Notes under the pieces: generated by a model | Databases searched by the model: none | What the model saw: only the letters and a program-made list of their open reading frames with translations | What the model was told of the DNA's origin: nothing | In this document: positions 1-64,000 of the stretch, piece after piece | Layout: every line of letters starts with the position of its first letter | Position numbering within the stretch: position 1 is the stretch's first letter | Made by a program: the position numbers and the translations under genes | Assembly (NCBI RefSeq): GCF_000186865.1 | Contig: NW_008705576.1 | Coordinates: 640,145-704,144, forward strand | Length of the DNA: 64,000 nucleotides | Source of the DNA: Aureococcus anophagefferens | Lineage: Eukaryota > Sar > Pelagophyceae > Pelagomonadales > Pelagomonadaceae | Direction of reading: 5' to 3'

Positions 1-1
1 C

Positions 2-3000
2 GTCTACTGCCAGTGCGCCGACCACGACCACTGCACGGCGGAGAACTGGCGCAAGTTCCTCCCGGCGGACCCGTCCTACTACGTGCTCCGCGTCGCCGCG
101 GACGGCGGCGACGCCTGCCCGCTCCTGCCGGAGGACCACGCGCGCGTCGAGTCCGGCGACTCGCAGCTCCGGAGGGAGGGCTGCGCGGTGCCCTTCGGCG
201 ACGGCTGCGAGGACGGCCGCTGCGACTCGGAATTGTCCAAGTTGGACGACGGTGCGGAGTCGTGCTACGACCACGGCCTGGAGATCGAGGCGGCCGTCCT
301 GGGCATGGGCGAGCCCTACAGCTCGCCCGCGGTCTTCGCCGAGCTCCCGCGCGTCGACGTCGCCGCCGTCGACCGCGCGGCCAAGGCGTCCCTCGCGCTC
401 GCCCTGGCCTGGCTCGCCGGCGCGCGCGCGGTCTGGGTGCTCCTCCCCTGGGCGGCGGCGGCGGACGACTGCGCGCTCGACCGCTGGACGTACGGCGACG
501 CGACGGAGACGACGGGCGCGTGGGCGGACCTCGTCGGCGTCGCCGGCGCCGGCGGCTGCTACGAGGCCGGCGCCGCGTGGAGCGCCGTCGCCGTCGCCGC
601 CGGCGACGCCGCCTACGACGACGACGCGAGCTGCGCCGCTCTGTGCGACGCGACGGACGGCTGCGACGTCTGGGAGCGCGGCCTCTTCTCCTTCGACGAG
701 TGCTGCGAGCTCAAGGCGGCGCGCGGGTCGCGGCCCGCGGCGACGCGGGGCTGGGCGTCCGCGGGCGCGGCGGCCTGCGCCGACGGCCGCCTCGCGCTCC
801 TCGACGGCCTCGAAGCGAGGACGCCCGGGGACGCGGACGTCGACGACGAGTGCTGGGTGCGGGGCCTGGGCTACGGCGCCGACGCGACGACGCCGGCCTG
901 CGGCGCCGCGGCGCTCCTGGCCGTGGCCGCGCCGGCGGCGACGCTGGACCTGGGCACCGCGCGGGGCTGGTGGGGCGGCGCGGCGCTGGCGACGACGGCC
1001 GACGACGACATGGCCGCGGCGGACTGCCGCGCGTTCTGCGTCGCGACGGCGGGCTGCGGCGGCTGGCGCCTGAAGCGGGGCGCGTGCCTCGCCTACGACG
1101 ACGTCGGCTGCGCGCCGTCCCTCGGCCGCATCTACGACTACGACGCGCCGGACGAGACGGTCTCCGGCGTGCCCGGCTGCGTGTCCGAGGACGACCTCGA
1201 GACGTCGTCGTGGTTCGACGAGTGCGACAGCCCGCGGTGCACGGAACCCGAGGGCGCGGGGCAGCGTCCTGTGGCGGTGACGATTTTCGAGAGATTTCGA
1301 CCGGGAAAACGAAGAGAAATCGTCATCGTGATGCTTGGTAGGCGCGGGATCCTACGTGGGCGACACGTTCCGGCCGGCCAGCGGCTGCTACTTCGCCGTC
1401 GTCGAGCGGCCCGCCGTCGTCGACTGCCTCGAGGGGACGTGGTTCCTCGTCAACGGCGGCTCGAACGCGCTGACGTTCTTCAAGTGGCTCGCGGACCAGG
1501 TGTCGCCGGACCTCGTGAGCATGGGCGACACCTTCGAGTCCGAGGTCATCGACGTCGTCTTCGGCGCGGGCGGCGACGTCGAGTACGTGTTCAAGGGGAG
1601 CCTCTGCTCCTTCGGCCCCGTGAACTGCAACTACGGCGGGTCGCTGTCGCCCGACGCCTGGGATTCGCGGCACCGCACGTCCGTCGCCGCGGCGCTCGCG
1701 GCGCCGGCGTACGTCGCCGGCGGCACGCGGATCACGCTCGTCGTCGCGCAGTTCTACGACCAGACGTCCATGGCGCTCGAGGGCGTCGCCGGCGCGACGG
1801 CCTGGGCCGGTGCGAACTTCGTCTTCTACACGCAGTGCATGATCTGGTACCCCTGCCACCAGCAGGGCTGGTGCTACGCGCCGCGATTGGGGTCGTCGTA
1901 CCTCGAGATCCGCGACGCGTTCGCGCGCGACGTCGACGCCGTCCTGGCCGTCGCGGAGCCCGTCTGCGCCCGGGCGAACGCCCACTGCTTCTTCGCGCCG
2001 GCGGCCTACAACACGCGGGCGTCGGGCGGCGGCCTGCCGGAGATCCTGAAGCCCAAGGTCGACGCGACGGCCTGGGCGCACCTCTGTGTGGAATTCAACC
2101 ACTGGTTTGGGTGGTCCTGACCAGACTTGAGGATTCTCTAGCTCGGTCAAATCGAAGTCGATTCGGCTGATTTTTGGACGGATCGATCGCTCTCGTCGAG
2201 TTCTCGAAGCCCAGCTGAAGAGCTTGTGTCAAAACATTCGAATACGCTCACATTGAAGTCGGGTTGAAGATTTGGTTTCGGCACAGGCGCACCTCATCGA
2301 CTGGACGGGCCTCGTCACGGACTGGATCCCCGAGGAGATCGTCGACGGCCACACGACGCCCTTCCCCCACATCACGGCCTACAACATGATCTGGAACACG
2401 GTCTGCGGCGACCTGCCGGCCGCGGGCTGCCCCGAGTACCTCGTCGCGGACAAATTATGCTTCGACGCGACGAACGGCGAGACGGGCGACTGGGTCATGG
2501 CGTCCGAGGTCGACTACTGCACCTACGCCAGGGTCGACGCCGTGCCCGTGTCCGTGAAGCTCCAGGCGCCGGCGACGGTCGCGGGCGCCGCGGGCCTCGC
2601 GGACTGCCTCTGGAACGCGCTCGGGCTCGGCGAGACCGGCGGCGCCTCCGGCTCCTCGAGCGCCAAGGAACTCTGCAAGCAGAAGAACCGCCTCTTCTGC
2701 GGCGGCGCCGGCGACGGCTGGGCGCTCGCGGGCGTGGGCTTCGGCGTCGCCGCGGCCCTCGCGGCCGCGGCGTTCTTCGCGGCGAAGAGGAAGCCGCCGC
2801 CCCGGCCCGAGGAGATGAAGGACGCCAAGGTCGCGCCCGTGGCCGTCGACGAGGCCAAGGAGGACCCCGCGCCCGCCACGCCCGTCGTCGTCGCGCCCTT
2901 CCGGCTCGAGCGGCTCGAGGGCCTGGGCCAGGGCAGCAAAAGAGAGCGAAATTCCCAACTTCAAAGGCTCCTATCTCGGCCGTTTTCCACTCGTTTTGGC

Positions 3001-5938
3001 TGATTTTTGGACGAGCGATCATCTCTCGGAACGGTCTCGAAGCGCGGATGCTTTTTCCGGAACGCGCACGCGCGGAACACTCACGTTGAAGCGACGTTGA
3101 ATCACCCTTTTGCTGCCCAGGCCTAGGCGGCGCGCGCTACGTCGCGTCGGTCCACATCGTCCTCGGCCACCTCTTCGCCAAGGGCGCCGTCGACGACGTT
3201 TATTTGTACGGCTGGGGCTACACGTGGGTGCCCTTCTTCTTCATGCTCAGCGGCTACGTGCTGGCCCACAGCCGCCTCGCGTCGCGGGACCCGTCCAAGG
3301 TCGAGCGCCCGACGACGTACCTCGCGAAGCGCCTCGCGACGGTCTACCCGGCCTACGCCGTCGGGCTCTTCCTAGCCCTCGGCGTGCGCGTCGCGCGCGG
3401 CGTGGCGCTGCCGGAGACGAAATGGATGCTGTACCAGGCCTTTCTGCTCCAGGCCTTCGACCCGCGCGCGACGGAGCAGGTCTTCCAGTTCCACTCAGGG
3501 CAGGACAAGGGTGATTCAACGTCGCTTCAACGTGAGTGTTCCGCGCGCGCGCGTTCCGAGAAAAGCATCCACGCGTCGAGGCCGTTCCGAGAGATGATCG
3601 CTCGTCCAAAAGTCAGCCGAAACGAGTGGAAAATGGCCGAGCTAGGAGCGCCTTTGAAGTTGGGAATTTCGCACTCTTGTCCTGCCCAGGTTCCACTGCT
3701 GGTTCCTGAGCTGCCTGGTGCCCTACTGGCTCCTCTTCGGGCCCGTCTACGCCAAAGTCCGCAACGCGAGCCTCGAGGCCTGCTTCGCCGCCCTCGTCGT
3801 GTTGAGCCTCATCCCCTGGCTCCTCGTCTTGGTGCCCGAGCTCGCGGACGAGGACAACGAGTGGTACCGGCGCCACGCGGTCGGCGACACGAGCTCCGCG
3901 ACGGATTTGTGGGTCGTCTTCCTCAAGTTCCACCCGCTCTGCTACTTCCACGTGTTTCTGTACGGCGTGGTCCTCGCGCGGCTCCGCGCGAACCTCAAGG
4001 CCGGCGCGGACGGCCCGCTCGCGCGGTTCCTCGGCGCCGTCGCGCGGGGCTCCGCGACGGCGGGCTTCGGCGGCCTGCTCCTCGTCTTCCTCGCGCGGGA
4101 CCTGCGGCCCGCGGCGCACAAGCTGAGCTGCCGCCTGTCGATCCTCATGCCCCTCCCAGGGCAGCAAAAGAGAGCGAACTTCCCAACTTCAAAGGCTCCT
4201 TTCTCGGCCGTTTTCCTACTCGTTTCGGCTGATTTTTGGACGAGCGATCGCCTCTCGGAGCGTGGATGCTTTTTCCGGAACGCGCGCGCGCGGAACACTC
4301 ACGTTGAAGCGACGTTGAATCACCCTTGTGCTGCCCAGGCCCCTCCAGGCCATGATCCTCGTGGGGCTGTCGCCCATCGACGCGGGCCGCGCGGAAGACC
4401 CGGTCGCCGCGGCCTTCGCGAAGCTGCCGGCCTTCTTCGGCGACATCTCCTACCCGCAGTACGTGCTCCAGTTCGTCGCCTACTCCTGCTGGCCCACCGT
4501 CGACGTCGACGTCGTCCCCTTCCTCCTCTACCTCACGGGCGGCTCGGCGCTGTTGGCCTACGGCGTCGTCAAGCCCGCCGCGGCGATCTGGCGCCGCTTC
4601 GCGGCGACGAGGCGGCGCGCGGCGATGCTTTTGGTCGCGCCCCTGGCCGTCGCCGCGGGGCTCGCTGCAGCCGCCGCGGCCTACGACGCCGATAAAGCGA
4701 AATCGTCGTCGTCGTCCGCGGCCGCCGGGGGCAACGGCACGAACGCGACGGTGTGGCTGGCCGCGGAGGCGCTCGACGTGCGCCTCAACTGGACGTCGTC
4801 GACGCGCGGCGCGCTCATCAACCCGAGCCTGCTCCTCGTGGACGGCGACATCGTCCGCGCGGCGCGCGCGCACGCGCTCCGGTCCGAGCGCGGCGAGGGC
4901 GCGTACCGCGTCCCGGGCGAGTCCTTCGTGCGCATCGTCGTCGAGGAGACGGCGTCCTGGAGCTCGGACATCGTCCTGGCCGCGGAGCCCTACGGCGGGA
5001 ACCTGTCCGCGCCGTTCGACGAGTGGCGCCTCTGGGACCTCGACGGGGCCTCGCGACGGGCGCGCCGGCGTCGCTGTCGCGCCCGAGCCTGCTGAGCCAC
5101 CTCGGCGACGGCGCGGCCTGGGGGGCGCTCTGCGAGCCCGTCGCCGCGTTCTACGAGGCCAACAACACGGTCGTGCGCAAGGTCGTCGGCGGCCCCGAGG
5201 ACCCCAAACTCGTCGCGCTCCCGGGCGGCGGCGCCTGGGGCCTCGCGTTCAACTCCTACCCGCCGAAGCACCTCGCGGGCAACTGCGACGGCAAGGCGCG
5301 GGCCGTGTCGCAGATGTACCTCGCGCGGAACGGCGCCGCGCTCGCGAGCGGCGACGACGCGCCGGCCGTGCGCCTCGCCTGCGGCGAGACCGAGGCCGAC
5401 GAGAAGAACTGGATCGCGCACGAACCGGCGTCCCTTTTGACTTCGCGCAACAACGGAAAAAACGCCATCCCTCTAGGCCTTCACGCACAACGACATGCTC
5501 CACTTCGTCTACAGCGTCCAGCCGCACGTCGTCGTCGCCGCGCGGCCCGGCGACGGCGCGTGCGTCGTGCGCCACGAGACGTCGTTCTCGCCCCTCGCGG
5601 CCGTCGCGGGCGAAGTCGCCGTGCGCGGGTCCGCGACGGCGGCGCCCTACGGCGGCAACTACCTCGCGCTGCTCCACACGCTCAGGGACGGCGCCTACGA
5701 GACGCTCGCCTACGAGTTCGCGGGCGCGCCGCCCTTTGGGATCACGCGCGTGTCGCGGCCCATCGAGCTCCAGGGCGGCGGCGCGGCGTTCCCCTCGTCG
5801 CTCCTCTACGCGCAGGGCAAGGTCGTGCTGGCCTACGGCGTCGACGACGCGTCGAGCCGCGCGCTGGTCATGTCCGCCGCCTACCTCGAGGAGCTGTTCG
5901 TCCAGGACGACGCCTGGTGCAACGCGACGGCGAGGTAG
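2..5938 (+). CDS. Mosaic membrane protein: Cys-rich/esterase-like ectodomain + acyltransferase-3 + beta-propeller domain (5' partial)
   Basis: Reading frame is open from base 2, so the 5' end lies outside. Proposed exons: 2-1253, 1342-2075, 2287-2920, 3121-3487, 3690-4148, 4339-5415, 5477-5938; every junction keeps phase. Exons 1-3 encode Cys-rich PAN-like segments (two clusters such as CRAFCVATAGC), then a possible PC-esterase/SGNH-like region (VNGGSN; later IVDGH), then one membrane helix. Exons 3-6 encode about ten hydrophobic helices with acyltransferase-3 signatures (VHIVLGHLF, FFFMLSGYVLA, RLATVYPAY, FHCWFLSCLVPYWLLF). The C-terminal part has NPSLLLVDGDIVRAAR, GPEDPKLV and KNWIAFTHNDMLHFVYS, resembling GH130-like beta-propellers. 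By analogy with CASD1/OafA proteins it may O-acetylate glycans in the secretory pathway (inference). A one-base break near 5,048 (G4 run) disrupts the last third. It could be two genes, but no stop separates the domains before that break. Confidence 0.68.
1254..1341 (+). other. 88-nt GC-AG intron flanked by a 7/8 direct repeat
   Basis: The frame upstream (…TEPEG) continues as GSYVGDTF if bases 1254-1341 are removed. The intron begins with gcgcgggg and is followed by gcgcggga, the same duplicated-8-mer layout as the introners. The interior (ttcgagagatttcgaccg, no family A or B sequence) is unlike either family, so it may be an eroded or third-family insertion. Confidence 0.6.
2076..2286 (+). 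mobile_element. Introner element, family B, copy B1 (sense, GC-AG)
   Basis: 211-nt intron. The left duplication gcgcacct (2076-2083) is repeated exactly at 2287-2294. The element begins CTGTGTGGAA and ends CGGCACAG, a degraded inverted repeat. Splicing GC…AG restores TAWAHLIDWTGL with no residue gained or lost. The internal core gctgatttttggacg is near the middle. Confidence 0.93.
2921..3120 (+). mobile_element. Introner element, family A, copy A1 (sense, GC-AG)
   Basis: 200-nt intron. Left duplication gcctgggc (2921-2928) versus gcctaggc (3121-3128), 7/8. The ends cagggcagcaaaag and cttttgctgcccag are near-perfect inverted repeats. Removal restores LERLEGLGGARYVASVHIV at the start of the acyltransferase domain. 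Confidence 0.94.
3488..3689 (+). mobile_element. Introner element, family A, copy A2 (antisense, GT-AG)
   Basis: 202-nt intron. The duplication gttccact is exact (3488-3495 and 3690-3697). The ends cagggcaggacaag and cttgtcctgcccag are inverted repeats. The body is the reverse complement of A1 and A3 in the same gene, yet splicing restores VFQFHCWFLSC exactly. The 5' GT comes from the duplicated target, the 3' AG from the element. Confidence 0.95.
4149..4338 (+). mobile_element. Introner element, family A, copy A3 (sense, GC-AG)
   Basis: 190-nt intron with an exact duplication gcccctcc (4149-4156, 4339-4346). The body matches A1 with a short internal deletion around 4,257. Removal restores SILMPLQAMILVGLS in an acyltransferase helix. 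Confidence 0.94.
5416..5476 (+). other. Short GC-AG intron, 61 nt
   Basis: Reading frame EKNWI ends at 5415 and AFTHNDMLHF resumes at 5477 after ccctctag. There are no inverted repeats and no clear target duplication, so I treat it as an ordinary spliceosomal intron. Reading through gives the implausible peptide AHEPASLLTSRNNGKN. Confidence 0.6.
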
Positions 5939-6058
5939 CCGGGGGCAAAGACCACCGGGCGTGCGCTGGCCTCTTTTTCTTGCTGACTTCTTTTGTTCAT
6001 AATTTTTCCATCGATAAGGGACGCCATTTGAACCACCGTGACCCGCATGCGCTTACGC

Positions 6059-7045
6059 TCAGGCGGGCACTAGCGATTCCTTTTTCTGCATGGTCCAGTC
6101 GGACTCGGTCTCCTGGCCGAAGAAGACCCGGGAGATGGTGCCGTCGAAGGCGTCGCCGCGGATCGTGCCCCGGAGCGTGTGCTCCTGGACGCCCGAGTAG
6201 ACGCCGCGGCGCGTGAAGCGGCTGAGGCGGAGCGTGATCTCGACCGTCGACGAGACGTCGTCCTCGGCGACGACGGTCCACGCGCCGCCCTCGCCCTTGG
6301 AGGGCAGCACGGCGACGTCGCCGCCCGGCTTGAGGACGCAGAGGGGCTCGCCGTCGGCGGTCTGCCACTCGCCGAGCATCGCGACCCGGCGCTCCGCGGC
6401 GGCGAGCGCCGCGACGCGCTCCGCGGCCGCCTCGGCCGCGAGCCGCTCCTTCTCCGCGGCGCGCGCGGCCTCGAGGGCCGCGAGGCGCTCCTTCTCCGCG
6501 GCGCGCTCGGCCTCGCGGTCCGCGGCCGCCTTGGCGTCGGCCGCGGCCACGGCCTTGGCGTAGGCCCGCTCCGCGACCTGGACGTCGGCCTCGGCCGCGG
6601 CGAGCGCGGCCGCCGCGGCCTCGGCGACGCGCGACTCGGCCTGGAGGGAGCTGACGACCAGGTTCTGCTCGAAGATGGGCGCCTCCTCGGCCTCGTCCGC
6701 GGCGAGCGCCGCGGCGGCCGCGGCCTTGGCCTCGGCGAGCGCGACGAGCGCGGCCTTGGCCTCGGCGAGCGCGGCCTTGGCCTCCTCGACGGCGCGCGTC
6801 TCGGCCTGGAGGGAGCTGATGACCAAGTTCTGCTGGAAGACGGGGGCCGCCGCGGCCTGGTCCGCGGCGAGCGCCGCGGCGGCCTCGGGCGCTGCGATGA
6901 AGCCACCGTCCGGCGAGCCCACGGCCGTCTGCTTCTTCGCGGCGTTGATGGACGCGCCGCGCGCCGGCGCGGCGCGGCGCGTATGCGAGAGGAAGCCGCT
7001 GGCCGCGGCCAGCAGGCCCAGGAGGAGCATGCGTCTGCACATCAT
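6059..7045 (-). CDS. Plastid-targeted coiled-coil protein
   Basis: 328 aa. The N-terminus is a signal peptide followed by an ASGF motif (LLGLLAAASGFLSHTRRAAP), typical of heterokont plastid import. Residues about 55-215 are Ala/Glu/Lys-rich coiled coil containing two related segments, APVFQQNLVISSLQAETR and APIFEQNLVVSSLQAESR, suggesting an internal duplication. The C-terminal 110 residues form a globular beta-rich region (MLGEWQTADGEPLCVLKPGG…RGTIRGDAFDGTISRVFFGQ) reminiscent of small lipocalin-like folds, but I cannot name a family. It is divergent from the GT25 gene, 101 bp away. Function unknown. Confidence 0.75.
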   Translation of the reverse strand: MMCRRMLLLGLLAAASGFLSHTRRAAPARGASINAAKKQTAVGSPDGGFIAAPEAAAALAADQAAAAPVFQQNLVISSLQAETRAVEEAKAALAEAKAALVALAEAKAAAAAALAADEAEEAPIFEQNLVVSSLQAESRVAEAAAAALAAAEADVQVAERAYAKAVAAADAKAAADREAERAAEKERLAALEAARAAEKERLAAEAAAERVAALAAAERRVAMLGEWQTADGEPLCVLKPGGDVAVLPSKGEGGAWTVVAEDDVSSTVEITLRLSRFTRRGVYSGVQEHTLRGTIRGDAFDGTISRVFFGQETESDWTMQKKESLVPA

Positions 7046-7091
7046 TGCGCGCGCGAGCAGGTGTTCTTCATTTGAAGCCCCGTGTGGTCCT

Positions 7092-7099
7092 TGACGTCA
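7092..7099. promoter_or_regulatory. TGACGTCA palindrome in a 101-bp divergent promoter
   Basis: A perfect TGACGTCA lies between the divergent start codons at 7045 (-) and 7147 (+). This is a CRE/bZIP-type site, and the half-site TGACGT is what stramenopile aureochromes recognise. Regulation is inferred from sequence only. Confidence 0.35.
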
Positions 7100-7146
7100 C
7101 CTGAGGCGCTTGAAGCCCACATTGCTGCTGAGCAAGCGGGCTGCCT

Positions 7147-8049
7147 ATGCGCGCGCGCGCGCTGCTATTCCTGCTCTGCCTGCTCGCCCTGGCATCGGCG
7201 CGCATGGGCGGCAAGCGGCGGCCCCGCGCCGCCCTGCCGACGCTCAACGCGACGGAGCAGCAGCGCGTCTTCGAGCGCGCGACGGACGCGGTGCACGTCG
7301 CCGGCGCGGAGCCCTTCGGCTGCCCCGGCGACGCGTTCAACGTGTCCGTCGTCCACCTGCTGCGGGACGCGCCGCGCCTGGAGCGCTTCGTCGGCGCGAT
7401 CCGGAACGCGTCCTACGACGTCCGCTTCGAGGTCTGGCCGGGCTTCGTCGTCGCGGAACGCCGCGACGAGCTCGACCACTACGTGCGGCGCGGCGTCGTC
7501 GACGCGCCCAAGGCGCGGAAGAGCCTGGGCAGCATCGGCGCGGCGCTGGCGCACCTGAGCCTCTGGGAGGCGCTGCTGCGCCGCGGCGCGGCGCTGAGCC
7601 TCGTCTTGGAAGACGACGCGACGTTCGAGCCTCCGACGCGCGCGCGGCTCTGCGCGGTCCTGGCGGCGCTCCGCGGGGGCTTCGACTACGTGAACCTCGC
7701 GGCGCTGCGGCCGCGGGGCGACGCCGTCGCGGGCCTGCCCGGCGTCGCGAGGGTCCGCAAGGAGCTCGTCGGGGAGCCCATGCCGAACGTCGTCATGAGC
7801 GCGTACGCGGTCACGGCCCGGGGCCTCCGGCGGCTGATGGACTGCTTCCTGCGGCGGCGGCCCGACATCTCGGGCTTCCACCAGAGCGGCCTCATCGACC
7901 GCTTCGTCTCCCAGTACTGCTTCTCCCGGGGCCCGCTCCGCGCGTTCGTCGTCGACGCGAAGAACGATACGGGGAGGGTCTTCGGCCACTACAACAAGGG
8001 CGCCCCGTCCGTGCGCAAGGCCATGAACGGCCGCGTACGACGACGATAG
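7147..8049 (+). CDS. Glycosyltransferase family 25-like protein
   Basis: 300 aa with an N-terminal signal peptide (MRARALLFLLCLLALASA). The GT25 layout is visible: NVSVVHLLRDAPRLERF near residue 60, GSIGAALAHLSLWEALLRRG near 120-140, the acidic metal/nucleotide-binding segment SLVLEDDATF near 150, and PMPNVVMSAYAVTARGLRRL near 210. Members transfer galactose or glucose to collagen or lipopolysaccharide in the secretory pathway; the acceptor here cannot be told. It is intron-free and tail-to-tail with the GUCD1-like gene. Confidence 0.85.
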   Translation: MRARALLFLLCLLALASARMGGKRRPRAALPTLNATEQQRVFERATDAVHVAGAEPFGCPGDAFNVSVVHLLRDAPRLERFVGAIRNASYDVRFEVWPGFVVAERRDELDHYVRRGVVDAPKARKSLGSIGAALAHLSLWEALLRRGAALSLVLEDDATFEPPTRARLCAVLAALRGGFDYVNLAALRPRGDAVAGLPGVARVRKELVGEPMPNVVMSAYAVTARGLRRLMDCFLRRRPDISGFHQSGLIDRFVSQYCFSRGPLRAFVVDAKNDTGRVFGHYNKGAPSVRKAMNGRVRRR

Positions 8050-8122
8050 CATCGCGCGAAAATGATCACCCGTTAGTCCTGTCATTGTAGTAGATAAACC
8101 AAGTGGCAAGGATGAAAAAGAG

Positions 8123-9055
8123 TTATCTAATTCCACCAACAGCGAAAGTCCCCGCGCGGCCCGGCGGCGGCTCGTGCGTCCGGGAGAGCGAGTCGACGGC
8201 GACGAGGATGAGGTCCTCGTCCGTGCCGTGGGCCGCGCGCGCGCGGTGGAGGTCCGCCAGGCCGATGGCGTGGTCCTCGCCCGCGGACGCCGGGTCCTTG
8301 TAGAGGACGCGGCCCGCGGCGTCCAAACCCGTGAGCACGATGTAGTGGCCCGTGTAGGAGTAGGGCAACGACGCGATGGCGCGGCCCACGGCCGTGCGCG
8401 AGTAGAGGAAGCGCAGGTCCACGAGCGCGATGACCAGCGCGCGGTGCGTCCCCAGAAGCTCGCCGAGCGCGTCCGACGGCACCGTGCCCTTCCTCAAACA
8501 AATCTCGCCCGCGAAGGCCCGCTCGAAGAGGCCCGCCACGCGCCGCTCGTCCAAGGACAGCTCGCGCTTGTAGAAGGACATGTCCCGGTAGGACGGGTCG
8601 CAGCCCAAGGTTTTCGTCGCGAACACAAACCTAACTCCGAACGCCTTCAGCGCAAAGGCCAGGTCCACGGTCCAGACGCTCCGCGTGCCGCAGGCCGCGT
8701 GCACGCGGTCCCAGGTCGCGTCGTAGCGCGGGAACTCGGCCGCGCTCAGCACCATGAGCACGCACGCGAGGCCGCAGTCCCACGCCATGCGCTGGCGGAC
8801 GTGCGCCACGACGGCCGCCGACGTCTCGGCGAAGGGGCTCGGCGGCCGCCGGTGCCGCGGAAGCGGCGCCTCGTCGTCGAGGCAGAGGAGGCGCCGCAGG
8901 TCGCGCGCGTCGAGGACCTCCAGGGCCTCGGCGACGGGCGTCGGCGTCACTTGGGACGCGTGCTCCGTCGCGCGCTTCTTGCTCGCCGGGCCCGCCATGG
9001 ACCGCAGCCGCGACAGGCCGCGCGACACGACCGACGGACGCTGGCGGTCCGCCAT
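8123..9055 (-). CDS. GUCD1-like protein (guanylylate-cyclase-domain family, C39-peptidase fold)
   Basis: About 310 aa from Met at 9055 (an upstream Met at 9088 is also possible). Family signatures: HVRQRMAWDCGLACVLMVL with the papain-like Cys (residue ~95), WTVDLAFALKAFGVRFVF then TKTLGCDPSYRDMSFY, and the His segment GHYIVLTGLDAAGRVLYKDP. These match PF09778 proteins related to human GUCD1 and plant guanylyl cyclase 1. The fold is that of a bacteriocin-processing Cys peptidase; cyclase activity in the family is disputed. No targeting signal is visible. Confidence 0.85.
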   Translation of the reverse strand: MADRQRPSVVSRGLSRLRSMAGPASKKRATEHASQVTPTPVAEALEVLDARDLRRLLCLDDEAPLPRHRRPPSPFAETSAAVVAHVRQRMAWDCGLACVLMVLSAAEFPRYDATWDRVHAACGTRSVWTVDLAFALKAFGVRFVFATKTLGCDPSYRDMSFYKRELSLDERRVAGLFERAFAGEICLRKGTVPSDALGELLGTHRALVIALVDLRFLYSRTAVGRAIASLPYSYTGHYIVLTGLDAAGRVLYKDPASAGEDHAIGLADLHRARAAHGTDEDLILVAVDSLSRTHEPPPGRAGTFAVGGIR

Positions 9056-9377
9056 TATAGGGTGTCTGCGGCGCGGGCTACGGTGCATCGGTGGGCACGG
9101 CGCAGCGGCTCAGGTGACGGCGCTTGCTTGCGTCGTCGACGCCGCTTCGGAGGCCTCCGGCCTGCGAGGCCTCCTGCGCGCCGGGCGCGCGCGTCGGCCC
9201 TATGCGTCGCCCGTCGCCGCGCTGAGACAACCACACCCCGCACGCGCCCCTTCTCGTTCGAAACACAGGACCGGTGAAGGGTGGGTTATGTGTATACGCG
9301 CGCGCCGCCGCCGCGCGCGCGCCGCGCGGGCGTCCCGGGGCTGCGGGCCCGCGCGCGCGGCGTCCGCGGCGTCCGCT

Positions 9378-10427
9378 CTACTTCCACCAGGGCTTGAGGC
9401 CCGTGCGGAAGTCGGTCTCCGTCCAGGGCGAGAAGGTGACGACGCCCTTGTCGTCCGTGATGTGCGCGAGCGCAAGGGAGAGCGGCGCGGGGCCGCGGAC
9501 GACCTTGCCCGTCTGGTCGTACTGGGAGCCGTGGCAGGGGCACATGTACTTGTTGGCGGCCTTGTTCCAGGGCACGACGCAGCCGAGGTGCGTGCAGACG
9601 GCGTTGATGCCGTAGTCGCGGATCGTCTTGTCCTCGTCGACGATGAGGTACGTCGCGTCGCCCTTGAGGCCCTGGACGAGCTCGCGGTCCCCGACCTTGT
9701 GGCTGCCGAGCCAGGAGTCGAAGGTCACGGCGTCGCCGGCCTTGGTGAGCGCCGGCAGGCCGCCGCCGCCGCCGCCGCCGCCGCGCGGGATGAAGAAGAG
9801 CACGTACGGGATCGCGAGGCCGCCGACGGCCGGGAGCACGCCCCCGAACAGCAGCACGAGGTTCATGATGTTCCGCCGCTCCATGTCGGGCACGAAGGAG
9901 CCCTCCTCGACGAGCGCCTAGGAGGGGGGACGCGGTGAGCCGACGGTGAATCGAACGCGGCGAAGCGATCGCGCGCGTTCTCTCTTTCACGTTCGGGGTA
10001 CGGGGGCGCGTCGTGCGCGTCCTCCGTGCGGGGGGCGCCCGCGAGCCCGCGGGGGGGCGCTCGCAGGGGCACCGGCGCAACCCGTGGAGTAACCGGGCCG
10101 GGGTTCGGCCAACTTGACGTTTCCTCCGCCCGGCTCCCGCGGATGGCCCCGGGACCCCCGGGCGGGGGGTGCGACGCGCGGACACACTTCCCAATTCTAT
10201 CGCGCTCGCCCTCGGAGCGGCGCGCCCTCCACCCACCCCCATCAGAGCGAGAAAAGGAGCCAGCCGAAGAACGGGCGACGATCCCCGCGGTTCAAGCCGT
10301 TTCGGACGCGGAAGCGCACCATCTGCGGGGCGGTCGCGATCTGGCGCACCTGCGCCTTGGTGCTGAACGCCGCGGGGGCCACGAGGGCCGAGGCCGTGGC
10401 TGCCAGGCAAGCGATAACGAGCTTCAT
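9378..10427 (-). CDS. petC: Cytochrome b6f complex Rieske iron-sulfur subunit (nuclear, plastid-targeted)
   Basis: Exons complement(9378-9917, 10320-10427), 215 aa. Exon 1 is the presequence [20 protein letters not shown], a signal peptide with an ASAL motif. Exon 2 encodes the mature protein: [17 protein letters not shown], a single membrane anchor, a Gly8 hinge (about residue 75), and the two Rieske ligand loops VCTHLGCVV and CPCHGSQYD carrying the Cys/His ligands of the 2Fe-2S cluster. It ends TGLKPWWK. It passes electrons from plastoquinol to cytochrome f or c6 on the lumenal side. An in-frame Met at 10523 could extend the N-terminus, but the shorter start makes the better signal peptide. 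Confidence 0.95.
9918..10319 (-). other. petC intron, 402 nt, GT-AG
   Basis: It separates ATAPQM from [16 protein letters not shown]. The 5' site reads atg|GTGCGC and the 3' site ctcctag|GCG on the minus strand. It has no inverted-repeat ends and no duplicated target, so it is an ordinary intron, placed at the transit-peptide/mature-protein boundary. Confidence 0.8.
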
Positions 10428-10881
10428 TGCGACGTCTACGAGGGCAAGATTGCGTGCTGACGATAGTCCTCGCGCCGGGGATCGGAGCACGGCACGAGCA
10501 GGCAAACGAAGACGAGTACGCATCCGTGCCCTTCTAGATGTACACTTCGCTCGCGTTCATTCCACGCCGCCGCAACGGGTCCTGCGGCGCCGCTCCGAGC
10601 CCCGAGAGCGAGCGCTCCGCACGAAGATGGTACTCGGCGCCGTCGGCGCGCGCCGCGCGGCTCACTAGGGGTGACCCCAACTCAAGCTTGGGGGGGATTG
10701 GACCGAGATCGTGGAGCTTGCCAAGCGGCTTCAAGCGCCCCCGAAGAGAACGTGCCTCTCCAAGTTCGCTTACGTCGGCCCTCGAGGCCTCAGCGCGCAG
10801 GCGGAGCCCCGGCCAATTCGGAGAGCGCGATGCGCCGAGTCCCAGAGCTGTGAGTCTGCGCCCTCCGCCGCCGCCAGCGCA
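10428..10881. other. Divergent intergenic region, petC / MYND gene
   Basis: 454 bp between divergent starts. In-frame extensions exist on both sides (Met at 10523 minus; open frame from 10711 plus), so true starts could lie inside it. No recognisable RNA gene or transposon. A near-perfect 27-bp direct repeat lies at its right edge. Confidence 0.4.
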
Positions 10882-10911
10882 ATGGTCTGCGCCCTGCGCC
10901 GCCGCCAGCGC
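10854..10911. repeat. Tandem 27-bp duplication spanning a start codon
   Basis: Copies at 10854-10880 and 10885-10911 (gtctgcgccct…cgccagcgc), 26/27 identical, period 31. The proposed ATG at 10882 lies between the copies. The period is not a multiple of three, so the duplication shifts the upstream frame. Confidence 0.8.
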
Positions 10912-11850
10912 CACGGCAAGACCGCGAAAGACAGACCACCAACACGCGCGGAACAGCTCGACGGCACGTTCTCCTGGGACTACGCCGCGTCGCGCCGCCG
11001 CCTAGCGAACGACGAGGACCTCCGACTGGGCCTCAACTGCTGCGCCGTCTGCGCCGGCGCGCCGCTGCTGTCCTGCGACGCCTGCGGCCGCATCGTCTAC
11101 TGCTCGGCGCGGTGCCGCGCGCTCGACGGCCGCGCGCACCGACGGGCGTGCGGAACGCTGCGAACGGTGCCGCCGGAGCGGCTGGAGGACATGGGCGTCG
11201 AGGAGGACGTCGACGAGGCCGCCGCGGATCTCGGCGACGTCGCGACGCTACCGACGATCCTGACACATTGGCGCGACCCAACGGCCGCGCTCGCGATGTC
11301 CTTCCCGCTGTCCGCGGCGTGGGCGGCGGCGGAGTTTCCCCGCGTCGCGAGAGCCCCGCGGACGAAGCGCCTCACGATCCACGTGCTCGGCGCCGCCCCG
11401 CCGGAGTGCGCGGCGCCGCCCCAGTGGTGGGCCGCCGCGCTGGGACGGCCGGTCACCGTCGTGCTCGTGGGACCGCAGGCGACCGCGCGGCCCGACCGCG
11501 AAAAAGACGGCGCTCGACTCCTCTACCGCCGCGGCGCCTACGAGAACGCGACGCTGCCGCCGGCGAGCCTCATCTTGGGCTTTAACATGGGCATCACGGA
11601 CGAGGCCTACGGCTGGCGGCCCGCGCTCGCCGCGGCGCCGCGGGGGGTCCCCTTGGTGACGTTCGCGCACTCTCGCCTCGAGGCCGCGCGCGAGCGCCGG
11701 TGCCTGCGCCGGGACCACGGCGCGGTGGGGTTCTCCGCGCTGCGCGCGAACCCCTTCCACGCGCCGCGCTGGAAGCAGAGCGGCGTCGTCGCGAACGACG
11801 TCTACCGCAAGCACAGCCACGCGCAGTGCTGCGTCCTGGATCTGCTGTGA
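10882..11850 (+). CDS. MYND zinc-finger protein, MSS51-like
   Basis: 322 aa from Met 10882; the frame is open to 10711, so a longer N-terminus is possible. A MYND finger lies at residues ~53-90 (CCAVCAGAPLLSCDACGRIVYCSARCRALDGRAHRRAC, with the C-x2-C…C-x2-C…C-x3-C…H-x3-C ligand pattern; note CSARC spacing). The C-terminal half contains LGAAPPECAAPPQWWAAALGRP and LILGFNMGITDEAYGW, the pattern of the MSS51-type translational-activator/zinc-finger family. A role in protein interaction is inferred. It is convergent with ferrochelatase, 38 bp away. Confidence 0.78.
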   Translation: MVCALRRRQRHGKTAKDRPPTRAEQLDGTFSWDYAASRRRLANDEDLRLGLNCCAVCAGAPLLSCDACGRIVYCSARCRALDGRAHRRACGTLRTVPPERLEDMGVEEDVDEAAADLGDVATLPTILTHWRDPTAALAMSFPLSAAWAAAEFPRVARAPRTKRLTIHVLGAAPPECAAPPQWWAAALGRPVTVVLVGPQATARPDREKDGARLLYRRGAYENATLPPASLILGFNMGITDEAYGWRPALAAAPRGVPLVTFAHSRLEAARERRCLRRDHGAVGFSALRANPFHAPRWKQSGVVANDVYRKHSHAQCCVLDLL

Positions 11851-11888
11851 TAAAAACTGGGCACGAAACCCCCCGTGGTGAATCAAAC

Positions 11889-13241
11889 TTAGACCGCCCC
11901 GACGCCCAACACGTGCACGAGGCGGTCGTCGGCGAGGAGCTCGAAGATGAACGCGATGGCGATGGCGACCGTCGCGGTCTTCGTGTTGATGAGCTCCACG
12001 GGCGCGGCCTCGACGCCCGGCAGCACGCCCAGGGGCTCGTCGCGCAGGTCGAAGGCGTTGACGACGCAGGCCTCCACCGACGACACGACGGGCTTGTTCA
12101 CCGCGGACGTGACCTGGTGCGCGAGTTCGTCGATGAACTCGCCGTCCAAGTTCAGCGCGGGCGCGCGGCGCCAGTGCTTGATGCCCGCGTCCTCGGCGAC
12201 CTCGCGGTACTCGATGTCGATCTCTTCGAGGGTTTCGATGTGCTCGGAGACGAAGGAGATGGGCACGACGACGATGCGCTCGCACCCGCGGCCGCCGATG
12301 GCCTCGAGCGCCGCGTCCGTGTAGGGCTCGAGCCACTTGACGGGCCCCACGCGGCTCTGGAAGCAGAGCTCGTAGGACGCCGGGTGCGGGTGGAGCTTCC
12401 GGGCCTGCTCGCTCACGAGCCGCACGGTCTTCTCGATGTGGCCCTTGTAGGGGTCGCCCGCCTCCTCGATGTAGGACACGGGCACGCCGTGGGCCGAGAA
12501 GAGCACCGTCGGCGGCGGCTCGCCGGGGTTGAGCGGGCCCACGTCGCGCATGAGGCCGTCGAGCTCCTCCGCGACCAACCGCGCGACCAAGTTCACGTAG
12601 CCGCGCGAGTCGTGCCACGAGGGGACGACGGTGTGGCTCGCCATGAGCTGCGGGTGGCTCGCCTGCATCTCCGAGAGGAGGGCCCGCAGGCTCGACCCCG
12701 TCGTCGAGATGCTGAAGTGGGGGTAGAGCGGCAGCACGACGGCCGACGTGCACCCGTCGGCGACGGCCTTGTCCAGGGCCTCGTCGGTGAACGGGTGCCA
12801 GTAGCGCATGGCGACGTAGGACTTGTACTCGACGCCCGAGCCGCCGCTGTTCAAAGCCTCCTCCAGGAGCCGCCCCTGCTCCATCGTGTACATGGTGATG
12901 GGGCTCCCGCCGCCGATCGATTCGTAGGCGGCGCGGCTCTTCGGCGCGCGCCGCGTCGCGATGAGCCAGGCGAGAGCCGTCTGCAGGCCGCCGATGGCCG
13001 AGGGGAGCCGGATGATGTCGGGGTCCGCGAAGAGGTTGTAGAGGAAGGGCTCGACGTCCGCCGTCGTCTGGGGGCCGCCGAGGTTTAAGAGGAGGATGGC
13101 GACCTTCTCCTTCGTGTTTAAAGTTTGTTGCTGGACCGGGGGCTCGAGGGTCGCCGCTGGTCTCCGCGACGGTGTCGCGCGCGGGGCGGGGCGCAGGAAG
13201 GCGTTCGCCACGAGCAGCGGCAGCAGCAGTGGTCGGCGCAT
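11889..13241 (-). CDS. hemH: Ferrochelatase, plastid-targeted, with degenerate LHC-like C-terminal helix
   Basis: 450 aa. Inserts Fe2+ into protoporphyrin IX to make heme. The N-terminus has a signal peptide and ANAF motif (LLLPLLVANAFLRPAPRA). The catalytic domain begins KVAILLLNLGGPQTTADVEPFLYNLF and includes SPITMYTMEQGRLLEEAL, VVLPLYPHFSISTTGSSL, TVLFSAHGVPVSYIEEAGDPY (the catalytic His in SAHG) and CFQSRVGPVKWLEPYT. After a linker, the last ~35 residues (PVELINTKTATVAIAIAFIF) resemble the chlorophyll-binding-like helix found at the C-terminus of cyanobacterial and plastid ferrochelatases, but with Lys where Arg is usual. The start at 13241 makes a good presequence. Confidence 0.95.
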   Translation of the reverse strand: MRRPLLLPLLVANAFLRPAPRATPSRRPAATLEPPVQQQTLNTKEKVAILLLNLGGPQTTADVEPFLYNLFADPDIIRLPSAIGGLQTALAWLIATRRAPKSRAAYESIGGGSPITMYTMEQGRLLEEALNSGGSGVEYKSYVAMRYWHPFTDEALDKAVADGCTSAVVLPLYPHFSISTTGSSLRALLSEMQASHPQLMASHTVVPSWHDSRGYVNLVARLVAEELDGLMRDVGPLNPGEPPPTVLFSAHGVPVSYIEEAGDPYKGHIEKTVRLVSEQARKLHPHPASYELCFQSRVGPVKWLEPYTDAALEAIGGRGCERIVVVPISFVSEHIETLEEIDIEYREVAEDAGIKHWRRAPALNLDGEFIDELAHQVTSAVNKPVVSSVEACVVNAFDLRDEPLGVLPGVEAAPVELINTKTATVAIAIAFIFELLADDRLVHVLGVGAV

Positions 13242-14047
13242 GCTGTCCAGCTCGCCTCACCAGTCCTTGGCCGGGGTCGGTGCTCCTTTCGTCGCCCGTC
13301 CCGCGGCGCGCGCGGCGGCGCTGGGAGGCGTGAGATGGGTTCTGTCGGTCGTGGCGGCGCGGGGGCGCGGCGGCGGCGCGACGGGGGGCAGGGGCTGCTG
13401 TTAGGGTCTGGGCTTGCGGCGCGCACGGCGCCGCGGCGGAATAGTTCCCAATCTTGCCCTCCTTGAAGGCCTGGAGGAGTCCCCTTGAGGAGGATCTTGG
13501 CGACGGCCTCCATCTGCGCCTGCGAATCGGCCTGGGAGATGGCGCTCGCGTTCGCGGTGGTCTTGCGGCGCAGGTGGAGCTTGGCCGCGCACGTCTTCTC
13601 GCCCGGCGCCGGCCGACCGCCACATCGCGTCGCACGCTCGCGTGCTAACGTCCGAGCCACAGGACGGTGCGACACGGTACGGTACCCGTGCCCGAACGAG
13701 TTCCACGGGGCGGTCGCCCTCGGCCTCTCGCTGGCGCCGCTCATAAACGATGTCTCCAGCTGCTCCATGCTCAATGCGATCAAGTTCGTCACTAAACTCA
13801 ATGGCCGCACCCCGCACTCGCCAGGCGCTTGTGCCACGCCATGCGCCGCTGCTCGGCTCGCCGGCGCACCGCCAGCGCACGCAGAGGCGTACGCAGTTGC
13901 CGATCCGCCTTGGCGCTTGAACAGATCCCGCGAGGGTACATTGCCTTGCAGTGAAGGACAGTCGTAGATCGTCTGAAGTGGTCGACATTCCTCCGTCGCC
14001 GGCCCCGTCGTAGCAAGATCGAGCTCGTCGCGACTGCTACCTGTAGC
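13242..14047. other. Divergent ferrochelatase / ChlH intergenic region
   Basis: 806 bp separating hemH (-) from chlH (+). A minus-strand stretch at about 13,485-13,600 could encode KLHLRRKTTANASAISQADS, which reads like protein but has no start or stop context I trust. Poly-purine/CG tracts occupy 13,330-13,400. No RNA gene, transposon or terminal repeat seen. Shared regulatory sites are expected but I cannot identify any. Confidence 0.4.
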
Positions 14048-17000
14048 ATGCCCGCCATGCGCACGGCCCTCGCGGCCCTCGCGCTGCTCGGCACCGCGTC
14101 GGCGTTCGTCGCCCCGACCTCGAGCAACCTCAAGCTCCGCACGAGCGCCAACGCGCCGCTCTACTCGACCATCGACAAGAAGACCGAGGACGTGTCGCTC
14201 AGCTCCGGCGGCGGCATGTTCACGACGTCGAAGCCCGAGGACCGCCGCATCGGCCAAGTCGAGCGCGCGCCCGCGTCCGGGCGCCCGCCCACGCCCCGCC
14301 CCCCGCGCCGCCGCGCGCCGCCGCGGAAGAAAAGATCCGCCGAACCTCAACCCACACCCCCAGGTACCTCGGCGCCAAGGACGGCTCGACGCCCGGCCGC
14401 GCGCCGCTCAAGATCGTCTACGTCGTCCTCGAGTCGCAGTACCAGAGCTCCATGACCCAGGCCGTGAAGCAGATCAACGCGAACGCGAACTCTGGCGTCG
14501 GCGTCGAGTGCGTGGGCTACCTCCTCGAGGAGCTCCGCGACGAGGCGAACGTGGCGGCCTTCAAGAAGGACGTCGCCGAGGCCAACGTCTTCATCGGGTC
14601 GCTCATCTTCGTCCAGGAGCTCGCGGAGGTCGTCCGCGACGTCGTCGAGGCCGAGCGGGACCGCCTCGACGCCGTGCTGGTCTTCCCGTCCATGCCCGAG
14701 GTCATGCGCCTCAACAAGGTCGGCGGCTTCACCATGGCGTCCCTGGGCCAGTCCAAGTCCGTCGTCTCCGAGTTCATGAAGAAGAAGAAGTCCGACGACG
14801 GGTCGTCGTTCGAGGAGGCGATGCTCAAGCTGCTCCGCACGCTGCCCAAGGTGCTCAAGTACCTGCCCGGCGACAAGGCCAAGGACGCCAAGTCCTTCAT
14901 GATGTCCTTCCAGTACTGGCTCGGCGGCTCGCCGGAGAATTTGCAGTCCATGATCATGTCGCTCGCGACGACGTACGTGCCCGCCGTCGCCGACGCGGCC
15001 GACGCGTCCGCGCTCGACGCCGAGGGCCTCATCGCCGAGCCCGTGCTCCTCCCGGACAAGGGCATCTGGCACCCGCTGGGCCCCGAGGTCTACCAGGACG
15101 TCAACGAGTACTTTAATTGGTACGAGACGACGCACGCGCCCGCCGCGGGCCTCGCCGAGGACGCGCCCGTCGTCGGCGTCGTGCTCCAGAAGTCGCACAT
15201 CAACACGGGCGACGCGGGCCACTACGTGTCCCTCATCTCCGAGCTCGAGGCCCGGGGCGCCAAGGTCGTCTGCATCTACAGCGGCGGCCTCGACTTCTCC
15301 GGCCCCGTGAAGGAGTACTTCTACCGCGTCGGCGGCGTCGCCGTCGACTCCGTCATCAACCTCACGGGCTTCGCCCTCGTCGGCGGGCCGGCGTCCCAGG
15401 ACCACCCCAAGGCCGTCGAGACGCTCAAGGCCCTCGGCGTGCCCTACCTCTGCGCCGTGCCCCTCGTCTTCCAGTCGTTCCAGGAGTGGGAGGCGTCCGA
15501 GCTCGGCCTCCACCCCGTGCAGGTCGCGCTCCAGGTGTCGCTCCCCGAGCTCGACGGCGCCATCGAGCCCATCATCTACGCGGGCCGCGAGGGCGCCACG
15601 GGCAAGTCCGTGCCCCTCGACGACCGCATCTCCGTCCTCGCGCAGCGGAGCCTCAAGTGGGCGACGCTGCGCCGCAAGGAGAACAAGGACAAGAAGGTCG
15701 CGGTGACCATCTTCTCCTTCCCGCCGGACAAGGGCAACGTCGGCACGGCGGCCTACCTCGACGTCTTCGGCTCCATCCTCGCCGTCGCCAAGGAGCTCAA
15801 GGCGCGCGGCTACGATTTGGGAGATACGGACCCGGACGCCATGGAGCCGGGAGACTTGATGGACATGGTCCTCAACGACAAGGAGGCGAAATTCGACTCG
15901 CCGAACCTCAACGTCGTCCACAAGATGACCATGGAGGAGTACGAGCGCTTGTGCCCCTACCAGAACGACCTCCACGAGAACTGGGGCCCGCCGCCGGGCC
16001 ACCTCAACTCGGACGGCCAGAACCTCCTCGTCTTCGGCGCCAAGTTCGGCAACGTCTTCGTCGGCGTCCAGCCGTCCTTCGGCTACGAGGGCGACCCCAT
16101 GCGCCTCCTCTTCTCCAAGTCCGCGTCGCCCCACCACGGCTTCGCGGCCTACTACACGTACCTCGAGTCGGTCTTCGAGGCCGACGCGGTGCTCCACTTC
16201 GGCACGCACGGCTCCCTCGAGTTCATGCCCGGCAAGCAGGTCGGCATGTCCGGCGAGTGCTACCCGGACCGCCTCGCGGGCACGATCCCCAACCTCTACT
16301 ACTACGCGGCGAACAACCCGTCGGAGGCGACGATCGCGAAGCGCCGCAGTTACGCGGCGACGATCTCGTACCTCACGCCGCCGGCGGAGAACGCGGGCTT
16401 GTACAAGGGCCTGAAGGAGCTCTCGGAGCTCGTGTCGTCCTACCAGGGCCTCCGCGAGAACGAGGCGCGCGGCCCGTCCATCGTCAACTCGATCATCTCC
16501 GCGGCGTACACGTGCAACCTCGACAAGGACATCAGGGACCTGCCCGCGGACGACTTCGACTCCAAGACCGTCGATCTGGAGGCCCGCGACAACGTCGTCG
16601 GCGCCGTCTACCGCCGCCTCATGGAGATCGAGAGCCGCCTCCTGCCCATGGGCCTCCACACGGTCGGCGTGCCGCCGACGGCCGAGGAGGCCATCGCGAC
16701 GCTCGTGTCCATCGCGGAGATCGACCGCCCCGAGGACGACATCCTCGGCCTGCCCCGCATCCTCGCCAACGCCAAGGGCCGCAAGCTCGAGGAGATCTAC
16801 CGCAACGCGAACGAGGGCATCCTCGGCGACGTCGAGCTCCTCCAGCAGATCACGGAGGCGACGCGCGCGGCCGTCCGCGCCATGGTCCAGGAGTCGACGG
16901 ACTCCACGGGCCGCGTCAAGGAGGTCACGCCCATGGCGAAGCTCATGGGCTCCATGATGGGCGCCGCGCCCTACCGCCAGGCCCTCGAGAAGACGGGCTT

Positions 17001-18363
17001 CGCGTCCGCGGCGGGCGACGCGGCGCTGACGCCGCTCTTCGAGTACCTCGAGTTCTGCCTCCGCCAGGTCGTCGCCGACAACGAGCTCGGCGCCTTGGTG
17101 GATGCTCTCGACGGCACCTACATCGAGCCCGGGCCCGGCGGCGACCCCATCCGCAACCCCGCCGTGCTCCCCACGGGCAAGAACATGCACGCGCTCGACC
17201 CCCAGTCCATCCCGACCACCGCGGCCGTCGAGTGCGCGAACCGCGTCGTCGAGAAGCTCCTCGAGCGCCTCGAGCGCGACAACGGCGCGCTCCCGGAATC
17301 CGTGGCCTTCACGCTCTGGGGCACGGACAACATCAAGACCTACGGCGAGTCCCTCGCCCAGGTTTTGGGCCTCGTCGGCGTGCGCCCCGTGCCCGACGCG
17401 CTCGGCCGCGTGAACAAGCTCGAGCTCATCCCCCTGGAGGAGCTCGGCCGCCCGCGCGTCGACGTCGTCGTCTCGTGCTCGGGCGTCTTCCGCGACCTCT
17501 TCATCAACCAGATGAACCTGCTCGACCGCGCCGTGAAGATGGCCGCCGAGGCCGACGAGCCCCTGGACCAGAACTACGTGCGCAAGCACGCCATGGAGCA
17601 GGCCGAGGAGATGGGCGTCTCCGTCCGCGAGGCCGCGACGCGCGTCTTCTCCAACGCCGCGGGCTCCTACAGCGCCAACGTCGGCCTCGCCATCGAGAAC
17701 GGCGGCTGGGAGTCCGAGTCGCAGCTCCAGGAGCAGTTCATCGGCCGCAAGGGCTTCGCGTTCAACGCGGACAAGCCCGGCATGATGACCCAGTCCACGG
17801 ACATGTTCAAGGCCGCGCTGTCGACCGTCGACGTGACCTTCCAGAACCTCGACTCCTCCGAGATTTCGATTTCCGACGTGAGCCACTACTACGACTCGGA
17901 CCCGACCAAGGTCGTCGCGGGCCTCCGCAAGGACGGCAAGAAGCCGTCGTCCATGATGGCCGACACGACGACGGCCAACGCGCAGGTCCGCTCGCTCTCC
18001 GAGACGGTCCGCCTCGACGCGCGCACGAAGCTCCTGAACCCCAAGTTCTACGAGGGCATGCTCGCGTCCGGCTACGAGGGCACGCGCGAGATCACGAAGC
18101 GCCTGCGCAACACCATGGGCTGGTCCGCGACGGCGGGCGAGGTCGACAACTTCGTCTACGAGGACGCGAACGACACCTTCATCAAGGACGAGGCCATGCA
18201 GAAGCGCCTGCTCGAGACGAACCCCAACGCGTTCCGCGACATGGTCACGACCTTCCTCGAGGCCAACGGCCGCGGCTACTGGGACACGGACGAGGAGAAC
18301 CTCGAGCGGCTCCAGGAGCTCTACCAGGAGGTCGAGGACAAGCTCGAGGGCATCTCCAACTAG
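14048..18363 (+). CDS. chlH: Magnesium chelatase subunit H, plastid-targeted
   Basis: Exons 14048-14274 (5' site tentative) and 14364-18363; about 1,408 aa, normal for the family. ChlH binds protoporphyrin IX and, with ChlI and ChlD, inserts Mg2+ in the first committed step to chlorophyll. The presequence [16 protein letters not shown] has the ASAF motif. Family signatures include [19 protein letters not shown] near the N-terminus, [20 protein letters not shown] (residue ~440), [20 protein letters not shown] (~600) and [20 protein letters not shown] (~1,020). It is divergent from ferrochelatase, which competes for the same substrate. The rest of the coding sequence has no intron. Confidence 0.96.
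14275..14363 (+). other. chlH intron, about 89 nt, 5' site uncertain
   Basis: The 3' site is cacccccag|gtacctc at 14363/14364, followed by [20 protein letters not shown]. Keeping phase requires the donor at 14275 (GT) or 14263 (GC); I cannot choose between them. It separates the presequence from the conserved domain. C-rich throughout, no inverted repeats. Confidence 0.6.
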
Positions 18364-18530
18364 CTTCGCCGCCCGAAAAAAAAAAAACACTCGCAGTGTG
18401 ATCGGACCCAAGCACGACACCCGCGGCGGCGGCCATCGCCGGGCCCGCGCGCTCTCCCACCGACGGGGATCGGAGCCGCGCGCCCCCACTCGCATCGACA
18501 CCACTAACGATCATGCCTACTACGCCCGTC

Positions 18531-18607
18531 GTGTCGTGGCTAGCGTCACACGTTACTGAACAGGTTGATGAGTTGTGTTGTGGCTAGTGTTACACGTTAC
18601 TGAACAG
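18531..18607. repeat. 44-bp-period tandem duplication of a gene's 3' end
   Basis: Copy 1 at 18531-18563 and copy 2 at 18575-18607 (gtgtYgtggctagYgtYacacg…ctgaacag) differ at three positions. Copy 2 contains the last codons and stop of the methyltransferase gene on the minus strand; copy 1 is a downstream duplicate in which the stop-codon bases have changed. Confidence 0.85.
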
Positions 18608-19279
18608 CGTGATGTCGCCGGCCATGACGCCCGACGCGTAGGTCAGCACCTCGCCCGTATTTTTCAACGCGAACTCCGCGAAGGCGGCCTCGAGCTCCGC
18701 GGCGCGCTTCGCGTTGTAGCCCACGTAGAGGGGCCGCGGCGCCGCGCCCATGAGCGTCCGCGTCGCCGCCGCGAGCTCCGCGACGCCGACGTTCGCGAAC
18801 GGCGGGTCGAGAAAGAGCGCGTCGAACGCGCAGTCCACGGGCTCCGGCGCTCTTAAATCGAACGCGCGGAACTTGAGGCTCGCGAAGCGCTCGTCGCGGT
18901 CGAGGAGCAGGTAGTCGCCGCCGGCCGCGTCGCGCCGCGCGGCGAGCGACGGGTTGCACACGAGGAGCGGCGTCTCGTAGCCGTCGACGAGCGCGAGCAT
19001 GCGGCGCGACGTGGGCTCGTCGTAGAAGAACTGCTCGTGGCGGTGGTCCTCCTCGATTTGCGTGGCGCCGAGCGTGACGGCGGCTGGAATTAGGTCCGTC
19101 GCGCGGCCGGCGCGGCGGATTTTGGCCGCGGCCTCGGCGGCCTTTTTTCGCTGCCAGGCCTCCTCGCGGTCGACCTTTTTCGCGCGCTTGCCGTGCAGCG
19201 CGAGCGTCTGTGGTCGTCGTCGCGTCGACGACGGCTGGAACGCGTGCGTTGCGAGTGCGAGGAGCACTATTGCGCGCAT
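18590..19279 (-). CDS. EEF1A lysine methyltransferase 1 / EFM5-like methyltransferase
   Basis: 229 aa from Met 19279. Signatures of the PF10237 family: HEQFFYDEPTSRRMLALVDG (residue ~80), LLVCNPSLA, LLLDRDERFASLKFRAFDL and the catalytic DPPF in FDALFLDPPFANVGV (~160). Family members methylate a lysine of elongation factor 1A using S-adenosylmethionine. Unusually, it begins MRAIVLLALATHAFQPSS, which looks like a signal peptide plus a plastid-type AF motif, so an organellar target is possible. Head-to-head with the next gene, start codons only 66 bp apart. Confidence 0.82.
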   Translation of the reverse strand: MRAIVLLALATHAFQPSSTRRRPQTLALHGKRAKKVDREEAWQRKKAAEAAAKIRRAGRATDLIPAAVTLGATQIEEDHRHEQFFYDEPTSRRMLALVDGYETPLLVCNPSLAARRDAAGGDYLLLDRDERFASLKFRAFDLRAPEPVDCAFDALFLDPPFANVGVAELAAATRTLMGAAPRPLYVGYNAKRAAELEAAFAEFALKNTGEVLTYASGVMAGDITLFSNV

Positions 19280-19345
19280 CAGGTTTTGCCACTCCACCAT
19301 CGCGCTTCGCCTACTGCCTCGCCGACCTCAAATAAAGGCTGCAGC

Positions 19346-20532
19346 ATGGCAGTTCCTGCGCACGCCGCACCCATGCGTCGCATCTCTGCACTGCTCCTCG
19401 CGCTCACGAGTGCCAGCGCACTCGTGGTGCCGCGCAACACGGCGCTCGCACCGCGCAAGGCGCTCGCGCCGCGCCGCACCGTCGCACCGCCGCGCCGCCT
19501 CGCGCCGGTCGCGGCGCTGCCCGGCGTCGCCGCGGCGACGCTGCCGACGTGCTTGGGTTTCTGGAAGGGCGGCTACGCCGTGTCCTACGGCTACGGCGGC
19601 GCCATGGCGGCCGCGGGAGCGCTCGCCCTCCAGGCGGGCGCGGCGGGCGTCGGAGCGGCGCACGCGGCCGCTCTGCTCTTCTACGGCGCGCGCCTCAACC
19701 TCTTCCTGCTCTACCGCGAGCTCTTCCTGCCCGTGTCCATCCACCAGATGAAGCCGCGGCCGGCGTCGCTCGCGCAGCGGCTCAAGCGCGCGCCCGTCGT
19801 CGTCGGCTGCTCGCTGCTCTACTACTGCATGGCGGCTCCCCTGAAGCTCACGGCCGGCTGCGTCGAGCCAACGGGCGGCGTCGGCGCGGCCGTCGCCGTC
19901 GCCTGGTTCGGCTTCGCCCTCGGCGCCGTCGGCGACGTCTACAAGAGCGCCGCCAAGGCCGTCCGCGGCGCCGACGCGCTCGTCACGGGAGGACCGTTCG
20001 CGCTGCTGCGCCATCCGAACTACACGGGCGAGATGATCGGCTGGGCCGGCTCCGCGGCGGCCGGCGTGCTGGCCGCCAGCGGCGCGCTCCGCGCCAACGC
20101 GGTCTGGACGGCCGTGTCGCTCGTGGGCCTCGTCGGCATCTTCAACGTGCTCGCCAGGGCAGGACAAGAGAGCGAAATTCCCAACTTCAAAGGCTCATAT
20201 CTCGGCCGTTTTCCACTCGTTTTGGCTGATTTTTGGACGAGCGATCATCTCTCGGAACGTTCTCGAAGCGTGAATGCTTTTTCCGGAACGCGCGCGCGCG
20301 GAACACTCACGTTGAAGCGACGTTGAATATCTCTTGTCCTGCCCAGGTGCTCGCGGGCGAGGCCACCGCGGGGCTCGAGCGCAAGCAGCGGGCCAAGTAC
20401 GGCGCCTCGCCGGAGTACCAGGCCTGGGTCAAGCGGACCTGGGCCGGGCCGTCCTTCGGCGCGCCGCCGGCGCCCGTCGACAAGTTCGAGCGCGTCGCGT
20501 GGAGCGGCACGTGCTACCCGAGCCGCGCGTGA
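19346..20532 (+). CDS. DUF1295/isoprenylcysteine-methyltransferase-like membrane protein, plastid-type presequence
   Basis: Exons 19346-20146 and 20347-20532, 328 aa. The presequence MRRISALLLALTSASALVVP carries an ASAL motif. Several membrane helices follow; the signature GPFALLRHPNYTGEMIGWAG (residue ~210) is the RHPNY motif of DUF1295 and ICMT-type proteins that bind S-adenosylmethionine or reduce steroid-like substrates. The substrate is unknown. The exon junction, made by introner A4, lies just before the cytosolic/stromal tail VLAGEATAGLERKQRAKYG and keeps the frame exactly. Confidence 0.82.
20147..20346 (+). mobile_element. Introner element, family A, copy A4 (sense, GT-AG)
   Basis: 200-nt intron with an exact duplication gtgctcgc (20147-20154, 20347-20354). 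Ends cagggcaggacaag / cttgtcctgcccag are perfect inverted repeats apart from one base. Removal restores GIFNVLAGEATAGL. Confidence 0.95.
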
Positions 20533-20570
20533 GGGGACTCCCGCTCGCGCCTAAGTCGACAAGAAGCGAG

Positions 20571-23500
20571 TCACCACGCCCCATCCCCCCGCCCGCGGCC
20601 GCGCGAGTGCGGCGGCCGGTACGCGCCCTTGGCCGACGGCCGCTCTTCTTCCTCGTCGTCGTCGCCAAAGTCCGCGCTGACGTCGGCGGAGAAGAGCGCG
20701 GCGAGGGCCGCGCTCGCGCGCGCCGACGCGTCGTCCGTGGGCCGGCCGACGGAGCGCTGGACGAAGGCCTGGAGCAGGTCGCGCGTCGCGAGGACGTCGT
20801 CGAGCGCGGCCGCGTCGACCAAGACCTGGAGGTCCGGCGCGACGGCCAGTTTCGCGCGGCCCGAGTTCGTCGTCGATTGGGCCACGTCCGGCGCGAAGAG
20901 GAGCACCTGGGCGAGGCTCACGACGGACGTGTCGTAGAGGTAGCGGTCGCTCGTCTCCTGGACGTCGTAGAAGACGACGAGGCGGTCCGCGGCGCTCCGG
21001 TTCACGGAGCCCGGGTGGCAGACGACCTTGAGGCCGCTGCCCAGCGCCAGGCCCTTGCCCTGCTTGCGCACCGCGGCGACGTTGGGCCACAGCGCGGCCA
21101 GCAGCGCCGACGAGAGCCGGGCGCCCGCGTGCCGCGGCCGCGCGCGGCCGCCCGCGTCGCGCTTGAGCAGGTCGCGGCAGCCGGAGCCGAGGTCGCGGCG
21201 GAGCTGGTCGACGTACTCGAGGGTCTGGTGGGACAGGAAGAAGCGGTCGCAGAAGGACCGCCGGTCGCGGTAGCCCGGCCGCGCCCGCCACTCGGCGTAG
21301 GCGCGCTCGAGCAAGACGTGGTCGCTGTCCGTGCCGTCGGCCAACCTGGCCTTGGCCGCGTTGGCCAGGGGCTCCTTGCCCAGGGGGCAGACGAAGGGCG
21401 ACTTGGACCCGAGGCCCGCGGCGACGGTCAACGCGACGTCGAAGCAGTCGAAGAGCTCGCCCAGCAGCAGCAGTTTCCCGAGCACGGGGTGCACGTGGAG
21501 CCGCGCGAGCTGCCGACCCAGGGGCGACAGGGACATGCGGTCCTCGGCGTCCAGCGCGCCGAGGCGCACGAGGCCGTCGACGGCCGCGCGGACGATTTTT
21601 TCGTCCGGCGGCGAGATCGCCTCCGCCAGCACCGGCTCCGGCGCGCCGAGGCCGAGCGCCGCGACCTCGAGGCACAGCTCGTCCAGGGGCGACCGCACCA
21701 TCTCCGGTTCCGCGTAGTCGACCATCGCCGCGTGCTGGAACGACGAATAGAGCCGCCACCAGGCGCCCGGGCGCACGCGGCCCGCGCGCCCCCGGCGCTG
21801 GAGGCCGTTGGCCTTGGCGTACCACGTCGTCCGCAGCGCCGACACCAGGCTCTGCTTGTTGAGGAACGTCGACCGCGCCTTGCCCGCGTCGACGACGTGG
21901 ACGACGTCCTCGACGGTGATGGACGTCTCCGCGAGCACCGTCGACACCACGACCTTGCGCTTCCCCGGCGGCGGCGCGTCGAAGATGGCGCGCTGCTCCG
22001 CCGAGGGCATGCGGCTGTGGAGCGCGTGGATCGCGAGGGACCGGTCTTTTTCCAGGCGCTTGACGACGTCGGCGATCTCCGCCCAGCCGGGCACGAAGAC
22101 CAAAATCGCGCCGTCCTCCTGGGACGCGTGGACGTGCTCGACGACGGCCGCGACGAGGTCGACGTCGACGAAGTCCGCCGGCAACGCGTGGAAGTCCGCC
22201 AGCGCCTGCGCCGTCGGCCGGGGGCACTTCAGGCGCGCGAAGATCGTCTCTTCGTCGCCGGGCACGCCCTCCAGCGCGCCCGCGTCGCCGAAGGGCGACC
22301 GCCGCGGCCGCGGCGACGACCGCGGGCGCAGCTGCGGCAAAATGTCCTCGAGGTAGTGCTCCTCGATGGGGTAGTTCGTCTTGCCCGGGATCTCGACGAC
22401 GGCCGCCTCGGGGAAGTAGGACAGGAACGCCGACGGGTCCACCGTCGCCGACATCAGCACGACCTTGAGATCGTTCCGCTTCGCCAGCAGGCGCCGCACG
22501 AGCAGGAGAAAAAAGTCCGTGTGCACGTCGCGCTCGTGGACCTCGTCGACGATGACGTGCGTCGCGCCGGCGAGGAGCGGGTTCGACTGCATCGTCTTCA
22601 GCAGCACGCCGACGGTGCAGAAGACGACCTTCGACGACGCCGTCACGGAGTCCTCGAAGCGGATCTTGAAGCCCACGGTGTCGCCCAGGGCCCCGCCGCG
22701 CTCGCGCGCGACGCGCTCCGCGACGCTCGCCGCCGAGATGCGCCGCGGCTGCGTCGCGACGACCGCGATCGCCTCGCCGCGGCGCGCGCAGTCCTCGTAG
22801 ACGAACTGGGGGATCTGCGTCGTCTTGCCGCAGCCCGTCGCGCCTAAAACCAGCGTCACGGCGCCCGACCGCACGGCGGCGACGATGGCCTCGCGCATCT
22901 TGAACGCGGGCAGGCGGCGCCGCGCCGGTAGAAAAGTCGCGTAGCCGCGGCTCGCGGTCTCCGCCTCGAAGGCCGCGGCGTCCGCGGGCCCCGGCGCGCC
23001 GCTCAGGAAGCCGCCGCTGCGCTGCGCCCAGCCCTCGCGCGGCGCCGGCCGCGCGGCGACGGCCGCCTCCAGGGCTCCGCGCGCGCGCTTGAGCAGCGCG
23101 CCGTCCAAGGACGCGTAGACCGCGTCCTCCTCGTCCTCGAAGCCCTCCAGGCAAAAGCCCTTGCGCGTCGCCCGGCAGCGCACGTCGTCCAGGGCCGCGC
23201 GGGCCGCGGGCTGCTCCTCGAGGCGCCGGAGCATGCGGCACTTGAGCGACGTCTGGCTGAAGGCCTGGAGCTCGCTCGCCATGCGCTCCCAGACGCGCTT
23301 CCGCGCGCATTTCCCGCCGCCGCGCTCGCACTCGCTGCGCACGAGCTGGGCGATGGTCGTGATCTGCGCGCCGCTGTCGAGGGACGCGTCGACGCGCACG
23401 AGCGCGTAGGGGTCGCCCTTGTTCGGGCCCCGGACCCAGCCGACGCCCATGTCCTGCGCGACCGCGCGCATCGTGTTGTTCTCGACGTTGCGCAGGCGCT

Positions 23501-23729
23501 GGGCCATCTCGAGGCGCGGCGCGCCGCTCGCGAGGAACGCGGCGACGCGCTCCCGGCACGGGTTCACGATGTCCGGGTCCGTCGACGGCTCGACGTGCTG
23601 GCGCCAGTTGTAGCCGCCGCCGCCCTTGCCGCCCTTGCCGCCGCCGCCTTTGCCGCCGCCGCCTTTGCCGCCGCGGCCCTTGCCGCGACCGCCGCCCTTG
23701 CCGCCGCGGCCGCGATACATTTTTACCAC
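20571..23729 (-). CDS. DEAH-box RNA helicase, DHX9/DHX36/DHX57-like
   Basis: 1,052 aa. The N-terminus is a ~40-residue Gly/Lys/Arg tract (GGKGGGRGKGRGGKGG), an RNA-binding-type low-complexity region, then an R3H-like segment. Helicase motifs in order: GATGCGKTTQIPQF (I, ~295), TQPRRISAASVAER (Ia), DEVHERD (II), LMSATVD (III), ALHSRMPSAEQ (IV), STVLAETSITVEDV (V) and QRRGRAGRVRPG (VI). HA2/winged-helix and OB-fold regions follow (SPLDELCLEVAALGLG; RLVVFYDVQETSDRYLYDTS). It unwinds RNA or ribonucleoprotein; the specific target is unknown. Intron-free. Start chosen at 23729; Met 23720 is equally possible. Confidence 0.92.
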   Translation of the reverse strand: MVKMYRGRGGKGGGRGKGRGGKGGGGKGGGGKGGKGGGGYNWRQHVEPSTDPDIVNPCRERVAAFLASGAPRLEMAQRLRNVENNTMRAVAQDMGVGWVRGPNKGDPYALVRVDASLDSGAQITTIAQLVRSECERGGGKCARKRVWERMASELQAFSQTSLKCRMLRRLEEQPAARAALDDVRCRATRKGFCLEGFEDEEDAVYASLDGALLKRARGALEAAVAARPAPREGWAQRSGGFLSGAPGPADAAAFEAETASRGYATFLPARRRLPAFKMREAIVAAVRSGAVTLVLGATGCGKTTQIPQFVYEDCARRGEAIAVVATQPRRISAASVAERVARERGGALGDTVGFKIRFEDSVTASSKVVFCTVGVLLKTMQSNPLLAGATHVIVDEVHERDVHTDFFLLLVRRLLAKRNDLKVVLMSATVDPSAFLSYFPEAAVVEIPGKTNYPIEEHYLEDILPQLRPRSSPRPRRSPFGDAGALEGVPGDEETIFARLKCPRPTAQALADFHALPADFVDVDLVAAVVEHVHASQEDGAILVFVPGWAEIADVVKRLEKDRSLAIHALHSRMPSAEQRAIFDAPPPGKRKVVVSTVLAETSITVEDVVHVVDAGKARSTFLNKQSLVSALRTTWYAKANGLQRRGRAGRVRPGAWWRLYSSFQHAAMVDYAEPEMVRSPLDELCLEVAALGLGAPEPVLAEAISPPDEKIVRAAVDGLVRLGALDAEDRMSLSPLGRQLARLHVHPVLGKLLLLGELFDCFDVALTVAAGLGSKSPFVCPLGKEPLANAAKARLADGTDSDHVLLERAYAEWRARPGYRDRRSFCDRFFLSHQTLEYVDQLRRDLGSGCRDLLKRDAGGRARPRHAGARLSSALLAALWPNVAAVRKQGKGLALGSGLKVVCHPGSVNRSAADRLVVFYDVQETSDRYLYDTSVVSLAQVLLFAPDVAQSTTNSGRAKLAVAPDLQVLVDAAALDDVLATRDLLQAFVQRSVGRPTDDASARASAALAALFSADVSADFGDDDEEEERPSAKGAYRPPHSRGRGRGDGAW
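23595..23720 (-). repeat. GGC/AAG-type low-complexity tract encoding Gly-Lys repeats
   Basis: On the plus strand it reads as repeated gccgccgccgcctttgcc units. It encodes the Gly/Lys-rich N-terminus of the helicase. The length is likely polymorphic between strains. Confidence 0.8.
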
Positions 23730-24014
23730 AAGGTTGTGCTTTTGCTTATGGCAAAGGACGAGGCCGCGCCGGACGTGTTGCGGAGTGGCGCTGCGGTGTG
23801 CTTAGCGCTCGAGGACGCGACGACGGGCTGGCTGGGAAGCGATCGACGCTTTGCGCAAGGCGGTGAGATCAAGCGCTGCGAGTCGCCATCAGCATGTCCT
23901 CGAATCGAGGCGAAGTCGACGTTTACTCGATGATGCACGGTCTGGCGCGAGGTGATTCAAGCCTTGACGACACTCTCGTCGCCGCGGCCGCCGTTCAAGG
24001 GCGCCGACGCCGCG

Positions 24015-25238
24015 ATGCGGTCGTCGCTCATCCTCTATTTGGTCGCCAGGGCGTCCGATGCCCTCGTCGCGCCGCCGAAGCTCGCCGGCGCGCGGCCGCG
24101 CGCGCACAAACGCGCGCCGCGACGAGACGTGTCCCGTATGGCCCTGCGCCTGGACCTGCCGCTGCTGCGCGTGGGCCAGTCGGCCTGGGACGTCGTCGGG
24201 ACGACGGCCGTCGTCGTCGGCGGCGCCGCGGCCTGCGCGACGGCCGTCGTCGTCGGCTACACGGCCGTGTCGCTCGTCGCGCCCGCGCTGGGCCGCGCGG
24301 CGGGCGGCGCGGCGGCGGGCTCCGGGCCCGAGTGGCTCAAGCTGCGCGCGGGCCAGGTGCGGGCGACGGCCGACGCGTTGAAGCTCGCCTGGAGCGACCT
24401 GTTCGAGGACGAGTCGCTCGTCGTGCTCGAGGACACGTGGGCGCCGTGCGTCCTGGAGGCGACGGAGGACTTTGGGGACGACGGCGCGGGCGGCGCGGCC
24501 TACACGGCGTACCGCTTCGCCCTCAAGCAGGGCGGCAAGGCCGTGCTGCCGCTGGAGCTGGGCCAGGAGGTGACCTTCGTCGGTTTGGACGGGAGGAACC
24601 GGCCGGTCCGCGCGTCGTTCCCGCTCGCGTCGAACCGGCGCGACGCGGGCGCCGTCGAGGTCGTCGTCGCCGCGCCGGGCCGGCGCCGCGCGCGGGAGGC
24701 CGTCGGCGGGCTCACGGCGGAGCAGCGCGCCGTCGTCGACGCCTTCGACGGCCTCGGCATCGGCGGCGAGGCGGCCGTGAGGCCCGGGCGGCGCGCGTTC
24801 ACGTACGAGGGGTCCTACCTGCCCATCACGTCGCTCCAGTGCTTCGCCGAGGAGCTCGGGGCGTTGCCCGTCATCCAGCTCCTCAAGGAGAGCCTGCCCC
24901 GGGGCCGGTCGACCATCGCGAAGGCCCAGGTCTTCTGGATCAACGAGGGCGAGGACGACTTCGGCCTCTACGAGGGCCTCGAGACGCTCTTCTACAAGTT
25001 CCCCAAGAAGATGGAGCTCGCCTGCGTCGTCGACGACAAGCTCCACAGCCCGGACACGACGAAGAACGCGCCGGGCGACGCCGTCTTCCGGCGCAACGAC
25101 GACCTCGCGGGCGCGGTCGCGCCGTGGCAGCCGGGCATGCTCGCCGTCGTCGCGGGGCCCGACGCGTTCCAGGACCAGGTCGTCGCCCACCTCACGGGCG
25201 CCAAGGGCTACCCGCCGGAGTGCATCGTCTACTTCTAG
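24015..25238 (+). CDS. Ferredoxin-NADP-reductase-like/cytochrome-b5-reductase-like protein, plastid presequence
   Basis: 407 aa from Met 24015 (Met 23952 is in frame upstream). N-terminal presequence MRSSLILYLVARASDALVAPP, then a hydrophobic segment (VVGTTAVVVGGAAACATAVV). The C-terminal half looks like the NAD(P)-binding lobe of FNR-type reductases: ALPVIQLLKESLPRGRSTIA, VFWINEGEDDFGLYEGLETL, KFPKKMELACVVDD and GMLAVVAGPDAFQDQVVAHL. The central part (TAYRFALKQGGKAVLPLELG) may be the flavin-binding barrel. I do not see the canonical RxYS flavin motif, so activity is uncertain. Tail-to-tail with the alpha-galactosidase. Confidence 0.62.
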   Translation: MRSSLILYLVARASDALVAPPKLAGARPRAHKRAPRRDVSRMALRLDLPLLRVGQSAWDVVGTTAVVVGGAAACATAVVVGYTAVSLVAPALGRAAGGAAAGSGPEWLKLRAGQVRATADALKLAWSDLFEDESLVVLEDTWAPCVLEATEDFGDDGAGGAAYTAYRFALKQGGKAVLPLELGQEVTFVGLDGRNRPVRASFPLASNRRDAGAVEVVVAAPGRRRAREAVGGLTAEQRAVVDAFDGLGIGGEAAVRPGRRAFTYEGSYLPITSLQCFAEELGALPVIQLLKESLPRGRSTIAKAQVFWINEGEDDFGLYEGLETLFYKFPKKMELACVVDDKLHSPDTTKNAPGDAVFRRNDDLAGAVAPWQPGMLAVVAGPDAFQDQVVAHLTGAKGYPPECIVYF

Positions 25239-25306
25239 GCGCGGGGGGGCCTCTCTAAGCACTACGAAGAAAAAGGCCGCGGGTCGAAGACGACGACGGC
25301 CGCGCC

Positions 25307-26548
25307 CTAGGAAGAAAAGACAGCGAACGCGGAGTCGTGCGGCGGGAGCGTCGCCGCCCAGGCGGCGGAGACCGTCGCGCTCGTGTGCGTCCAGACGTCG
25401 CGCGCCGTCGCGGTCTCCGGGAGGCCGAGCGCGGCGAGCGGCACGGAGACGTCGAGCGTCGCCGTCCCCCGGTTGAAGACGAGCGCCGCGGTCGCGCCGC
25501 CGAGCGGCTTCGCCCAGACCTGGTAGGCCGAATCGTCGACGACGAGCGTGCCCGGGAAGCCCGCCCAGGCCTGGTTCACGGCGATGGCCTCCTCGTTCGA
25601 CACGATGGGCCACACGGCCGCGAGCTTGGCGTCGTCCGCGACGTCGAAGCTGAGGATCAGCGGGGACGAGACGACGCACCAGAGGCCGAAGTGGGTCCGC
25701 GACTCGACGAACGCGGCGTCGTTCCGCGGACCCCCGAGCGCCCACCCAAAGTTGCCGACCTCGAGCATGTCGGGGTACGCCCAGCAGCCCGGCCGCGAGA
25801 TCGGCGGCGTCGAGTTCGTGAACGGGAGCACGCGCTGGAGCCGCGCGACGACGCCGTCGAAGTCCGGCCGGATGTCGCCGCCCGTGCGGAAGAGGTGGAA
25901 GTCGCACCAGTCCGTGTCGGTCGGCAGGCCCCGCGGCGGCCCGAGGCCGGAGCCCTGGTTCGAGTTCTCGACGAGGACGGGCGTCGGCCGGCCCTTGATG
26001 TTCCGGACGCGCGCGGCGAAGCCCGAGCCGTCGTCGTCGCCGCAGTTGTCGATCTTGACGCCGTCGAAGCCCGCCGCGTAGACCTGCTCGACGTCCGCCG
26101 CGTACGCGAGCGCCGCCCAGGACGCGTTCGCGCGGAGTTTGTAACAGTCGAGGCAGATGCAGTTGTCGTCGTACCAGCCCATCTTCAGGCCCTTGCCGCG
26201 GCCGTAGCGCACGAGGGCCGCGAGGTCCGGGAAGCGGCTCGCGTTGACGAGGGGCGTCCCGTCGGCCGCGTGGAACGAGCCCTCGTACCCCTCCCCGCAG
26301 CTCTGCCAGCCGTCGTCGACGCCCGCGCGCGCGAAGCCGAGGTCCGCGAGGCTCAGCCGCGCGCCGGTCCAGGGCGATGTGCGCTTCGTCGCGAGCGCGT
26401 CGACGGCGGCGCGGATTCTGGCGTCGTCGACGTCGCCGCCGTAGCAGTTCCAGCTCCGCCAGCCCATGGGCGGCGTCCGCGCGAGGCCGTCCTCCAGGGC
26501 GGCGGCGGCGCCGAGGAGCAGCAGCGCGAGGGCGCGTTGCGGTTTCAT
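25307..26548 (-). CDS. Alpha-galactosidase, glycoside hydrolase family 27-like
   Basis: 413 aa from Met 26548, which starts a signal peptide (MKPQRALALLLLGAAAALEDG). GH27 hallmarks: LARTPPMGWRSWNCYG, GVDDGWQSC, GLKMGWYDDNCICLDCY, the nucleophile Asp in AGFDGVKIDNCGDDDG (~165), and the acid/base Asp region FHLFRTGGDIRPDFDGV; also PGCWAYPDMLEVGN and LILSFDVADDAKLAAVWPIV. It removes terminal alpha-galactose (or alpha-N-acetylgalactosamine) from glycans, probably in the vacuole or outside the cell. The C-terminal beta-sandwich is present. Intron-free. Confidence 0.93.
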   Translation of the reverse strand: MKPQRALALLLLGAAAALEDGLARTPPMGWRSWNCYGGDVDDARIRAAVDALATKRTSPWTGARLSLADLGFARAGVDDGWQSCGEGYEGSFHAADGTPLVNASRFPDLAALVRYGRGKGLKMGWYDDNCICLDCYKLRANASWAALAYAADVEQVYAAGFDGVKIDNCGDDDGSGFAARVRNIKGRPTPVLVENSNQGSGLGPPRGLPTDTDWCDFHLFRTGGDIRPDFDGVVARLQRVLPFTNSTPPISRPGCWAYPDMLEVGNFGWALGGPRNDAAFVESRTHFGLWCVVSSPLILSFDVADDAKLAAVWPIVSNEEAIAVNQAWAGFPGTLVVDDSAYQVWAKPLGGATAALVFNRGTATLDVSVPLAALGLPETATARDVWTHTSATVSAAWAATLPPHDSAFAVFSS

Positions 26549-26629
26549 GGGTGCGATCGACGAGGCGCGATGTTCGGCTCCTCCCATCAGCTGCAGGCCC
26601 GCCTCAAGGATGCCTCAACATTGGGTCAA

Positions 26630-26641
26630 CTTGAAGCCCAC
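26630..26641 (+). promoter_or_regulatory. 12-mer CTTGAAGCCCAC upstream of the alpha-galactosidase
   Basis: The same 12-mer is found at 7109-7120, upstream of the GT25 gene. Both sit about 30-90 bp from the start codon of a secreted-protein gene, though on different relative strands. It may be a promoter element or chance. Confidence 0.25.
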
Positions 26642-26700
26642 AGCGAGCCCCTTCACTTTCGAGAACTTCTCCGCCGCCGACGCTCGCGGTTAACGGCGCG

Positions 26701-27273
26701 CTACTTGGCGCCTCTCCGGAGCAGGCGCATGGCGCGCTTGCGGTCCATGGCCTTCCGCTGGCGGTCGGCCGCCTCCTTCATGACGGCCGCGAACTCCGCG
26801 ATGTCGAGCGCGGCCCAGAGCGCCTCGACGAACCAGGCGCCCGTCGCCATCTCGAGGGAGGCCCACCGCTCCGAGAGGCCGTCCTTCCGCGCTTCTTCAA
26901 CGTCGTTCATGAACGCGTCCAGCGTGAACTCCGTGCCGTCGATCGCTCGCTCGACGTCCTTCGAGAAGAGCGCCAGGAACTCGCCGTGCAGCCCATGTAT
27001 GTCGTGGGAGTTGCCCGCGCCGTCGCCGCCGCAGCCGTCCACAAAGTCGTCGAACTCGTCGGCGTTCTCGGCGAGCCAGTCGCCGTAGATGCACTCGATG
27101 CCGTCGCAGTCCGCGGCGGCGTCGCCGAGGTCGGCGCGAAGCTGCGCGAAGTATTTGGCGACGACGCGCAGAGCCGGTGCGACCGGTGCGTCGTCGGCGT
27201 CTTTCGCCTCGCTCTTGGCGTCCTTCGCCTCCGGTGGCGCGGCGTCGGGGCTGCCCTCATGCTTGGCCTCCAT
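26701..27273 (-). CDS. BART-domain-like (ARL2-binding-protein-like) acidic protein
   Basis: 190 aa. The N-terminus is Lys/Glu/Asp-rich and disordered. The body is helical and fits the ARL2BP/BART pattern: FDDFVDGCGG, GLHGEFLALFSKDVERAIDG, FTLDAFMNDVEEARKDG and the closing ALDIAEFAAVMKEAADRQRK. BART proteins bind Arl2/Arl3 GTPases at cilia and mitochondria. The assignment rests on pattern only and is tentative. Head-to-head with the LHC gene, start codons 73 bp apart. Confidence 0.5.
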   Translation of the reverse strand: MEAKHEGSPDAAPPEAKDAKSEAKDADDAPVAPALRVVAKYFAQLRADLGDAAADCDGIECIYGDWLAENADEFDDFVDGCGGDGAGNSHDIHGLHGEFLALFSKDVERAIDGTEFTLDAFMNDVEEARKDGLSERWASLEMATGAWFVEALWAALDIAEFAAVMKEAADRQRKAMDRKRAMRLLRRGAK

Positions 27274-27346
27274 CGAGCCCGGCCGGCTCCTCTAGCCGGA
27301 ATAGCCTGGCTAGGGCATCAGGATCTAGGCCTGGATCGACGGCAAG

Positions 27347-28106
27347 ATGGCCCGCACCGCTCTTTTGCTCGCCGCGACGGCGACGTGCGCGTCCGCGCTC
27401 GTGGCGCCTGTTTCCCAGACGACGTCCCTCACCTCCATGCACGAGAAGTCAGCGAACGGCGTCCGGAAACACTCGGCACGCACCGCAAACGCGCGAGAGC
27501 CGCTTGGACCGTAAATTCGCCCCGCGATCGCGCGCGACGCCGCCGCGAAGGCCCCAAACCACGCCGTCGCGCCGCCCGCGCCGACTCCGACCCGCGCTCC
27601 GTCGCAGGTCCGCGTCCATGCCGTTCCTCGAGGCGAGCCCGAACCTCAAGGGCTACATCGGCGGCGAGAAGGGCTTCGACCCGCTGGGCCTGTCCTACTG
27701 GGTGCCCATGGACTGGCTCCGCGAGAGCGAGCTCAAGCACGGCCGCGTCTGCATGCTCGCGACGCTGGGCTTCGTCGCCACGGACATGGGCTTCGTGCTC
27801 CCCGGCGAGATGCACCAGGTCTCGTCGATCGGCGCGCACGACGTCGCCGTGGCCCAGGGGTCCATGACGCAGATCACCATCTTCATCGCCATCTGCGAGT
27901 GCATCGGCTACCTCGCCATCCTCGAGATGCTCGACGGCTCCGGGCGCAAGCCGGGCGACTTCGGCTTCGACCCGCTGCAGATCGGCGGCGGCGACGACCC
28001 GGAGATGCAGCTGCGGGAGATCGAGAACGGCCGCCTCGCCATGCTCGCCTTCGCCGGCATCGTCACCCAGGCCGTGCTCACGGGCAAGGGCTTCCCCTAC
28101 TTCTAG
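27347..28106 (+). CDS. Light-harvesting chlorophyll-binding (FCP/LHC) protein
   Basis: Exons 27347-27447 and 27608-28106, 199 aa. Presequence MARTALLLAATATCASALVAP with an ASAL motif. Mature protein: SMPFLEASPNLKGYIGGEKG, FDPLGLS; helix 1 with the chlorophyll motif ESELKHGRVCMLATLGFVA; a middle helix (ITIFIAICECIGYLAILEML); and helix 3 with REIENGRLAMLAFAGIVTQA, ending GFPYF. The ExxxxH/NGR and ENGR motifs bind chlorophyll and pair helices 1 and 3. It funnels light energy to the photosystems in the thylakoid. Subclass (Lhcf versus Lhcr) not settled. Confidence 0.95.
27448..27607 (+). other. LHC gene intron, 160 nt, GT-AG
   Basis: Donor gagaa|GTCAGC, acceptor gtcgcag|GTCC; it restores TSMHEKSASMPFLEASP. 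It sits at the transit-peptide boundary, like the petC and chlH introns. No inverted repeats. Confidence 0.75.
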
Positions 28107-28640
28107 GGCGCGCGCGGTTCCGGGCGGGCGCTCGGCGCCCGGCCTCTTCGCGGCGGCGCCTCCGGTCCGCGCTCGTCGCCGGCGGTGCCCAAGCGGAGCA
28201 CGCCGGCGTCGGGAGGGGCCGGGGCGACACCGCGGCGGGCCGGGCCGCCGGTCGCGGCCGCGCGGCGCCGGCGGGCGCCGCGCGGGACGGTCCACTCCTC
28301 TGATAAAAACATCCTCCTCTACCGGAAGTTATACTCGGGGCTCCGCGCGTACACGCGGACTGCCTTCAGGCTGGATTTGCCGACTCGAGTGTCCGAAGGT
28401 AGTTTCGAATGCCAGTGCGCTGATCGCCGCCGCCGCGAGCCCGCCACGCGCGGCCCGACGGTCTGCGGCAGCGTCGGCGCCGGCGCCGGCGACGAGCCCG
28501 CGTATTTTGCCTTTGGTTCTCCAACGCCGCTGATTTGGAGGAGGCTGTCTGCGTGCGCGCAGGAGGCCTCTATCACGCCTCGGTGAAGTCTGCAACAGCT
28601 CGCCAACTCAATAAATTTTGCCGCCAGTCGGAGAGCAAGC
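28107..28640. other. Intergenic region, LHC to 6PGD
   Basis: 534 bp of GC-rich then more neutral sequence. Short open frames on both strands show no recognisable protein. No RNA gene, repeat or inverted-repeat element seen. Confidence 0.4.
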
Positions 28641-30095
28641 ATGGCTGCTGCACTCGATAATGCATCCGCGTCGTTCGGCGTCGTGGGCCTCGGCGTCATG
28701 GGCAGTATGTTGGCCCTGAACATGTGCGAGCACACGGGCGAGAAGATCGCGGGCTACGAGCTCGACGCCGCCAAGGGCGCGGCGGCCAAGGCCAAGGCCG
28801 AGGCCGAGGGTTTCGGCGGCGTCTTCGAGGCCTTCAGCGACGTGGCGGCCTTCGTCGGCGCGCTCAAGGCGCCCCGGCGCATCGTGCTCCTCGTGCCCGC
28901 GGGCAAGCCCGTCGACGCGTGCCTCGCGTCGCTGCGGCCGCTGTTGGCGCCGGGCGACTGCGTCATGGACGGCGGCAACGAGTGGTTCGAGAACACGGAG
29001 CGGCGCGCGGCGGCCTACGCCGAGGCCGGCATCCACTACCTGGGCTGCGGCGTCTCCGGCGGCGCCGAGGGCGCGCGCCGCGGGCCGAGCCTCATGGTCG
29101 GCGGGCCCGCGGCCGCGTGGGCGCTCATGAAGCCGACCTTGGAGAAGATCTGCGCGACGGGCCCCGGCGGCGCGCCCTGCCTCGGCTACTTCGGCGCCGG
29201 CGGCGCGGGCAACTACGTGAAGATGGTCCACAACGGCATCGAGTACGGCGACATGCAGCTCATCGGCGAGGCGTTCGCGCTGCTGACGTCGACGTCCGTG
29301 TGCGCGGGCGACGCGGCGCGGACGTCCGGCGCCTGCGCGGCCATCTTCGACGCCTGGAACGGCGGGCCCCTCAAGTCGTTCCTCGTCGAGATCACGGGCG
29401 GCATCCTCAAGAAGCTCGACGGCGACGGCGCGCCGCTCGTCGACAGGGTGCTCGACTCGTGCGGATCGAAAGGGACGGGCAAGTGGACCGTCAAGGAGGC
29501 CGCGGAGCAGGGCGTGCCCGCGGGCACCATCGCCGCGGCCCTCGAGGCGCGCTACCTGAGCTCGCTCAAGGCCACGCGCGGCGCGCTCGCGGCCGCGGCC
29601 AAACCGGCGGCGCCGGCGCCCGCGCGCGCGCTCGCGGCGGCGACGCTCGAGAACGCGCTCCTCTGCGCCAAGATCTGCTCCTACGCCCAGGGCTTGGCGC
29701 TCCTCGCCGCGGCGTCGGAGAGCCACGGCTGGGCCGTGAACGTGCCCGACGTCCTCGCGTGCTGGCAGGGCGGCTGCATCATCCGGGCCGCGCTCCTCGT
29801 CGACTTCAGGGCCGCCTTCGAGGCGTCGCCGGGCCTGGAGAACCTGCTCCTCGCGCCGCCCATCGCCGCCATGCTCGAGGCCCGCGTCGCGGACTGGCGC
29901 GCGGTCGTCGGCCTCGCGGTGGCGACCGGCGTCCCGGTGCCCGCGCTCTCCGCGTCCCTCGCCTACTACGACAGCCTCCGGTCCGCCGTGCTCCCGTCCG
30001 CGTCCATGATCCAGGCCCAGCGCGACTGCTTCGGCGGCCACACGTACAAGCGCCGCGACCGGGAGGGCACCTGCACGACGGACTGGCTCCACTGA
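28641..30095 (+). CDS. gnd: 6-phosphogluconate dehydrogenase, decarboxylating
   Basis: 484 aa, standard length. Converts 6-phosphogluconate and NADP+ to ribulose 5-phosphate, CO2 and NADPH in the oxidative pentose phosphate pathway. Motifs: Rossmann GVVGLGVMGSMLALN (~13), CVMDGGNEWFENTERR, GCGVSGGAEGARRGPSLMVG (~140, substrate Ser-Gly-Gly), YVKMVHNGIEYGDMQLIGEA (~200, catalytic Lys and His-Asn), and C-terminal AQRDCFGGHTYKRRDREGT with the substrate-binding Arg/His tail. No targeting peptide, so probably cytosolic. Intron-free. Confidence 0.97.
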   Translation: MAAALDNASASFGVVGLGVMGSMLALNMCEHTGEKIAGYELDAAKGAAAKAKAEAEGFGGVFEAFSDVAAFVGALKAPRRIVLLVPAGKPVDACLASLRPLLAPGDCVMDGGNEWFENTERRAAAYAEAGIHYLGCGVSGGAEGARRGPSLMVGGPAAAWALMKPTLEKICATGPGGAPCLGYFGAGGAGNYVKMVHNGIEYGDMQLIGEAFALLTSTSVCAGDAARTSGACAAIFDAWNGGPLKSFLVEITGGILKKLDGDGAPLVDRVLDSCGSKGTGKWTVKEAAEQGVPAGTIAAALEARYLSSLKATRGALAAAAKPAAPAPARALAAATLENALLCAKICSYAQGLALLAAASESHGWAVNVPDVLACWQGGCIIRAALLVDFRAAFEASPGLENLLLAPPIAAMLEARVADWRAVVGLAVATGVPVPALSASLAYYDSLRSAVLPSASMIQAQRDCFGGHTYKRRDREGTCTTDWLH

Positions 30096-30413
30096 GACTG
30101 ACCAAGCGCGCGTGTAGCCTAAAGACCGATTACGCCGCCGCGCCAAAAAGGCAGCCGAGCGCCGAGCCAGCCGCCGAGCGCGCGCACGCAACTCGGTGGG
30201 CAGCCGAAGTGCAGCTTCGAGCTCAGACACGATCACGACGGTGAGACAGCATGTTGTAGGAAATATGAGTTTCAATATCTAACACGTTACGAGCAATCTT
30301 TTCGAGCATTGGACCAGTGAGCACTCACGCCTCGCGGAACGCCGACGCCCACGTCCTCCGCCTCCGGAGACGCCCACCGCACGGCCAAAACTCTGGCGGA
30401 GAAAGCTTACGCC
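30096..30413. other. Intergenic region, 6PGD to Cys-rich protein
   Basis: 318 bp with no open frame of note and no repeat recognised; slightly less GC-rich around 30,230-30,310, which may contain the promoter of the next gene. Confidence 0.4.
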
Positions 30414-30782
30414 ATGGCCCAGCCGGTGCAGGGCCAAGTTGTGATGGCCCAGCAACCCGTCATGGCCCAGCCCCAGATGGCCCAGCCCCAGATGATGATG
30501 GCCCAGCCCCAGCAGATGGTCATGATGCAGCAGCCCGGCATGGTCGCGCCGGCCGGCGGCGTCGCGGTGCCCCCGGGCGCGCCGCCCGGGGGCAGCCGCC
30601 GCCTCGTCAAGCACTGCGGCATGACGTCCTGGATCATCTGCCTCGTCGCGAACCTATGCGGCGTACCGATCTGCGTCTGCCAGCTCTGCTGCCCCTGCGA
30701 CCAAGCCGAGTTCTACATCGTCGGCGACCAGTACTACACCACGACGGGCGCCATGGTGTCCAAGCCCTGCCTCGCGCAATAG
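30414..30782 (+). CDS. Small protein: Met/Gln/Pro-rich N-terminus, Cys-rich hydrophobic C-terminus
   Basis: 122 aa. The first ~58 residues are MAQP-type repeats (VMAQPQMAQPQMMMAQPQQM) followed by a Pro/Gly stretch. The rest is RLVKHCGMTSWIICLVANLC, GVPICVCQLCCPCDQAEFYI, ending YYTTTGAMVSKPCLAQ, with nine Cys in about 60 residues. The layout (Pro/Gln-rich head, Cys-rich membrane-interacting tail) resembles LITAF- or PLAC8-type palmitoylated proteins, but I see neither motif exactly. Function unknown. Confidence 0.7.
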   Translation: MAQPVQGQVVMAQQPVMAQPQMAQPQMMMAQPQQMVMMQQPGMVAPAGGVAVPPGAPPGGSRRLVKHCGMTSWIICLVANLCGVPICVCQLCCPCDQAEFYIVGDQYYTTTGAMVSKPCLAQ

Positions 30783-31024
30783 AGGCGCGCGGCGCTCGCT
30801 CTAAGACCAAGTGCGCTCGAACGCGGGCCGCGCGGCGCGGTCCCGCGCGCTCGACGCCGAGGCTGCGGCGGACGACTCCGCGAGCCCCGCCGCGTCGGCG
30901 GTACGCGTCGCGGTCGCGCGGTCGGGCGGCTTAATTATAAGGGGCGAAGGGGGCGCGGGGCGTGTCTGCACAGAGGGGAGCGGGAGAGCGCGGGGCGCTC
31001 GAGAGAAGAAAAAGAGAGGAGCCC

Positions 31025-31588
31025 TCAGAGGGCGAGGGCGCCGACGGCGACGGCGCCCCTGGACTCGTCCGCGAGGTCCGCGCGCGCGGGCGCGCGCGCG
31101 GCGTTCTCGCGCGCGGCCTCGAGGTCCGCGGCCATGAGGTAGGCGGCCTCGCCGTCGTGGTAGTAGCCCTGGACGACGTCGACGACGGCGTAGCCCAGCG
31201 ACGCGTAGAGCTGGAGCGCGCCCGCGTTGCTGCACCGCACGTGCAACTTCGACGTCTGCACCAATTTCTCCATCTCGTCGTGCACCGCGACCATGAGCTG
31301 CTTCGCGACGCCGCGCCGCCGGAAGCGGTCGCTCACGGCCAGCGACGTGATGTGGCCCTCCGTGGGCCGCGTCGAGCCCGGCCCCGCGGGCGTCTCCGTG
31401 TGCCGCTCGTTCACTCTCCCGAGCACGTAGCCGACGACTTCCCGGTCGGCGTCCGCGACGAAGGCGAGGTGGCCCCAGTCGGCGAGGTGGCGCGCGTAGA
31501 AGCTGTCGTTGTAGTTCTCCGGCAGCGACGCCCGGTTGCAGACCTGGATCTGCGGGATGTCGTCCGCGCGCGCGCGCCGGATGCACAT
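31025..31588 (-). CDS. N-alpha-acetyltransferase catalytic subunit, Naa10/ARD1-like
   Basis: 187 aa from Met 31588. GNAT fold with Naa10 signatures: MCIRRARADDIPQIQVCNRA, SLPENYNDSFYARHL (substrate loop LPENY), GYVLGRVNE, HITSLAVSDRFRRRGVAKQL (acetyl-CoA-binding RRxGxA loop, ~90), LHVRCSNAGALQLYASLGY and VVQGYYHDGEAAYLMAADL. It is the catalytic subunit of the NatA complex that acetylates N-termini co-translationally. The open frame extends upstream to 31750, but the domain starts at MCIRR. Confidence 0.93.
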   Translation of the reverse strand: MCIRRARADDIPQIQVCNRASLPENYNDSFYARHLADWGHLAFVADADREVVGYVLGRVNERHTETPAGPGSTRPTEGHITSLAVSDRFRRRGVAKQLMVAVHDEMEKLVQTSKLHVRCSNAGALQLYASLGYAVVDVVQGYYHDGEAAYLMAADLEAARENAARAPARADLADESRGAVAVGALAL

Positions 31589-32094
31589 CCCGCCGCCGTC
31601 GAAGCCGCCGCGGCCAAAGGCGCCGTACAGGGCCGCCGCCGGGGACCTACGCGGGCGTGATATAGCGTTGTTTTGAATCGTGGGGGGAAGCGGGGCGGCG
31701 GGGGGGTCGCTCACTCGTTGGCGTCCTCGCGCGCGCCGGCGAGCTCCCACTTGGGCCGCTGCTGTGGCCTCACGCGGGCCGCGAAGCCACGCAGGGACGA
31801 CCGCGCCATGCGCGCGAGCCTCGGCCGCTCGCAGAGGACGGCCGACGCCATGAATGGAGTCCCGACGAAGAAGATGTGGTAGGTGCGCATCGAAGGCTGG
31901 GACGAGGCGCGCCGTCCCGACGCACGCAAGGACCGCCCAAGCTCAGTCGTGCAGCAACTGCGGCACCGTGGACGGCATCGCCGACCTTGGGCTTGGCCGC
32001 GGCCGAGGCGAGATCGTTGGGTATCGGGCATCGGCGCGGTGGCTCGACAGCCCTCGACAGCGGCGGCGGCGTCGCGAGGTAGTCGACCACCACC
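31589..32094. other. Divergent intergenic region, Naa10 / hydrolase
   Basis: 506 bp between divergent starts. The minus strand is open from 31588 to 31750, so an N-terminal extension of the acetyltransferase is possible. Otherwise no recognisable gene, repeat or element. Confidence 0.4.
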
Positions 32095-35000
32095 ATGGCT
32101 TCCTTTGACCGCTCCGCAATCCTGGAGATCGAGGAGACGACGCGCGACCACAACCGCCACGACCGGAGCGACGTCATGCACGAGGTCTACTCCGCGACGG
32201 CCGAGGAGCTCGTCGACGCCAACGGCGTCGAGATCCGCGCCCTGAGCCGCCTGGGCGAGGCGCCCGCCGCCGACGGGTCCGCCGTCGCCGTCTGCGCGCT
32301 GCGGTGCGGCGAGGCGGTCTGGGAGGCGTACCGCGAGCGCGCGTGCGACGAGCGCGCGCTCGCGCTCTGCCGCCGGCTCACGCTCTCCGCGGGCGCGCGC
32401 GCGCGCGCGTCGCCGGGCGTCTTCGGCTGGGCCATGGCCCGCGACGAGCGCTTCGTCGGCGCGGCGCTCCTGGGGCCCGGCGACGAGGCCGCGTGCGTCG
32501 TCGCCGAGTACGCGGGCTTCGAGTCGGACTTTGGCGCGGGCGCCGCGGCGCAGAAGCTCGCGCACGGCATCTGGGAGAAGACGATGAAGCGCGCGCGCCA
32601 GGCCGTGTCCGCGGACGCCAAGGCGAGCCGCGTTTTCGGCGACGCCGTGGGCCGCGAGCTCCAGCGGCTCTCGGACACGGCCGGCGCCGCGCTCGACGAC
32701 GGCGACGCGTCCGCGGGCCCCTGGTGCGGCGGCTGCGGCGTCGAGCTCGGGGCCGGCCCGCCGAACTGGGTCCGCGTCTGCGGCGGGCGGGGCTGCGGCG
32801 CCCTCGTCTGCGAGGGCTGCTGCGACCAGGGCGGCTTCTTCCGCAAGGCGGCCGAGGCCAAGGCGCGGTGCCAGGGCTGCCGGGGCCGCGCGGCCGCGCG
32901 GCGCGAGATCCTCGACGGCTGGGCGTCCGCGGACTCGCGGCGCGTCGCGCTCACGCGCCTCGGCCGCGCCTTCGCGTCCGTGGACGCCGCCGGCGCGGGC
33001 CGGGTCGGCCGCCACCTCTTCGGCAAGCTCCTGCTCCGGTCGCGGGACAAGTGGGGCGACGGCGACGGCGACGACGACGACCCGGCGCTCGGCGACGCCT
33101 TCGCGGCCGCGGACCGCGACGGCGACGGCTTCGTGGATCTGCAGGACGTCGTCGAGTGGCTCTCCTCCGCGGCCCAGTCCCAGGAGAAGAAGAACGACCG
33201 CGCGACGCTCGCGCTCGCGAAGCGGCGCAGCGACGATTCCTCCGCGTCCGGCGTCGAGGACGACCGCGGCGCCTTCGCGGCCTGGCCGCTCTCGGAGGCG
33301 TCCGCCACGGTCGGCGCGGTGGAGACGTTCCTGCTGAAGCTCGCCAAGGGGCGCCTCGCGTTCCACGAGGCGCGGGACCGCGACCCCGTGCGCGTGCTCG
33401 TGCTCCACCCGGCCGTCGTCGACGTCGCGCGCGTCGACGAGAAGGCCGTGAAGCTCGAGCTGACGCTCGAGGAGCAGACGGAGACGCTGACCGTGGCCTT
33501 TGGCACCGAGGACGCCTGCGGCGAGTGGTGGGCGGCGGTCTCCGAGACGCTCGCGATCCACCGCCGCCTCCGGAGCCCGAAGCCGGCCGCCGCGGACGTG
33601 CCCGTCGTGCTCTTCGACGAGGTCGGCGACGACGGCGATTTCGAGGACGTCTTCGAGGAGGCCGCGCGGCGCCGTCGACCTTCGGCGCCATCGCGTCGGC
33701 GCTCGGCGCGCTCGCGGGCGCGAAGCCGCCGCGGTCGCCGAAGGAGCCCAAGACGCCCGCGGCCGGGTCCAAGAAGCACCGGCGCCGGTCCGTGCGCTTC
33801 TCCGACGCCGACGAGGTCGAGGTTTCACGCGGCTTCGCCTTCGACCGCGTCGTCAAGCAGGACGGCTCCGTCAAGTGGGAGGTGTCGACGCCGCGGCGCG
33901 CAAAGTCCGCGTGGCGCACCGTCGTCCGCCTCGTGATCCGACCGCCGCGCGCGTCCTACGACGTCGGCGAGCTCGGCCCGCTGAGCTTCGAGATCCCGAG
34001 CCTGCGCGACGCCCAGAAGAAGCTCGCCTGCGTGCGGAGCGACTTCACGGTGGTGAACGACGACGGCCTGAAGCTCGCGTGCTCGCTCTGGAGCCGCGTG
34101 CTCGACGCCGACGACTTCGACGACCGCGCCACGTGGCGGCGGCCGGGCAGGGCGTCGACGGAGAAGCGGCCCAAAGCCTTCGAGAAGCCCTGCGTGCTCT
34201 ACCTCCACGGCAACGCGTCCTGCCGCTTGGAATGCCTGCCGCACGTCGCGCCGCTGCTGATGCTCGGCTTGCGGGTCTGCGCGGTCGACACGTCGGGCTC
34301 GGGCCTCTCCGAGGGCGAGTTCGTGACGTTGGGCGAGCGCGAGGCGAAGGACGCCGCCTGCGTCGCGGCGCACCTCGTCGCGGCCAAACGGGCGTCGGTC
34401 GTCGCGCTCTACGGGCGCAGCATGGGCGGCGTCGCGGCGATCCTGGGCGGCGCGCGCAAGGCCGCGTTCGGCGGCGCGCGGCGCGGCGTCGTCGCCTGCG
34501 TCGTCGCCGACTCGCCCTTCGCGTCGCTGGCGGGCCTCGTGGACCGGCTGGCGCGGAACGCGGCCTGCGGCGCGCTCGGGACCGCGCAGCCCGCGGATTT
34601 AGCGGCGGACGGGAAACCGATCGACGACGCGTTCATCCGGGACGTCCGCGGCGGTTTGCGCGACGCGCCCCGGGCCAAGGCCGCCGGCTTCTTCGCCGGG
34701 CTGTCGGCGCGCGGCGCGCTCGCGGAGTCGGCGGCGAAGGCGGCCATCGACGCGGTGACGGCGGAGGTGAGGAAGCGCGCGGAAATCAACCACTGGTTTG
34801 GGGGGTCCCCACCAAACTTCAGAACTCTCTATCTCGATCAAATCGAAGTCGATTTGGCTGATTTTTGGACGAATCGATTGCTCTCATCAAGTTCTCGAAG
34901 CACGGCAGAAAGCCTTGTGTAGAAACAGTCGATTACGCGCACATTGAAGTCGGGTTGAAGATTTGGAATCCACACAGGTGAAGAAGCGCGCGGCGCTCGA

Positions 35001-35475
35001 CGTCGCGTCCGTCGACGCGTCGCTGGCCGTCGCCGCGCTCGACGCGCCGCTGTTGCTCGTCGCGGCCAACGGCGACCAGCTCATCCCGCCGCGGCCCAAC
35101 GCCGGCGCGCTGCTGAAGTTGTACGCGAACGCGAAGACGGGGCCGAAGAAGAGCCAGCGCCAGCGCGACGCGGAGCTGCTCCTCGTCAAGGGCGGCCACA
35201 ACTCGCGGCGCCCCCACTCCTGCGCGCGCAAGACCTACGAGTTCCTCGCCAAGCACCTGTCGGCCCCGGGCACCGACGACGCGGAGCTCGACGCGGCCGC
35301 GGCGAAGCTCGACGCGTACCGGCCGAAGATCGCGGGCGGCCACGCGCCCTGGACCTACTGCGCCCAGGCGCTCAAGGCGCCGACGAAGGACCGCGGCGGC
35401 GAGTTCCGCTCGGGCATGACCGACGCGCGCGAGAAGGCCATCGCCCGCGACATCTCCAACATCTTCTGCGGCTGA
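32095..35475 (+). CDS. Multidomain protein: Cys-rich zinc finger, EF-hand, PH-like region and alpha/beta hydrolase
   Basis: Exons 32095-34766 and 34978-35475, with a frame break near 33,665. Order: N-terminal ~200 residues of unknown fold; zinc finger with repeated CxxC pairs (PWCGGCGVELG, CGALVCEGCC, ARCQGCRG), FYVE/RING-like; EF-hand ADRDGDGFVDLQDVVEWL (~345); PH-like stretch (FLLKLAKGRLAFHEARD…WWAAVSETLAIHRRL); then an alpha/beta hydrolase with CVLYLHGNASCRLECLPHV, VDTSGSGLSEGE, the nucleophile elbow ALYGRSMGGVAAI, ADSPFASL, the acid region LLLVAANGDQLIPP and the His in KGGHNSRRP. A Ca2+-responsive, membrane-recruited esterase or lipase is inferred. Confidence 0.75.
34767..34977 (+). mobile_element. 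Introner element, family B, copy B2 (sense, GT-AG, left end altered)
   Basis: 211-nt intron. Duplication gtgaggaa (34767-34774) versus gtgaagaa (34978-34985), 7/8. The right end keeps TTGGAATCCACACAG. The left end reads gcgcgcggaaatcaacc instead of the expected ctgtgtgg start, and those eight bases match the downstream exon. The donor GTGAGG is the best 5' splice site of the set. Splicing restores VTAEVKKRAALDVAS. Confidence 0.9.
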
Positions 35476-35595
35476 GGCGCCGCTTCCTCCCCCCCCTCCC
35501 GCGCCGCCTCCCTTTCTTTTTAACGACCATGGATCCCCACTCGGCAAAAAACTTAAAATAGGAGGCGGAGGGGGGGACTTGCGCGGGGGCTGCGC

Positions 35596-36574
35596 TCAGT
35601 GGGCGACGTTGGCCGCGTTCCCGAGCGGCGCCTTCTTCGCCGCGGGCGGCGCGCCGAGCGTCTTCTTGCCGTGCGACTTCTTCGTCGCGGACTTCTTCAG
35701 GCGGCGCTTGTGGTCCTTCATGAGCATCTGGAGGCCGTCGACGACGAGGGAGCAGATGTCCTTGTTCTCCGCGTGGAAGAGGAGCGGCGCGCCGTCTTTG
35801 GGCTGGACGACGAAGGACCGCGCGCTGAGGTCGTAGCCGAGCTCGTCGGGGCTCGGCTCCGCGTGGATGGCAGAAATCTCGCCCAACGCCACCTGGCCGC
35901 GCTTGTCCTGGGCGAGCACCTGCCACTCGACGACGGGCGCGCCGCGGTCCTGCTTGAGCGCGAGGTTCACGGCGACGCACGCGGGCCGCGCGTCCTCGGG
36001 GCTGGACGCGTCGTCGGACCGGAGCATGACGACGAGGCCCGTGACCATCATGGCCGTGAACTCGCGCACGAAGTTGCGCTCGCTCTCCGTGACCTCGGCC
36101 GCGCGCGTCCGCCGCGCCTCGTCGAGGCGCGCGGCGCCCGTGGCCTGCTCGAAGGTCATGGGCGGCGGCGGCGCCGCGCCGGAGAGGGGCGTCTCGTAGG
36201 GCGTCGTCGGGCGGTAGCCCGGCGTGCGCGGCGTCGTCGGGGACCCCAGCGTCGGCGCCTCGTACGGCGTCGCCGCCGCGTTGCTCGACCGGAGCGCGCG
36301 CGGCCGCGCCGCGCCGCACTCCGTCGGGATCTCGACGGGCAGCTCGTCGCCGTCCTCGTGGACCTCGCCCATGGCCGTGCAGGCGCAGTTCACGAGCAGC
36401 CTACGGGAGCGGGCGGGTGGGGCGGGGGACCGGATGCGCGCGGGACACCGCGCGGTACCGGAAGGACGACGAGTCCATGAGCAACGCGGAGCAGGCGCCC
36501 CACTCGTCCTCCTTGTTCGTCGGCTCGGGCAGCAGCGCGCCCTCCTCGGCGATCGACGACGCGTTGTTCCCCAT
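35596..36574 (-). CDS. PH-like domain protein with disordered N-terminus
   Basis: Exons complement(35596-36400, 36447-36574), 310 aa. It begins MGNNASSIAEEGALL, an N-myristoylation-type start (Gly2, Ser/Ala following), so membrane tethering is likely. A Pro/Thr-rich repeat follows (TPYEAPTLGSPTTPRTPGY, then RPTTPYETPLSG). The C-terminal ~150 residues fit a PH-like fold: FVREFTAMMVTGLVVMLRSD, VVEWQVLAQDKRGQVALGE, YDLSARSFVVQPKDGAPLLF and CSLVVDGLQMLMKDHKRRLK, with a basic tail (KKSATKKSHGKKT). Ligand unknown. Divergent from the GPCR-PIP kinase gene, 166 bp between starts; a lipid-signalling link is speculative. Confidence 0.7.
36401..36446 (-). other. Very short intron, about 46 nt, GT-AG
   Basis: Donor gcggt|GTCCCG and acceptor ctcccgtag|G on the minus strand join FRYRAV to LLVNCACTAMGEVHEDG in phase. 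C-rich, no element ends. Confidence 0.65.
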
Positions 36575-36740
36575 GGTCGGCGGCGCAAACGGGCGGTCTC
36601 GCCGGCGGCTTCTTGAGGTCACGATCGTCAAGGTGCCGCGTCGGGGCAGCCCCTGCGAGTCTGGGCCATCCAAGAGCGCGCGCCGCCGGAGCTGGGCATC
36701 CACGCTGGCCGTCCTGCGCGGGCCGGCGCCGGCGCCGGCG

Positions 36741-39700
36741 ATGGGCCTGCGGTACCCGCGCGTCTCGGGCCCGCGCATGCGCACGATCCTCCTCCTGTGC
36801 CTGCCGGTCGCCGCCCTCGTCGCCTTCGTGGCCATCGTCTTCGTGCTCGACCTGCCGGACCTGGCGACGCAGCGCTGCTGCTTCGCCGCCGGCGGCTTCC
36901 TCGGGTCCCTGGGCGCCGGCGGCGTTCTAGCGGGCCACGCGCGGGGCACACCGAAGATGCGGCGCCACCCGCAGCCGCTCGTCGCGTACCGGAGTTTGGC
37001 GGACCTCTACGTGTCGCTCCACTTCTTCGTTTTTAGTCTGGTGGACTACCGCGTGCGGAACCGCTGCAACCCGCTGACGGCGGCGCTCCTCGAGACCTTC
37101 GTCATCTCGGGCGAGCTCTGGTCCGTGTGCAGCGTCCACGACATGCAGGAGTCGATCCAGAACCCCTTCGCGCGGTCCCGGGACATGATGAAGCGCTACC
37201 ACGCCGTGGTCTGGGCGTCGTCGGCGGCGCTGGCCTTGGGCCTGTCGGCGCACGCGAGCCAGAAGACCTACGGCCCCTTCGCGGTGGGCGGCGGCCACGA
37301 GCACGGCGTCTTCCGCTACTGCTACCTGAACTCGAAGATCACCTGGGCGCCCTGGGTGTTTTTATATGGACCCATCGTCGTGCTCTACTTCTTCGCGCTG
37401 GCCATGACGCTCAAGAACCTGCACGCGGCGTACTCGCGCTACGCGACGTCGCTCGCGCGCGGCGGCTCGCCGCCGTGAGGAAATCGACCGCCGGTTCGGG
37501 ACGTCCCGACCAGACTTTGAAATGCTCGAGCTCGGTCATATCGAAGTCGATTGAGCTGATTTTTGGATGAATCGATGGCTCTCGTCGAGTCCTCGAAGCA
37601 CGATTGAAGAGGCCGATCCGAACCGTTCGATGACGCGCACATTGAAGTCGGGTTGAAGATTTGAGTTCCACGCAGGCTCGCTGAAGCTGCCGACGACCTT
37701 CGCGACGCACCTCCACGTGCTGGCCATCAACAACACGAACCTCGTGGCCATCACGCTCTTCTGGTTCTTGTGCGGGTCGACGTTCGCGCTGGGCTACGCG
37801 ACGCTGGGCCGCCACGACGACGCGTCCGAGTTCCGGAACCTGCGGGTCGCTGTGTGGAATTCAAATCTTCAACCCGACTTCAATGTGAGCGTATGCGACC
37901 GTTTCGACGCAAGGCTTTCTGCTGTGCAAACGATCGATGAGAGCAATCGATCCGTCCAAAAATCAGCCGAATCGACTTCGATTTGACCGAGATAGAGAGT
38001 TCTGAAGTTTGGTGGGGACCCCCCAAACCAGTGGTTGATTTCCACACAGGCGGGTTGGCTTCGGCTACGTCTGCTCCTACGCGGCGGCCTTTTTGCTGCC
38101 GATGAAGGGCTGCGTCGACTTCATGGTCTGGCTCCTGCCCCACGAGCCCCGGGACGTCGCCGACGCGCTGCGGCTGCCCGTGGCCGTGGCCGCGGAGGCG
38201 CCCGACGAGTCGGAGCCGCGGCCGCCGAGCACGGTCGGCGAGGAGCCCGAGCTCAAGTTCGCGCTCCAGCGGGAGATCTTCGCCTACATGAAGGTGGGCA
38301 TCGTCGCCGGCGCGACGCGGTCCGACGCCGCGCGCCTCTCCGGCGACCCGGCGAAGGTCCGCGCCGCGGAGCGCTTCGCGCTCACGGCGGTTGCGTCCGA
38401 CGGCGCGCCGCCGTCGCTGCAGGAGCGGCTCCTGACCTTCCAGCGCTTCGCGCGCCTCGCCCTCTCGCCGACCATCGAGGACCAGCGGGAGCTGCGGCGG
38501 CGCTGCTGCGCGGACTTCGCCGACGACGGCGACGCGAGGCGGTCGTCGAACGACCGCCTGTCGCTCGTCGCGCGCGTGCTCGAGGACGACGGCGACCTCG
38601 CGCTGGCGCCGCTGGCGGGCGACGTCCGGCCGAGCGAGGACGACGCGCGGCCCACCTTCCAGTGGACGACGTCGAAGCGCGCGAGGAAGCGGCGGCCCTT
38701 CAGCCGCGGCGACGTCGGCTTCCGGTGCTGGGCGCCCGTCGAGATCGGGGCGGGAAACGGGTGATTCAACGTCGCTTCGACATGAGTGTTCCGCGCGCGA
38801 TCGTTCCGGAAAAAGCATCCACGCTTCGGGACCGCTCCGAGAGATGATCGCTCGTCCAAGAATCAGCCGAAACGAGTGGAACACGGCCGAGAGAGGCGCC
38901 TTTTGGGAATTTCGCGCCCGTTTCCCGCCCAGGTCGAGATGGCGCGCGTCCGCGCGGCCTACGGCGTCAACCTCGAGGCCTACTGCCGGGCCTGGAAGAC
39001 GATCTCGAAGAAGGCGCGGTTCACGGCCGGCGCGTCGGGGGCGCTCTTCCTCTTCAGCGACGACGAGCGGTTCATCGCGAAGACGGCGACGCTCTCGGAG
39101 ATCCAGACGCTCGCGAGGATGGCGCCGGATTTGGCGGCCTACGTCGAGGGCGAGGCCCACGGGGGCGCGTGCTCGCGGAGCCGCCTGGGTCGCCTGCTGG
39201 GCGCCCACACGCTCTACCTCTACGGGCGGCGGCTCCACGTGCTCGTCCAGGAGAACCTCTTCTACGACGACGACCCGGCGAAGCGCCAGGACGCGGCGAC
39301 GATGCGCAAGTACGACGTCAAGGGCTCCTGGGTGAACCGCAGCGCGAGGAAGCCCGACGACGGCCAGCGCGTGACCTGCAAGCACTGCAACCAGCACTAC
39401 ACGTTCCATCGGAAGACGGACGCGAAGCGGAGCCGCGCGCGGCGCAGGGCAGCAAAAGGGTGCGAAATTCCCAACTTCAAAGGCTCATATCTCGGCCGTA
39501 TTCCACTCGTTTCGGCTGATTTTTGGACGAGCGATCATCTCTCGGAACGGTCTCGAAGCGTGGATGCTTTTTCCGGAACGCGCGCGCGCGGAACACTCAC
39601 GTTAAAGCGACGTTGAATCTCTCTTTTACTGCCCAGGCGCGCCGCGCGTCGTACGGCCGCCTGTCGCACGAGTCCTTCGACACGTCGTCGATCTCCGCGT

Positions 39701-40467
39701 CGCGGCGCGCGTCCTTCAAGCCGCCCCTCGAGGGGTCGACGCCGTCGTCGTCGTCGGCGGCGGGCTCGTCGCTGCGCGGGAGCGCCGCGCGGTCGCCCGC
39801 GGCCGCCGCGCGGCGGCGGGCGTCGGCGCGCGGCCGGCTCTTCACGTCCGCGCCGCCGGCGGACCTCGTGGACGTCGAGTGCCCCTTTGGTAATTTCGGG
39901 CACAAGCCCAACGTCGACGGCAAGGACAACGACCTGGAGGAGAAGCTGCAGCTGCCGGACGCGCAGGCGCGCGAGTTGGTCCAGCAGCTCGACCGCGACA
40001 CGAAATTCCTCGCGTCGCGGGGCATCATGGACTACTCGCTGCTCGTGGGCATCACGATGCAGGAGTACCACGTCAAGACCTACGCGCGGCGCGAGTCCTG
40101 CCAGCTCGCGGAGGACGGCGCGGACGTCCGCCACTCCGACGGCGCGTCCGCCGCGCCGCCGTCGGTCGACGAGCCCCGCGCGGGCGACTCGCTGGCGTCC
40201 AAGGCGTGCACGGTGCCCGCGCGCATCGCCCAGGGGCCCGCGACCTACACGCTCGGCATCATCGACATGCTCCAGGAGTGGGACCTCGGCAAGCGCGCGG
40301 AGGCGTGCTGCAAGGTGCGATGCAAGTGCCAGAGCCGCCGCGGCATCTCCGCCGTCGCGCCCTCGGAGTACCAGGAGCGGTTCATGGACCACGTCGAGAA
40401 CATCATCGCCGAGGACGCGGGCCAGCCGCGCCTCACGAACCTCGCCGACCGGCCCACGCTCGTCTAA
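36741..40467 (+). CDS. GPCR-phosphatidylinositol phosphate kinase (7TM receptor fused to PIP kinase)
   Basis: Exons 36741-37464, 37676-37841, 38050-38737, 38933-39436, 39637-40467; all phases agree; 970 aa. About seven hydrophobic helices occupy residues ~12-300 (RTILLLCLPVAALVAFVAIV; YHAVVWASSAALALGLSAHA; WAPWVFLYGPIVVLYFFALA; NLVAITLFWFLCGSTFALGY; GYVCSYAAAFLLPMKGCVDF). The PIP kinase domain follows: GASGALFLFSDDERFIAKTA (Lys for ATP), KYDVKGSWVNRSA, RGIMDYSLLVGITMQEY (catalytic Asp) and YTLGIIDMLQEWDLGKRAE. This architecture is known from oomycetes and Dictyostelium (RpkA). It would couple an external signal directly to PI(4,5)P2 synthesis at the membrane. The exon between the last two introners carries the start of the kinase. 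Confidence 0.93.
37465..37675 (+). mobile_element. Introner element, family B, copy B3 (sense, GC-AG)
   Basis: 211-nt intron. Duplication gctcgccg (37465-37472) versus gctcgctg (37676-37683), 7/8. The left end ccgtgaggaaatc and right end gttccacgcag are diverged family B repeats. Splicing restores LARGGSLKLPTTFATHL between two receptor helices. Confidence 0.92.
37842..38049 (+). mobile_element. Introner element, family B, copy B4 (antisense, GC-AG)
   Basis: 208-nt intron. Duplication gcgggtcg (37842-37849) versus gcgggttg (38050-38057). Ends ctgtgtggaattc / gatttccacacag. The body is the reverse complement of B1-B3. Splicing restores FRNLRVGFGYVCSYAA. Confidence 0.94.
38738..38932 (+). mobile_element. 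Introner element, family A, copy A6 (antisense, GT-AG, GGGCGGG end type)
   Basis: 195-nt intron with an exact duplication gtcgagat (38738-38745, 38933-38940). The ends cggggcgggaaacggg and cccgtttcccgcccag form a paired variant of the family A repeat. Splicing restores RCWAPVEMARVRAAYG. Confidence 0.94.
39437..39636 (+). mobile_element. Introner element, family A, copy A5 (sense, GC-AG)
   Basis: 200-nt intron. Duplication gcgcggcg (39437-39444) versus gcgcgccg (39637-39644). Ends cagggcagcaaaag / cttttactgcccag. Splicing restores KRSRARRASYGRLSHES inside the kinase-domain insert. Confidence 0.93.
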
Positions 40468-40483
40468 GTGTCTTAGTCGCGGC

Positions 40484-41140
40484 CTAGACGTCGCGCGGGC
40501 TCCGCCAGAACGCGAAGACTTCTGTGAAGACGTCCTCGGGGACTTCCTTGAAGAGGCGCTGGAGCAGGGGCACACTCGGCGTGTGGTGGAGCGTCGGAAG
40601 AGTGCGGCGGAGCTCGAGGAGCTCGGCGCGAGGCGCGGCGACGTATGGGGCCCATCCGCCCGCGCGACGGACGTCGGCGACGAGGTCCGCCGCGCTGTCG
40701 CAGCCTTTTTGTCGCAAACGAGTCTCGGGGTCTTGATCCCGTACGTTTCGTATGCCGGTGGCCGCGCCGCGGCTCAGGAGCAGCTTGCAGGATTTATAGG
40801 CATGATCGGGCCCGACGAAATGAAGCGCGGTGTTCTGTTCGCGACTGCGAACATCAACTCGCGCCCCCGCGTCGAGCAAAAGGCACATTAGTTCGTAGAA
40901 GCCGCCACAAGCGGCGTTATGCAGTGCCGTCCAGCCATCAGATCCAACCAAATTCACGTTCGCTCCATTATCTAGGAGCCATCGAGCGGACGTATACCAA
41001 TCGCGCTCCGCCGCAAGAAGCAATAGTGGATCGCCATAGTCTCCTACTAGCATTGTGTTGAGGTCGACGCCCTCTCTCTGCCGGCGCTGGACCTTCTCGA
41101 GAACATTTAGCTCTTCAGGGCCAGCTTCGATGCGCTCCAT
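40484..41140 (-). CDS. Ankyrin-repeat protein
   Basis: 218 aa. Three to four ankyrin repeats: GDPLLLLAAERDWYTSARWL, GANVNLVGSDGWTALHNAAC (residue ~60), GARVDVRSREQNTALHFVGP and GAATGIRN. N-terminal short helix; C-terminal part (AELLELRRTLPTLHHTPSVP) is not recognisable. Protein-protein interaction is the expected role. Codon use is a little less GC-biased than its neighbours. Convergent with the PIP kinase gene, stop codons 16 bp apart. Confidence 0.85.
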   Translation of the reverse strand: MERIEAGPEELNVLEKVQRRQREGVDLNTMLVGDYGDPLLLLAAERDWYTSARWLLDNGANVNLVGSDGWTALHNAACGGFYELMCLLLDAGARVDVRSREQNTALHFVGPDHAYKSCKLLLSRGAATGIRNVRDQDPETRLRQKGCDSAADLVADVRRAGGWAPYVAAPRAELLELRRTLPTLHHTPSVPLLQRLFKEVPEDVFTEVFAFWRSPRDV

Positions 41141-41278
41141 CGCGCCACAATCGCAAGAGCTTGCTGCTTAAATTTTCGCCACTGCTTGAGATCTGCTTTG
41201 CACGGCTTAGCGATCGTCCTCGAGGCCTCCACAGCCGTGCGCGGCGCGCTGAACGTATCGCCGGTGCGTGACGCCACG

Positions 41279-43405
41279 ATGCCGTTTCGGCTGTGCCTCG
41301 CGCTCCTCACATATTTCGCCACCGCCTTCGACCCCACGGCCTGGCTCGACGGCGCCTGCGGCCGACCTCGCGGCCGGGGCGTCATCGTCGTGGCGACGCG
41401 GTTCATGCAGGGCCAGGGCCAGTTCCCGGCGTTGGTCGGTGCGCGCCTCGAGCAAATCTTAACCGTCACGATCCCGTCGATGGCCGCGCAGACCGACAGG
41501 TGCTTCTTTTGGGTCGTCGCGACCGATCCCGCGCTCCCCGCGGAGCCGCGAAAACGCCTCGAAGACGCGCTCGCGGTCATGCCGCACGCGCGGCTCGTGG
41601 ATTCCACGGAGCCCATCACCATCGGCGCGCCGCGGATCGCGCAGCTGTTGGCGAAGCGGGCCTTCGGCCCCGGGCCGTGGCGCGGCGTGAAGGAGCTCAC
41701 GGTCGTCACGCTCGACGCCGACGACGCGCTCCACGCCGCGTACGTCCGCTACCTCAACGACTGGCGCCTCGCCGCGCCGCAGCTGACGCCGGAGCGCAAC
41801 TACGCGTACGCGTGCGCGTCGCGGGCCATGAAGTGGTCCGGGTCCGTCGACGGCCGCCACGGCTTCTCGAACGAGAACCACGACGGCGAGAAGAGCGGCC
41901 ACAAGGGCTGCCTCAACTCGGGCCTCGCCATGGCGCAGCGCGTCGCGCCCGGGGGCTTCTTCGAAAGCTGCGAGCCCCGGCCGTGCCACTTCAAGCACCC
42001 CGAGCTCCGGGAGAAGTTGCCGGTGGAGGTCGTCGTCGTGAAACGGGGCGGCCGGCCCATCACGTCGTCGCCCGTGCTGCGCGTGCGGTCCATCACGTCG
42101 ACGGGCGGCCGCGGCGGCGGCAAGATCCACGGGCAGAACGCGACGCGGAGCGGCGCGCAACAGGTCGACGCCGCGCATCTCAAAGCCGCGTTCGGCGTCG
42201 ACGGCGCCGCTTTGGAAAAGCTGACGACCTACCTGAAGGCCCACGAGGCCGACGTCGCCCGCGAGATGCTGGGCCACCGCAACGCGACGGGCTGCAGCGA
42301 CGTCTACATGGGCAGCTGCGCTCGCGACGAGACGCTCGCGTGGGCGCGGTCCGTGCTCGGCGAGCTCCCGGCCTTCGACGCGACGGCGTGGCTCGACGGC
42401 GGCGCATGCGGACGCGCGCGGCCGGGCAGGCGGACGCTCGTCGTGACGCGCTTCAACCAGGGCCAGGGGCGGTTCCCGGCGCTCGTCGACGCGCGGCTCG
42501 AGCAGCTCCTCGCGGTGACGGCGCCGTCGATGCGCGCGCAGTCCGACGCATGCTTTTTGTGGCTCGTCGCGACGGACCCGGCGCTGCCGGCGGCGCCGCG
42601 GCGGCGCCTGGAACAGGCGCTCGCGAGGCTGCCCCACGCGCGGCTCGTCGACGCGGACGAGCAGCTGACGCCGAATCGGCCGCGGGCCGCGCGCGACGTC
42701 GCGCGGCGCGCCTTCGGCCTCGCGGACTGGCGGTCCGTCGACGAGGTCATGGTCGTCAACGTCGACGCCGACGACGGGCTCCACCGGGACTACGTGCGGG
42801 CGCTCCACGCGTGGCGCGACGGCGCGCGATCGCTGACCGCGGAACGGACCTACGCGCACGCGTGCGCGGCGCGGAGCATGTCCTGGACGGGCGTCGCCGA
42901 CGGCGCCAACGCCTTCATGCACGAGCGGCTCAGCGGCGACTTCAAGAAGACGAAGAAGGGCTGCCTCATGTCGGGCCTCGCGGTCGCGCATCGGTTGGAG
43001 GACGGCGGCCGCGCGCCGTGCGCGCCCGCGCCCTGCCACTTCCCGCACACGGAGCTCCGCGAGCACCTCGACGTCTTCGTCGTCGAGCCAGCGAAGGACG
43101 ACGCGCGCATGAAGCACGCGCCCGTGCTCCGCGTCAAGTCGATCACGACGACCGGCGGCGGCAACTTCGGCGAGCTGCGGCACCACAGGGCCGTCGACGG
43201 GGCGACGCTGCGCGCGAGCTTCGGCGTCGACGCCGAGGCCCTCGTCGCGCTCGCGGCCTACCTCGCGGCCCACGAGGTCGCCATCGCGCGCGAGATCCTC
43301 GGCCACCGCGACGCGTCGGGCTGCCACGAGTCCTACGTGGGCAGCTGCGAGCGCGCGGGCGCGCTCGAGCGGGCCCGGGCCGTCGTCGCGCGGGCGGCGT
43401 CGTAA
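41279..43405 (+). CDS. Tandemly duplicated glycosyltransferase-like protein (putative rhamnosyltransferase family)
   Basis: 708 aa with an N-terminal signal/anchor (MPFRLCLALLTYFATAFDP). Two homologous halves of about 345 residues. Half 1 has VVATRFMQGQGQFPALVGAR, CFFWVVATDPALPAEPRKRL, VVTLDADDALHAAYVRYL and GHRNATGCSDVYMGSC; half 2 has VVTRFNQGQGRFPALVDARL, CFLWLVATDPALPAAPRRRL, VVNVDADDGLHRDYVRAL and GHRDASGCHESYVGSC. The DADD motif (metal/nucleotide sugar) is intact in both. This fits PF11316-like putative rhamnosyltransferases; donor and acceptor are unknown. A longer open frame begins at 41186, but the signal peptide supports 41279. Confidence 0.82.
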   Translation: MPFRLCLALLTYFATAFDPTAWLDGACGRPRGRGVIVVATRFMQGQGQFPALVGARLEQILTVTIPSMAAQTDRCFFWVVATDPALPAEPRKRLEDALAVMPHARLVDSTEPITIGAPRIAQLLAKRAFGPGPWRGVKELTVVTLDADDALHAAYVRYLNDWRLAAPQLTPERNYAYACASRAMKWSGSVDGRHGFSNENHDGEKSGHKGCLNSGLAMAQRVAPGGFFESCEPRPCHFKHPELREKLPVEVVVVKRGGRPITSSPVLRVRSITSTGGRGGGKIHGQNATRSGAQQVDAAHLKAAFGVDGAALEKLTTYLKAHEADVAREMLGHRNATGCSDVYMGSCARDETLAWARSVLGELPAFDATAWLDGGACGRARPGRRTLVVTRFNQGQGRFPALVDARLEQLLAVTAPSMRAQSDACFLWLVATDPALPAAPRRRLEQALARLPHARLVDADEQLTPNRPRAARDVARRAFGLADWRSVDEVMVVNVDADDGLHRDYVRALHAWRDGARSLTAERTYAHACAARSMSWTGVADGANAFMHERLSGDFKKTKKGCLMSGLAVAHRLEDGGRAPCAPAPCHFPHTELREHLDVFVVEPAKDDARMKHAPVLRVKSITTTGGGNFGELRHHRAVDGATLRASFGVDAEALVALAAYLAAHEVAIAREILGHRDASGCHESYVGSCERAGALERARAVVARAAS

Positions 43406-43979
43406 GGGGGGGGGGGGGGGTGTTTTTTATAGTGGCCATGCGTCTCGTGCCCCCCAGCCCAGGGTAGCGATGCGACCTGAAATCGCCCCCCCGACCTCGG
43501 TGAAATCTTCTGTCCGCGGCTTTGATTAATTCGATGTGCCGGGATTACTTACTCTTTACGTAACGAACGCGCGCGCGCGCGCGCGTGCAAAATGGACGGG
43601 ACATGGTCCAATTTCCTTAAAATTCAACAAAATTGCGAGCCGAAAGACGAGGATCACCCGGCTTTGATGCTTCTTGAATACCGGGACTGCGAAACCCAAA
43701 TATAGACGTGTTTGGGGCCCCTGCCAGGTAAGAAATTTTTTCGTTTCTTCAACTTGAAATTCAACAAAAATTTGATTTTCCCCACATTCTTTGATTTATC
43801 GCCCTATGGAGCCCGTTCCTCGGTGAATTTCAGAACCGGAACGCGACCCTGCCCCAGCCCCAAGACTACAATAGTAGCCCCGATTGCGATCGCACAAAAA
43901 AAATTGCTGCGGCAAAAAACGCGTCGAGGCAAAAACTCTCAAGCGCGTATCTAGCGCGTCGCTCGTCTGTGTTTTATCG
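43406..43979. other. AT-richer intergenic island
   Basis: 574 bp with poly-G (43407-43420), a CG dinucleotide run near 43,570, and A/T-rich blocks (aattcaacaaaatt near 43,622; a similar block near 43,758). Composition differs sharply from the flanks. No protein or RNA gene recognised. Confidence 0.5.
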
Positions 43980-44459
43980 ATGGATGGGACGACGCGCACC
44001 GCTCTGAGCGTTGTGCTAAATCACGACGACGGTGTGGTACAGTCTCTCCGGGAGCGGCTGGAGAATAGAGTGCCTAAGAATCGGTATCTGCGAGCAGTGC
44101 TCTCAGTGATCGAGGCGGAGAAAAAAGCGGCGGAGAACCAAGAAATTATCCCCGGGCAAAGACAGAGGACGTGCGGAAGAGTCGACCCAGAGAAAATTAA
44201 GACGTACTACCAGGCCGAAACGCACGCGTCGGACGACGAGTGGTCTCGAATCCCTCGTTCCGCGAAGCTCGCGATCGTGCCGTGTTTGACCGCGTTCGGG
44301 TACCACGTGCTCACGGACCCCACGACCGCCTCGATGTTCGTGTCCTGGGACATGTCTCAATATGGGCAGGACGAAATGCGGGACTTTTGTCGGAGGGCCG
44401 CGGTCGTGTACGGCGAGGACGCGATGTCGCCGCCCGTCCTGAGCCTCGCGCTGCTCTGA
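43980..44459 (+). CDS. Hypothetical protein in AT-richer island
   Basis: 159 aa from Met 43980 (the frame is open to 43884). No family recognised. Visible features: ALSVVLNHDDGVVQSLRERL, a Lys/Glu-rich middle (VIEAEKKAAENQEIIPGQRQ), and a more globular C-terminal part (AKLAIVPCLTAFGYHVLTDP; MFVSWDMSQYGQDEMRDFCR) ending PPVLSLALL. Codon choice (aaa, gaa, att, tat) is much less GC-biased than neighbouring genes, suggesting recent acquisition or an unusual locus. The last nine codons and stop are repeated twice more downstream. Confidence 0.5.
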   Translation: MDGTTRTALSVVLNHDDGVVQSLRERLENRVPKNRYLRAVLSVIEAEKKAAENQEIIPGQRQRTCGRVDPEKIKTYYQAETHASDDEWSRIPRSAKLAIVPCLTAFGYHVLTDPTTASMFVSWDMSQYGQDEMRDFCRRAAVVYGEDAMSPPVLSLALL

Positions 44460-44630
44460 GGAACTCTTATGATGAACGGGCCTCGGTCGTCGCCGACCAC
44501 ATCCCGCCGCCCGTCCTGAGCCTCGCGCTGCTCTGAGGAACTCTTATTGTGAACGGGTCGCGGTCGTCGCCGACTCGGACCACATCCCGCCGCCCGTCCT
44601 GAGCCTCGCGCTGCTCTGAGGAACTCTGAT
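44428..44630 (+). repeat. Triplicated 3' end (periods 77 and 83 bp)
   Basis: Three copies of a unit starting at about 44428, 44505 and 44588, each containing cgccgcccgtcctgagcctc then ctctgaggaactct. Copy 1 encodes the protein's C-terminus and stop; copies 2 and 3 repeat it with the following spacer (gaacgggYcKcggtcgtcgc). Copies 2 and 3 differ by a 6-bp insertion. Confidence 0.9.
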
Positions 44631-44767
44631 TAAAACCCCGGCGGACCGGGCCGAAAAACGGGGGGAAGATGCGAGGCGAGGGGCCGGGGCGGCGGCGCGC
44701 GGGAGATCAAACCCGCGCGCGGCGAGCGCGCGCGGCGGCGGCGGGGGGAGACGGGTGGAGAAGCGGG

Positions 44768-46857
44768 CTAGCGGCGCGAGCCGATGGTGCGGCCGCCGCC
44801 GCGCGCGAGGGACTTGGGCTTGGCCTTGATGGACTGGCACTTGGGGATGTGGCGCTCCGCGGCCTTCTCGTTGAACGTGCGCGAGCAGTGCGGGCACTGG
44901 ACGAAGGACGGGTCGGGCGTCGACGCGACCATGGGCGGCGGCGGCTTGCCCGCCTTCTCCGCCGCGGCGACGCCGCGCATGGCCTGCATGGCCTCGCGGA
45001 GCTGGTTCGACTGGGCCTTCCACTTCTTGTCCTTGCCGCCCGGCGCGGCGGCGCCGCCGTCGCGGTCCTTGCGGCGGAGCTCTTTTTTGACCTCGGCCGC
45101 GGCCTTCTTGACCATCTGCTTCTCGTCGCCGTCGAAGCCGTCGGCGCGGTGCGCCGCGGCGTTGAAGGTCTTGCGCGCCTTCTTCGGCGCGCACTTGGGG
45201 CAGCACCGCTGGCCGTGGCGCTTCTCGAGGCCGTCGAGCGCCCTCCGCGTCATCGCGCGCCCGCAGACGACGCAGGCGTCGTCGAGCTCCGCGGCGCCGC
45301 CGTCGGGCGCCGCCGACGCGTCGGCGGGCACGGCGCCGTAGCCGCCCGTCGGCCGGCTACCGCCGCGGTCGTCTGCGTCGCGCGGCTGGCTCTTCGGTTT
45401 CGCGTGGCCGTCGTCGCGGCGGTGCGCGTCGTCGCGGCGGCCGTCGTCGTCGTCGTCGTCGGAGCGGTCGCCGCGCGCGGACTTGGGCTTCCAGAGCGTG
45501 CGGTGCCGCGACTCGCTGTCGGGGCCCTTGGTCGCCGCGGGGAGCTTCGGCGCGGCCGCGCCGGTCCGCCGCGGCGGGCTCCGGTCGTCGCGGTTCGGCG
45601 CCGCGGGCCGCGTCCACGTCGACTCGCCCCGGGCCTCGTTGCGGTAGAAGACGTTGCCCGTGCGCCGGTCCGTGTGCTGCGTCCAGCCCGGCGGCAGCGC
45701 GCCGGCGCCGTCGTCGCGGCGCCGCGGCGACTTGGGCTGGCGCGGCTCGGCCCGCCGCCGGGGCTGCTCCGCGGGCGCCTCGTCGCCGTCCGGGGCGTCG
45801 TCCTCGACGGCGAAGTTGTCGTTCCACTCCGGGCGGCGGCCCGCGCGGCGGCCCGTCGTCCGCGCGCGCGACGCGTCGCGCGCGGCGGCGCCGTTCGTCG
45901 AGCTGTCGCTCTCGTTGCGCGCGAGCTCGAGGACCTCCGACGCGGACCGCGTGCGGAGCTCGGCGTCGGACGGGTCCTTGTTGCGCTTCGACCGCATGGA
46001 GAGCTTGAGGTTCGAGAGGCTGTCGGAGCCTGGGCAGGACAAGAGTGCGAAATTCCCAACTTCAAAGGCTCCTCTCTCGGCCGGGTTCCACTCGTTTCGG
46101 CTAATTTTTGGACGAGCGATCATCTCTCGGAGCGCTCTCGACGCGTGGATGCTGTTTCCGAAACGCGCGCGCGCGGAACACTCGTGTTGAAGCGATCTTG
46201 AATCACCCTTTTCCTGCCCTGGTCGGAGCGGTCGGAGCGGCCCTCGCCGGACGTGCCCGCGCGCGACGACCCGTAGCCGTAGGCCGCGTCGGCGTCGCTC
46301 GCGGCGTGGCCGCTGTAGCGCTGGAGGAGCGTCGACACGCGCCGCGCCTGGGAGCCCGTGAGCGACCGCCGCTTCAACACGTCGAGCCAGCCCTCGAACT
46401 CGGCCTCGGACATGGGCGCGTCCGCGGGCTCGGCCCGCGCGGTCGACCGCGGCTCCGTCATGTCCCGGGGCAGGTCGCGCCGGCCGGGCGTCGACCGCGG
46501 CTGCGACACGGCGCCGTTCTCGCGGAGCGGCGCGTTCTCGACGTCGTCGGCGCAGCCGGGCGGCTTGACCCACGTCGTCTTGCCGGAGCCCGCGTGGTGG
46601 TAGTAGGGCTTGCCCGTCTTCTTGTCCGTGTGCATGGTCCAGCCGGGCGCGACCTCGCGCCGCGGCCGCTTGCCCGCGGACTTCTCCGCCGCGTTCGCCG
46701 ACCGGCCCGCGAGCTCGTCGAGGCTGTCGCCGCCGCCGTCGGCCGCGTCGTCGCCGCCGCCGCGGTTCCGCCGCGTGGCGCGCATCTCGTTGGCGCGCGC
46801 GATGCTCTCCTGGCGCTGGCGCGCGTAGTCGCTCGGGTCCACGCGCGGGCCGGGCAT
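44768..46857 (-). CDS. WW-domain and C2HC zinc-finger protein
   Basis: Exons complement(44768-46029, 46230-46857), 629 aa from Met 46857 (frame open to 47067). Two WW domains: PGWTMHTDKKTGKPYYHHAG followed by SGKTTWVKP, and PGWTQHTDRRTGNVFYRNEA followed by RGESTWTRP, one in each exon. A CxxC…CCPKC finger (CVVCGRAMTRRALDGLEKR) and a C-terminal C2HC finger FVQCPHCSRTFNEKAAERHI-PKC of the ZC2HC1 type. The rest is Arg/Asp/Ser-rich and disordered. WW domains bind Pro-rich ligands; a role in RNA processing or scaffolding is a guess. Introner A7 lies between the WW domains and the frame is restored exactly. Confidence 0.82.
46030..46229 (+). mobile_element. Introner element, family A, copy A7 (antisense to a minus-strand host, GC-AG)
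   Basis: 200-nt intron. The duplication gtcggagc (plus strand, 46022-46029 and 46222-46229) is exact. Read on the host (minus) strand it begins GCTCCGAC-cagggcaggaaaag and ends cttgtcctgcccag. Splicing restores EGRSDRSDSLSNLK. Confidence 0.94.
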
Positions 46858-47369
46858 GGCGCGGCGCCGCGGCGAGCACGCCGGGGTGCCCAACGGCTCG
46901 CGGACCGCCGGGGGTTGGACCGGCGGCGCTGCCCCGGCGGCGGCGTCGGGCGACGGCAGCGCTGCCCCGGCGAGGACCGAGTCGTGCGTCTCCGGCGTCG
47001 GCTGCCCGGTGCGGGCGCGTCGGCGGCAGCGGCGGCGGGCAAACAAAACCTCGGCCTGCCACAACAAAAGCCCTGGCTCGGTGAGCGATCAGTTGGAGGA
47101 ATTGCCACAAGAGCCCGTGACGGAGCGCAATCAGGCTGTGGCGCACGGCGTAGCAATGATGAGGTTTTCAAGTTTCTAAAAGTTTGGTGGCTCGGAGCCA
47201 AAGGTCAAAATTTACCCCGCATTCTGGTGCGGATTTCCCACCAGCGCGTTTTGGCTGTGAGCTGCATCTAAGCCGCATTGGATTTCGTCAGGGACCCGCG
47301 CAGCCGCAGCCGATGGACTGAGGGGAGGGGACTGAGCGGAGGAACTTCTACACGACGCAGAGACACACG
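46858..47369. other. Divergent intergenic region, WW protein / MYND protein
   Basis: 512 bp. The minus strand stays open to 47067 and could extend the WW protein with a low-complexity N-terminus. The part at 47,050-47,260 is less GC-rich. No repeat or RNA gene recognised. Confidence 0.4.
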
Positions 47370-48032
47370 ATGATGGTTAACGAGGCCATGATGTCGGCGC
47401 CGATCACGCGCGCCGAGCTGGACGCGTGGAAGGCGCAGGTCGGCCGCCGATGTCCCACGCCGCAAGGCGCCATGGCGTTCGGCATGACACAGATGAAGCT
47501 CGGGCGCGTGCTCAAGCCCGACGAGCTCGAAAGGTTCAACACGCTCGTGATCGCCGACCGAGACCCCGAGGAGTTGGATTCTAATCTACGGGAGGGTCGA
47601 GGGTGCCGAGTCGATCGCGACACCTTGATCAGCATGACCAAGGCCGAAATCGCCAAGCTCGAGGCCAAGGCCATGGGCTGTAGCGAGGCGCGAAAGGAGA
47701 AGATCAAGTGCAAAAAGACGAGACACTCGTGCCGCGGGCGGCACCTCCGCGTCGACGCGACGGGCGCGATCGGCCGCGGCACGTGGACGTTTGGCGGCAA
47801 CTTTGGCGAAACCGCGGTGCGCGTGAGGCTGGACTCGGGCGAGGAGGTCCGGGCGAGCATCGACGAAGTCACGACCCTCTGCGAGAGATGCGACACGCCG
47901 GCGAAGTCGCGGTGCGTCGCGTGCAAGATGGTCCACTACTGCGGCGCAGCGTGTCAAAAGGTCCACTGGAAAGCGGGCCACAAGCAGGAGTGCCGGCAGT
48001 TGCGGGAGAGCCAGAGCGAGGGTAACGCGTGA
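47370..48032 (+). CDS. MYND zinc-finger protein
   Basis: 220 aa. The C-terminal MYND finger is complete: LCERCDTPAKSRCVACKMVH-YCGAACQKVHWKAGHKQEC (residues ~170-208), with ligand pattern CxxC…CxxC…YCxxxCQxxHWxxHKxxC. The N-terminal 100 residues are helical (ITRAELDAWKAQVG; LKPDELERFNTLVIADRDPE) with no recognised family; the middle (GTWTFGGNFGETAVRVRLDS) may be a small beta barrel. Start chosen at the first of two adjacent Met codons. Role unknown; MYND fingers bind Pro-rich peptides. Confidence 0.8.
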   Translation: MMVNEAMMSAPITRAELDAWKAQVGRRCPTPQGAMAFGMTQMKLGRVLKPDELERFNTLVIADRDPEELDSNLREGRGCRVDRDTLISMTKAEIAKLEAKAMGCSEARKEKIKCKKTRHSCRGRHLRVDATGAIGRGTWTFGGNFGETAVRVRLDSGEEVRASIDEVTTLCERCDTPAKSRCVACKMVHYCGAACQKVHWKAGHKQECRQLRESQSEGNA

Positions 48033-48086
48033 GCACGGATAGTAGATTACCCCCTGTCCGATCGAAGGCGACTTAGAATCCCCCGG

Positions 48087-48713
48087 CTACCGCTGCTCGG
48101 CGGCCCCCTCCGACTTGACGAAGGGCAGCTTCTTCAGCTGGGCGTTGAGCGCGTTCTCGAGCTCGCAGAAGGCGCCCCACTGTCGCGCGGTCTTGGACAC
48201 GGCCGGCGTCGCGGCGACCGTCAGCGCGAGGCGCGCGGGGCCGACGACCTCCGTCAGCGCGAGCACGAGCTGAAATTTGACGACGAGCAGGCCGCCGCTC
48301 GCGGCGCCGGCGCCCTGGGCCACGTCCTCCGGGAGCCGGTCGCGCAGCGCGTCGGGCAGCGACTCGACGACCGCCGCGGCGTCGACGACGCTGAGAGCCG
48401 CGAAGCCGGTAGCGAGGCACGACGCCCAGACGGAAAAATGGAAGAGCAGCGCGACGACGCCGTAGCGCTCGAGCAGCTCGGGGATCGACAGCTCGTCGTC
48501 CTCCTCGACCGCGCACTCCTCGCCGGGGCCCGGGCGCGCAAAGAGGCGCGGCGATTCGCGCGGCTTCGGCGCCGGCGAATCCGCGCGCGGCGCGGCGCGG
48601 CGGGGGAGCCAAGGCGCCGTTTTTGCGAGCGTACGACGGCCAGCGACGCCACCGGGCGTGCGGAAGGCAGACGCGACGGCGAGCGCCCCGAGGGCGAGCA
48701 ACAAGCGACGCAT
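48087..48713 (-). CDS. FAM210/DUF1279-like membrane protein, plastid presequence
   Basis: 208 aa from Met 48713 (Met 48737 is upstream). The presequence MRRLLLALGALAVASAFRTP has the ASAF motif. The conserved DUF1279 pattern is ELLERYGVVALLFHFSVWASCLATGFAAL (residue ~80) followed by a second helix (LLVVKFQLVLALTEVVGPAR) and TVAATPAVSKTARQWGAF. FAM210A-type proteins sit in organelle membranes and affect organellar translation; a plastid version is inferred. Head-to-head with the RING gene, start codons 128 bp apart. Confidence 0.75.
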   Translation of the reverse strand: MRRLLLALGALAVASAFRTPGGVAGRRTLAKTAPWLPRRAAPRADSPAPKPRESPRLFARPGPGEECAVEEDDELSIPELLERYGVVALLFHFSVWASCLATGFAALSVVDAAAVVESLPDALRDRLPEDVAQGAGAASGGLLVVKFQLVLALTEVVGPARLALTVAATPAVSKTARQWGAFCELENALNAQLKKLPFVKSEGAAEQR

Positions 48714-48841
48714 GCCCGACACGTCGATATACATCAATGTACATTGCTCAGACCGTCAACCTCGGACTCCGGAGCTGCCGGGCCAATCGTGCTGCTCAAC
48801 ACGGCCCAAACCGCGGCCGAGGTGGGGCTGCCCAACCGGTA

Positions 48842-49705
48842 ATGCCGTCGCCGCCGGAGAAGGCGCACCTCCTCTCGCGAAACCAGGAGAAGGCGCGGCG
48901 CTGGCTGCACCAGCGCGACCGCGACGGCGCCCAGCCGGAGCAGCTCCTCGATTCGTTGACGGAGCAGATCACGCGGCGCGTGCGCCGCGAGTGCCAGGCC
49001 CTCGACAAGACGGACCAAAAGAACGTCGCCGAGAAGCTCGACAGCTACCTGACGGAGAACCTGCGGCAGACGCACACGTGCCCCGTGTGCTTCGAGGTCA
49101 TGCAGCCGCCGCACCGGTCGCCCCAGATGCTCTTCCCCTGCGGGCACACGTTCTGCAAAGATTGCGTCGCGGAGCACCGGAGCCGCGCGGGCGCCGCGGC
49201 CAAGGCCTGCCCCGTCTGCCGGTCGGCCATCGAATCCGTCGCGGAGAATCGCGCGCTCCGCGAGCTCATCGAGACGTTCGTCGGCGAGAAGCGCGCGCTC
49301 GAGCGGGGGTCGCGCGCCGCGCCGGAGCTCCTGCGGACCGGCGGCGGCCCCCGGGACTACGCCGAGGAGCGCGACGCCGCGGCCGTGCGGCGGGACGTGC
49401 TCGCCGTGGAGCTCGAGAGCACGGAGGAGGCGCTCCGCCGCGTCGACCGCAAGTTGGACGGCATCGCGCTCACGACGGAGCACCTCGACGCCGAGCGCGC
49501 CGACGTCGCGATGCGCCTGCGGGCCCTCGAAGCGGAGCGGGATCTCGTGGACCAGCACATCGAGGTGCAGCGGCGCAAGGAGCGGGAGCTGTCCGCGGAG
49601 CGGCGCGACGCGGCGGGCAAGATCGCCATCCTGCGCGAGACGCTCGCGTCCGTCGAGGCCCAGGTGGCCAAGGCCGCGGCCCTCGCCGAGGGGTCGAGAC
49701 GATAA
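48842..49705 (+). CDS. RING-finger protein with C-terminal coiled coil
   Basis: 287 aa. A C3HC4 RING at residues ~78-125: CPVCFEVMQPPHRSPQMLFP-CGHTFCKDC…CPVCRSAI, all eight ligands visible. The segment before it (LTEQITRRVRRECQALDKTD) and the C-terminal 130 residues (AVELESTEEALRRVDRKLDG; MRLRALEAERDLVDQHIEVQ) are coiled coil. A TRIM-like E3 ubiquitin ligase without B-box is the likely role. Tail-to-tail with the Suv3-like helicase, 45 bp apart. Confidence 0.9.
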   Translation: MPSPPEKAHLLSRNQEKARRWLHQRDRDGAQPEQLLDSLTEQITRRVRRECQALDKTDQKNVAEKLDSYLTENLRQTHTCPVCFEVMQPPHRSPQMLFPCGHTFCKDCVAEHRSRAGAAAKACPVCRSAIESVAENRALRELIETFVGEKRALERGSRAAPELLRTGGGPRDYAEERDAAAVRRDVLAVELESTEEALRRVDRKLDGIALTTEHLDAERADVAMRLRALEAERDLVDQHIEVQRRKERELSAERRDAAGKIAILRETLASVEAQVAKAAALAEGSRR

Positions 49706-49750
49706 CGGACGATATTGCAACTCGTGGGCCTCGGGGCGAACGAGTGCGAC

Positions 49751-51961
49751 TTAGAAGTACTGGCCGGGCTTGTTTTCGGGCTTGCCCTTGCCGCCGCCCT
49801 TGCCGCGGTTCCGCGTCCTCGCGTTGACGTCGTGGAGGCCGCGGCCGCCCTTGCCGCGGCCGCCGCCGCCGCGGCTTCGCCCGCCGCCGCGGCCCGGGTA
49901 GGCCTGCGGGGGCGGCGGCGGCGGCGGCGGCGGCCCGCGGCCGTAGGGCGCGAGGTTTCCCGGGTTGCCGACGATGGGCGTGCCCGGCGCGAGGACGATG
50001 GGCGTGCCCATGGGCGTGTAGGGCGTCCGGCGCAGGTCCAGCACGACGGGCCGGCCCGGCGTCGACGGCGTCGCGGGCATCGACGCCGCGTCGCTCGCGC
50101 GGCGCTGCTCCTGCTCGTCGCGCATCTTCGCGAGGAAGCACGACCGGCAGCGCGCGTCGCTCGGCTTCGCGTTGGCGCTCTTGTTCCGCCCGCAGTCGAC
50201 GCACTTGCGCGCGTTGTCGATGCAGCGCTGGACCTGCGTGCCGACGCGCTTCGAGCCCTCGAGGTAGAGCGCCTCCGCGGCCTCGAGCGCGTCGTCGTAG
50301 GGGTCCCCGTCCTCCGTCCCGCGCGCGGCCGCGAGGATGCCCGGCGGGAGGATGCCCGGGAAGCGCCGCGCGGCGATCAACAGGTCGCCGAGGCGCTGGA
50401 CCTCGTCCTCGAGCTTCTCGCCGTCGACGAGGTCGAAGTCCGCGGGCGCGCGCGCCGTCGCCAGCAGGCACGCGGCCTCGGCGATCTCGTCGAAGTTGCG
50501 CTCGCCGATGGGCAGCCGCGCGAGGTGCCAGAGGTCGCCGAGCTTCAGCGCTCTCCGCACGTCGCGCGGCACGAGCTCGGGACTCGCGAGCTTCCGCAGC
50601 CGCGCCGTGAGGTCCGCGAAGTCGCCGCCCTTGACCCAGGTCGGGAACGCCGAGTCGTCGGCCTCGAAGTCCTTCGCGAGCTCCTCGCGCCAGAGCGCGA
50701 TGGCGTTGGGCAAATGTAAGATGGACGCCTCGCCGCCGCAGACGTCGACGAGCGCGCCCAAATCCGGGCTCAGCACCGCGCGGTCGAGGTCGAGGCCGCC
50801 GGACCCGTCGGCCGCGCCGTCGCCGTTCGCGACGGCCACGGCCTTCTTCACGAGGGCCGCCTTGGCGTTGAACTTGCCGTAGACCCAGCAGTGGCCCGGC
50901 GCGTCGCCGCGGCCCGCGCGGCCCGCGACCTGCGCGGCCTCCCAGACGTCCAGATCGCGCTTCGACGTGCCGTCGAACTTCCGCGTCTCCGCGAAGACGA
51001 CGTCGTCCAACGGCAGGTTGATGCCGTGGCCGATGACGTCCGTGCAGACGATGACGTCGAGCGTGCCGTCGCGCGCGGCCTCGAGCTGGGACCGCCGCGC
51101 CTCCGGCGGCAGCTTGCCGAAGATGACCGACGCGCGCGCGCCCGCGGCCTGCGCCGCAGCCGCCAGCGCCAGGACGGACGACCGGCTGAAGGCGACGACG
51201 GCGACGAAGCGCTTCTCCGCGACTCGCGCGCGGAGGAACGACGTGAGGTCGCCGACGTCGCCCTCGAAGGTCAGCCGCGACCGCCGCGCCGTGCGGTCGA
51301 CCTCGAAGGTGCCGTCGGCGACGTTCGCCTCGAAGACGCGCTCCAGGAGCGGCAGGGCCTCGACGGGGCCGCAGACCCGCACGTGCCGGTACCGCCCCGA
51401 CTTCGCCGCCATGAGCAGGCGCGTCCAGGCGTGGCCCCGCCAGCCGTCGACGCACCAGTGGACCTCGTCCAATACGAGCACGTCGCCGTCCGCCGGCGCG
51501 ACCTCCGCCGTGCAGCACAGCACGGACGCGTCCGCGTCCTCCGATTCCTCGCCCGTCCAGAGCCCGACCCCCGGCGCGATCTTGCCCCATTTTTCGGCTA
51601 CTCGCTCCACCATGGACTCGCGCACCTCCCAGGCGAGCGCGCGGAGCGGGCCCGCGTAGCAGCCGTCGCCGCGGCTCGCGAGGAAGTCGAGCGCGCGCCA
51701 CGTCTTGCCGCTGTTGGTAGGGCCGAGGTAGCACACGACGGACTCGGGCGCCTTCAGGCCCGTCCTCGCGGCCGGCTTCTTCGCCGCGTTCTGCACGAGC
51801 GGCTCGGTGACGAGCGTCGCGTCGCCGGCGTCGAGGTCGCCGGCGCCGAAGAGGGCCGCGGCGTCGGCGTCGGCGGCGGCGAGGTCCTCGGCGGCGGCGG
51901 CGACCTGCAAGGCCGCGAGGCGCGCCGCGGCCTCGGCCGGCGACGCGGAGCCGAAGCCCAT
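49751..51961 (-). CDS. Suv3-like DExH RNA helicase with RGG-type tail
   Basis: 736 aa from Met 51961 (open upstream to Met 52108, which would add a basic extension). Motifs: CYLGPTNSGKTWRALDFLAS (I), GPLRALAWEVRE (Ia), VLVLDEVHWCVDGWRGHAW (II), VCTDVIGHGINLPLDDVVFA (V) and QVAGRAGRGDAPGHCW (VI), the Suv3 pattern. A Cys cluster (CVDCGRNKSANAKPSDARC-RSC) follows near residue 610, then a Pro-rich segment and a Gly/Arg tail (GRGGGRSRGGGGRGKGGRG). Suv3 works in mitochondrial RNA turnover; the location here is unproven. Motif II reads DEVH instead of the DEIQ usual in Suv3. Confidence 0.88.
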   Translation of the reverse strand: MGFGSASPAEAAARLAALQVAAAAEDLAAADADAAALFGAGDLDAGDATLVTEPLVQNAAKKPAARTGLKAPESVVCYLGPTNSGKTWRALDFLASRGDGCYAGPLRALAWEVRESMVERVAEKWGKIAPGVGLWTGEESEDADASVLCCTAEVAPADGDVLVLDEVHWCVDGWRGHAWTRLLMAAKSGRYRHVRVCGPVEALPLLERVFEANVADGTFEVDRTARRSRLTFEGDVGDLTSFLRARVAEKRFVAVVAFSRSSVLALAAAAQAAGARASVIFGKLPPEARRSQLEAARDGTLDVIVCTDVIGHGINLPLDDVVFAETRKFDGTSKRDLDVWEAAQVAGRAGRGDAPGHCWVYGKFNAKAALVKKAVAVANGDGAADGSGGLDLDRAVLSPDLGALVDVCGGEASILHLPNAIALWREELAKDFEADDSAFPTWVKGGDFADLTARLRKLASPELVPRDVRRALKLGDLWHLARLPIGERNFDEIAEAACLLATARAPADFDLVDGEKLEDEVQRLGDLLIAARRFPGILPPGILAAARGTEDGDPYDDALEAAEALYLEGSKRVGTQVQRCIDNARKCVDCGRNKSANAKPSDARCRSCFLAKMRDEQEQRRASDAASMPATPSTPGRPVVLDLRRTPYTPMGTPIVLAPGTPIVGNPGNLAPYGRGPPPPPPPPPQAYPGRGGGRSRGGGGRGKGGRGLHDVNARTRNRGKGGGKGKPENKPGQYF

Positions 51962-52396
51962 GGTCGCTGGCTGTTGCGACGGCGCGTCTGTGCCGCAGCG
52001 GTCGGGGCGCTCGGCGCGCGGGCGGCGGACTCGGGGGTGCAGGCCGCGTCTAGCCGCGAGGCCGCAATGCCACTGCTCGCCGACGTGTTGCCACAGCATC
52101 CCAAACACACACCGTCACCCCATTCATTGGTCTGGCTTCGGCTCTGCAGAACGTACTCGCCCGACCGAGTTGATAATCTCGCGCCCCGACGTACTACCTG
52201 GCATTCACGGGACCGCGCAGCACGACCTCACACGTGCGTTGCACCTCGTCCCGCCCGCCGCGCGCGTCCTCCGCCGCCCCCTCGTTGAGAGAATCACACC
52301 GAACATCATTTCTGCGCCGCGGCCGCACCCGCGCGCGGATCCACGTATCCACCCGCTCCCGCAGGCGCTGCGACACATCGCACACCAACTCAAAGG
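51962..52396. other. Divergent intergenic region, Suv3-like / UPRT fusion
   Basis: 435 bp. The minus frame stays open to 52108. The part at 52,100-52,330 is of mixed composition with no recognised gene, repeat or element. Confidence 0.4.
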
Positions 52397-55116
52397 ATGA
52401 GCCTCCACCGCTTGGGCCTCTGCGGCTGCGACGACAGCGTGGACCCGAGCCTGCTGAGCGCGATCGCGAGCCGGTGGCCGCGCGCCGAGTTCGGGGTTTT
52501 GTTCCGCCCCGGCCGCGAGGGCGAGCCGCGCTACCCGACGCGGGCCTGGCTCGAGACCTTCGCGTTGGCCGGGTCCAAGACGTCGCCGCCCATGCAGCTC
52601 GCGGGCCACCTCTGCGGGTCCGCGGTCGACGCGGTGCTAAAAAACGGCGACGTGTCGTTCGTCCGCGACACGCTCGTGCCCTACGGCTTCCGGCGCGTGC
52701 AGCTCAACGCGACGGCGACGAACGGCTGCGAGACGGCCCGGGACGCCAGGGCCATGGCGGCGGCCGCCGTCGCGGTCCGCGCGGCGTGCGACGCCGTGCC
52801 CGAGGTCGAGTGGATCGTCCAGGCCAACGACGAGACGAAGCCCCTCTGGGAGACGCTGTTGGACGAGGGCGACGTGCCGGCGAACCTGTCCATGCTCTGG
52901 GACGCGTCCTGCGGCAAGGGCGTCAAGATCGACGCGACGCGCGTCGGCGACGCGCGCGCGACGGGCGTGCCCGCGGGCTACGCGGGCGGGTTGAACCGCG
53001 AGAACATCAAGGAGGTGCTGGCGGCGCTGCGGTCCGGCGTCGCCAAGGGTCGTAGCATCTGGATGGACATGGAGACGGGCCTGCGGTCCATCATCGACGA
53101 CGAGGAGCGCTTCGACGTCAACAAGGCCTGGGCCGTCTGCGCGGCGGTAGACGACGGGGCGGGAAAAGGGTGATTCAACGTCGCTTCAACATGAGTGTTC
53201 CGCGCGCGCGCGTTTCGAAAACGGCACCCACGCTTCGAGAGCGCTCCGAGAGATGGCCGCTCGTCCAAAAATCAGCCGAAACGAGCGGAAAACGACCGAG
53301 AGAGGAGCCTTTGAAGTTGGGAATTTCGCACCCTTTTCCCGCCCAGGTCGACGACGCGCGGTGGGACGACCCCGACGGCGGCGTCGCCGACGTCGTCTTG
53401 AAGGACGTGCCGAAGAACGCGCGCATGTCGGGCCACGCCGTGCTCGCGCACAAGGTGACGCTGCTGCGCGACCGGCGGACGAAGCCGCGGGAGTTCCGCG
53501 ACATCCTGGGCGAGCTCACGCACTACGTGGGCTACGAGGCGACGACGCACCTCGACTGCGTGCCGCGCCACGACTGCGTGACGCCCCTGGGCGTCCACGT
53601 GCCCGCGGGCGACGGCGCGGCGACGCGGCTCGCCGCGCGCGTGTGTTTGATTCCCATCATGCGCGCGGGGCTCGGCATGGTCGACGCGATGCTCAACGTG
53701 CTGCCCAACGCCGCCGTCTTCCAGATCGGCATGTTCAAGCGCCAGGGGTCGGACCGCCCCATCGAGTACTACTCGCGGCTGCCCGTGTCCGGCGGCTCCG
53801 AGTGCGACGTCGCGTTCATCTTGGACCCCGTCATCGCGACGAGCCGGACGATGCAGCCCGTCGTGTCCAAGCTCAAGGCCTGGGGCGCGCGGCGTATTGT
53901 GGTCGTGTCCGTGCTGGCGTCGGCGGCGGGCCTCGACGCGCTCCACGCGGCGCACCCGGACGTCGACGTGCACCTCGTGCAGGTCGACGGCCGCCTCGGC
54001 CGCGACGGGGGCCTGCTGCCGGGCCTCGGCGACGCGGGCGACCGCATCTTCGGCGCGCCGGGGTCCCAGGCGGCCATCGCTTTGGGCCGCCACGACAAGT
54101 ACCAGTGGGAGGAGGCCGGCGACGCGAAGAAGCGGCCGCTGCGGAAGGCGCCCGGGTCGCCCGGCGTCGTCAAGAAGCGGCGCCACAAGCTCGACGAGCC
54201 GTCGACGGCCGTGCTCGGCGACATGCGGGGCGACGCGCCGCCGGCGGACATCCCCGACGCCATGCAGTGCGAGTCCCTCGACGAGACGGCGACGCAGCTG
54301 ACGACGCACGACGGCACGTTCGGCCCCCAGCCGTGCCACCTCGCGTGGGGCGAGAAGTCGTCCGTCGCGCGGGGCCCCGTGCTCGCGACGACGCGCCACA
54401 CGTTCCAGCGCAACGCCATCGGCGCCCACGCCGGCGGCTACAGCATCTACCGCGCTTTGGCCGTCGCGTCGGGCGGTTTGGACCAGGCGGCGATGCCGAA
54501 GTTGGGGCTCACGACGCCCGCGGCGAAGATCGGCCCCCACCTCTCCTGGAAGAACCCGAAGCGCATCGTCACCATGGACCCCTGGGGCCACGCCATCTCC
54601 GAGGGCTTCGGGCCCTGGCTCAACAAGGGCTACGACGTCCGGCCCACCATCGCGATCACGAAGGCGCACGTCGAGCTGCCCGAGTGCAAGGAGGCGTTGC
54701 GCTCGGGCCGCCTCGTGCCCGACGGCGACATCCTCGAGGAGTCGGGCACGTCCGTCGTGACCAAGGCGGCCATCGAGCCCGTGTGGTACCTGCCGGGCGT
54801 CGCGGAGCGCTTCGGGGTTTCGGAGCGCGTGCTCCGCGACGCGCTCTTCGCGGAGACCAACTCCATGTACCCGGAGCTCATCTCCCGCGACGACCTCAAG
54901 GTCTTCCTGCCGCCCATCGGCGGCATGACGGTCTACATCTGGGGCGACGTCGAGAAGATCCCCGACGAGTCCGTCGAGCTCACGTGCCGCGTCCACGACG
55001 AGTGCAACGGCTCCGACGTCTTCGGCTCCGACATCTGCACCTGCCGCCCCTACCTCACGCACGCCATCGAGGAGTGCATCAAGACGGCGCAGCGCGGCGG
55101 CACGGGCGTCGTCGTC

Positions 55117-55159
<43 letters not shown>

Positions 55160-55786
55160 ACCTCGTCTACAACATGCGCAAGCGCCAGGAGGGCGGCGAC
55201 AAGGCCGCGGAGTACTTCAACTGCACCCAGTCCGTCGCCGGCATCCAGGACACGCGCTTCCAGGCCCTCATGCCCGACGTGCTCCACTGGCTCGGCATCA
55301 CGAAGATCCACAACTTCATCTCCATGTCGGACATGAAGTACAACGCGATCACGTCCGCGGGCATCACCGTCGAGAACCGCATCGAGCTGTGTGGAAATCA
55401 AATCTTCGACCCGACTTCAATGTGCGCGTAATCGAACGGTTCGGACCAGCTTCTTCGGCTGAGCTTCGAGAACCCGACGAGAGCGATCGATTCGTCCAAA
55501 AATCAGCCGAATCGACTTCGATTTGACCGAGATAGAGAGTTCTGAAGTTTGGTGGGGACCCCCCAAACCAGTGGTTGATTTCCACACAGGCATCGAGATC
55601 CCGCCGGAGATGGTCCCCAAGGACGCCCAGGTCGAGATCGCCGCCAAGGTCTTCCACGGCTACCACGCGGGCAAGGCCTACGACGGCATGGACGAGCAGA
55701 AGCTCGACACCGTCGTCGGCCGCATCTACAAGCCCGACAAGACGGCCCAGCGCGTCGACAAGGCCGGCAAGAAGAAGGGCAAGTAG
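52397..55786 (+). CDS. Triple fusion: TIM-barrel (PRAI-like) + uracil phosphoribosyltransferase + GTP cyclohydrolase II/URC1-like
   Basis: Exons 52397-53146, 53347-55378, 55590-55786; 992 aa. Domain 1 (residues ~1-250): RLGLCGCDDSVDPSLLSAIA, PMQLAGHLCGSAVDAVL, QLNATATNG and AGGLNRENIKEVLAALRSG, resembling phosphoribosylanthranilate isomerase barrels. Domain 2 (~255-480): LRDRRTKPREFRDILGELTH, LIPIMRAGLGMVDAMLNVLP and DVAFILDPVIATSRTM, a UPRT of the Upp type (PRPP loop D-P-x-x-A-T). Domain 3 (~560-960): GCHII-like with the zinc ligands in HDECNGSDVFGSDICTC (C-x10-C-x-C) and YFRKEGRALGEVTKYLVYN. Fungal URC1 (GCHII-like) and URC4 (UPRT-like) act together in uracil catabolism, so this may be a single-chain uracil-catabolism enzyme. 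Exon junctions fall at domain linkers. Confidence 0.88.
53147..53346 (+). mobile_element. Introner element, family A, copy A8 (antisense, GT-AG, GGGCGGG end type)
   Basis: 200-nt intron. Duplication gtagacga (53147-53154) versus gtcgacga (53347-53354). Ends cggggcgggaaaaggg / cccttttcccgcccag pair perfectly apart from the outer bases. Splicing restores AVCAAVDDARWDDPDGG at the barrel/UPRT linker. Confidence 0.94.
55379..55589 (+). mobile_element. Introner element, family B, copy B5 (antisense, GC-AG)
   Basis: 211-nt intron with an exact duplication gcatcgag (55379-55386, 55590-55597). Ends ctgtgtggaaatc / gatttccacacag are perfect inverted repeats over 13 bases. Splicing restores VENRIEIPPEMVPKDAQ near the C-terminus of the cyclohydrolase-like domain. 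Confidence 0.96.
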
Positions 55787-55894
55787 GAAACCCGATCGTA
55801 TCCCCCCCCGCCGACCGCGCCCGCCGCCCCCCCCGCGGCCGGAGCCGCCGCTCTCGATCATATCCCCCGCGCGTCTCCGATTCACACGGCTCCG

Positions 55895-56416
55895 TTACGC
55901 CGGGGGGCTCGCCGCCGCGAGCGGCCGCACGGCGCACTCCGCGGCGTAGCCGCAGTGCGCGAGCCGCCGGTAGCCCTCGGGCGCGTCGTCGCCCTCGTCC
56001 GCGACGAGCAGCAGGTAGGGCGCGGGCGCCGGCGAGAGCTTGACGGTCGCGGCCACGAGCGCGCCCTCGACGCGCAGGGTCTGCCCCTTGTCGCCGTCCT
56101 TGGGCGGCTTCTGCAGGACCGGGAGCGCGGCGAGCGCGTCCTCGAGGTCCGCGATCAGCGCCGGCGCGCGGCCGTTGAACCAGGCCTCGTCGGCCGCGTC
56201 GAGGACGACGACGCCGCTCGCGTACTTGCGCTCGGACACGCGCAGCTGCACGTCGGGCGTCCGCGGGCCGTACCAGTCCTCGTCCGCGTCCGGTACCGCG
56301 TCGTCGTCGGCGTCGCCGATCTCGTCCATGGCGTCGACGTCGATGATCGCTGCCGCATCGTTTTTTTCAGTCGCTTCCGCTATTTTCGCTTTTTTCGATG
56401 CAGGTTCTTCGGCCAT
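55895..56416 (-). CDS. Small acidic hypothetical protein
   Basis: 173 aa from Met 56416. N-terminus MAEEPASKKAKIAEATEKND contains a short basic KKAK patch that could be a nuclear signal, then a highly acidic stretch (DVDAMDEIGDADDDAVPDAD). The C-terminal 110 residues look globular: DVQLRVSERKYASGVVVLDA, LIADLEDALAALPVLQKPPK, TLRVEGALVAATVKLSPAPA. No family recognised. Confidence 0.65.
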   Translation of the reverse strand: MAEEPASKKAKIAEATEKNDAAAIIDVDAMDEIGDADDDAVPDADEDWYGPRTPDVQLRVSERKYASGVVVLDAADEAWFNGRAPALIADLEDALAALPVLQKPPKDGDKGQTLRVEGALVAATVKLSPAPAPYLLLVADEGDDAPEGYRRLAHCGYAAECAVRPLAAASPPA

Positions 56417-56683
56417 AGCTCTGCAGCGTCCTGTCGGGATGGCTGCAACCTTGCGACTGTGACACCGTCTGAGGTTGCAATTCAAGATGAGTCCAGTGAT
56501 CGAACGGGCGGACTTACGGGCACTTGTGTGGAACGATGGCTATCATTGTCGGCGCCCCGATCTCGACGAATTTCCACTGCGCGCGCCGCGCGGCGCCGTG
56601 CGACCTCCGCTCGCGCCCCGGCGCCTGCCCCGAGGAAGGCGACGAGTAGGAGGGCCGTTTGCGCGCGCGCGAGCGCGGGCGGC

Positions 56684-57874
56684 CTAGATCTGGAGGCGGC
56701 CGGCGGGGGTCTTGGTCGGGCTCGGCGGCGGCGGCGGCGGCGGCGCCTTGGCCGGGCGCTTGGCCCGGGCCTGGCGCTTGATGCGGTGGAAGATGGTCGC
56801 GAAGACCGCGGCCGCGCCGAGGAGCGCGAGCGCCTTGATGTCGTGGCCGAAGAGCACGGTGCTCAACACGATGGAGAACATCTGGCGCGTCGTCATGATG
56901 ATCGTGAAGACGACGGGCCCGAACGTCTTGATCGTGTAGAAGATGAAGAGCTGGCCCGTCGCGGACGTGATCGCGATGGTCACGTTGTCGACGAAGGCCG
57001 CCGGGTTCAGGGACAGGAACTTGAGCGTCGTCCAGAGCTCGCCGGAGCTCACGAGGGCAAACAACGTCATGCAGATGGCCCAGGAGTTGACCGCGAACAT
57101 CATCTGGAACTGGTCGACGTTCGGGTGCGCCTGGTAGAGGCGGCTCTGCCACTGCGACGTGAACGAGTCGGACACGACGTAGAGCGCGAGCATGGCCACG
57201 CCGAGGTAGGCCGCGAAGACGTTGCCCTCGCTCTCCTCGCCGCCCGACGCGAGCGCGCCGTCGTCGAGGTTCGCGAGCGAGAAGACGCACACTCCCAAAG
57301 AAATGCAGAGCGCCTCCACGTAGTCCACGGGCGGGTACGTCTTCTTGTTGAGGAACTTGCCCATGAGCATGACGGGGATGACCTTGGTCGACTTCGAGAT
57401 GGTCTGGAGCGGGAAGGACACGTAGCGCAGCGCCTGGTACTGGCCGAACGACGACAGCGAGTTCGAGAACGCGCACGGCGCGAAGGCGACGTAGGACGCC
57501 GGCAGGGTCAGTTTCCCGCCGTGCTGGAAGAGCGTGATGCCCGCGGCGACGATGACCGCGAGGAAGCGGTTGCTGAAGACGCAGAACGTCGCCGACGGGA
57601 ACCGGCCCGTCGTGTACTCGCGCGTCATGACCTTCTCCTGCACGTAGCCCCAGGTCAGGTAGCTCGCCTGGAGGCCCACGAAGCAGAAGGCGAGGTGCTT
57701 CGCGCCGGGCGTCGGCGCCGCGGGCTTGGCCGACGCCGCGTCGTCGCCGGACGCGGGCTCGAGCAGGCCCTGCTTCGACTCCTCGACGCCCGCCTCGGCG
57801 TCCTTGGCGTAGCCGTCGCTGTCGTTGGGCTCGCGCGGGTTGCGGTCGTAGCCGCCGCCGTGGCGGTTCGACAT
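56684..57874 (-). CDS. SLC35B-type nucleotide transporter, PAPS transporter-like
   Basis: 396 aa from Met 57874. About ten membrane helices. UAA/SLC35B signatures: GLQASYLTWGYVQEKVMTRE, SFGQYQALRYVSFPLQTISK followed by STKVIPVMLMGKFLNKKTYP (closest to PAPST1), SDSFTSQWQSRLYQAHPNVD, FQMMFAVNSW and FTIIMTTRQMFSIVLSTVLF. It would carry PAPS (or UDP-sugar) into the Golgi for sulfation or glycosylation. The C-terminus has a Pro9 tract and basic residues. Intron-free. Divergent from the PhyH-like gene, 157 bp between start codons. Confidence 0.92.
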   Translation of the reverse strand: MSNRHGGGYDRNPREPNDSDGYAKDAEAGVEESKQGLLEPASGDDAASAKPAAPTPGAKHLAFCFVGLQASYLTWGYVQEKVMTREYTTGRFPSATFCVFSNRFLAVIVAAGITLFQHGGKLTLPASYVAFAPCAFSNSLSSFGQYQALRYVSFPLQTISKSTKVIPVMLMGKFLNKKTYPPVDYVEALCISLGVCVFSLANLDDGALASGGEESEGNVFAAYLGVAMLALYVVSDSFTSQWQSRLYQAHPNVDQFQMMFAVNSWAICMTLFALVSSGELWTTLKFLSLNPAAFVDNVTIAITSATGQLFIFYTIKTFGPVVFTIIMTTRQMFSIVLSTVLFGHDIKALALLGAAAVFATIFHRIKRQARAKRPAKAPPPPPPPSPTKTPAGRLQI

Positions 57875-58031
57875 GGCGACCATGGCGGCGGCGTGCGCCC
57901 AGCAATTTATTGCGGCCCAGGCCCGCGACGCGCGTCGGACGAGGACAAGATTGACGCCGTCGTTGAATGTGTTGCGATGGAGATTGATGGGCTGCTGCCG
58001 CGTGCATGACCGACGCTCTCTAATAGAACAG

Positions 58032-59213
58032 ATGCGCGCGATGCGCATCGTCTCATGCCTCGCTTGCGCCGCGCTGGCGCGCGAGGCGCCGGCGTCGCCG
58101 GGTTTGGAAGGCCGGCGCATCGAGGAGCCGCCCTGGCTCGCGCCGAACAACACGGACGCCTTCGTCTTCGGGAAGCACGTCGAGCGCTCCCTCGCGAAGC
58201 GCCGCGCGGCCTACCGCGACGCGGTCCTCGCGGGCCCGGCGACCGTCGCCGCGGACGTCCGCGCCGCGCTCGCTCGCGGCGTCGCCTGGAACGCGTTCGG
58301 CGTCGCCTTCCCGCGCGGCTGGGACTTCGCGTCGCGCGCGTCCGAGGCGCTCGCGGCGGCCTGCGTCGCGCCGACGACGCTCCAGGCGGCGATCTTCGAC
58401 TTCGACCATCGAGACCGGAGCCGCGCCGCGCCGCCGCCGCCGGCCGACGGTCTCGCGGCCGCTCGGAGCGGCGAAGATCTCGCGGCGGCGCTCGCCGGCG
58501 ACGGCTTCGCGCGCGTCGACGACTGGGGCCTCGCGCCGGACGCCTTCGCGGCGATCGCCGCCGCCGTCGCGCGCGCGCCGCTGGCCGCGAGCGCGCCGGG
58601 CGTTTTGGTCGCGGACCTCGCGAACGAGACCGCGCTCCGCCCGTGGTCGTCGTCCCCGACGCTGGCGGCGGCGCTCGACGGCTACTTCGGGCCGGGCGCC
58701 TGGGTCCGCACGTCCGCGACGGCCCTGGAGCTCACGGACGAGCTGGCGTCGCAGGCCGTGCCGAGCTTGAAGGGCTACTTGAGCGCCATGTGGCACCACG
58801 ACCGCTGCGGCTCGCGCGTCAAGGCGTTCCTGTTCCTCCACGACGTCGGGCGCCACGGCCGGCCGACGCTCGTCGCGCCGCGGTCGCACCGGACGCTCTA
58901 CTACGACCACGAGAGTTTGCACGCGTCGCGGTTCTCCGAGAGCTACGTCCGCGACTCCTACGACGTCGCGGCGCTCACGGGACCCGAGGGCGGCGGCGCC
59001 CTCCTCGACACGAACAGCGTCCACCGCGCGGAGCCCGACGGCGCGCGGCCGCGGACCGTCGTGATCCTCGACCACATCGCGCGCGGCAAGCGCGACGCCT
59101 ACGCGGCGCTCAACTTCACGGGGCCCTGCGGCCAGCCCGTAGTGGCGAAGCCGCGCGCGCGCAAGCCGCGCCGCGACGGGGGGCCGCGGCGGGGCGCCGA
59201 CGCGGTAAGCTAG
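58032..59213 (+). CDS. Phytanoyl-CoA dioxygenase-like Fe(II)/2-oxoglutarate oxygenase
   Basis: 393 aa from Met 58032 (Met 58041 also possible). N-terminal signal-like stretch (MRIVSCLACAALAREAPASP). Catalytic core: SAMWHHDRCGSRVKAFLFLH with the HxD iron ligands (HHD), GRPTLVAPRSHRTLYYDHES, and the distal His and Arg in GALLDTNSVHRAEPDGARPR. PhyH-type enzymes hydroxylate CoA esters or other small molecules; the substrate is unknown. The N-terminal 150 residues are not recognised. Upstream Met at 57873 overlaps the transporter gene and is unlikely. Confidence 0.82.
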   Translation: MRAMRIVSCLACAALAREAPASPGLEGRRIEEPPWLAPNNTDAFVFGKHVERSLAKRRAAYRDAVLAGPATVAADVRAALARGVAWNAFGVAFPRGWDFASRASEALAAACVAPTTLQAAIFDFDHRDRSRAAPPPPADGLAAARSGEDLAAALAGDGFARVDDWGLAPDAFAAIAAAVARAPLAASAPGVLVADLANETALRPWSSSPTLAAALDGYFGPGAWVRTSATALELTDELASQAVPSLKGYLSAMWHHDRCGSRVKAFLFLHDVGRHGRPTLVAPRSHRTLYYDHESLHASRFSESYVRDSYDVAALTGPEGGGALLDTNSVHRAEPDGARPRTVVILDHIARGKRDAYAALNFTGPCGQPVVAKPRARKPRRDGGPRRGADAVS

Positions 59214-59304
59214 CGGGGAAGGCGCGGATCTCGTCCAAGGTTGTCCAGTTTCTGTGGTGAACTCACTGTTCAAAGTCGCTCGCCCACGAAATCCGCGCCG
59301 GTCT

Positions 59305-61851
59305 ATGGCGCGGCATCGGGGGGCGATGCTCCGTATCCTCGCCTTGCTCCGTATCCTCGCCTTGCTGCCGACGCAGGTTCGCTCAAAAACGTGGCACATC
59401 GCCTGCGTCGGCGACTCTGTCACGGCCGGCGGCCACGGCGGCGGCGACGGCTGGCCCGAGTACCTCGAGGAGGAGATCGACGACTCGGACCTCTTCGGGG
59501 GCGACAAGGTCAAGGTCCACAACCTGGGCAAGTCCGGGACGACGGCCATGGACGACACGGGCCGGGCCTACGCCGACAGCGACGAGTACGACGACCTGAA
59601 GAAGACCGACTTCGACCTCGCGATCGTCACCCTCGGCACGAACGACGCGAAGGAGGACCACTGGGACGAGAAGCGGTTCAAGAAGGACTACGAGAAGCTG
59701 CTCGAGAAGATCATGGACATGGGCGACGACGTCGCCCTGGGTTTCCCCGTGCCCTACCTCGGCGGCCACGGCACGTGGGGCGACGACACCGACGTGATCA
59801 ACGACGACCTCCAGGACGCCGTCGAGGACGTCGGCGACGACCTGGACATCACATACTACGTGGACTTCTTCGAGGCCCTCGGCGGCGACGACCCCGAAGA
59901 GAAATACTACCACGACAAGATCCACCCGAACAAGAAGGGCTACGCGAAGATGGCGGACGCGGCCTTCAAAGTCGTCGAGGACTGGGCGGACGCGAACGTA
60001 GCCCCGAAGCCCACGAGGCGGCCCACGCCGCGGCCCACGCCGCGGCCGACGCCCGCGCCGACGCCCGCGCCGACGCCCGCGCCGACGGTCTGCCTGGAAG
60101 TCGACGCGCTGGCCTGCGTCGCGAACGTGCCGTGCGCCGTGTCCTGGACCTACCGCGGCGGCGGCGGCGCCTGCGCGACGGTGAAATACGTCCTCGCGGG
60201 CCCCGACGGCGCCGTCGTCGAGTCGCGGACCGTGGGCAACGACGGCGCCTTCTCGCGGACGTTCCCCGGGACCGACGACCCGTTTACGTTGTCGGTCGCG
60301 TGCGCCGACGGCGCGTGCGCGGCCGCCGCCGTCGACGTCGCCGTGTCCTACACGCCCGCGCCGTCCTTCGCGCCGTCCGCCGCGCCGTCCGCCGCGCCGA
60401 CGCCGACGCCGAAGAAGTCGTCGGGCGGCGGCGGCGGCGACGCGACGGTCGTCGCGGCGGCCGCGTCCGTCGCGTCGCTCGCCCTCGTCCTCGGCCTCTG
60501 CTGCCTCGCGCGCAGGCGACTGTGCCCCGGCAAGGGCTACGCCGAGGCGCCCGCCTTCTCGCCGCGGCGCCAGGTCAAGAAGAACCCCTTGTTCGCGTCC
60601 CCGGCGCCCGCCGAGCGCGAGGCGTTCGACGAGGCAAAGGCCGACGTGGAGTTGGCGCCGCGGCGGCTCGACCTCGACGGCGCCGCCCCCGCCCCGGCGA
60701 AGAAGCCCTGGCGCTTCTCCCTGTCGCCGGCGCGGCCCGCGCGGAAGGAGGGCGACGCGCCCCGGGACGCGGGCGCCGCGGCGCCGCCGACGTCGCCGCC
60801 GCCGCCGAGCTGGCTGCGCGGCTTCTCGCCGCGGCGCGGCATCGGCGCCCGCCGGCAGGAGCCGTCGCCCATGGCGCCGTCGCCCCCGCCGGCGCCGCCG
60901 GCGCCGAGCCCGCCGCCGCTCGCGCCGGGGACGCCGACCTTCTTCAACTTCTCGCCCAAGCGCGTGCGCCGGCCGTCGCCGCGACGCGCGGCGTCGCCCG
61001 CGTCGCTCGACGAGGCCGCGACGCCCGCGTCGCTCGACGAGGCGGCGCCGCGGGCGTCGCTCGACGAGGCGGCGCCGCGGGCGTCGCTCGACGAGGCGGC
61101 GCCGCGGGCGTCGCTCGACGAGGCGGCGCCGGCGCGCGCCGGCTCGCGCGCGTCGCCGCCCGTCTCGCTCGACGGGTCCCGCGCCGGGCCGTCGCCGCCG
61201 CCGCCGCCGCCGCCCGCCATGTCGCCGCCCCGGGGCCCGCTGACGCCCAACTCGCTCGCCTGGTGGACGCGGCTCTCGCCGAGGCAGATCCGGCGCAAGG
61301 CCGCGCCGGCGGCGGAGGCGTACGTGTCGCCGCCCGCGGAGACGCCGCCGCGCCGGAGCTCGCTGGGCTACTCGCCGGACTCGGACGTTTCGAAGCACTC
61401 GCCCCTGGGCCTCGCCTTCAACCTCGGCCGCAAGGAGTCGCTGTCGCTCTTCAAGAAGTCGCCGTCGTCCCCCGCGGATCCGGACCTGGACGCGCTCTAC
61501 GAGCGGGCGGGCGCCGGCGACGGCGCGGCGGCGCTCGAGTGGGCGACGTCGACGGCGTCGGACGACCGCGGGGCCCGGGCGCCCGAGGTCCGCGCCGCGG
61601 CCCTCGCCTTCCAGGCGAGCTTCAAGAGCCTCGAGGAGCGGCGCGCGGCGGCCGCCGCGCCGCCGGCCGGCGGCGGCGCGCTCGCCGACGCGTGCGCGGA
61701 CTTCAAACGCGCGATCTCCGAGGACCCGCGCGACGTCGCGAAGCACCGGTCCGCCGCGCTCGGCCTCTTCGCGAGCTTCAAGAGCCTCGAGGAGCGGCGG
61801 GCCGGCGGGCCCGCGGACGCGCCCGCGGGCTCGCCGACCTACGAGCTGTAA
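59305..61851 (+). CDS. Membrane-anchored SGNH/GDSL hydrolase with repeat-rich cytosolic tail
   Basis: 848 aa from Met 59305. Signal peptide (LRILALLRILALLPTQVRS), then an SGNH hydrolase: IACVGDSVTAGG (nucleophile Ser in GDS), NLGKSGTTAMDD (Gly block), LAIVTLGTNDAKED (Asn block) and YYHDKIHPNKKGYAKMADAA (catalytic Asp/His). A TPRPTPAPTP mucin-like linker, an Ig/beta-sandwich-like segment (PCAVSWTYRGGGGACATVKY), another Pro/Ser stretch, one membrane helix (AAAASVASLALVLGLCCLAR) and a ~330-residue cytosolic tail with five ASLDEAAPR-type repeats and two SFKSLEERRA repeats. A cell-surface esterase is the likely role. Intron-free. Confidence 0.88.
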   Translation: MARHRGAMLRILALLRILALLPTQVRSKTWHIACVGDSVTAGGHGGGDGWPEYLEEEIDDSDLFGGDKVKVHNLGKSGTTAMDDTGRAYADSDEYDDLKKTDFDLAIVTLGTNDAKEDHWDEKRFKKDYEKLLEKIMDMGDDVALGFPVPYLGGHGTWGDDTDVINDDLQDAVEDVGDDLDITYYVDFFEALGGDDPEEKYYHDKIHPNKKGYAKMADAAFKVVEDWADANVAPKPTRRPTPRPTPRPTPAPTPAPTPAPTVCLEVDALACVANVPCAVSWTYRGGGGACATVKYVLAGPDGAVVESRTVGNDGAFSRTFPGTDDPFTLSVACADGACAAAAVDVAVSYTPAPSFAPSAAPSAAPTPTPKKSSGGGGGDATVVAAAASVASLALVLGLCCLARRRLCPGKGYAEAPAFSPRRQVKKNPLFASPAPAEREAFDEAKADVELAPRRLDLDGAAPAPAKKPWRFSLSPARPARKEGDAPRDAGAAAPPTSPPPPSWLRGFSPRRGIGARRQEPSPMAPSPPPAPPAPSPPPLAPGTPTFFNFSPKRVRRPSPRRAASPASLDEAATPASLDEAAPRASLDEAAPRASLDEAAPRASLDEAAPARAGSRASPPVSLDGSRAGPSPPPPPPPAMSPPRGPLTPNSLAWWTRLSPRQIRRKAAPAAEAYVSPPAETPPRRSSLGYSPDSDVSKHSPLGLAFNLGRKESLSLFKKSPSSPADPDLDALYERAGAGDGAAALEWATSTASDDRGARAPEVRAAALAFQASFKSLEERRAAAAAPPAGGGALADACADFKRAISEDPRDVAKHRSAALGLFASFKSLEERRAGGPADAPAGSPTYEL
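61000..61134 (+). repeat. 27-bp coding tandem repeat, five copies
   Basis: Units start at 61000, 61027, 61054, 61081 and 61108 (gcgtcgctcgacgaggcggc then gccgcgg), encoding ASLDEAAPR-like nonapeptides. The first unit is the most diverged; the next three are identical. Length polymorphism is likely. Confidence 0.92.
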
Positions 61852-61876
61852 TCACATTTAGCCTCGGGGCCCGTTC

Positions 61877-64000
61877 TCAGGAGCGCCAGGCGCCGGCGTC
61901 GTCGACGAAGTTGAGGGGGTCGTCCTGGGCGAGCGCCGGCTCCGCGAAGAAGTCCGCGCGCGTCCGGAGGAACGCGTCGCCTGCGGAGCGCAGCGGCGAG
62001 TGGTCCGGCCGCGCGGCGTGGGGCGTCGCGCCGCGGAGGCCGTCGTAGTCGCCGCCGTCGACGCTCCGGTGGACTCGGGGCCGCTCGGGCCGGTGGCCGC
62101 CGTGCTCGCGGACGAACTTGAGGAAGTCGCGGTAGTCGACGTAGTCCGGGTCGTTCGGCCGCGCGAAATGGGCCGCGAGGTCCCCAATGTCCGCGTCCGT
62201 GAGGTCCAGGTCCAGCGCCGCGAGCGCGTCGGCGAAGTCGCGCGCCGGCAGGAGGCCGTGGCCCGCGCGGTCGCCCATCGTGAAGGGCAGCAGGACGTCC
62301 AGCCCCCGGCGCTGCTGGTCGCCGAGCTTGTCCGCGACGTGGCGCGCGAGGAACGTGAGCTCGTTGTAGTCCTGCTCCGCGAAGCGTATGAAGTCGCGGT
62401 AGTCGACGCAGTCGCCGTATTTGTCGAAGCGCCGCGATATGGCCCGCGTGTCCTGCGCGCTCAGGTTCAGCGAGTGGAGCACGTGGAGGAAGTCGGGCGA
62501 CTCGACGACGCCGCGGCCCCGGCGGTCGAAGCGCTCGAAGGCGCGCTCCAGATCCACGGGGCCGCCGTAGCGTAGACGCAGGTCCTTCAACGCGGCCCGC
62601 AGGCGCCGCGCGACGTCGCCCATCTGCGCGTCGCCCGCGAGCGCCGTCGGCGGCGGCCGGCGCCGGTCCCCGTCGTACCCGAGGCTCGCGCGCGACGCGC
62701 GCGCGTCGTCGTCGCGGAAGCGCGCGGGCGTGCGGACGTAGGGCGTCTCCGGCGCGTAGGTCTCCTCTTCCTCCGGCGCCTGGCCGTAGTGGAGCAGCCA
62801 CTCGTAGAGCGTCTCGTAGTCCACCAAACCGTCCGCGCCCGCGGTGCAGTCGAGCACCGCGGCCCGCTCGTCGTCGAAGAGCAGCGGCCCGTCGGCCAGC
62901 AGCCACTCGCCGAGGTCGTCCAGGCGTCGTCGAAGCCGTCGACGTCGACGGCGCCGACGCGGCGCCGGTCGACGTCCGCGAAGAGCTCGTGGAATCGCGG
63001 CCCGCCTGGGCAGGAAAAGAGAGATTCAACGTCGCTTCAACGTGAGTGTGCCGCGCGCGCGCGTTCCGGAAAAAGCATCCACGCTTCGAGACCGTTCCGA
63101 GAGATGATCGCTCGTCCAAAAATCAGCCGAAACGAGTGGAAAACGGCCGAGATCGGAGCCTTTGAAGTTGGGAATTTCGCTCTCTTTTGCTGCCCCGCGG
63201 CCCGCCGCGCCGCGCGGACGCCGCGCACGCGTCGAAGAGCTTGGCGCAGGCGGCGCCGAAGAGGCGCCGGGCCTGCTTCGGGGGCTTGCGCGCCGGCTCG
63301 GGCCGGCGCGCGACGCGGCGCGCGGGCGCCTCGCTGTCGAGGACCCGCTCGAGGAATAGCGCGTAGTCGGACCGCGGCGGCGCCTTCTTCTTCGCCGACG
63401 CCGCGGACGACCGGCCCGCGGGCTCCTCGACGCGGAGCGCGTCCAGGAGCTCCTCGAGGTCCAGCGGCGCGAGCTCCGAGGAGATGCCCGTCCAGCGGAG
63501 CGCCTTCTCGAGCGCCGCCTGCTTGCAGCAGCCGTCGCGGCGCCGGTCGTGGCGCACCAGATACTCCGCGACGTCGCGCACGATGTCCCCGTCGAGCGAC
63601 GCGCCGGACCGCGCCGCCGCCGCGTTGGCCCGCGCCAGGATCGCGTCGCGGCCGTGGGCGTGGGCGACGACGGCGCGGTCCAGCGCCAGCGACAGGAGCT
63701 CGTCGACGTCGACGCCCTTGCCCTCGTCGTCGTCGAAGAACTCGTAGAGGCCTCTCACGTCCGCGGCGTCGAGCGCGTCGAGGCCCTCGTCCAGGGGGAA
63801 CACGTCCAGACGGTGGAGCGCGACGAGGAACTCGTCGGCCGTCAGGCGGCCGTCGCCCTCGCCGTCCGCGCCGCGGAACGTCGCCACGACGACGTCGCGC
63901 CGCCGCTCCTCCAAGACCCGGCCCACGGCCGCGAGCTTCGCGTCCAGGAGCCGCGAGCCCGTCGTCGACGCGACGGCGCCGTCGACGGGCGCGAGGAAGG
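61877..64000 (-). CDS. Multi-EF-hand calcium-binding protein (5' end outside the window)
   Basis: Exons complement(61877-63005, 63206->64000); the frame is open to the right edge. Several EF-hand-like units: VVVATFRGADGEGDGRLTAD-EF, LYEFFDDDEGKGVDVDELL, ELFADVDRRRVGAVDVDGF, LERAFERFDRRGRGVVESPD-F, RAISRRFDKYGDCVDYRDFI and AAHFARPNDPDYVDYRDFLK. Many loops keep Asp at positions 1 and 3; others are degenerate. A Ca2+ sensor or structural repeat protein is expected. Introner A9 interrupts it with the frame restored, but about 75 bp further on (near 62,930) the frame shifts by one base. Confidence 0.75.
63006..63205 (-). mobile_element. Introner element, family A, copy A9 (sense to a minus-strand host, GC-AG)
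   Basis: 200-nt intron. The duplication cggcccgc (plus strand, 62998-63005 and 63198-63205) is exact. On the host strand it begins GCGGGCCG-cggggcagcaaaag and ends ctcttttcctgcccag. Splicing restores ARRGGPRFHELFADVD. Confidence 0.94.

Follow-up and report, generated by a model that had tools for sequence, protein, structure and literature searches.

The question raised by this locus is whether 14 short, near-identical insertions in genes of Aureococcus anophagefferens are introns and, if so, where each obtained its two splice sites. Repeat and BLAST searches of the 64-kb stretch analysed here (the window; the whole genome is 49 Mb with 71% GC) recovered 14 copies belonging to two related element families with a common homologous core. 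They are the same copies that a sequence-only reading of this DNA had divided into nine of a family A, here the CAGGG-type family (starts 2929, 3496, 4157, 20155, 38746, 39445, 46030, 53155 and 63006), and five of a family B, here the CTGTG family (starts 2084, 34775, 37473, 37850 and 55387). An Rfam search of the window at gathering scores gave no match. Both families have terminal inverted repeats of 15 to 16 bp with some mismatches, and the 8-mers flanking the copies are identical at 8/8 in eight cases and at 7/8 in six. A duplication of fixed length, 8 bp at at least 7/8, thus accompanies 14/14 copies, whereas a random pair of 8-mers from this coding DNA matches at this level with a p of ~0.0014. 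Intron lengths across all 14, counted from the initial G of the left 8-mer through the element's terminal AG, were 190 to 211 nt, mostly 200 and 211. The copy numbers, 8-mer identities and length range of the earlier reading were all reproduced, as was its placement of the copies in seven genes on both strands (five on the plus strand and two on the minus strand).

The flanking repeats suggest that a transposase cut the exon with an 8-bp stagger, so that the element would be inserted with the target 8-mer on both sides. The terminal AG of the element would then adjoin the right copy, and the left copy would begin with GC or GT. Splicing from the left G to the element's AG would remove one copy of the target together with the element and restore the original mRNA. 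A transcription-based route has been reported for the first Micromonas introner elements (PMC3443670, in the portion available), and spread through RNA, whether excised introns were reverse spliced or a different transcription-based route was followed, would agree with copies lying almost only at splice-competent positions. It would account neither for the 8-bp flanking duplications nor for the terminal inverted repeats. Moreover, both families were inserted in both orientations, with the body antisense to the gene in 4/9 CAGGG-type and 2/5 CTGTG copies in the window, whereas reverse splicing should give sense copies. We regard spread through RNA as scarcely credible.

Seven host genes carry the predicted introns. 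Gene 1 (1332 to 5092, plus strand; limits of the open frame) has an acyltransferase 3 domain and forms an open frame of 986 aa without introns 1 to 4. Intron 1 (2076 to 2286; GC donor, phase 0) consists of the target copy GCGCACCT and a CTGTG element at 2084 to 2286, followed by the right 8-mer at 2287 to 2294. The next three contain CAGGG elements: intron 2 (2921 to 3120; GCCTGGGC, element 2929 to 3120, right 8-mer 3121 to 3128 at 7/8; GC, phase 1), intron 3 (3488 to 3689; GTTCCACT, element 3496 to 3689, body antisense to the gene; GT, phase 2) and intron 4 (4149 to 4338; GCCCCTCC, element 4157 to 4338; GC, phase 2). Gene 2 (19094 to 20529, plus), a DUF1295 protein with an open frame of 412 aa without intron 5, is interrupted at 20147 to 20346 by GTGCTCGC and a CAGGG element at 20155 to 20346 (GT, phase 0). 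The serine hydrolase-like gene 3 (33000 to 35472, plus; 754 aa without intron 6), the 5' part of which looks noncoding by eye, carries intron 6 at 34767 to 34977 (GTGAGGAA, right copy 7/8; CTGTG element 34775 to 34977 with a mutated left end; GT, phase 0). Gene 4 (36093 to 40464, plus) encodes a PIP5K-domain protein with an open frame of 1186 aa without introns 7 to 10. Two of these contain CTGTG elements, intron 7 (37465 to 37675; GCTCGCCG, right copy 7/8; element 37473 to 37675; GC, phase 1) and intron 8 (37842 to 38049; GCGGGTCG, right copy 7/8; element 37850 to 38049, body antisense; GC, phase 2), and two contain CAGGG elements, intron 9 (38738 to 38932; GTCGAGAT, element 38746 to 38932, body antisense; GT, phase 0) and intron 10 (39437 to 39636; GCGCGGCG, right copy 7/8; element 39445 to 39636; GC, phase 0). 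On the minus strand, gene 5 (44771 to 47088; 706 aa without intron 11; two WW-like motifs by eye) contains intron 11 at 46030 to 46229 (GCTCCGAC, CAGGG element 46030 to 46221, body antisense to the gene; GC, phase 1). Gene 6 (52289 to 55783, plus), a UPRTase-GTP cyclohydrolase fusion with an open frame of 1028 aa without introns 12 and 13, carries intron 12 at 53147 to 53346 (GTAGACGA, right copy 7/8; CAGGG element 53155 to 53346, body antisense; GT, phase 0) and intron 13 at 55379 to 55589 (GCATCGAG, CTGTG element 55387 to 55589, body antisense; GC, phase 1). Gene 7 (62590 to 63998, minus), EF-hand-like by eye and with a frame slip downstream, is open over 403 aa without intron 14 (63006 to 63205; GCGGGCCG, CAGGG element 63006 to 63197; GC, phase 1).

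The sequence-only reading had held that excision restores phase and a continuous protein in all 14 cases. Codon usage was scored in six frames over 300 bp on either side of each predicted junction, and the same strand and phase were obtained on both sides in 12/14. The two exceptions are attributable to longer flanks reaching a neighboring intron and a nearby frame slip: copy 37850 agreed in strand and phase with a 164-bp flank, and copy 63006 agreed with flanks of 90 and 150 bp, not with 210 bp. With these shorter flanks, the claim holds throughout. Pfam matches also extended across introns 3 and 4 of gene 1 and, as a DUF1295 match, across intron 5 of gene 2.

Public proteins were compared over 21-residue windows at the junctions, and 7/14 junctions were crossed gap-free with 19 to 21 identities out of 21: introns 2 to 4 by P0128, introns 7 and 8 by P0121, and introns 12 and 13 by P0001. 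These three proteins have the source "ena" with the molecule type unstated, and DNA without the insertions, a possible source, would equally show exact restoration. P0128 is 94% identical and perhaps comes from another strain or species. Three relatives from transcript assemblies (P0002, P0007 and P0008; MMETSP, Trinity) were gap-free at both gene 6 junctions, with 8 to 13 identities out of 21. Other comparisons were not gap-free. In gene 6, this applied to 6/11 relatives at intron 12 and to 1/11, a fragment, at intron 13; in gene 4, to P0122 and P0123 at each of the four junctions and to P0121 at introns 9 and 10; and in gene 1, to P0128 and P0131 at intron 1. P0121 runs into intron 9 and stops there; therefore, either intron 9 can be retained or two of the three insertions are absent from the source of P0121. 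Restoration of the original mRNA, and with it the proposal that the element supplies the 3' splice site and the duplicated target the 5' site, is supported by sequence and frame in 14/14 cases and by public proteins in 7/14, and we infer splicing in RNA at the 14 junctions from these.

These data also bear on the notion that the copies are ordinary small transposons, imprecisely removed, in genes that are damaged or spliced elsewhere. Retention would indeed break the genes, since 13/14 lengths cannot be divided by three and the one that can, that of the 195-nt copy at 38746, comes with an in-frame stop, and one retained copy is seen in P0121. Against this, the frames run on at the predicted sites in 14/14 cases, seven junctions are matched by public proteins, and seven different genes would need identical breakage, which makes this explanation very improbable. 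We consider it highly probable that all 14 are spliceosomal introns made by the insertion of a short nonautonomous DNA transposon.

A whole-genome search with both elements found other copies. The 15-bp end of the CTGTG family had 774 exact matches, including those in the window (reversed control, 0), and the 28-bp left end of the CAGGG family had 1,248 (control, 0). The flanking 8-mers agreed at at least 7/8 in 8/9 complete copies from sampled stretches outside the window, a count that leaves out four partial copies, and in 7/7 copies at loci L002 to L008. For all 15 of these duplicated copies outside the window (8 sampled and 7 from L002 to L008), one reading or both show G-Y. The copy at L031 matched at 2/8 at the strict position, with a 2-bp offset by eye (1/13 complete CAGGG copies examined).

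The donor dinucleotide in the window was GC in 9/14 introns and GT in 5/14. Genome-wide, G-Y preceded the exact CTGTG ends (n = 774) at position -8 in 467 cases and G-R in 45, and 44 of these 45 finish in RC, so that they read as the right end at a G-Y target. In the CAGGG family on contig C1, G-Y stood at -8 in 69/72 non-AG ends (A or G at base 2), compared with ~14 expected (p = 2e-44), and was missing from 3/72. That G-Y lies 8 bp beyond the upstream end throughout the genome may reflect the loss of most insertions into targets without a leading G-Y toward the AG end. Alternatively, G-Y at target position 1 could be a target preference of the transposase that splicing merely exploits. The near universality of G-Y (the 69/72 and 44/45 above) agrees with such a preference, as neutral insertions elsewhere should give more exceptions. 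However, the CTGTG ends are alike on both sides, so a palindromic target would be expected, and the observed bias is one-sided: CAGGG-family 8-mers show no constraint at positions 3 to 8 comparable to that at positions 1 and 2, and R-C at positions 7 and 8 was found in 29/93, against ~21/93 from base composition there, a slight excess at most. A target preference is therefore unlikely in our judgment, and loss of unspliceable insertions is the reading we favor.

The two ends of the elements differ in a way that relates to the direction of splicing. CTGTG elements form AG at both ends and would be usable in either direction. In the CAGGG family, the non-AG end is CAGGG or CGGGG and the opposite end is CTGGG; paired copies on C1 had exactly one AG end in 45/45, and in the window the AG end lay at the 3' splice site in 9/9, whichever the orientation of the body. 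With the AG end taken as the 3' side, the body would be antisense in 17/45 of the C1 pairs. Subterminal base 17 was linked to polarity on C1 (20/24 versus 6/49; p = 4e-9), and a mostly inherited polarity is therefore favored. When 13 CAGGG bodies were placed in a tree after removal of 18 bp per end, three of the five T-type copies grouped (support, 81) and two fell elsewhere (support, 43 and 71), so the tree leaves separate lineages of the two polarity types undecided. The element and splice model of the sequence-only reading stood as claimed, but it had left out the predominance of GC donors, the rule-bound asymmetry of the CAGGG ends and the core common to both families.

No donor signal was visible beyond G-Y at positions 1 and 2, and there was no GTRAGT signal. 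The use of GC and GT as donors differs only ~2.4-fold from their supply in exons, and a further G-Y lies inside 72/93 donor 8-mers. The requirements of the borrowed site are apparently small. It is possible, and we put it forward tentatively, that distance rather than sequence sets the 5' splice site, in that the spliceosome would accept whatever G-Y stands exactly 8 nt ahead of the element end. The element end's own sequence would then do the locating, and other G-Y dinucleotides in the 8-mer would be passed over. As part of the same tentative proposal, in the CAGGG family, one base at one end, linked to the subterminal marker, would set the direction of splicing and give two polarity subfamilies. 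A search for an altered U1 snRNA, the donor-recognizing RNA, gave no match; no control matched either, so this was uninformative.

hAT elements make an 8-bp duplication, and both of their ends start with Y-A-R-N-G. The window families resemble MITEs of the hAT superfamily in the 8-bp duplication and in the CAGGG or CGGGG non-AG end of the CAGGG family, and they differ from them in the T at position 2 of the CTGGG end and in the CTGTG-family ends; the Y-A-R-N-G pattern is thus not present at both ends, and no matching autonomous hAT was found. Profile searches of the genome for hAT, KDZ and MULE transposases, combined with end checks, revealed no mobilizing transposase with matching ends. The hAT dimerization domain gave four matches of 22 to 24 bits (family cutoff, 21.4; no control matched), with no convincing introner-like ends near these loci. 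KDZ had no match in the genome, which is uninformative since no control matched, and MULE had none although its controls matched. Among candidate autonomous partners, L014 and L015, two near-identical 5.4-kb copies, were rejected, their ends lying near tandem repeats and lacking a terminal inverted repeat. L016, one of the four dimerization-domain matches, with a hAT-like open frame of 1,217 aa, a zinc finger and a sub-threshold DUF4371 match, was rejected for want of convincing introner-like ends within the 10 kb examined, where the locus edge truncates a CTGTG copy. Two wide pairs of opposed CTGTG ends on C1 (357296/361794 and 2651791/2652535) were discarded as longer elements since the 8-mers on their outer sides do not match each other exactly; this check covered the first 100 of the 774 matches, and a mutated pair would escape it.

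The earlier statement that introners with transposon-like ends are established in Aureococcus and Micromonas agrees with the literature, where the mechanism is published. In the available portions of PMC10228655, PMC9481584 and PMC7789003, A. anophagefferens introner elements are described with terminal inverted repeats, direct repeats, co-opted splice sites and both orientations, the same traits as those of the window copies, the families being likened by description only. Their characteristic length is ~210 bp (PMC9481584), compared with 200 and 211 nt for most window copies, and canonical splicing motifs are reported (PMC7789003), in contrast to GC donors in 9 of our 14. DNA insertion likewise co-opts splice sites in the green alga Micromonas pusilla (PMC10228655; compared by description). 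According to the accessible part of PMC9860276, Symbiodinium microadriaticum introners have terminal inverted repeats, an element-borne 3' site and a 5' site from the duplicated target, as in the window, although their duplications are 4 bp rather than 8 bp. Introner family 4 of an Aureococcus sp. TARA MAG, described there, has a duplication of the same 8-bp size in an Aureococcus relative, but it brings both splice sites with it and lengthens the mRNA by 12 bp, whereas the window copies would restore the mRNA exactly. The introner traits of many near-identical introns at unrelated positions and of one carried splice site paired with one borrowed from the target duplication were both found here, the former as 14 introns in seven genes and the latter by sequence and frame. 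Since intron birth from DNA transposons is already established, this locus illustrates the process cleanly and is not in itself a discovery; what it adds is that the borrowed donor seems to need so little.

In 2011, 39.6% of A. anophagefferens introns were reported to be GC-AG and were called "an enigma" (PMC3033335, in the part available). A borrowed donor that needs only G-Y may be the source of these introns. We did not find this explanation in a literature search that included the available parts of PMC3033335, PMC9860276, PMC7789003, PMC10228655 and PMC3443670; Huff et al. (2016) may contain it. Distance measuring together with transposon-made introns, if true, would explain both the GC-AG excess and the reported low information content of splice sites in A. 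anophagefferens. Were G-Y at a set distance sufficient by itself, one could test whether the GC-AG excess arises as a by-product of transposition into GC-rich exons, and the system would be a natural test of the minimal 5' splice site.

BLAST and a repeat search recovered the 14 introner copies that the sequence-only reading had placed in the 64 kb. Boundary analysis reproduced the flanking 8-mers of the target duplication, identical at 8/8 positions in eight copies and at 7/8 in six, and also the intron lengths: starting at base 1 of the left 8-mer and running through the terminal AG of the element, each intron spans 190 to 211 nt. The two families, CAGGG (nine copies) and CTGTG (five copies), have a homologous core in common, in that each family's HMM detected all window copies of the other (E-values of 1e-10 to 2e-7 for the CAGGG HMM against the CTGTG copies and of 2e-10 to 8e-6 for the reverse comparison). 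The GC content of the window, 71%, fits an Aureococcus strain, as do the intron length and the identity of gene 6 to a Chrysophaeum taylorii protein (below). At 44411-44647, a unit of 77-83 bp is present three times in tandem, copies 2 and 3 being 84% and 73% like copy 1; a 44-bp unit occurs twice at 18531-18614, and a tandem array of a 27-bp unit lies at 60966-61217.

The phenomenon is already known, since PMC10228655, PMC9481584, and PMC9860276 describe such introners. PMC10228655 credits Huff et al. 2016 with the findings that introners of Micromonas pusilla and A. anophagefferens co-opt splice sites and that they insert in both orientations, in agreement with the earlier statement that introners are established in both genera. 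The characteristic A. anophagefferens length is given in PMC9481584 as about 210 bp. PMC9860276 describes introner families that supply their own 3' site and use the duplication as the source of the 5' site, as do the window copies; there, GC donors make up 0 to 50% per family.

In order to assess the reading frame, coding strand and phase were scored separately to the left and right of each junction. Phase was restored at all 14 junctions, as had been claimed, at 12 with 300-bp flanks and at the other two with shorter flanks. At the 37850 junction the frames agreed with a shorter flank; they disagreed at 300 bp because no more than 166 bp of exon separate this intron from its neighbor. At the 63006 junction agreement was obtained with flanks of 90 and 150 bp and was lost at 210 bp because of a slip in the coding frame at about 62906-62931. 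This slip, of about one base, lies in gene 7 (minus strand), some 75 to 100 bp past intron 14, and could reflect either a true frameshift or a mistake in the assembly.

Pfam comparison took in five of the seven host genes (1, 2, 3, 4, and 6), whose joined frames encode, respectively, an acyltransferase-3, a DUF1295 protein, a serine hydrolase, a PIP5K-domain protein, and a UPRTase-GTP cyclohydrolase fusion. By eye, genes 5 and 7 contain WW-like and EF-hand-like motifs, respectively. The acyltransferase match of gene 1 (residues 460 to 793) extends across introns 3 and 4, and intron 5 falls inside the DUF1295 match of gene 2. In gene 6 (52289-55783), an N-terminal region that matches nothing in Pfam is fused to a UPRTase domain and to the N and II domains of GTP cyclohydrolase, the GTP cyclohydrolase II match stopping at about intron 13. 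Full-length relatives of gene 6 were found in Chrysophaeum taylorii (67% identity) and in several transcriptome entries.

Public protein relatives were sought for genes 1, 4, and 6. P0001 is 99% identical to gene 6 across all 992 residues queried, P0121 is 98% identical to gene 4 over 51% of 898 residues queried, and P0128 is 94% identical to gene 1 over residues 301 to 972. These proteins are gap-free at introns 12 and 13 (P0001), 7 and 8 (P0121), and 2, 3, and 4 (P0128), with 19 to 21 identities per 21-residue window. Thus, 7 of the 14 junctions are matched, five of them with GC donors. The source of all three is given only as "ena," so they could derive from cDNA or from insertion-free DNA. 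P0121 continues into intron 9 and ends at the stop codon expected of a retained intron, the only reading obtained for that intron. Among 11 relatives of gene 6, 10 were gap-free at intron 13 and 5 at intron 12. Intron 5 has its Pfam match besides frame and repeats; for introns 1, 6, 10, 11, and 14, the evidence consists of frame and repeats only. P0129, a predicted protein related to gene 1 and encoded on a different long contig, is missing six residues just ahead of intron 1 as well as parts near other junctions, a pattern suggesting that gene calling shunned GC donors. Annotation at GC introners in such genomes may be wrong.

Further copies exist elsewhere in the genome for both families, as the sequence-only reading required. 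The CAGGG left end occurs at 1248 places and the right end at 1112, and the 15-bp CTGTG end is exact at 774 places in the 49-Mb genome (0 for the reversed control). Exact end patterns are biased toward young copies with few mutations. CAGGG ends were listed completely for contig C1, where 45 copies had both ends matched, the partnerless ends (28/73 left and 19/64 right) being left out. Base 2 of the paired ends was A/T in 21 copies, T/A in 15, G/T in 7, and T/G in 2; exactly one end thus yields AG in 45/45. Leaving aside three right ends in which base 2 is C, 72 C1 ends have A or G there, and 69 of these have GC or GT (G-Y) eight bases outside the element (position -8); 14 would be expected, since G-Y makes up 20% of dinucleotides in window coding DNA. 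The three exceptions include locus L031, whose duplication looks offset by 2 bp. Among complete copies outside the window, 8-mers matched at ≥7/8 in 8/9 from the sampled stretches and 7/7 from L002-L008 (four partial copies in the samples and one in L005 were left out), and G-Y is present in one or both readings of all 15.

The two ends of the CTGTG family are alike, so about half of its exact ends are expected to be downstream ends, with an outer 8-mer complementary to the target. Position -8 was G-Y in 467 of the 774 and G-R in 45, with no G in the remaining 262. In 44 of the 45 G-R cases, the outer 8-mer terminates in R-C, equivalent to G-Y when read from the opposite strand.

The CAGGG-family AG end lies at the 3' splice site in 9/9 window copies, whereas the body points either way (antisense in 4/9); on C1, counted without regard to gene strand, AG lies at the body's opposite end in 17/45. 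Copies unable to splice seem nearly absent. Neutral insertion anywhere would leave 80% of ends without G-Y; with 3/72 observed, roughly 5% of copies at most would lie at unconstrained places. A transposase preference could also place G-Y at the target, but the signal is one-sided, with R-C at 8-mer positions 7 and 8 in only 29/93 and thus no clear palindromic counterpart, which argues for selection on splicing.

hAT elements generate an 8-bp duplication and have a CAGGG-type end. The introners resemble them in both respects but differ in having T at position 2 in the CTGTG-family ends and in one CAGGG-family end. The splice-site AG may have been gained when a hAT-like end gave up its A. No autonomous element with ends matching the introners was found among the genome's transposase candidates. 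One candidate, L016 (contig C6, minus strand), is an uninterrupted open frame of 1217 aa that includes a zinc finger, a subthreshold DUF4371 match, and hAT dimerization matches; no convincing introner-like ends were found near it. L014 and L015 (contigs C1 and C13) share a 5.4-kb block at 99% identity that contains a hAT-dimerization-like frame, with tandem repeats close to its ends.

Donors were GC in nine and GT in five window copies, GC in 54 and GT in 39 for the CAGGG family on C1, and 22 of each in 44 readable CTGTG right ends. Since GC exceeds GT by 3.3 to 1 in coding DNA of the seven host genes, the preference for GT on C1 is only 2.4-fold. Positions 3 to 8 of the 8-mer lack a GTRAGT signal (A at position 4 in 14/93 and T at position 6 in 13/93), and 72/93 donor 8-mers contain a second G-Y. 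PMC3033335 reports 39.6% GC-AG introns in A. anophagefferens and the greatest information deficit of 61 species, and terms the origin of the GC-AG introns an enigma. We infer that introners co-opting any exonic G-Y would yield both the GC-AG excess and the information deficit.
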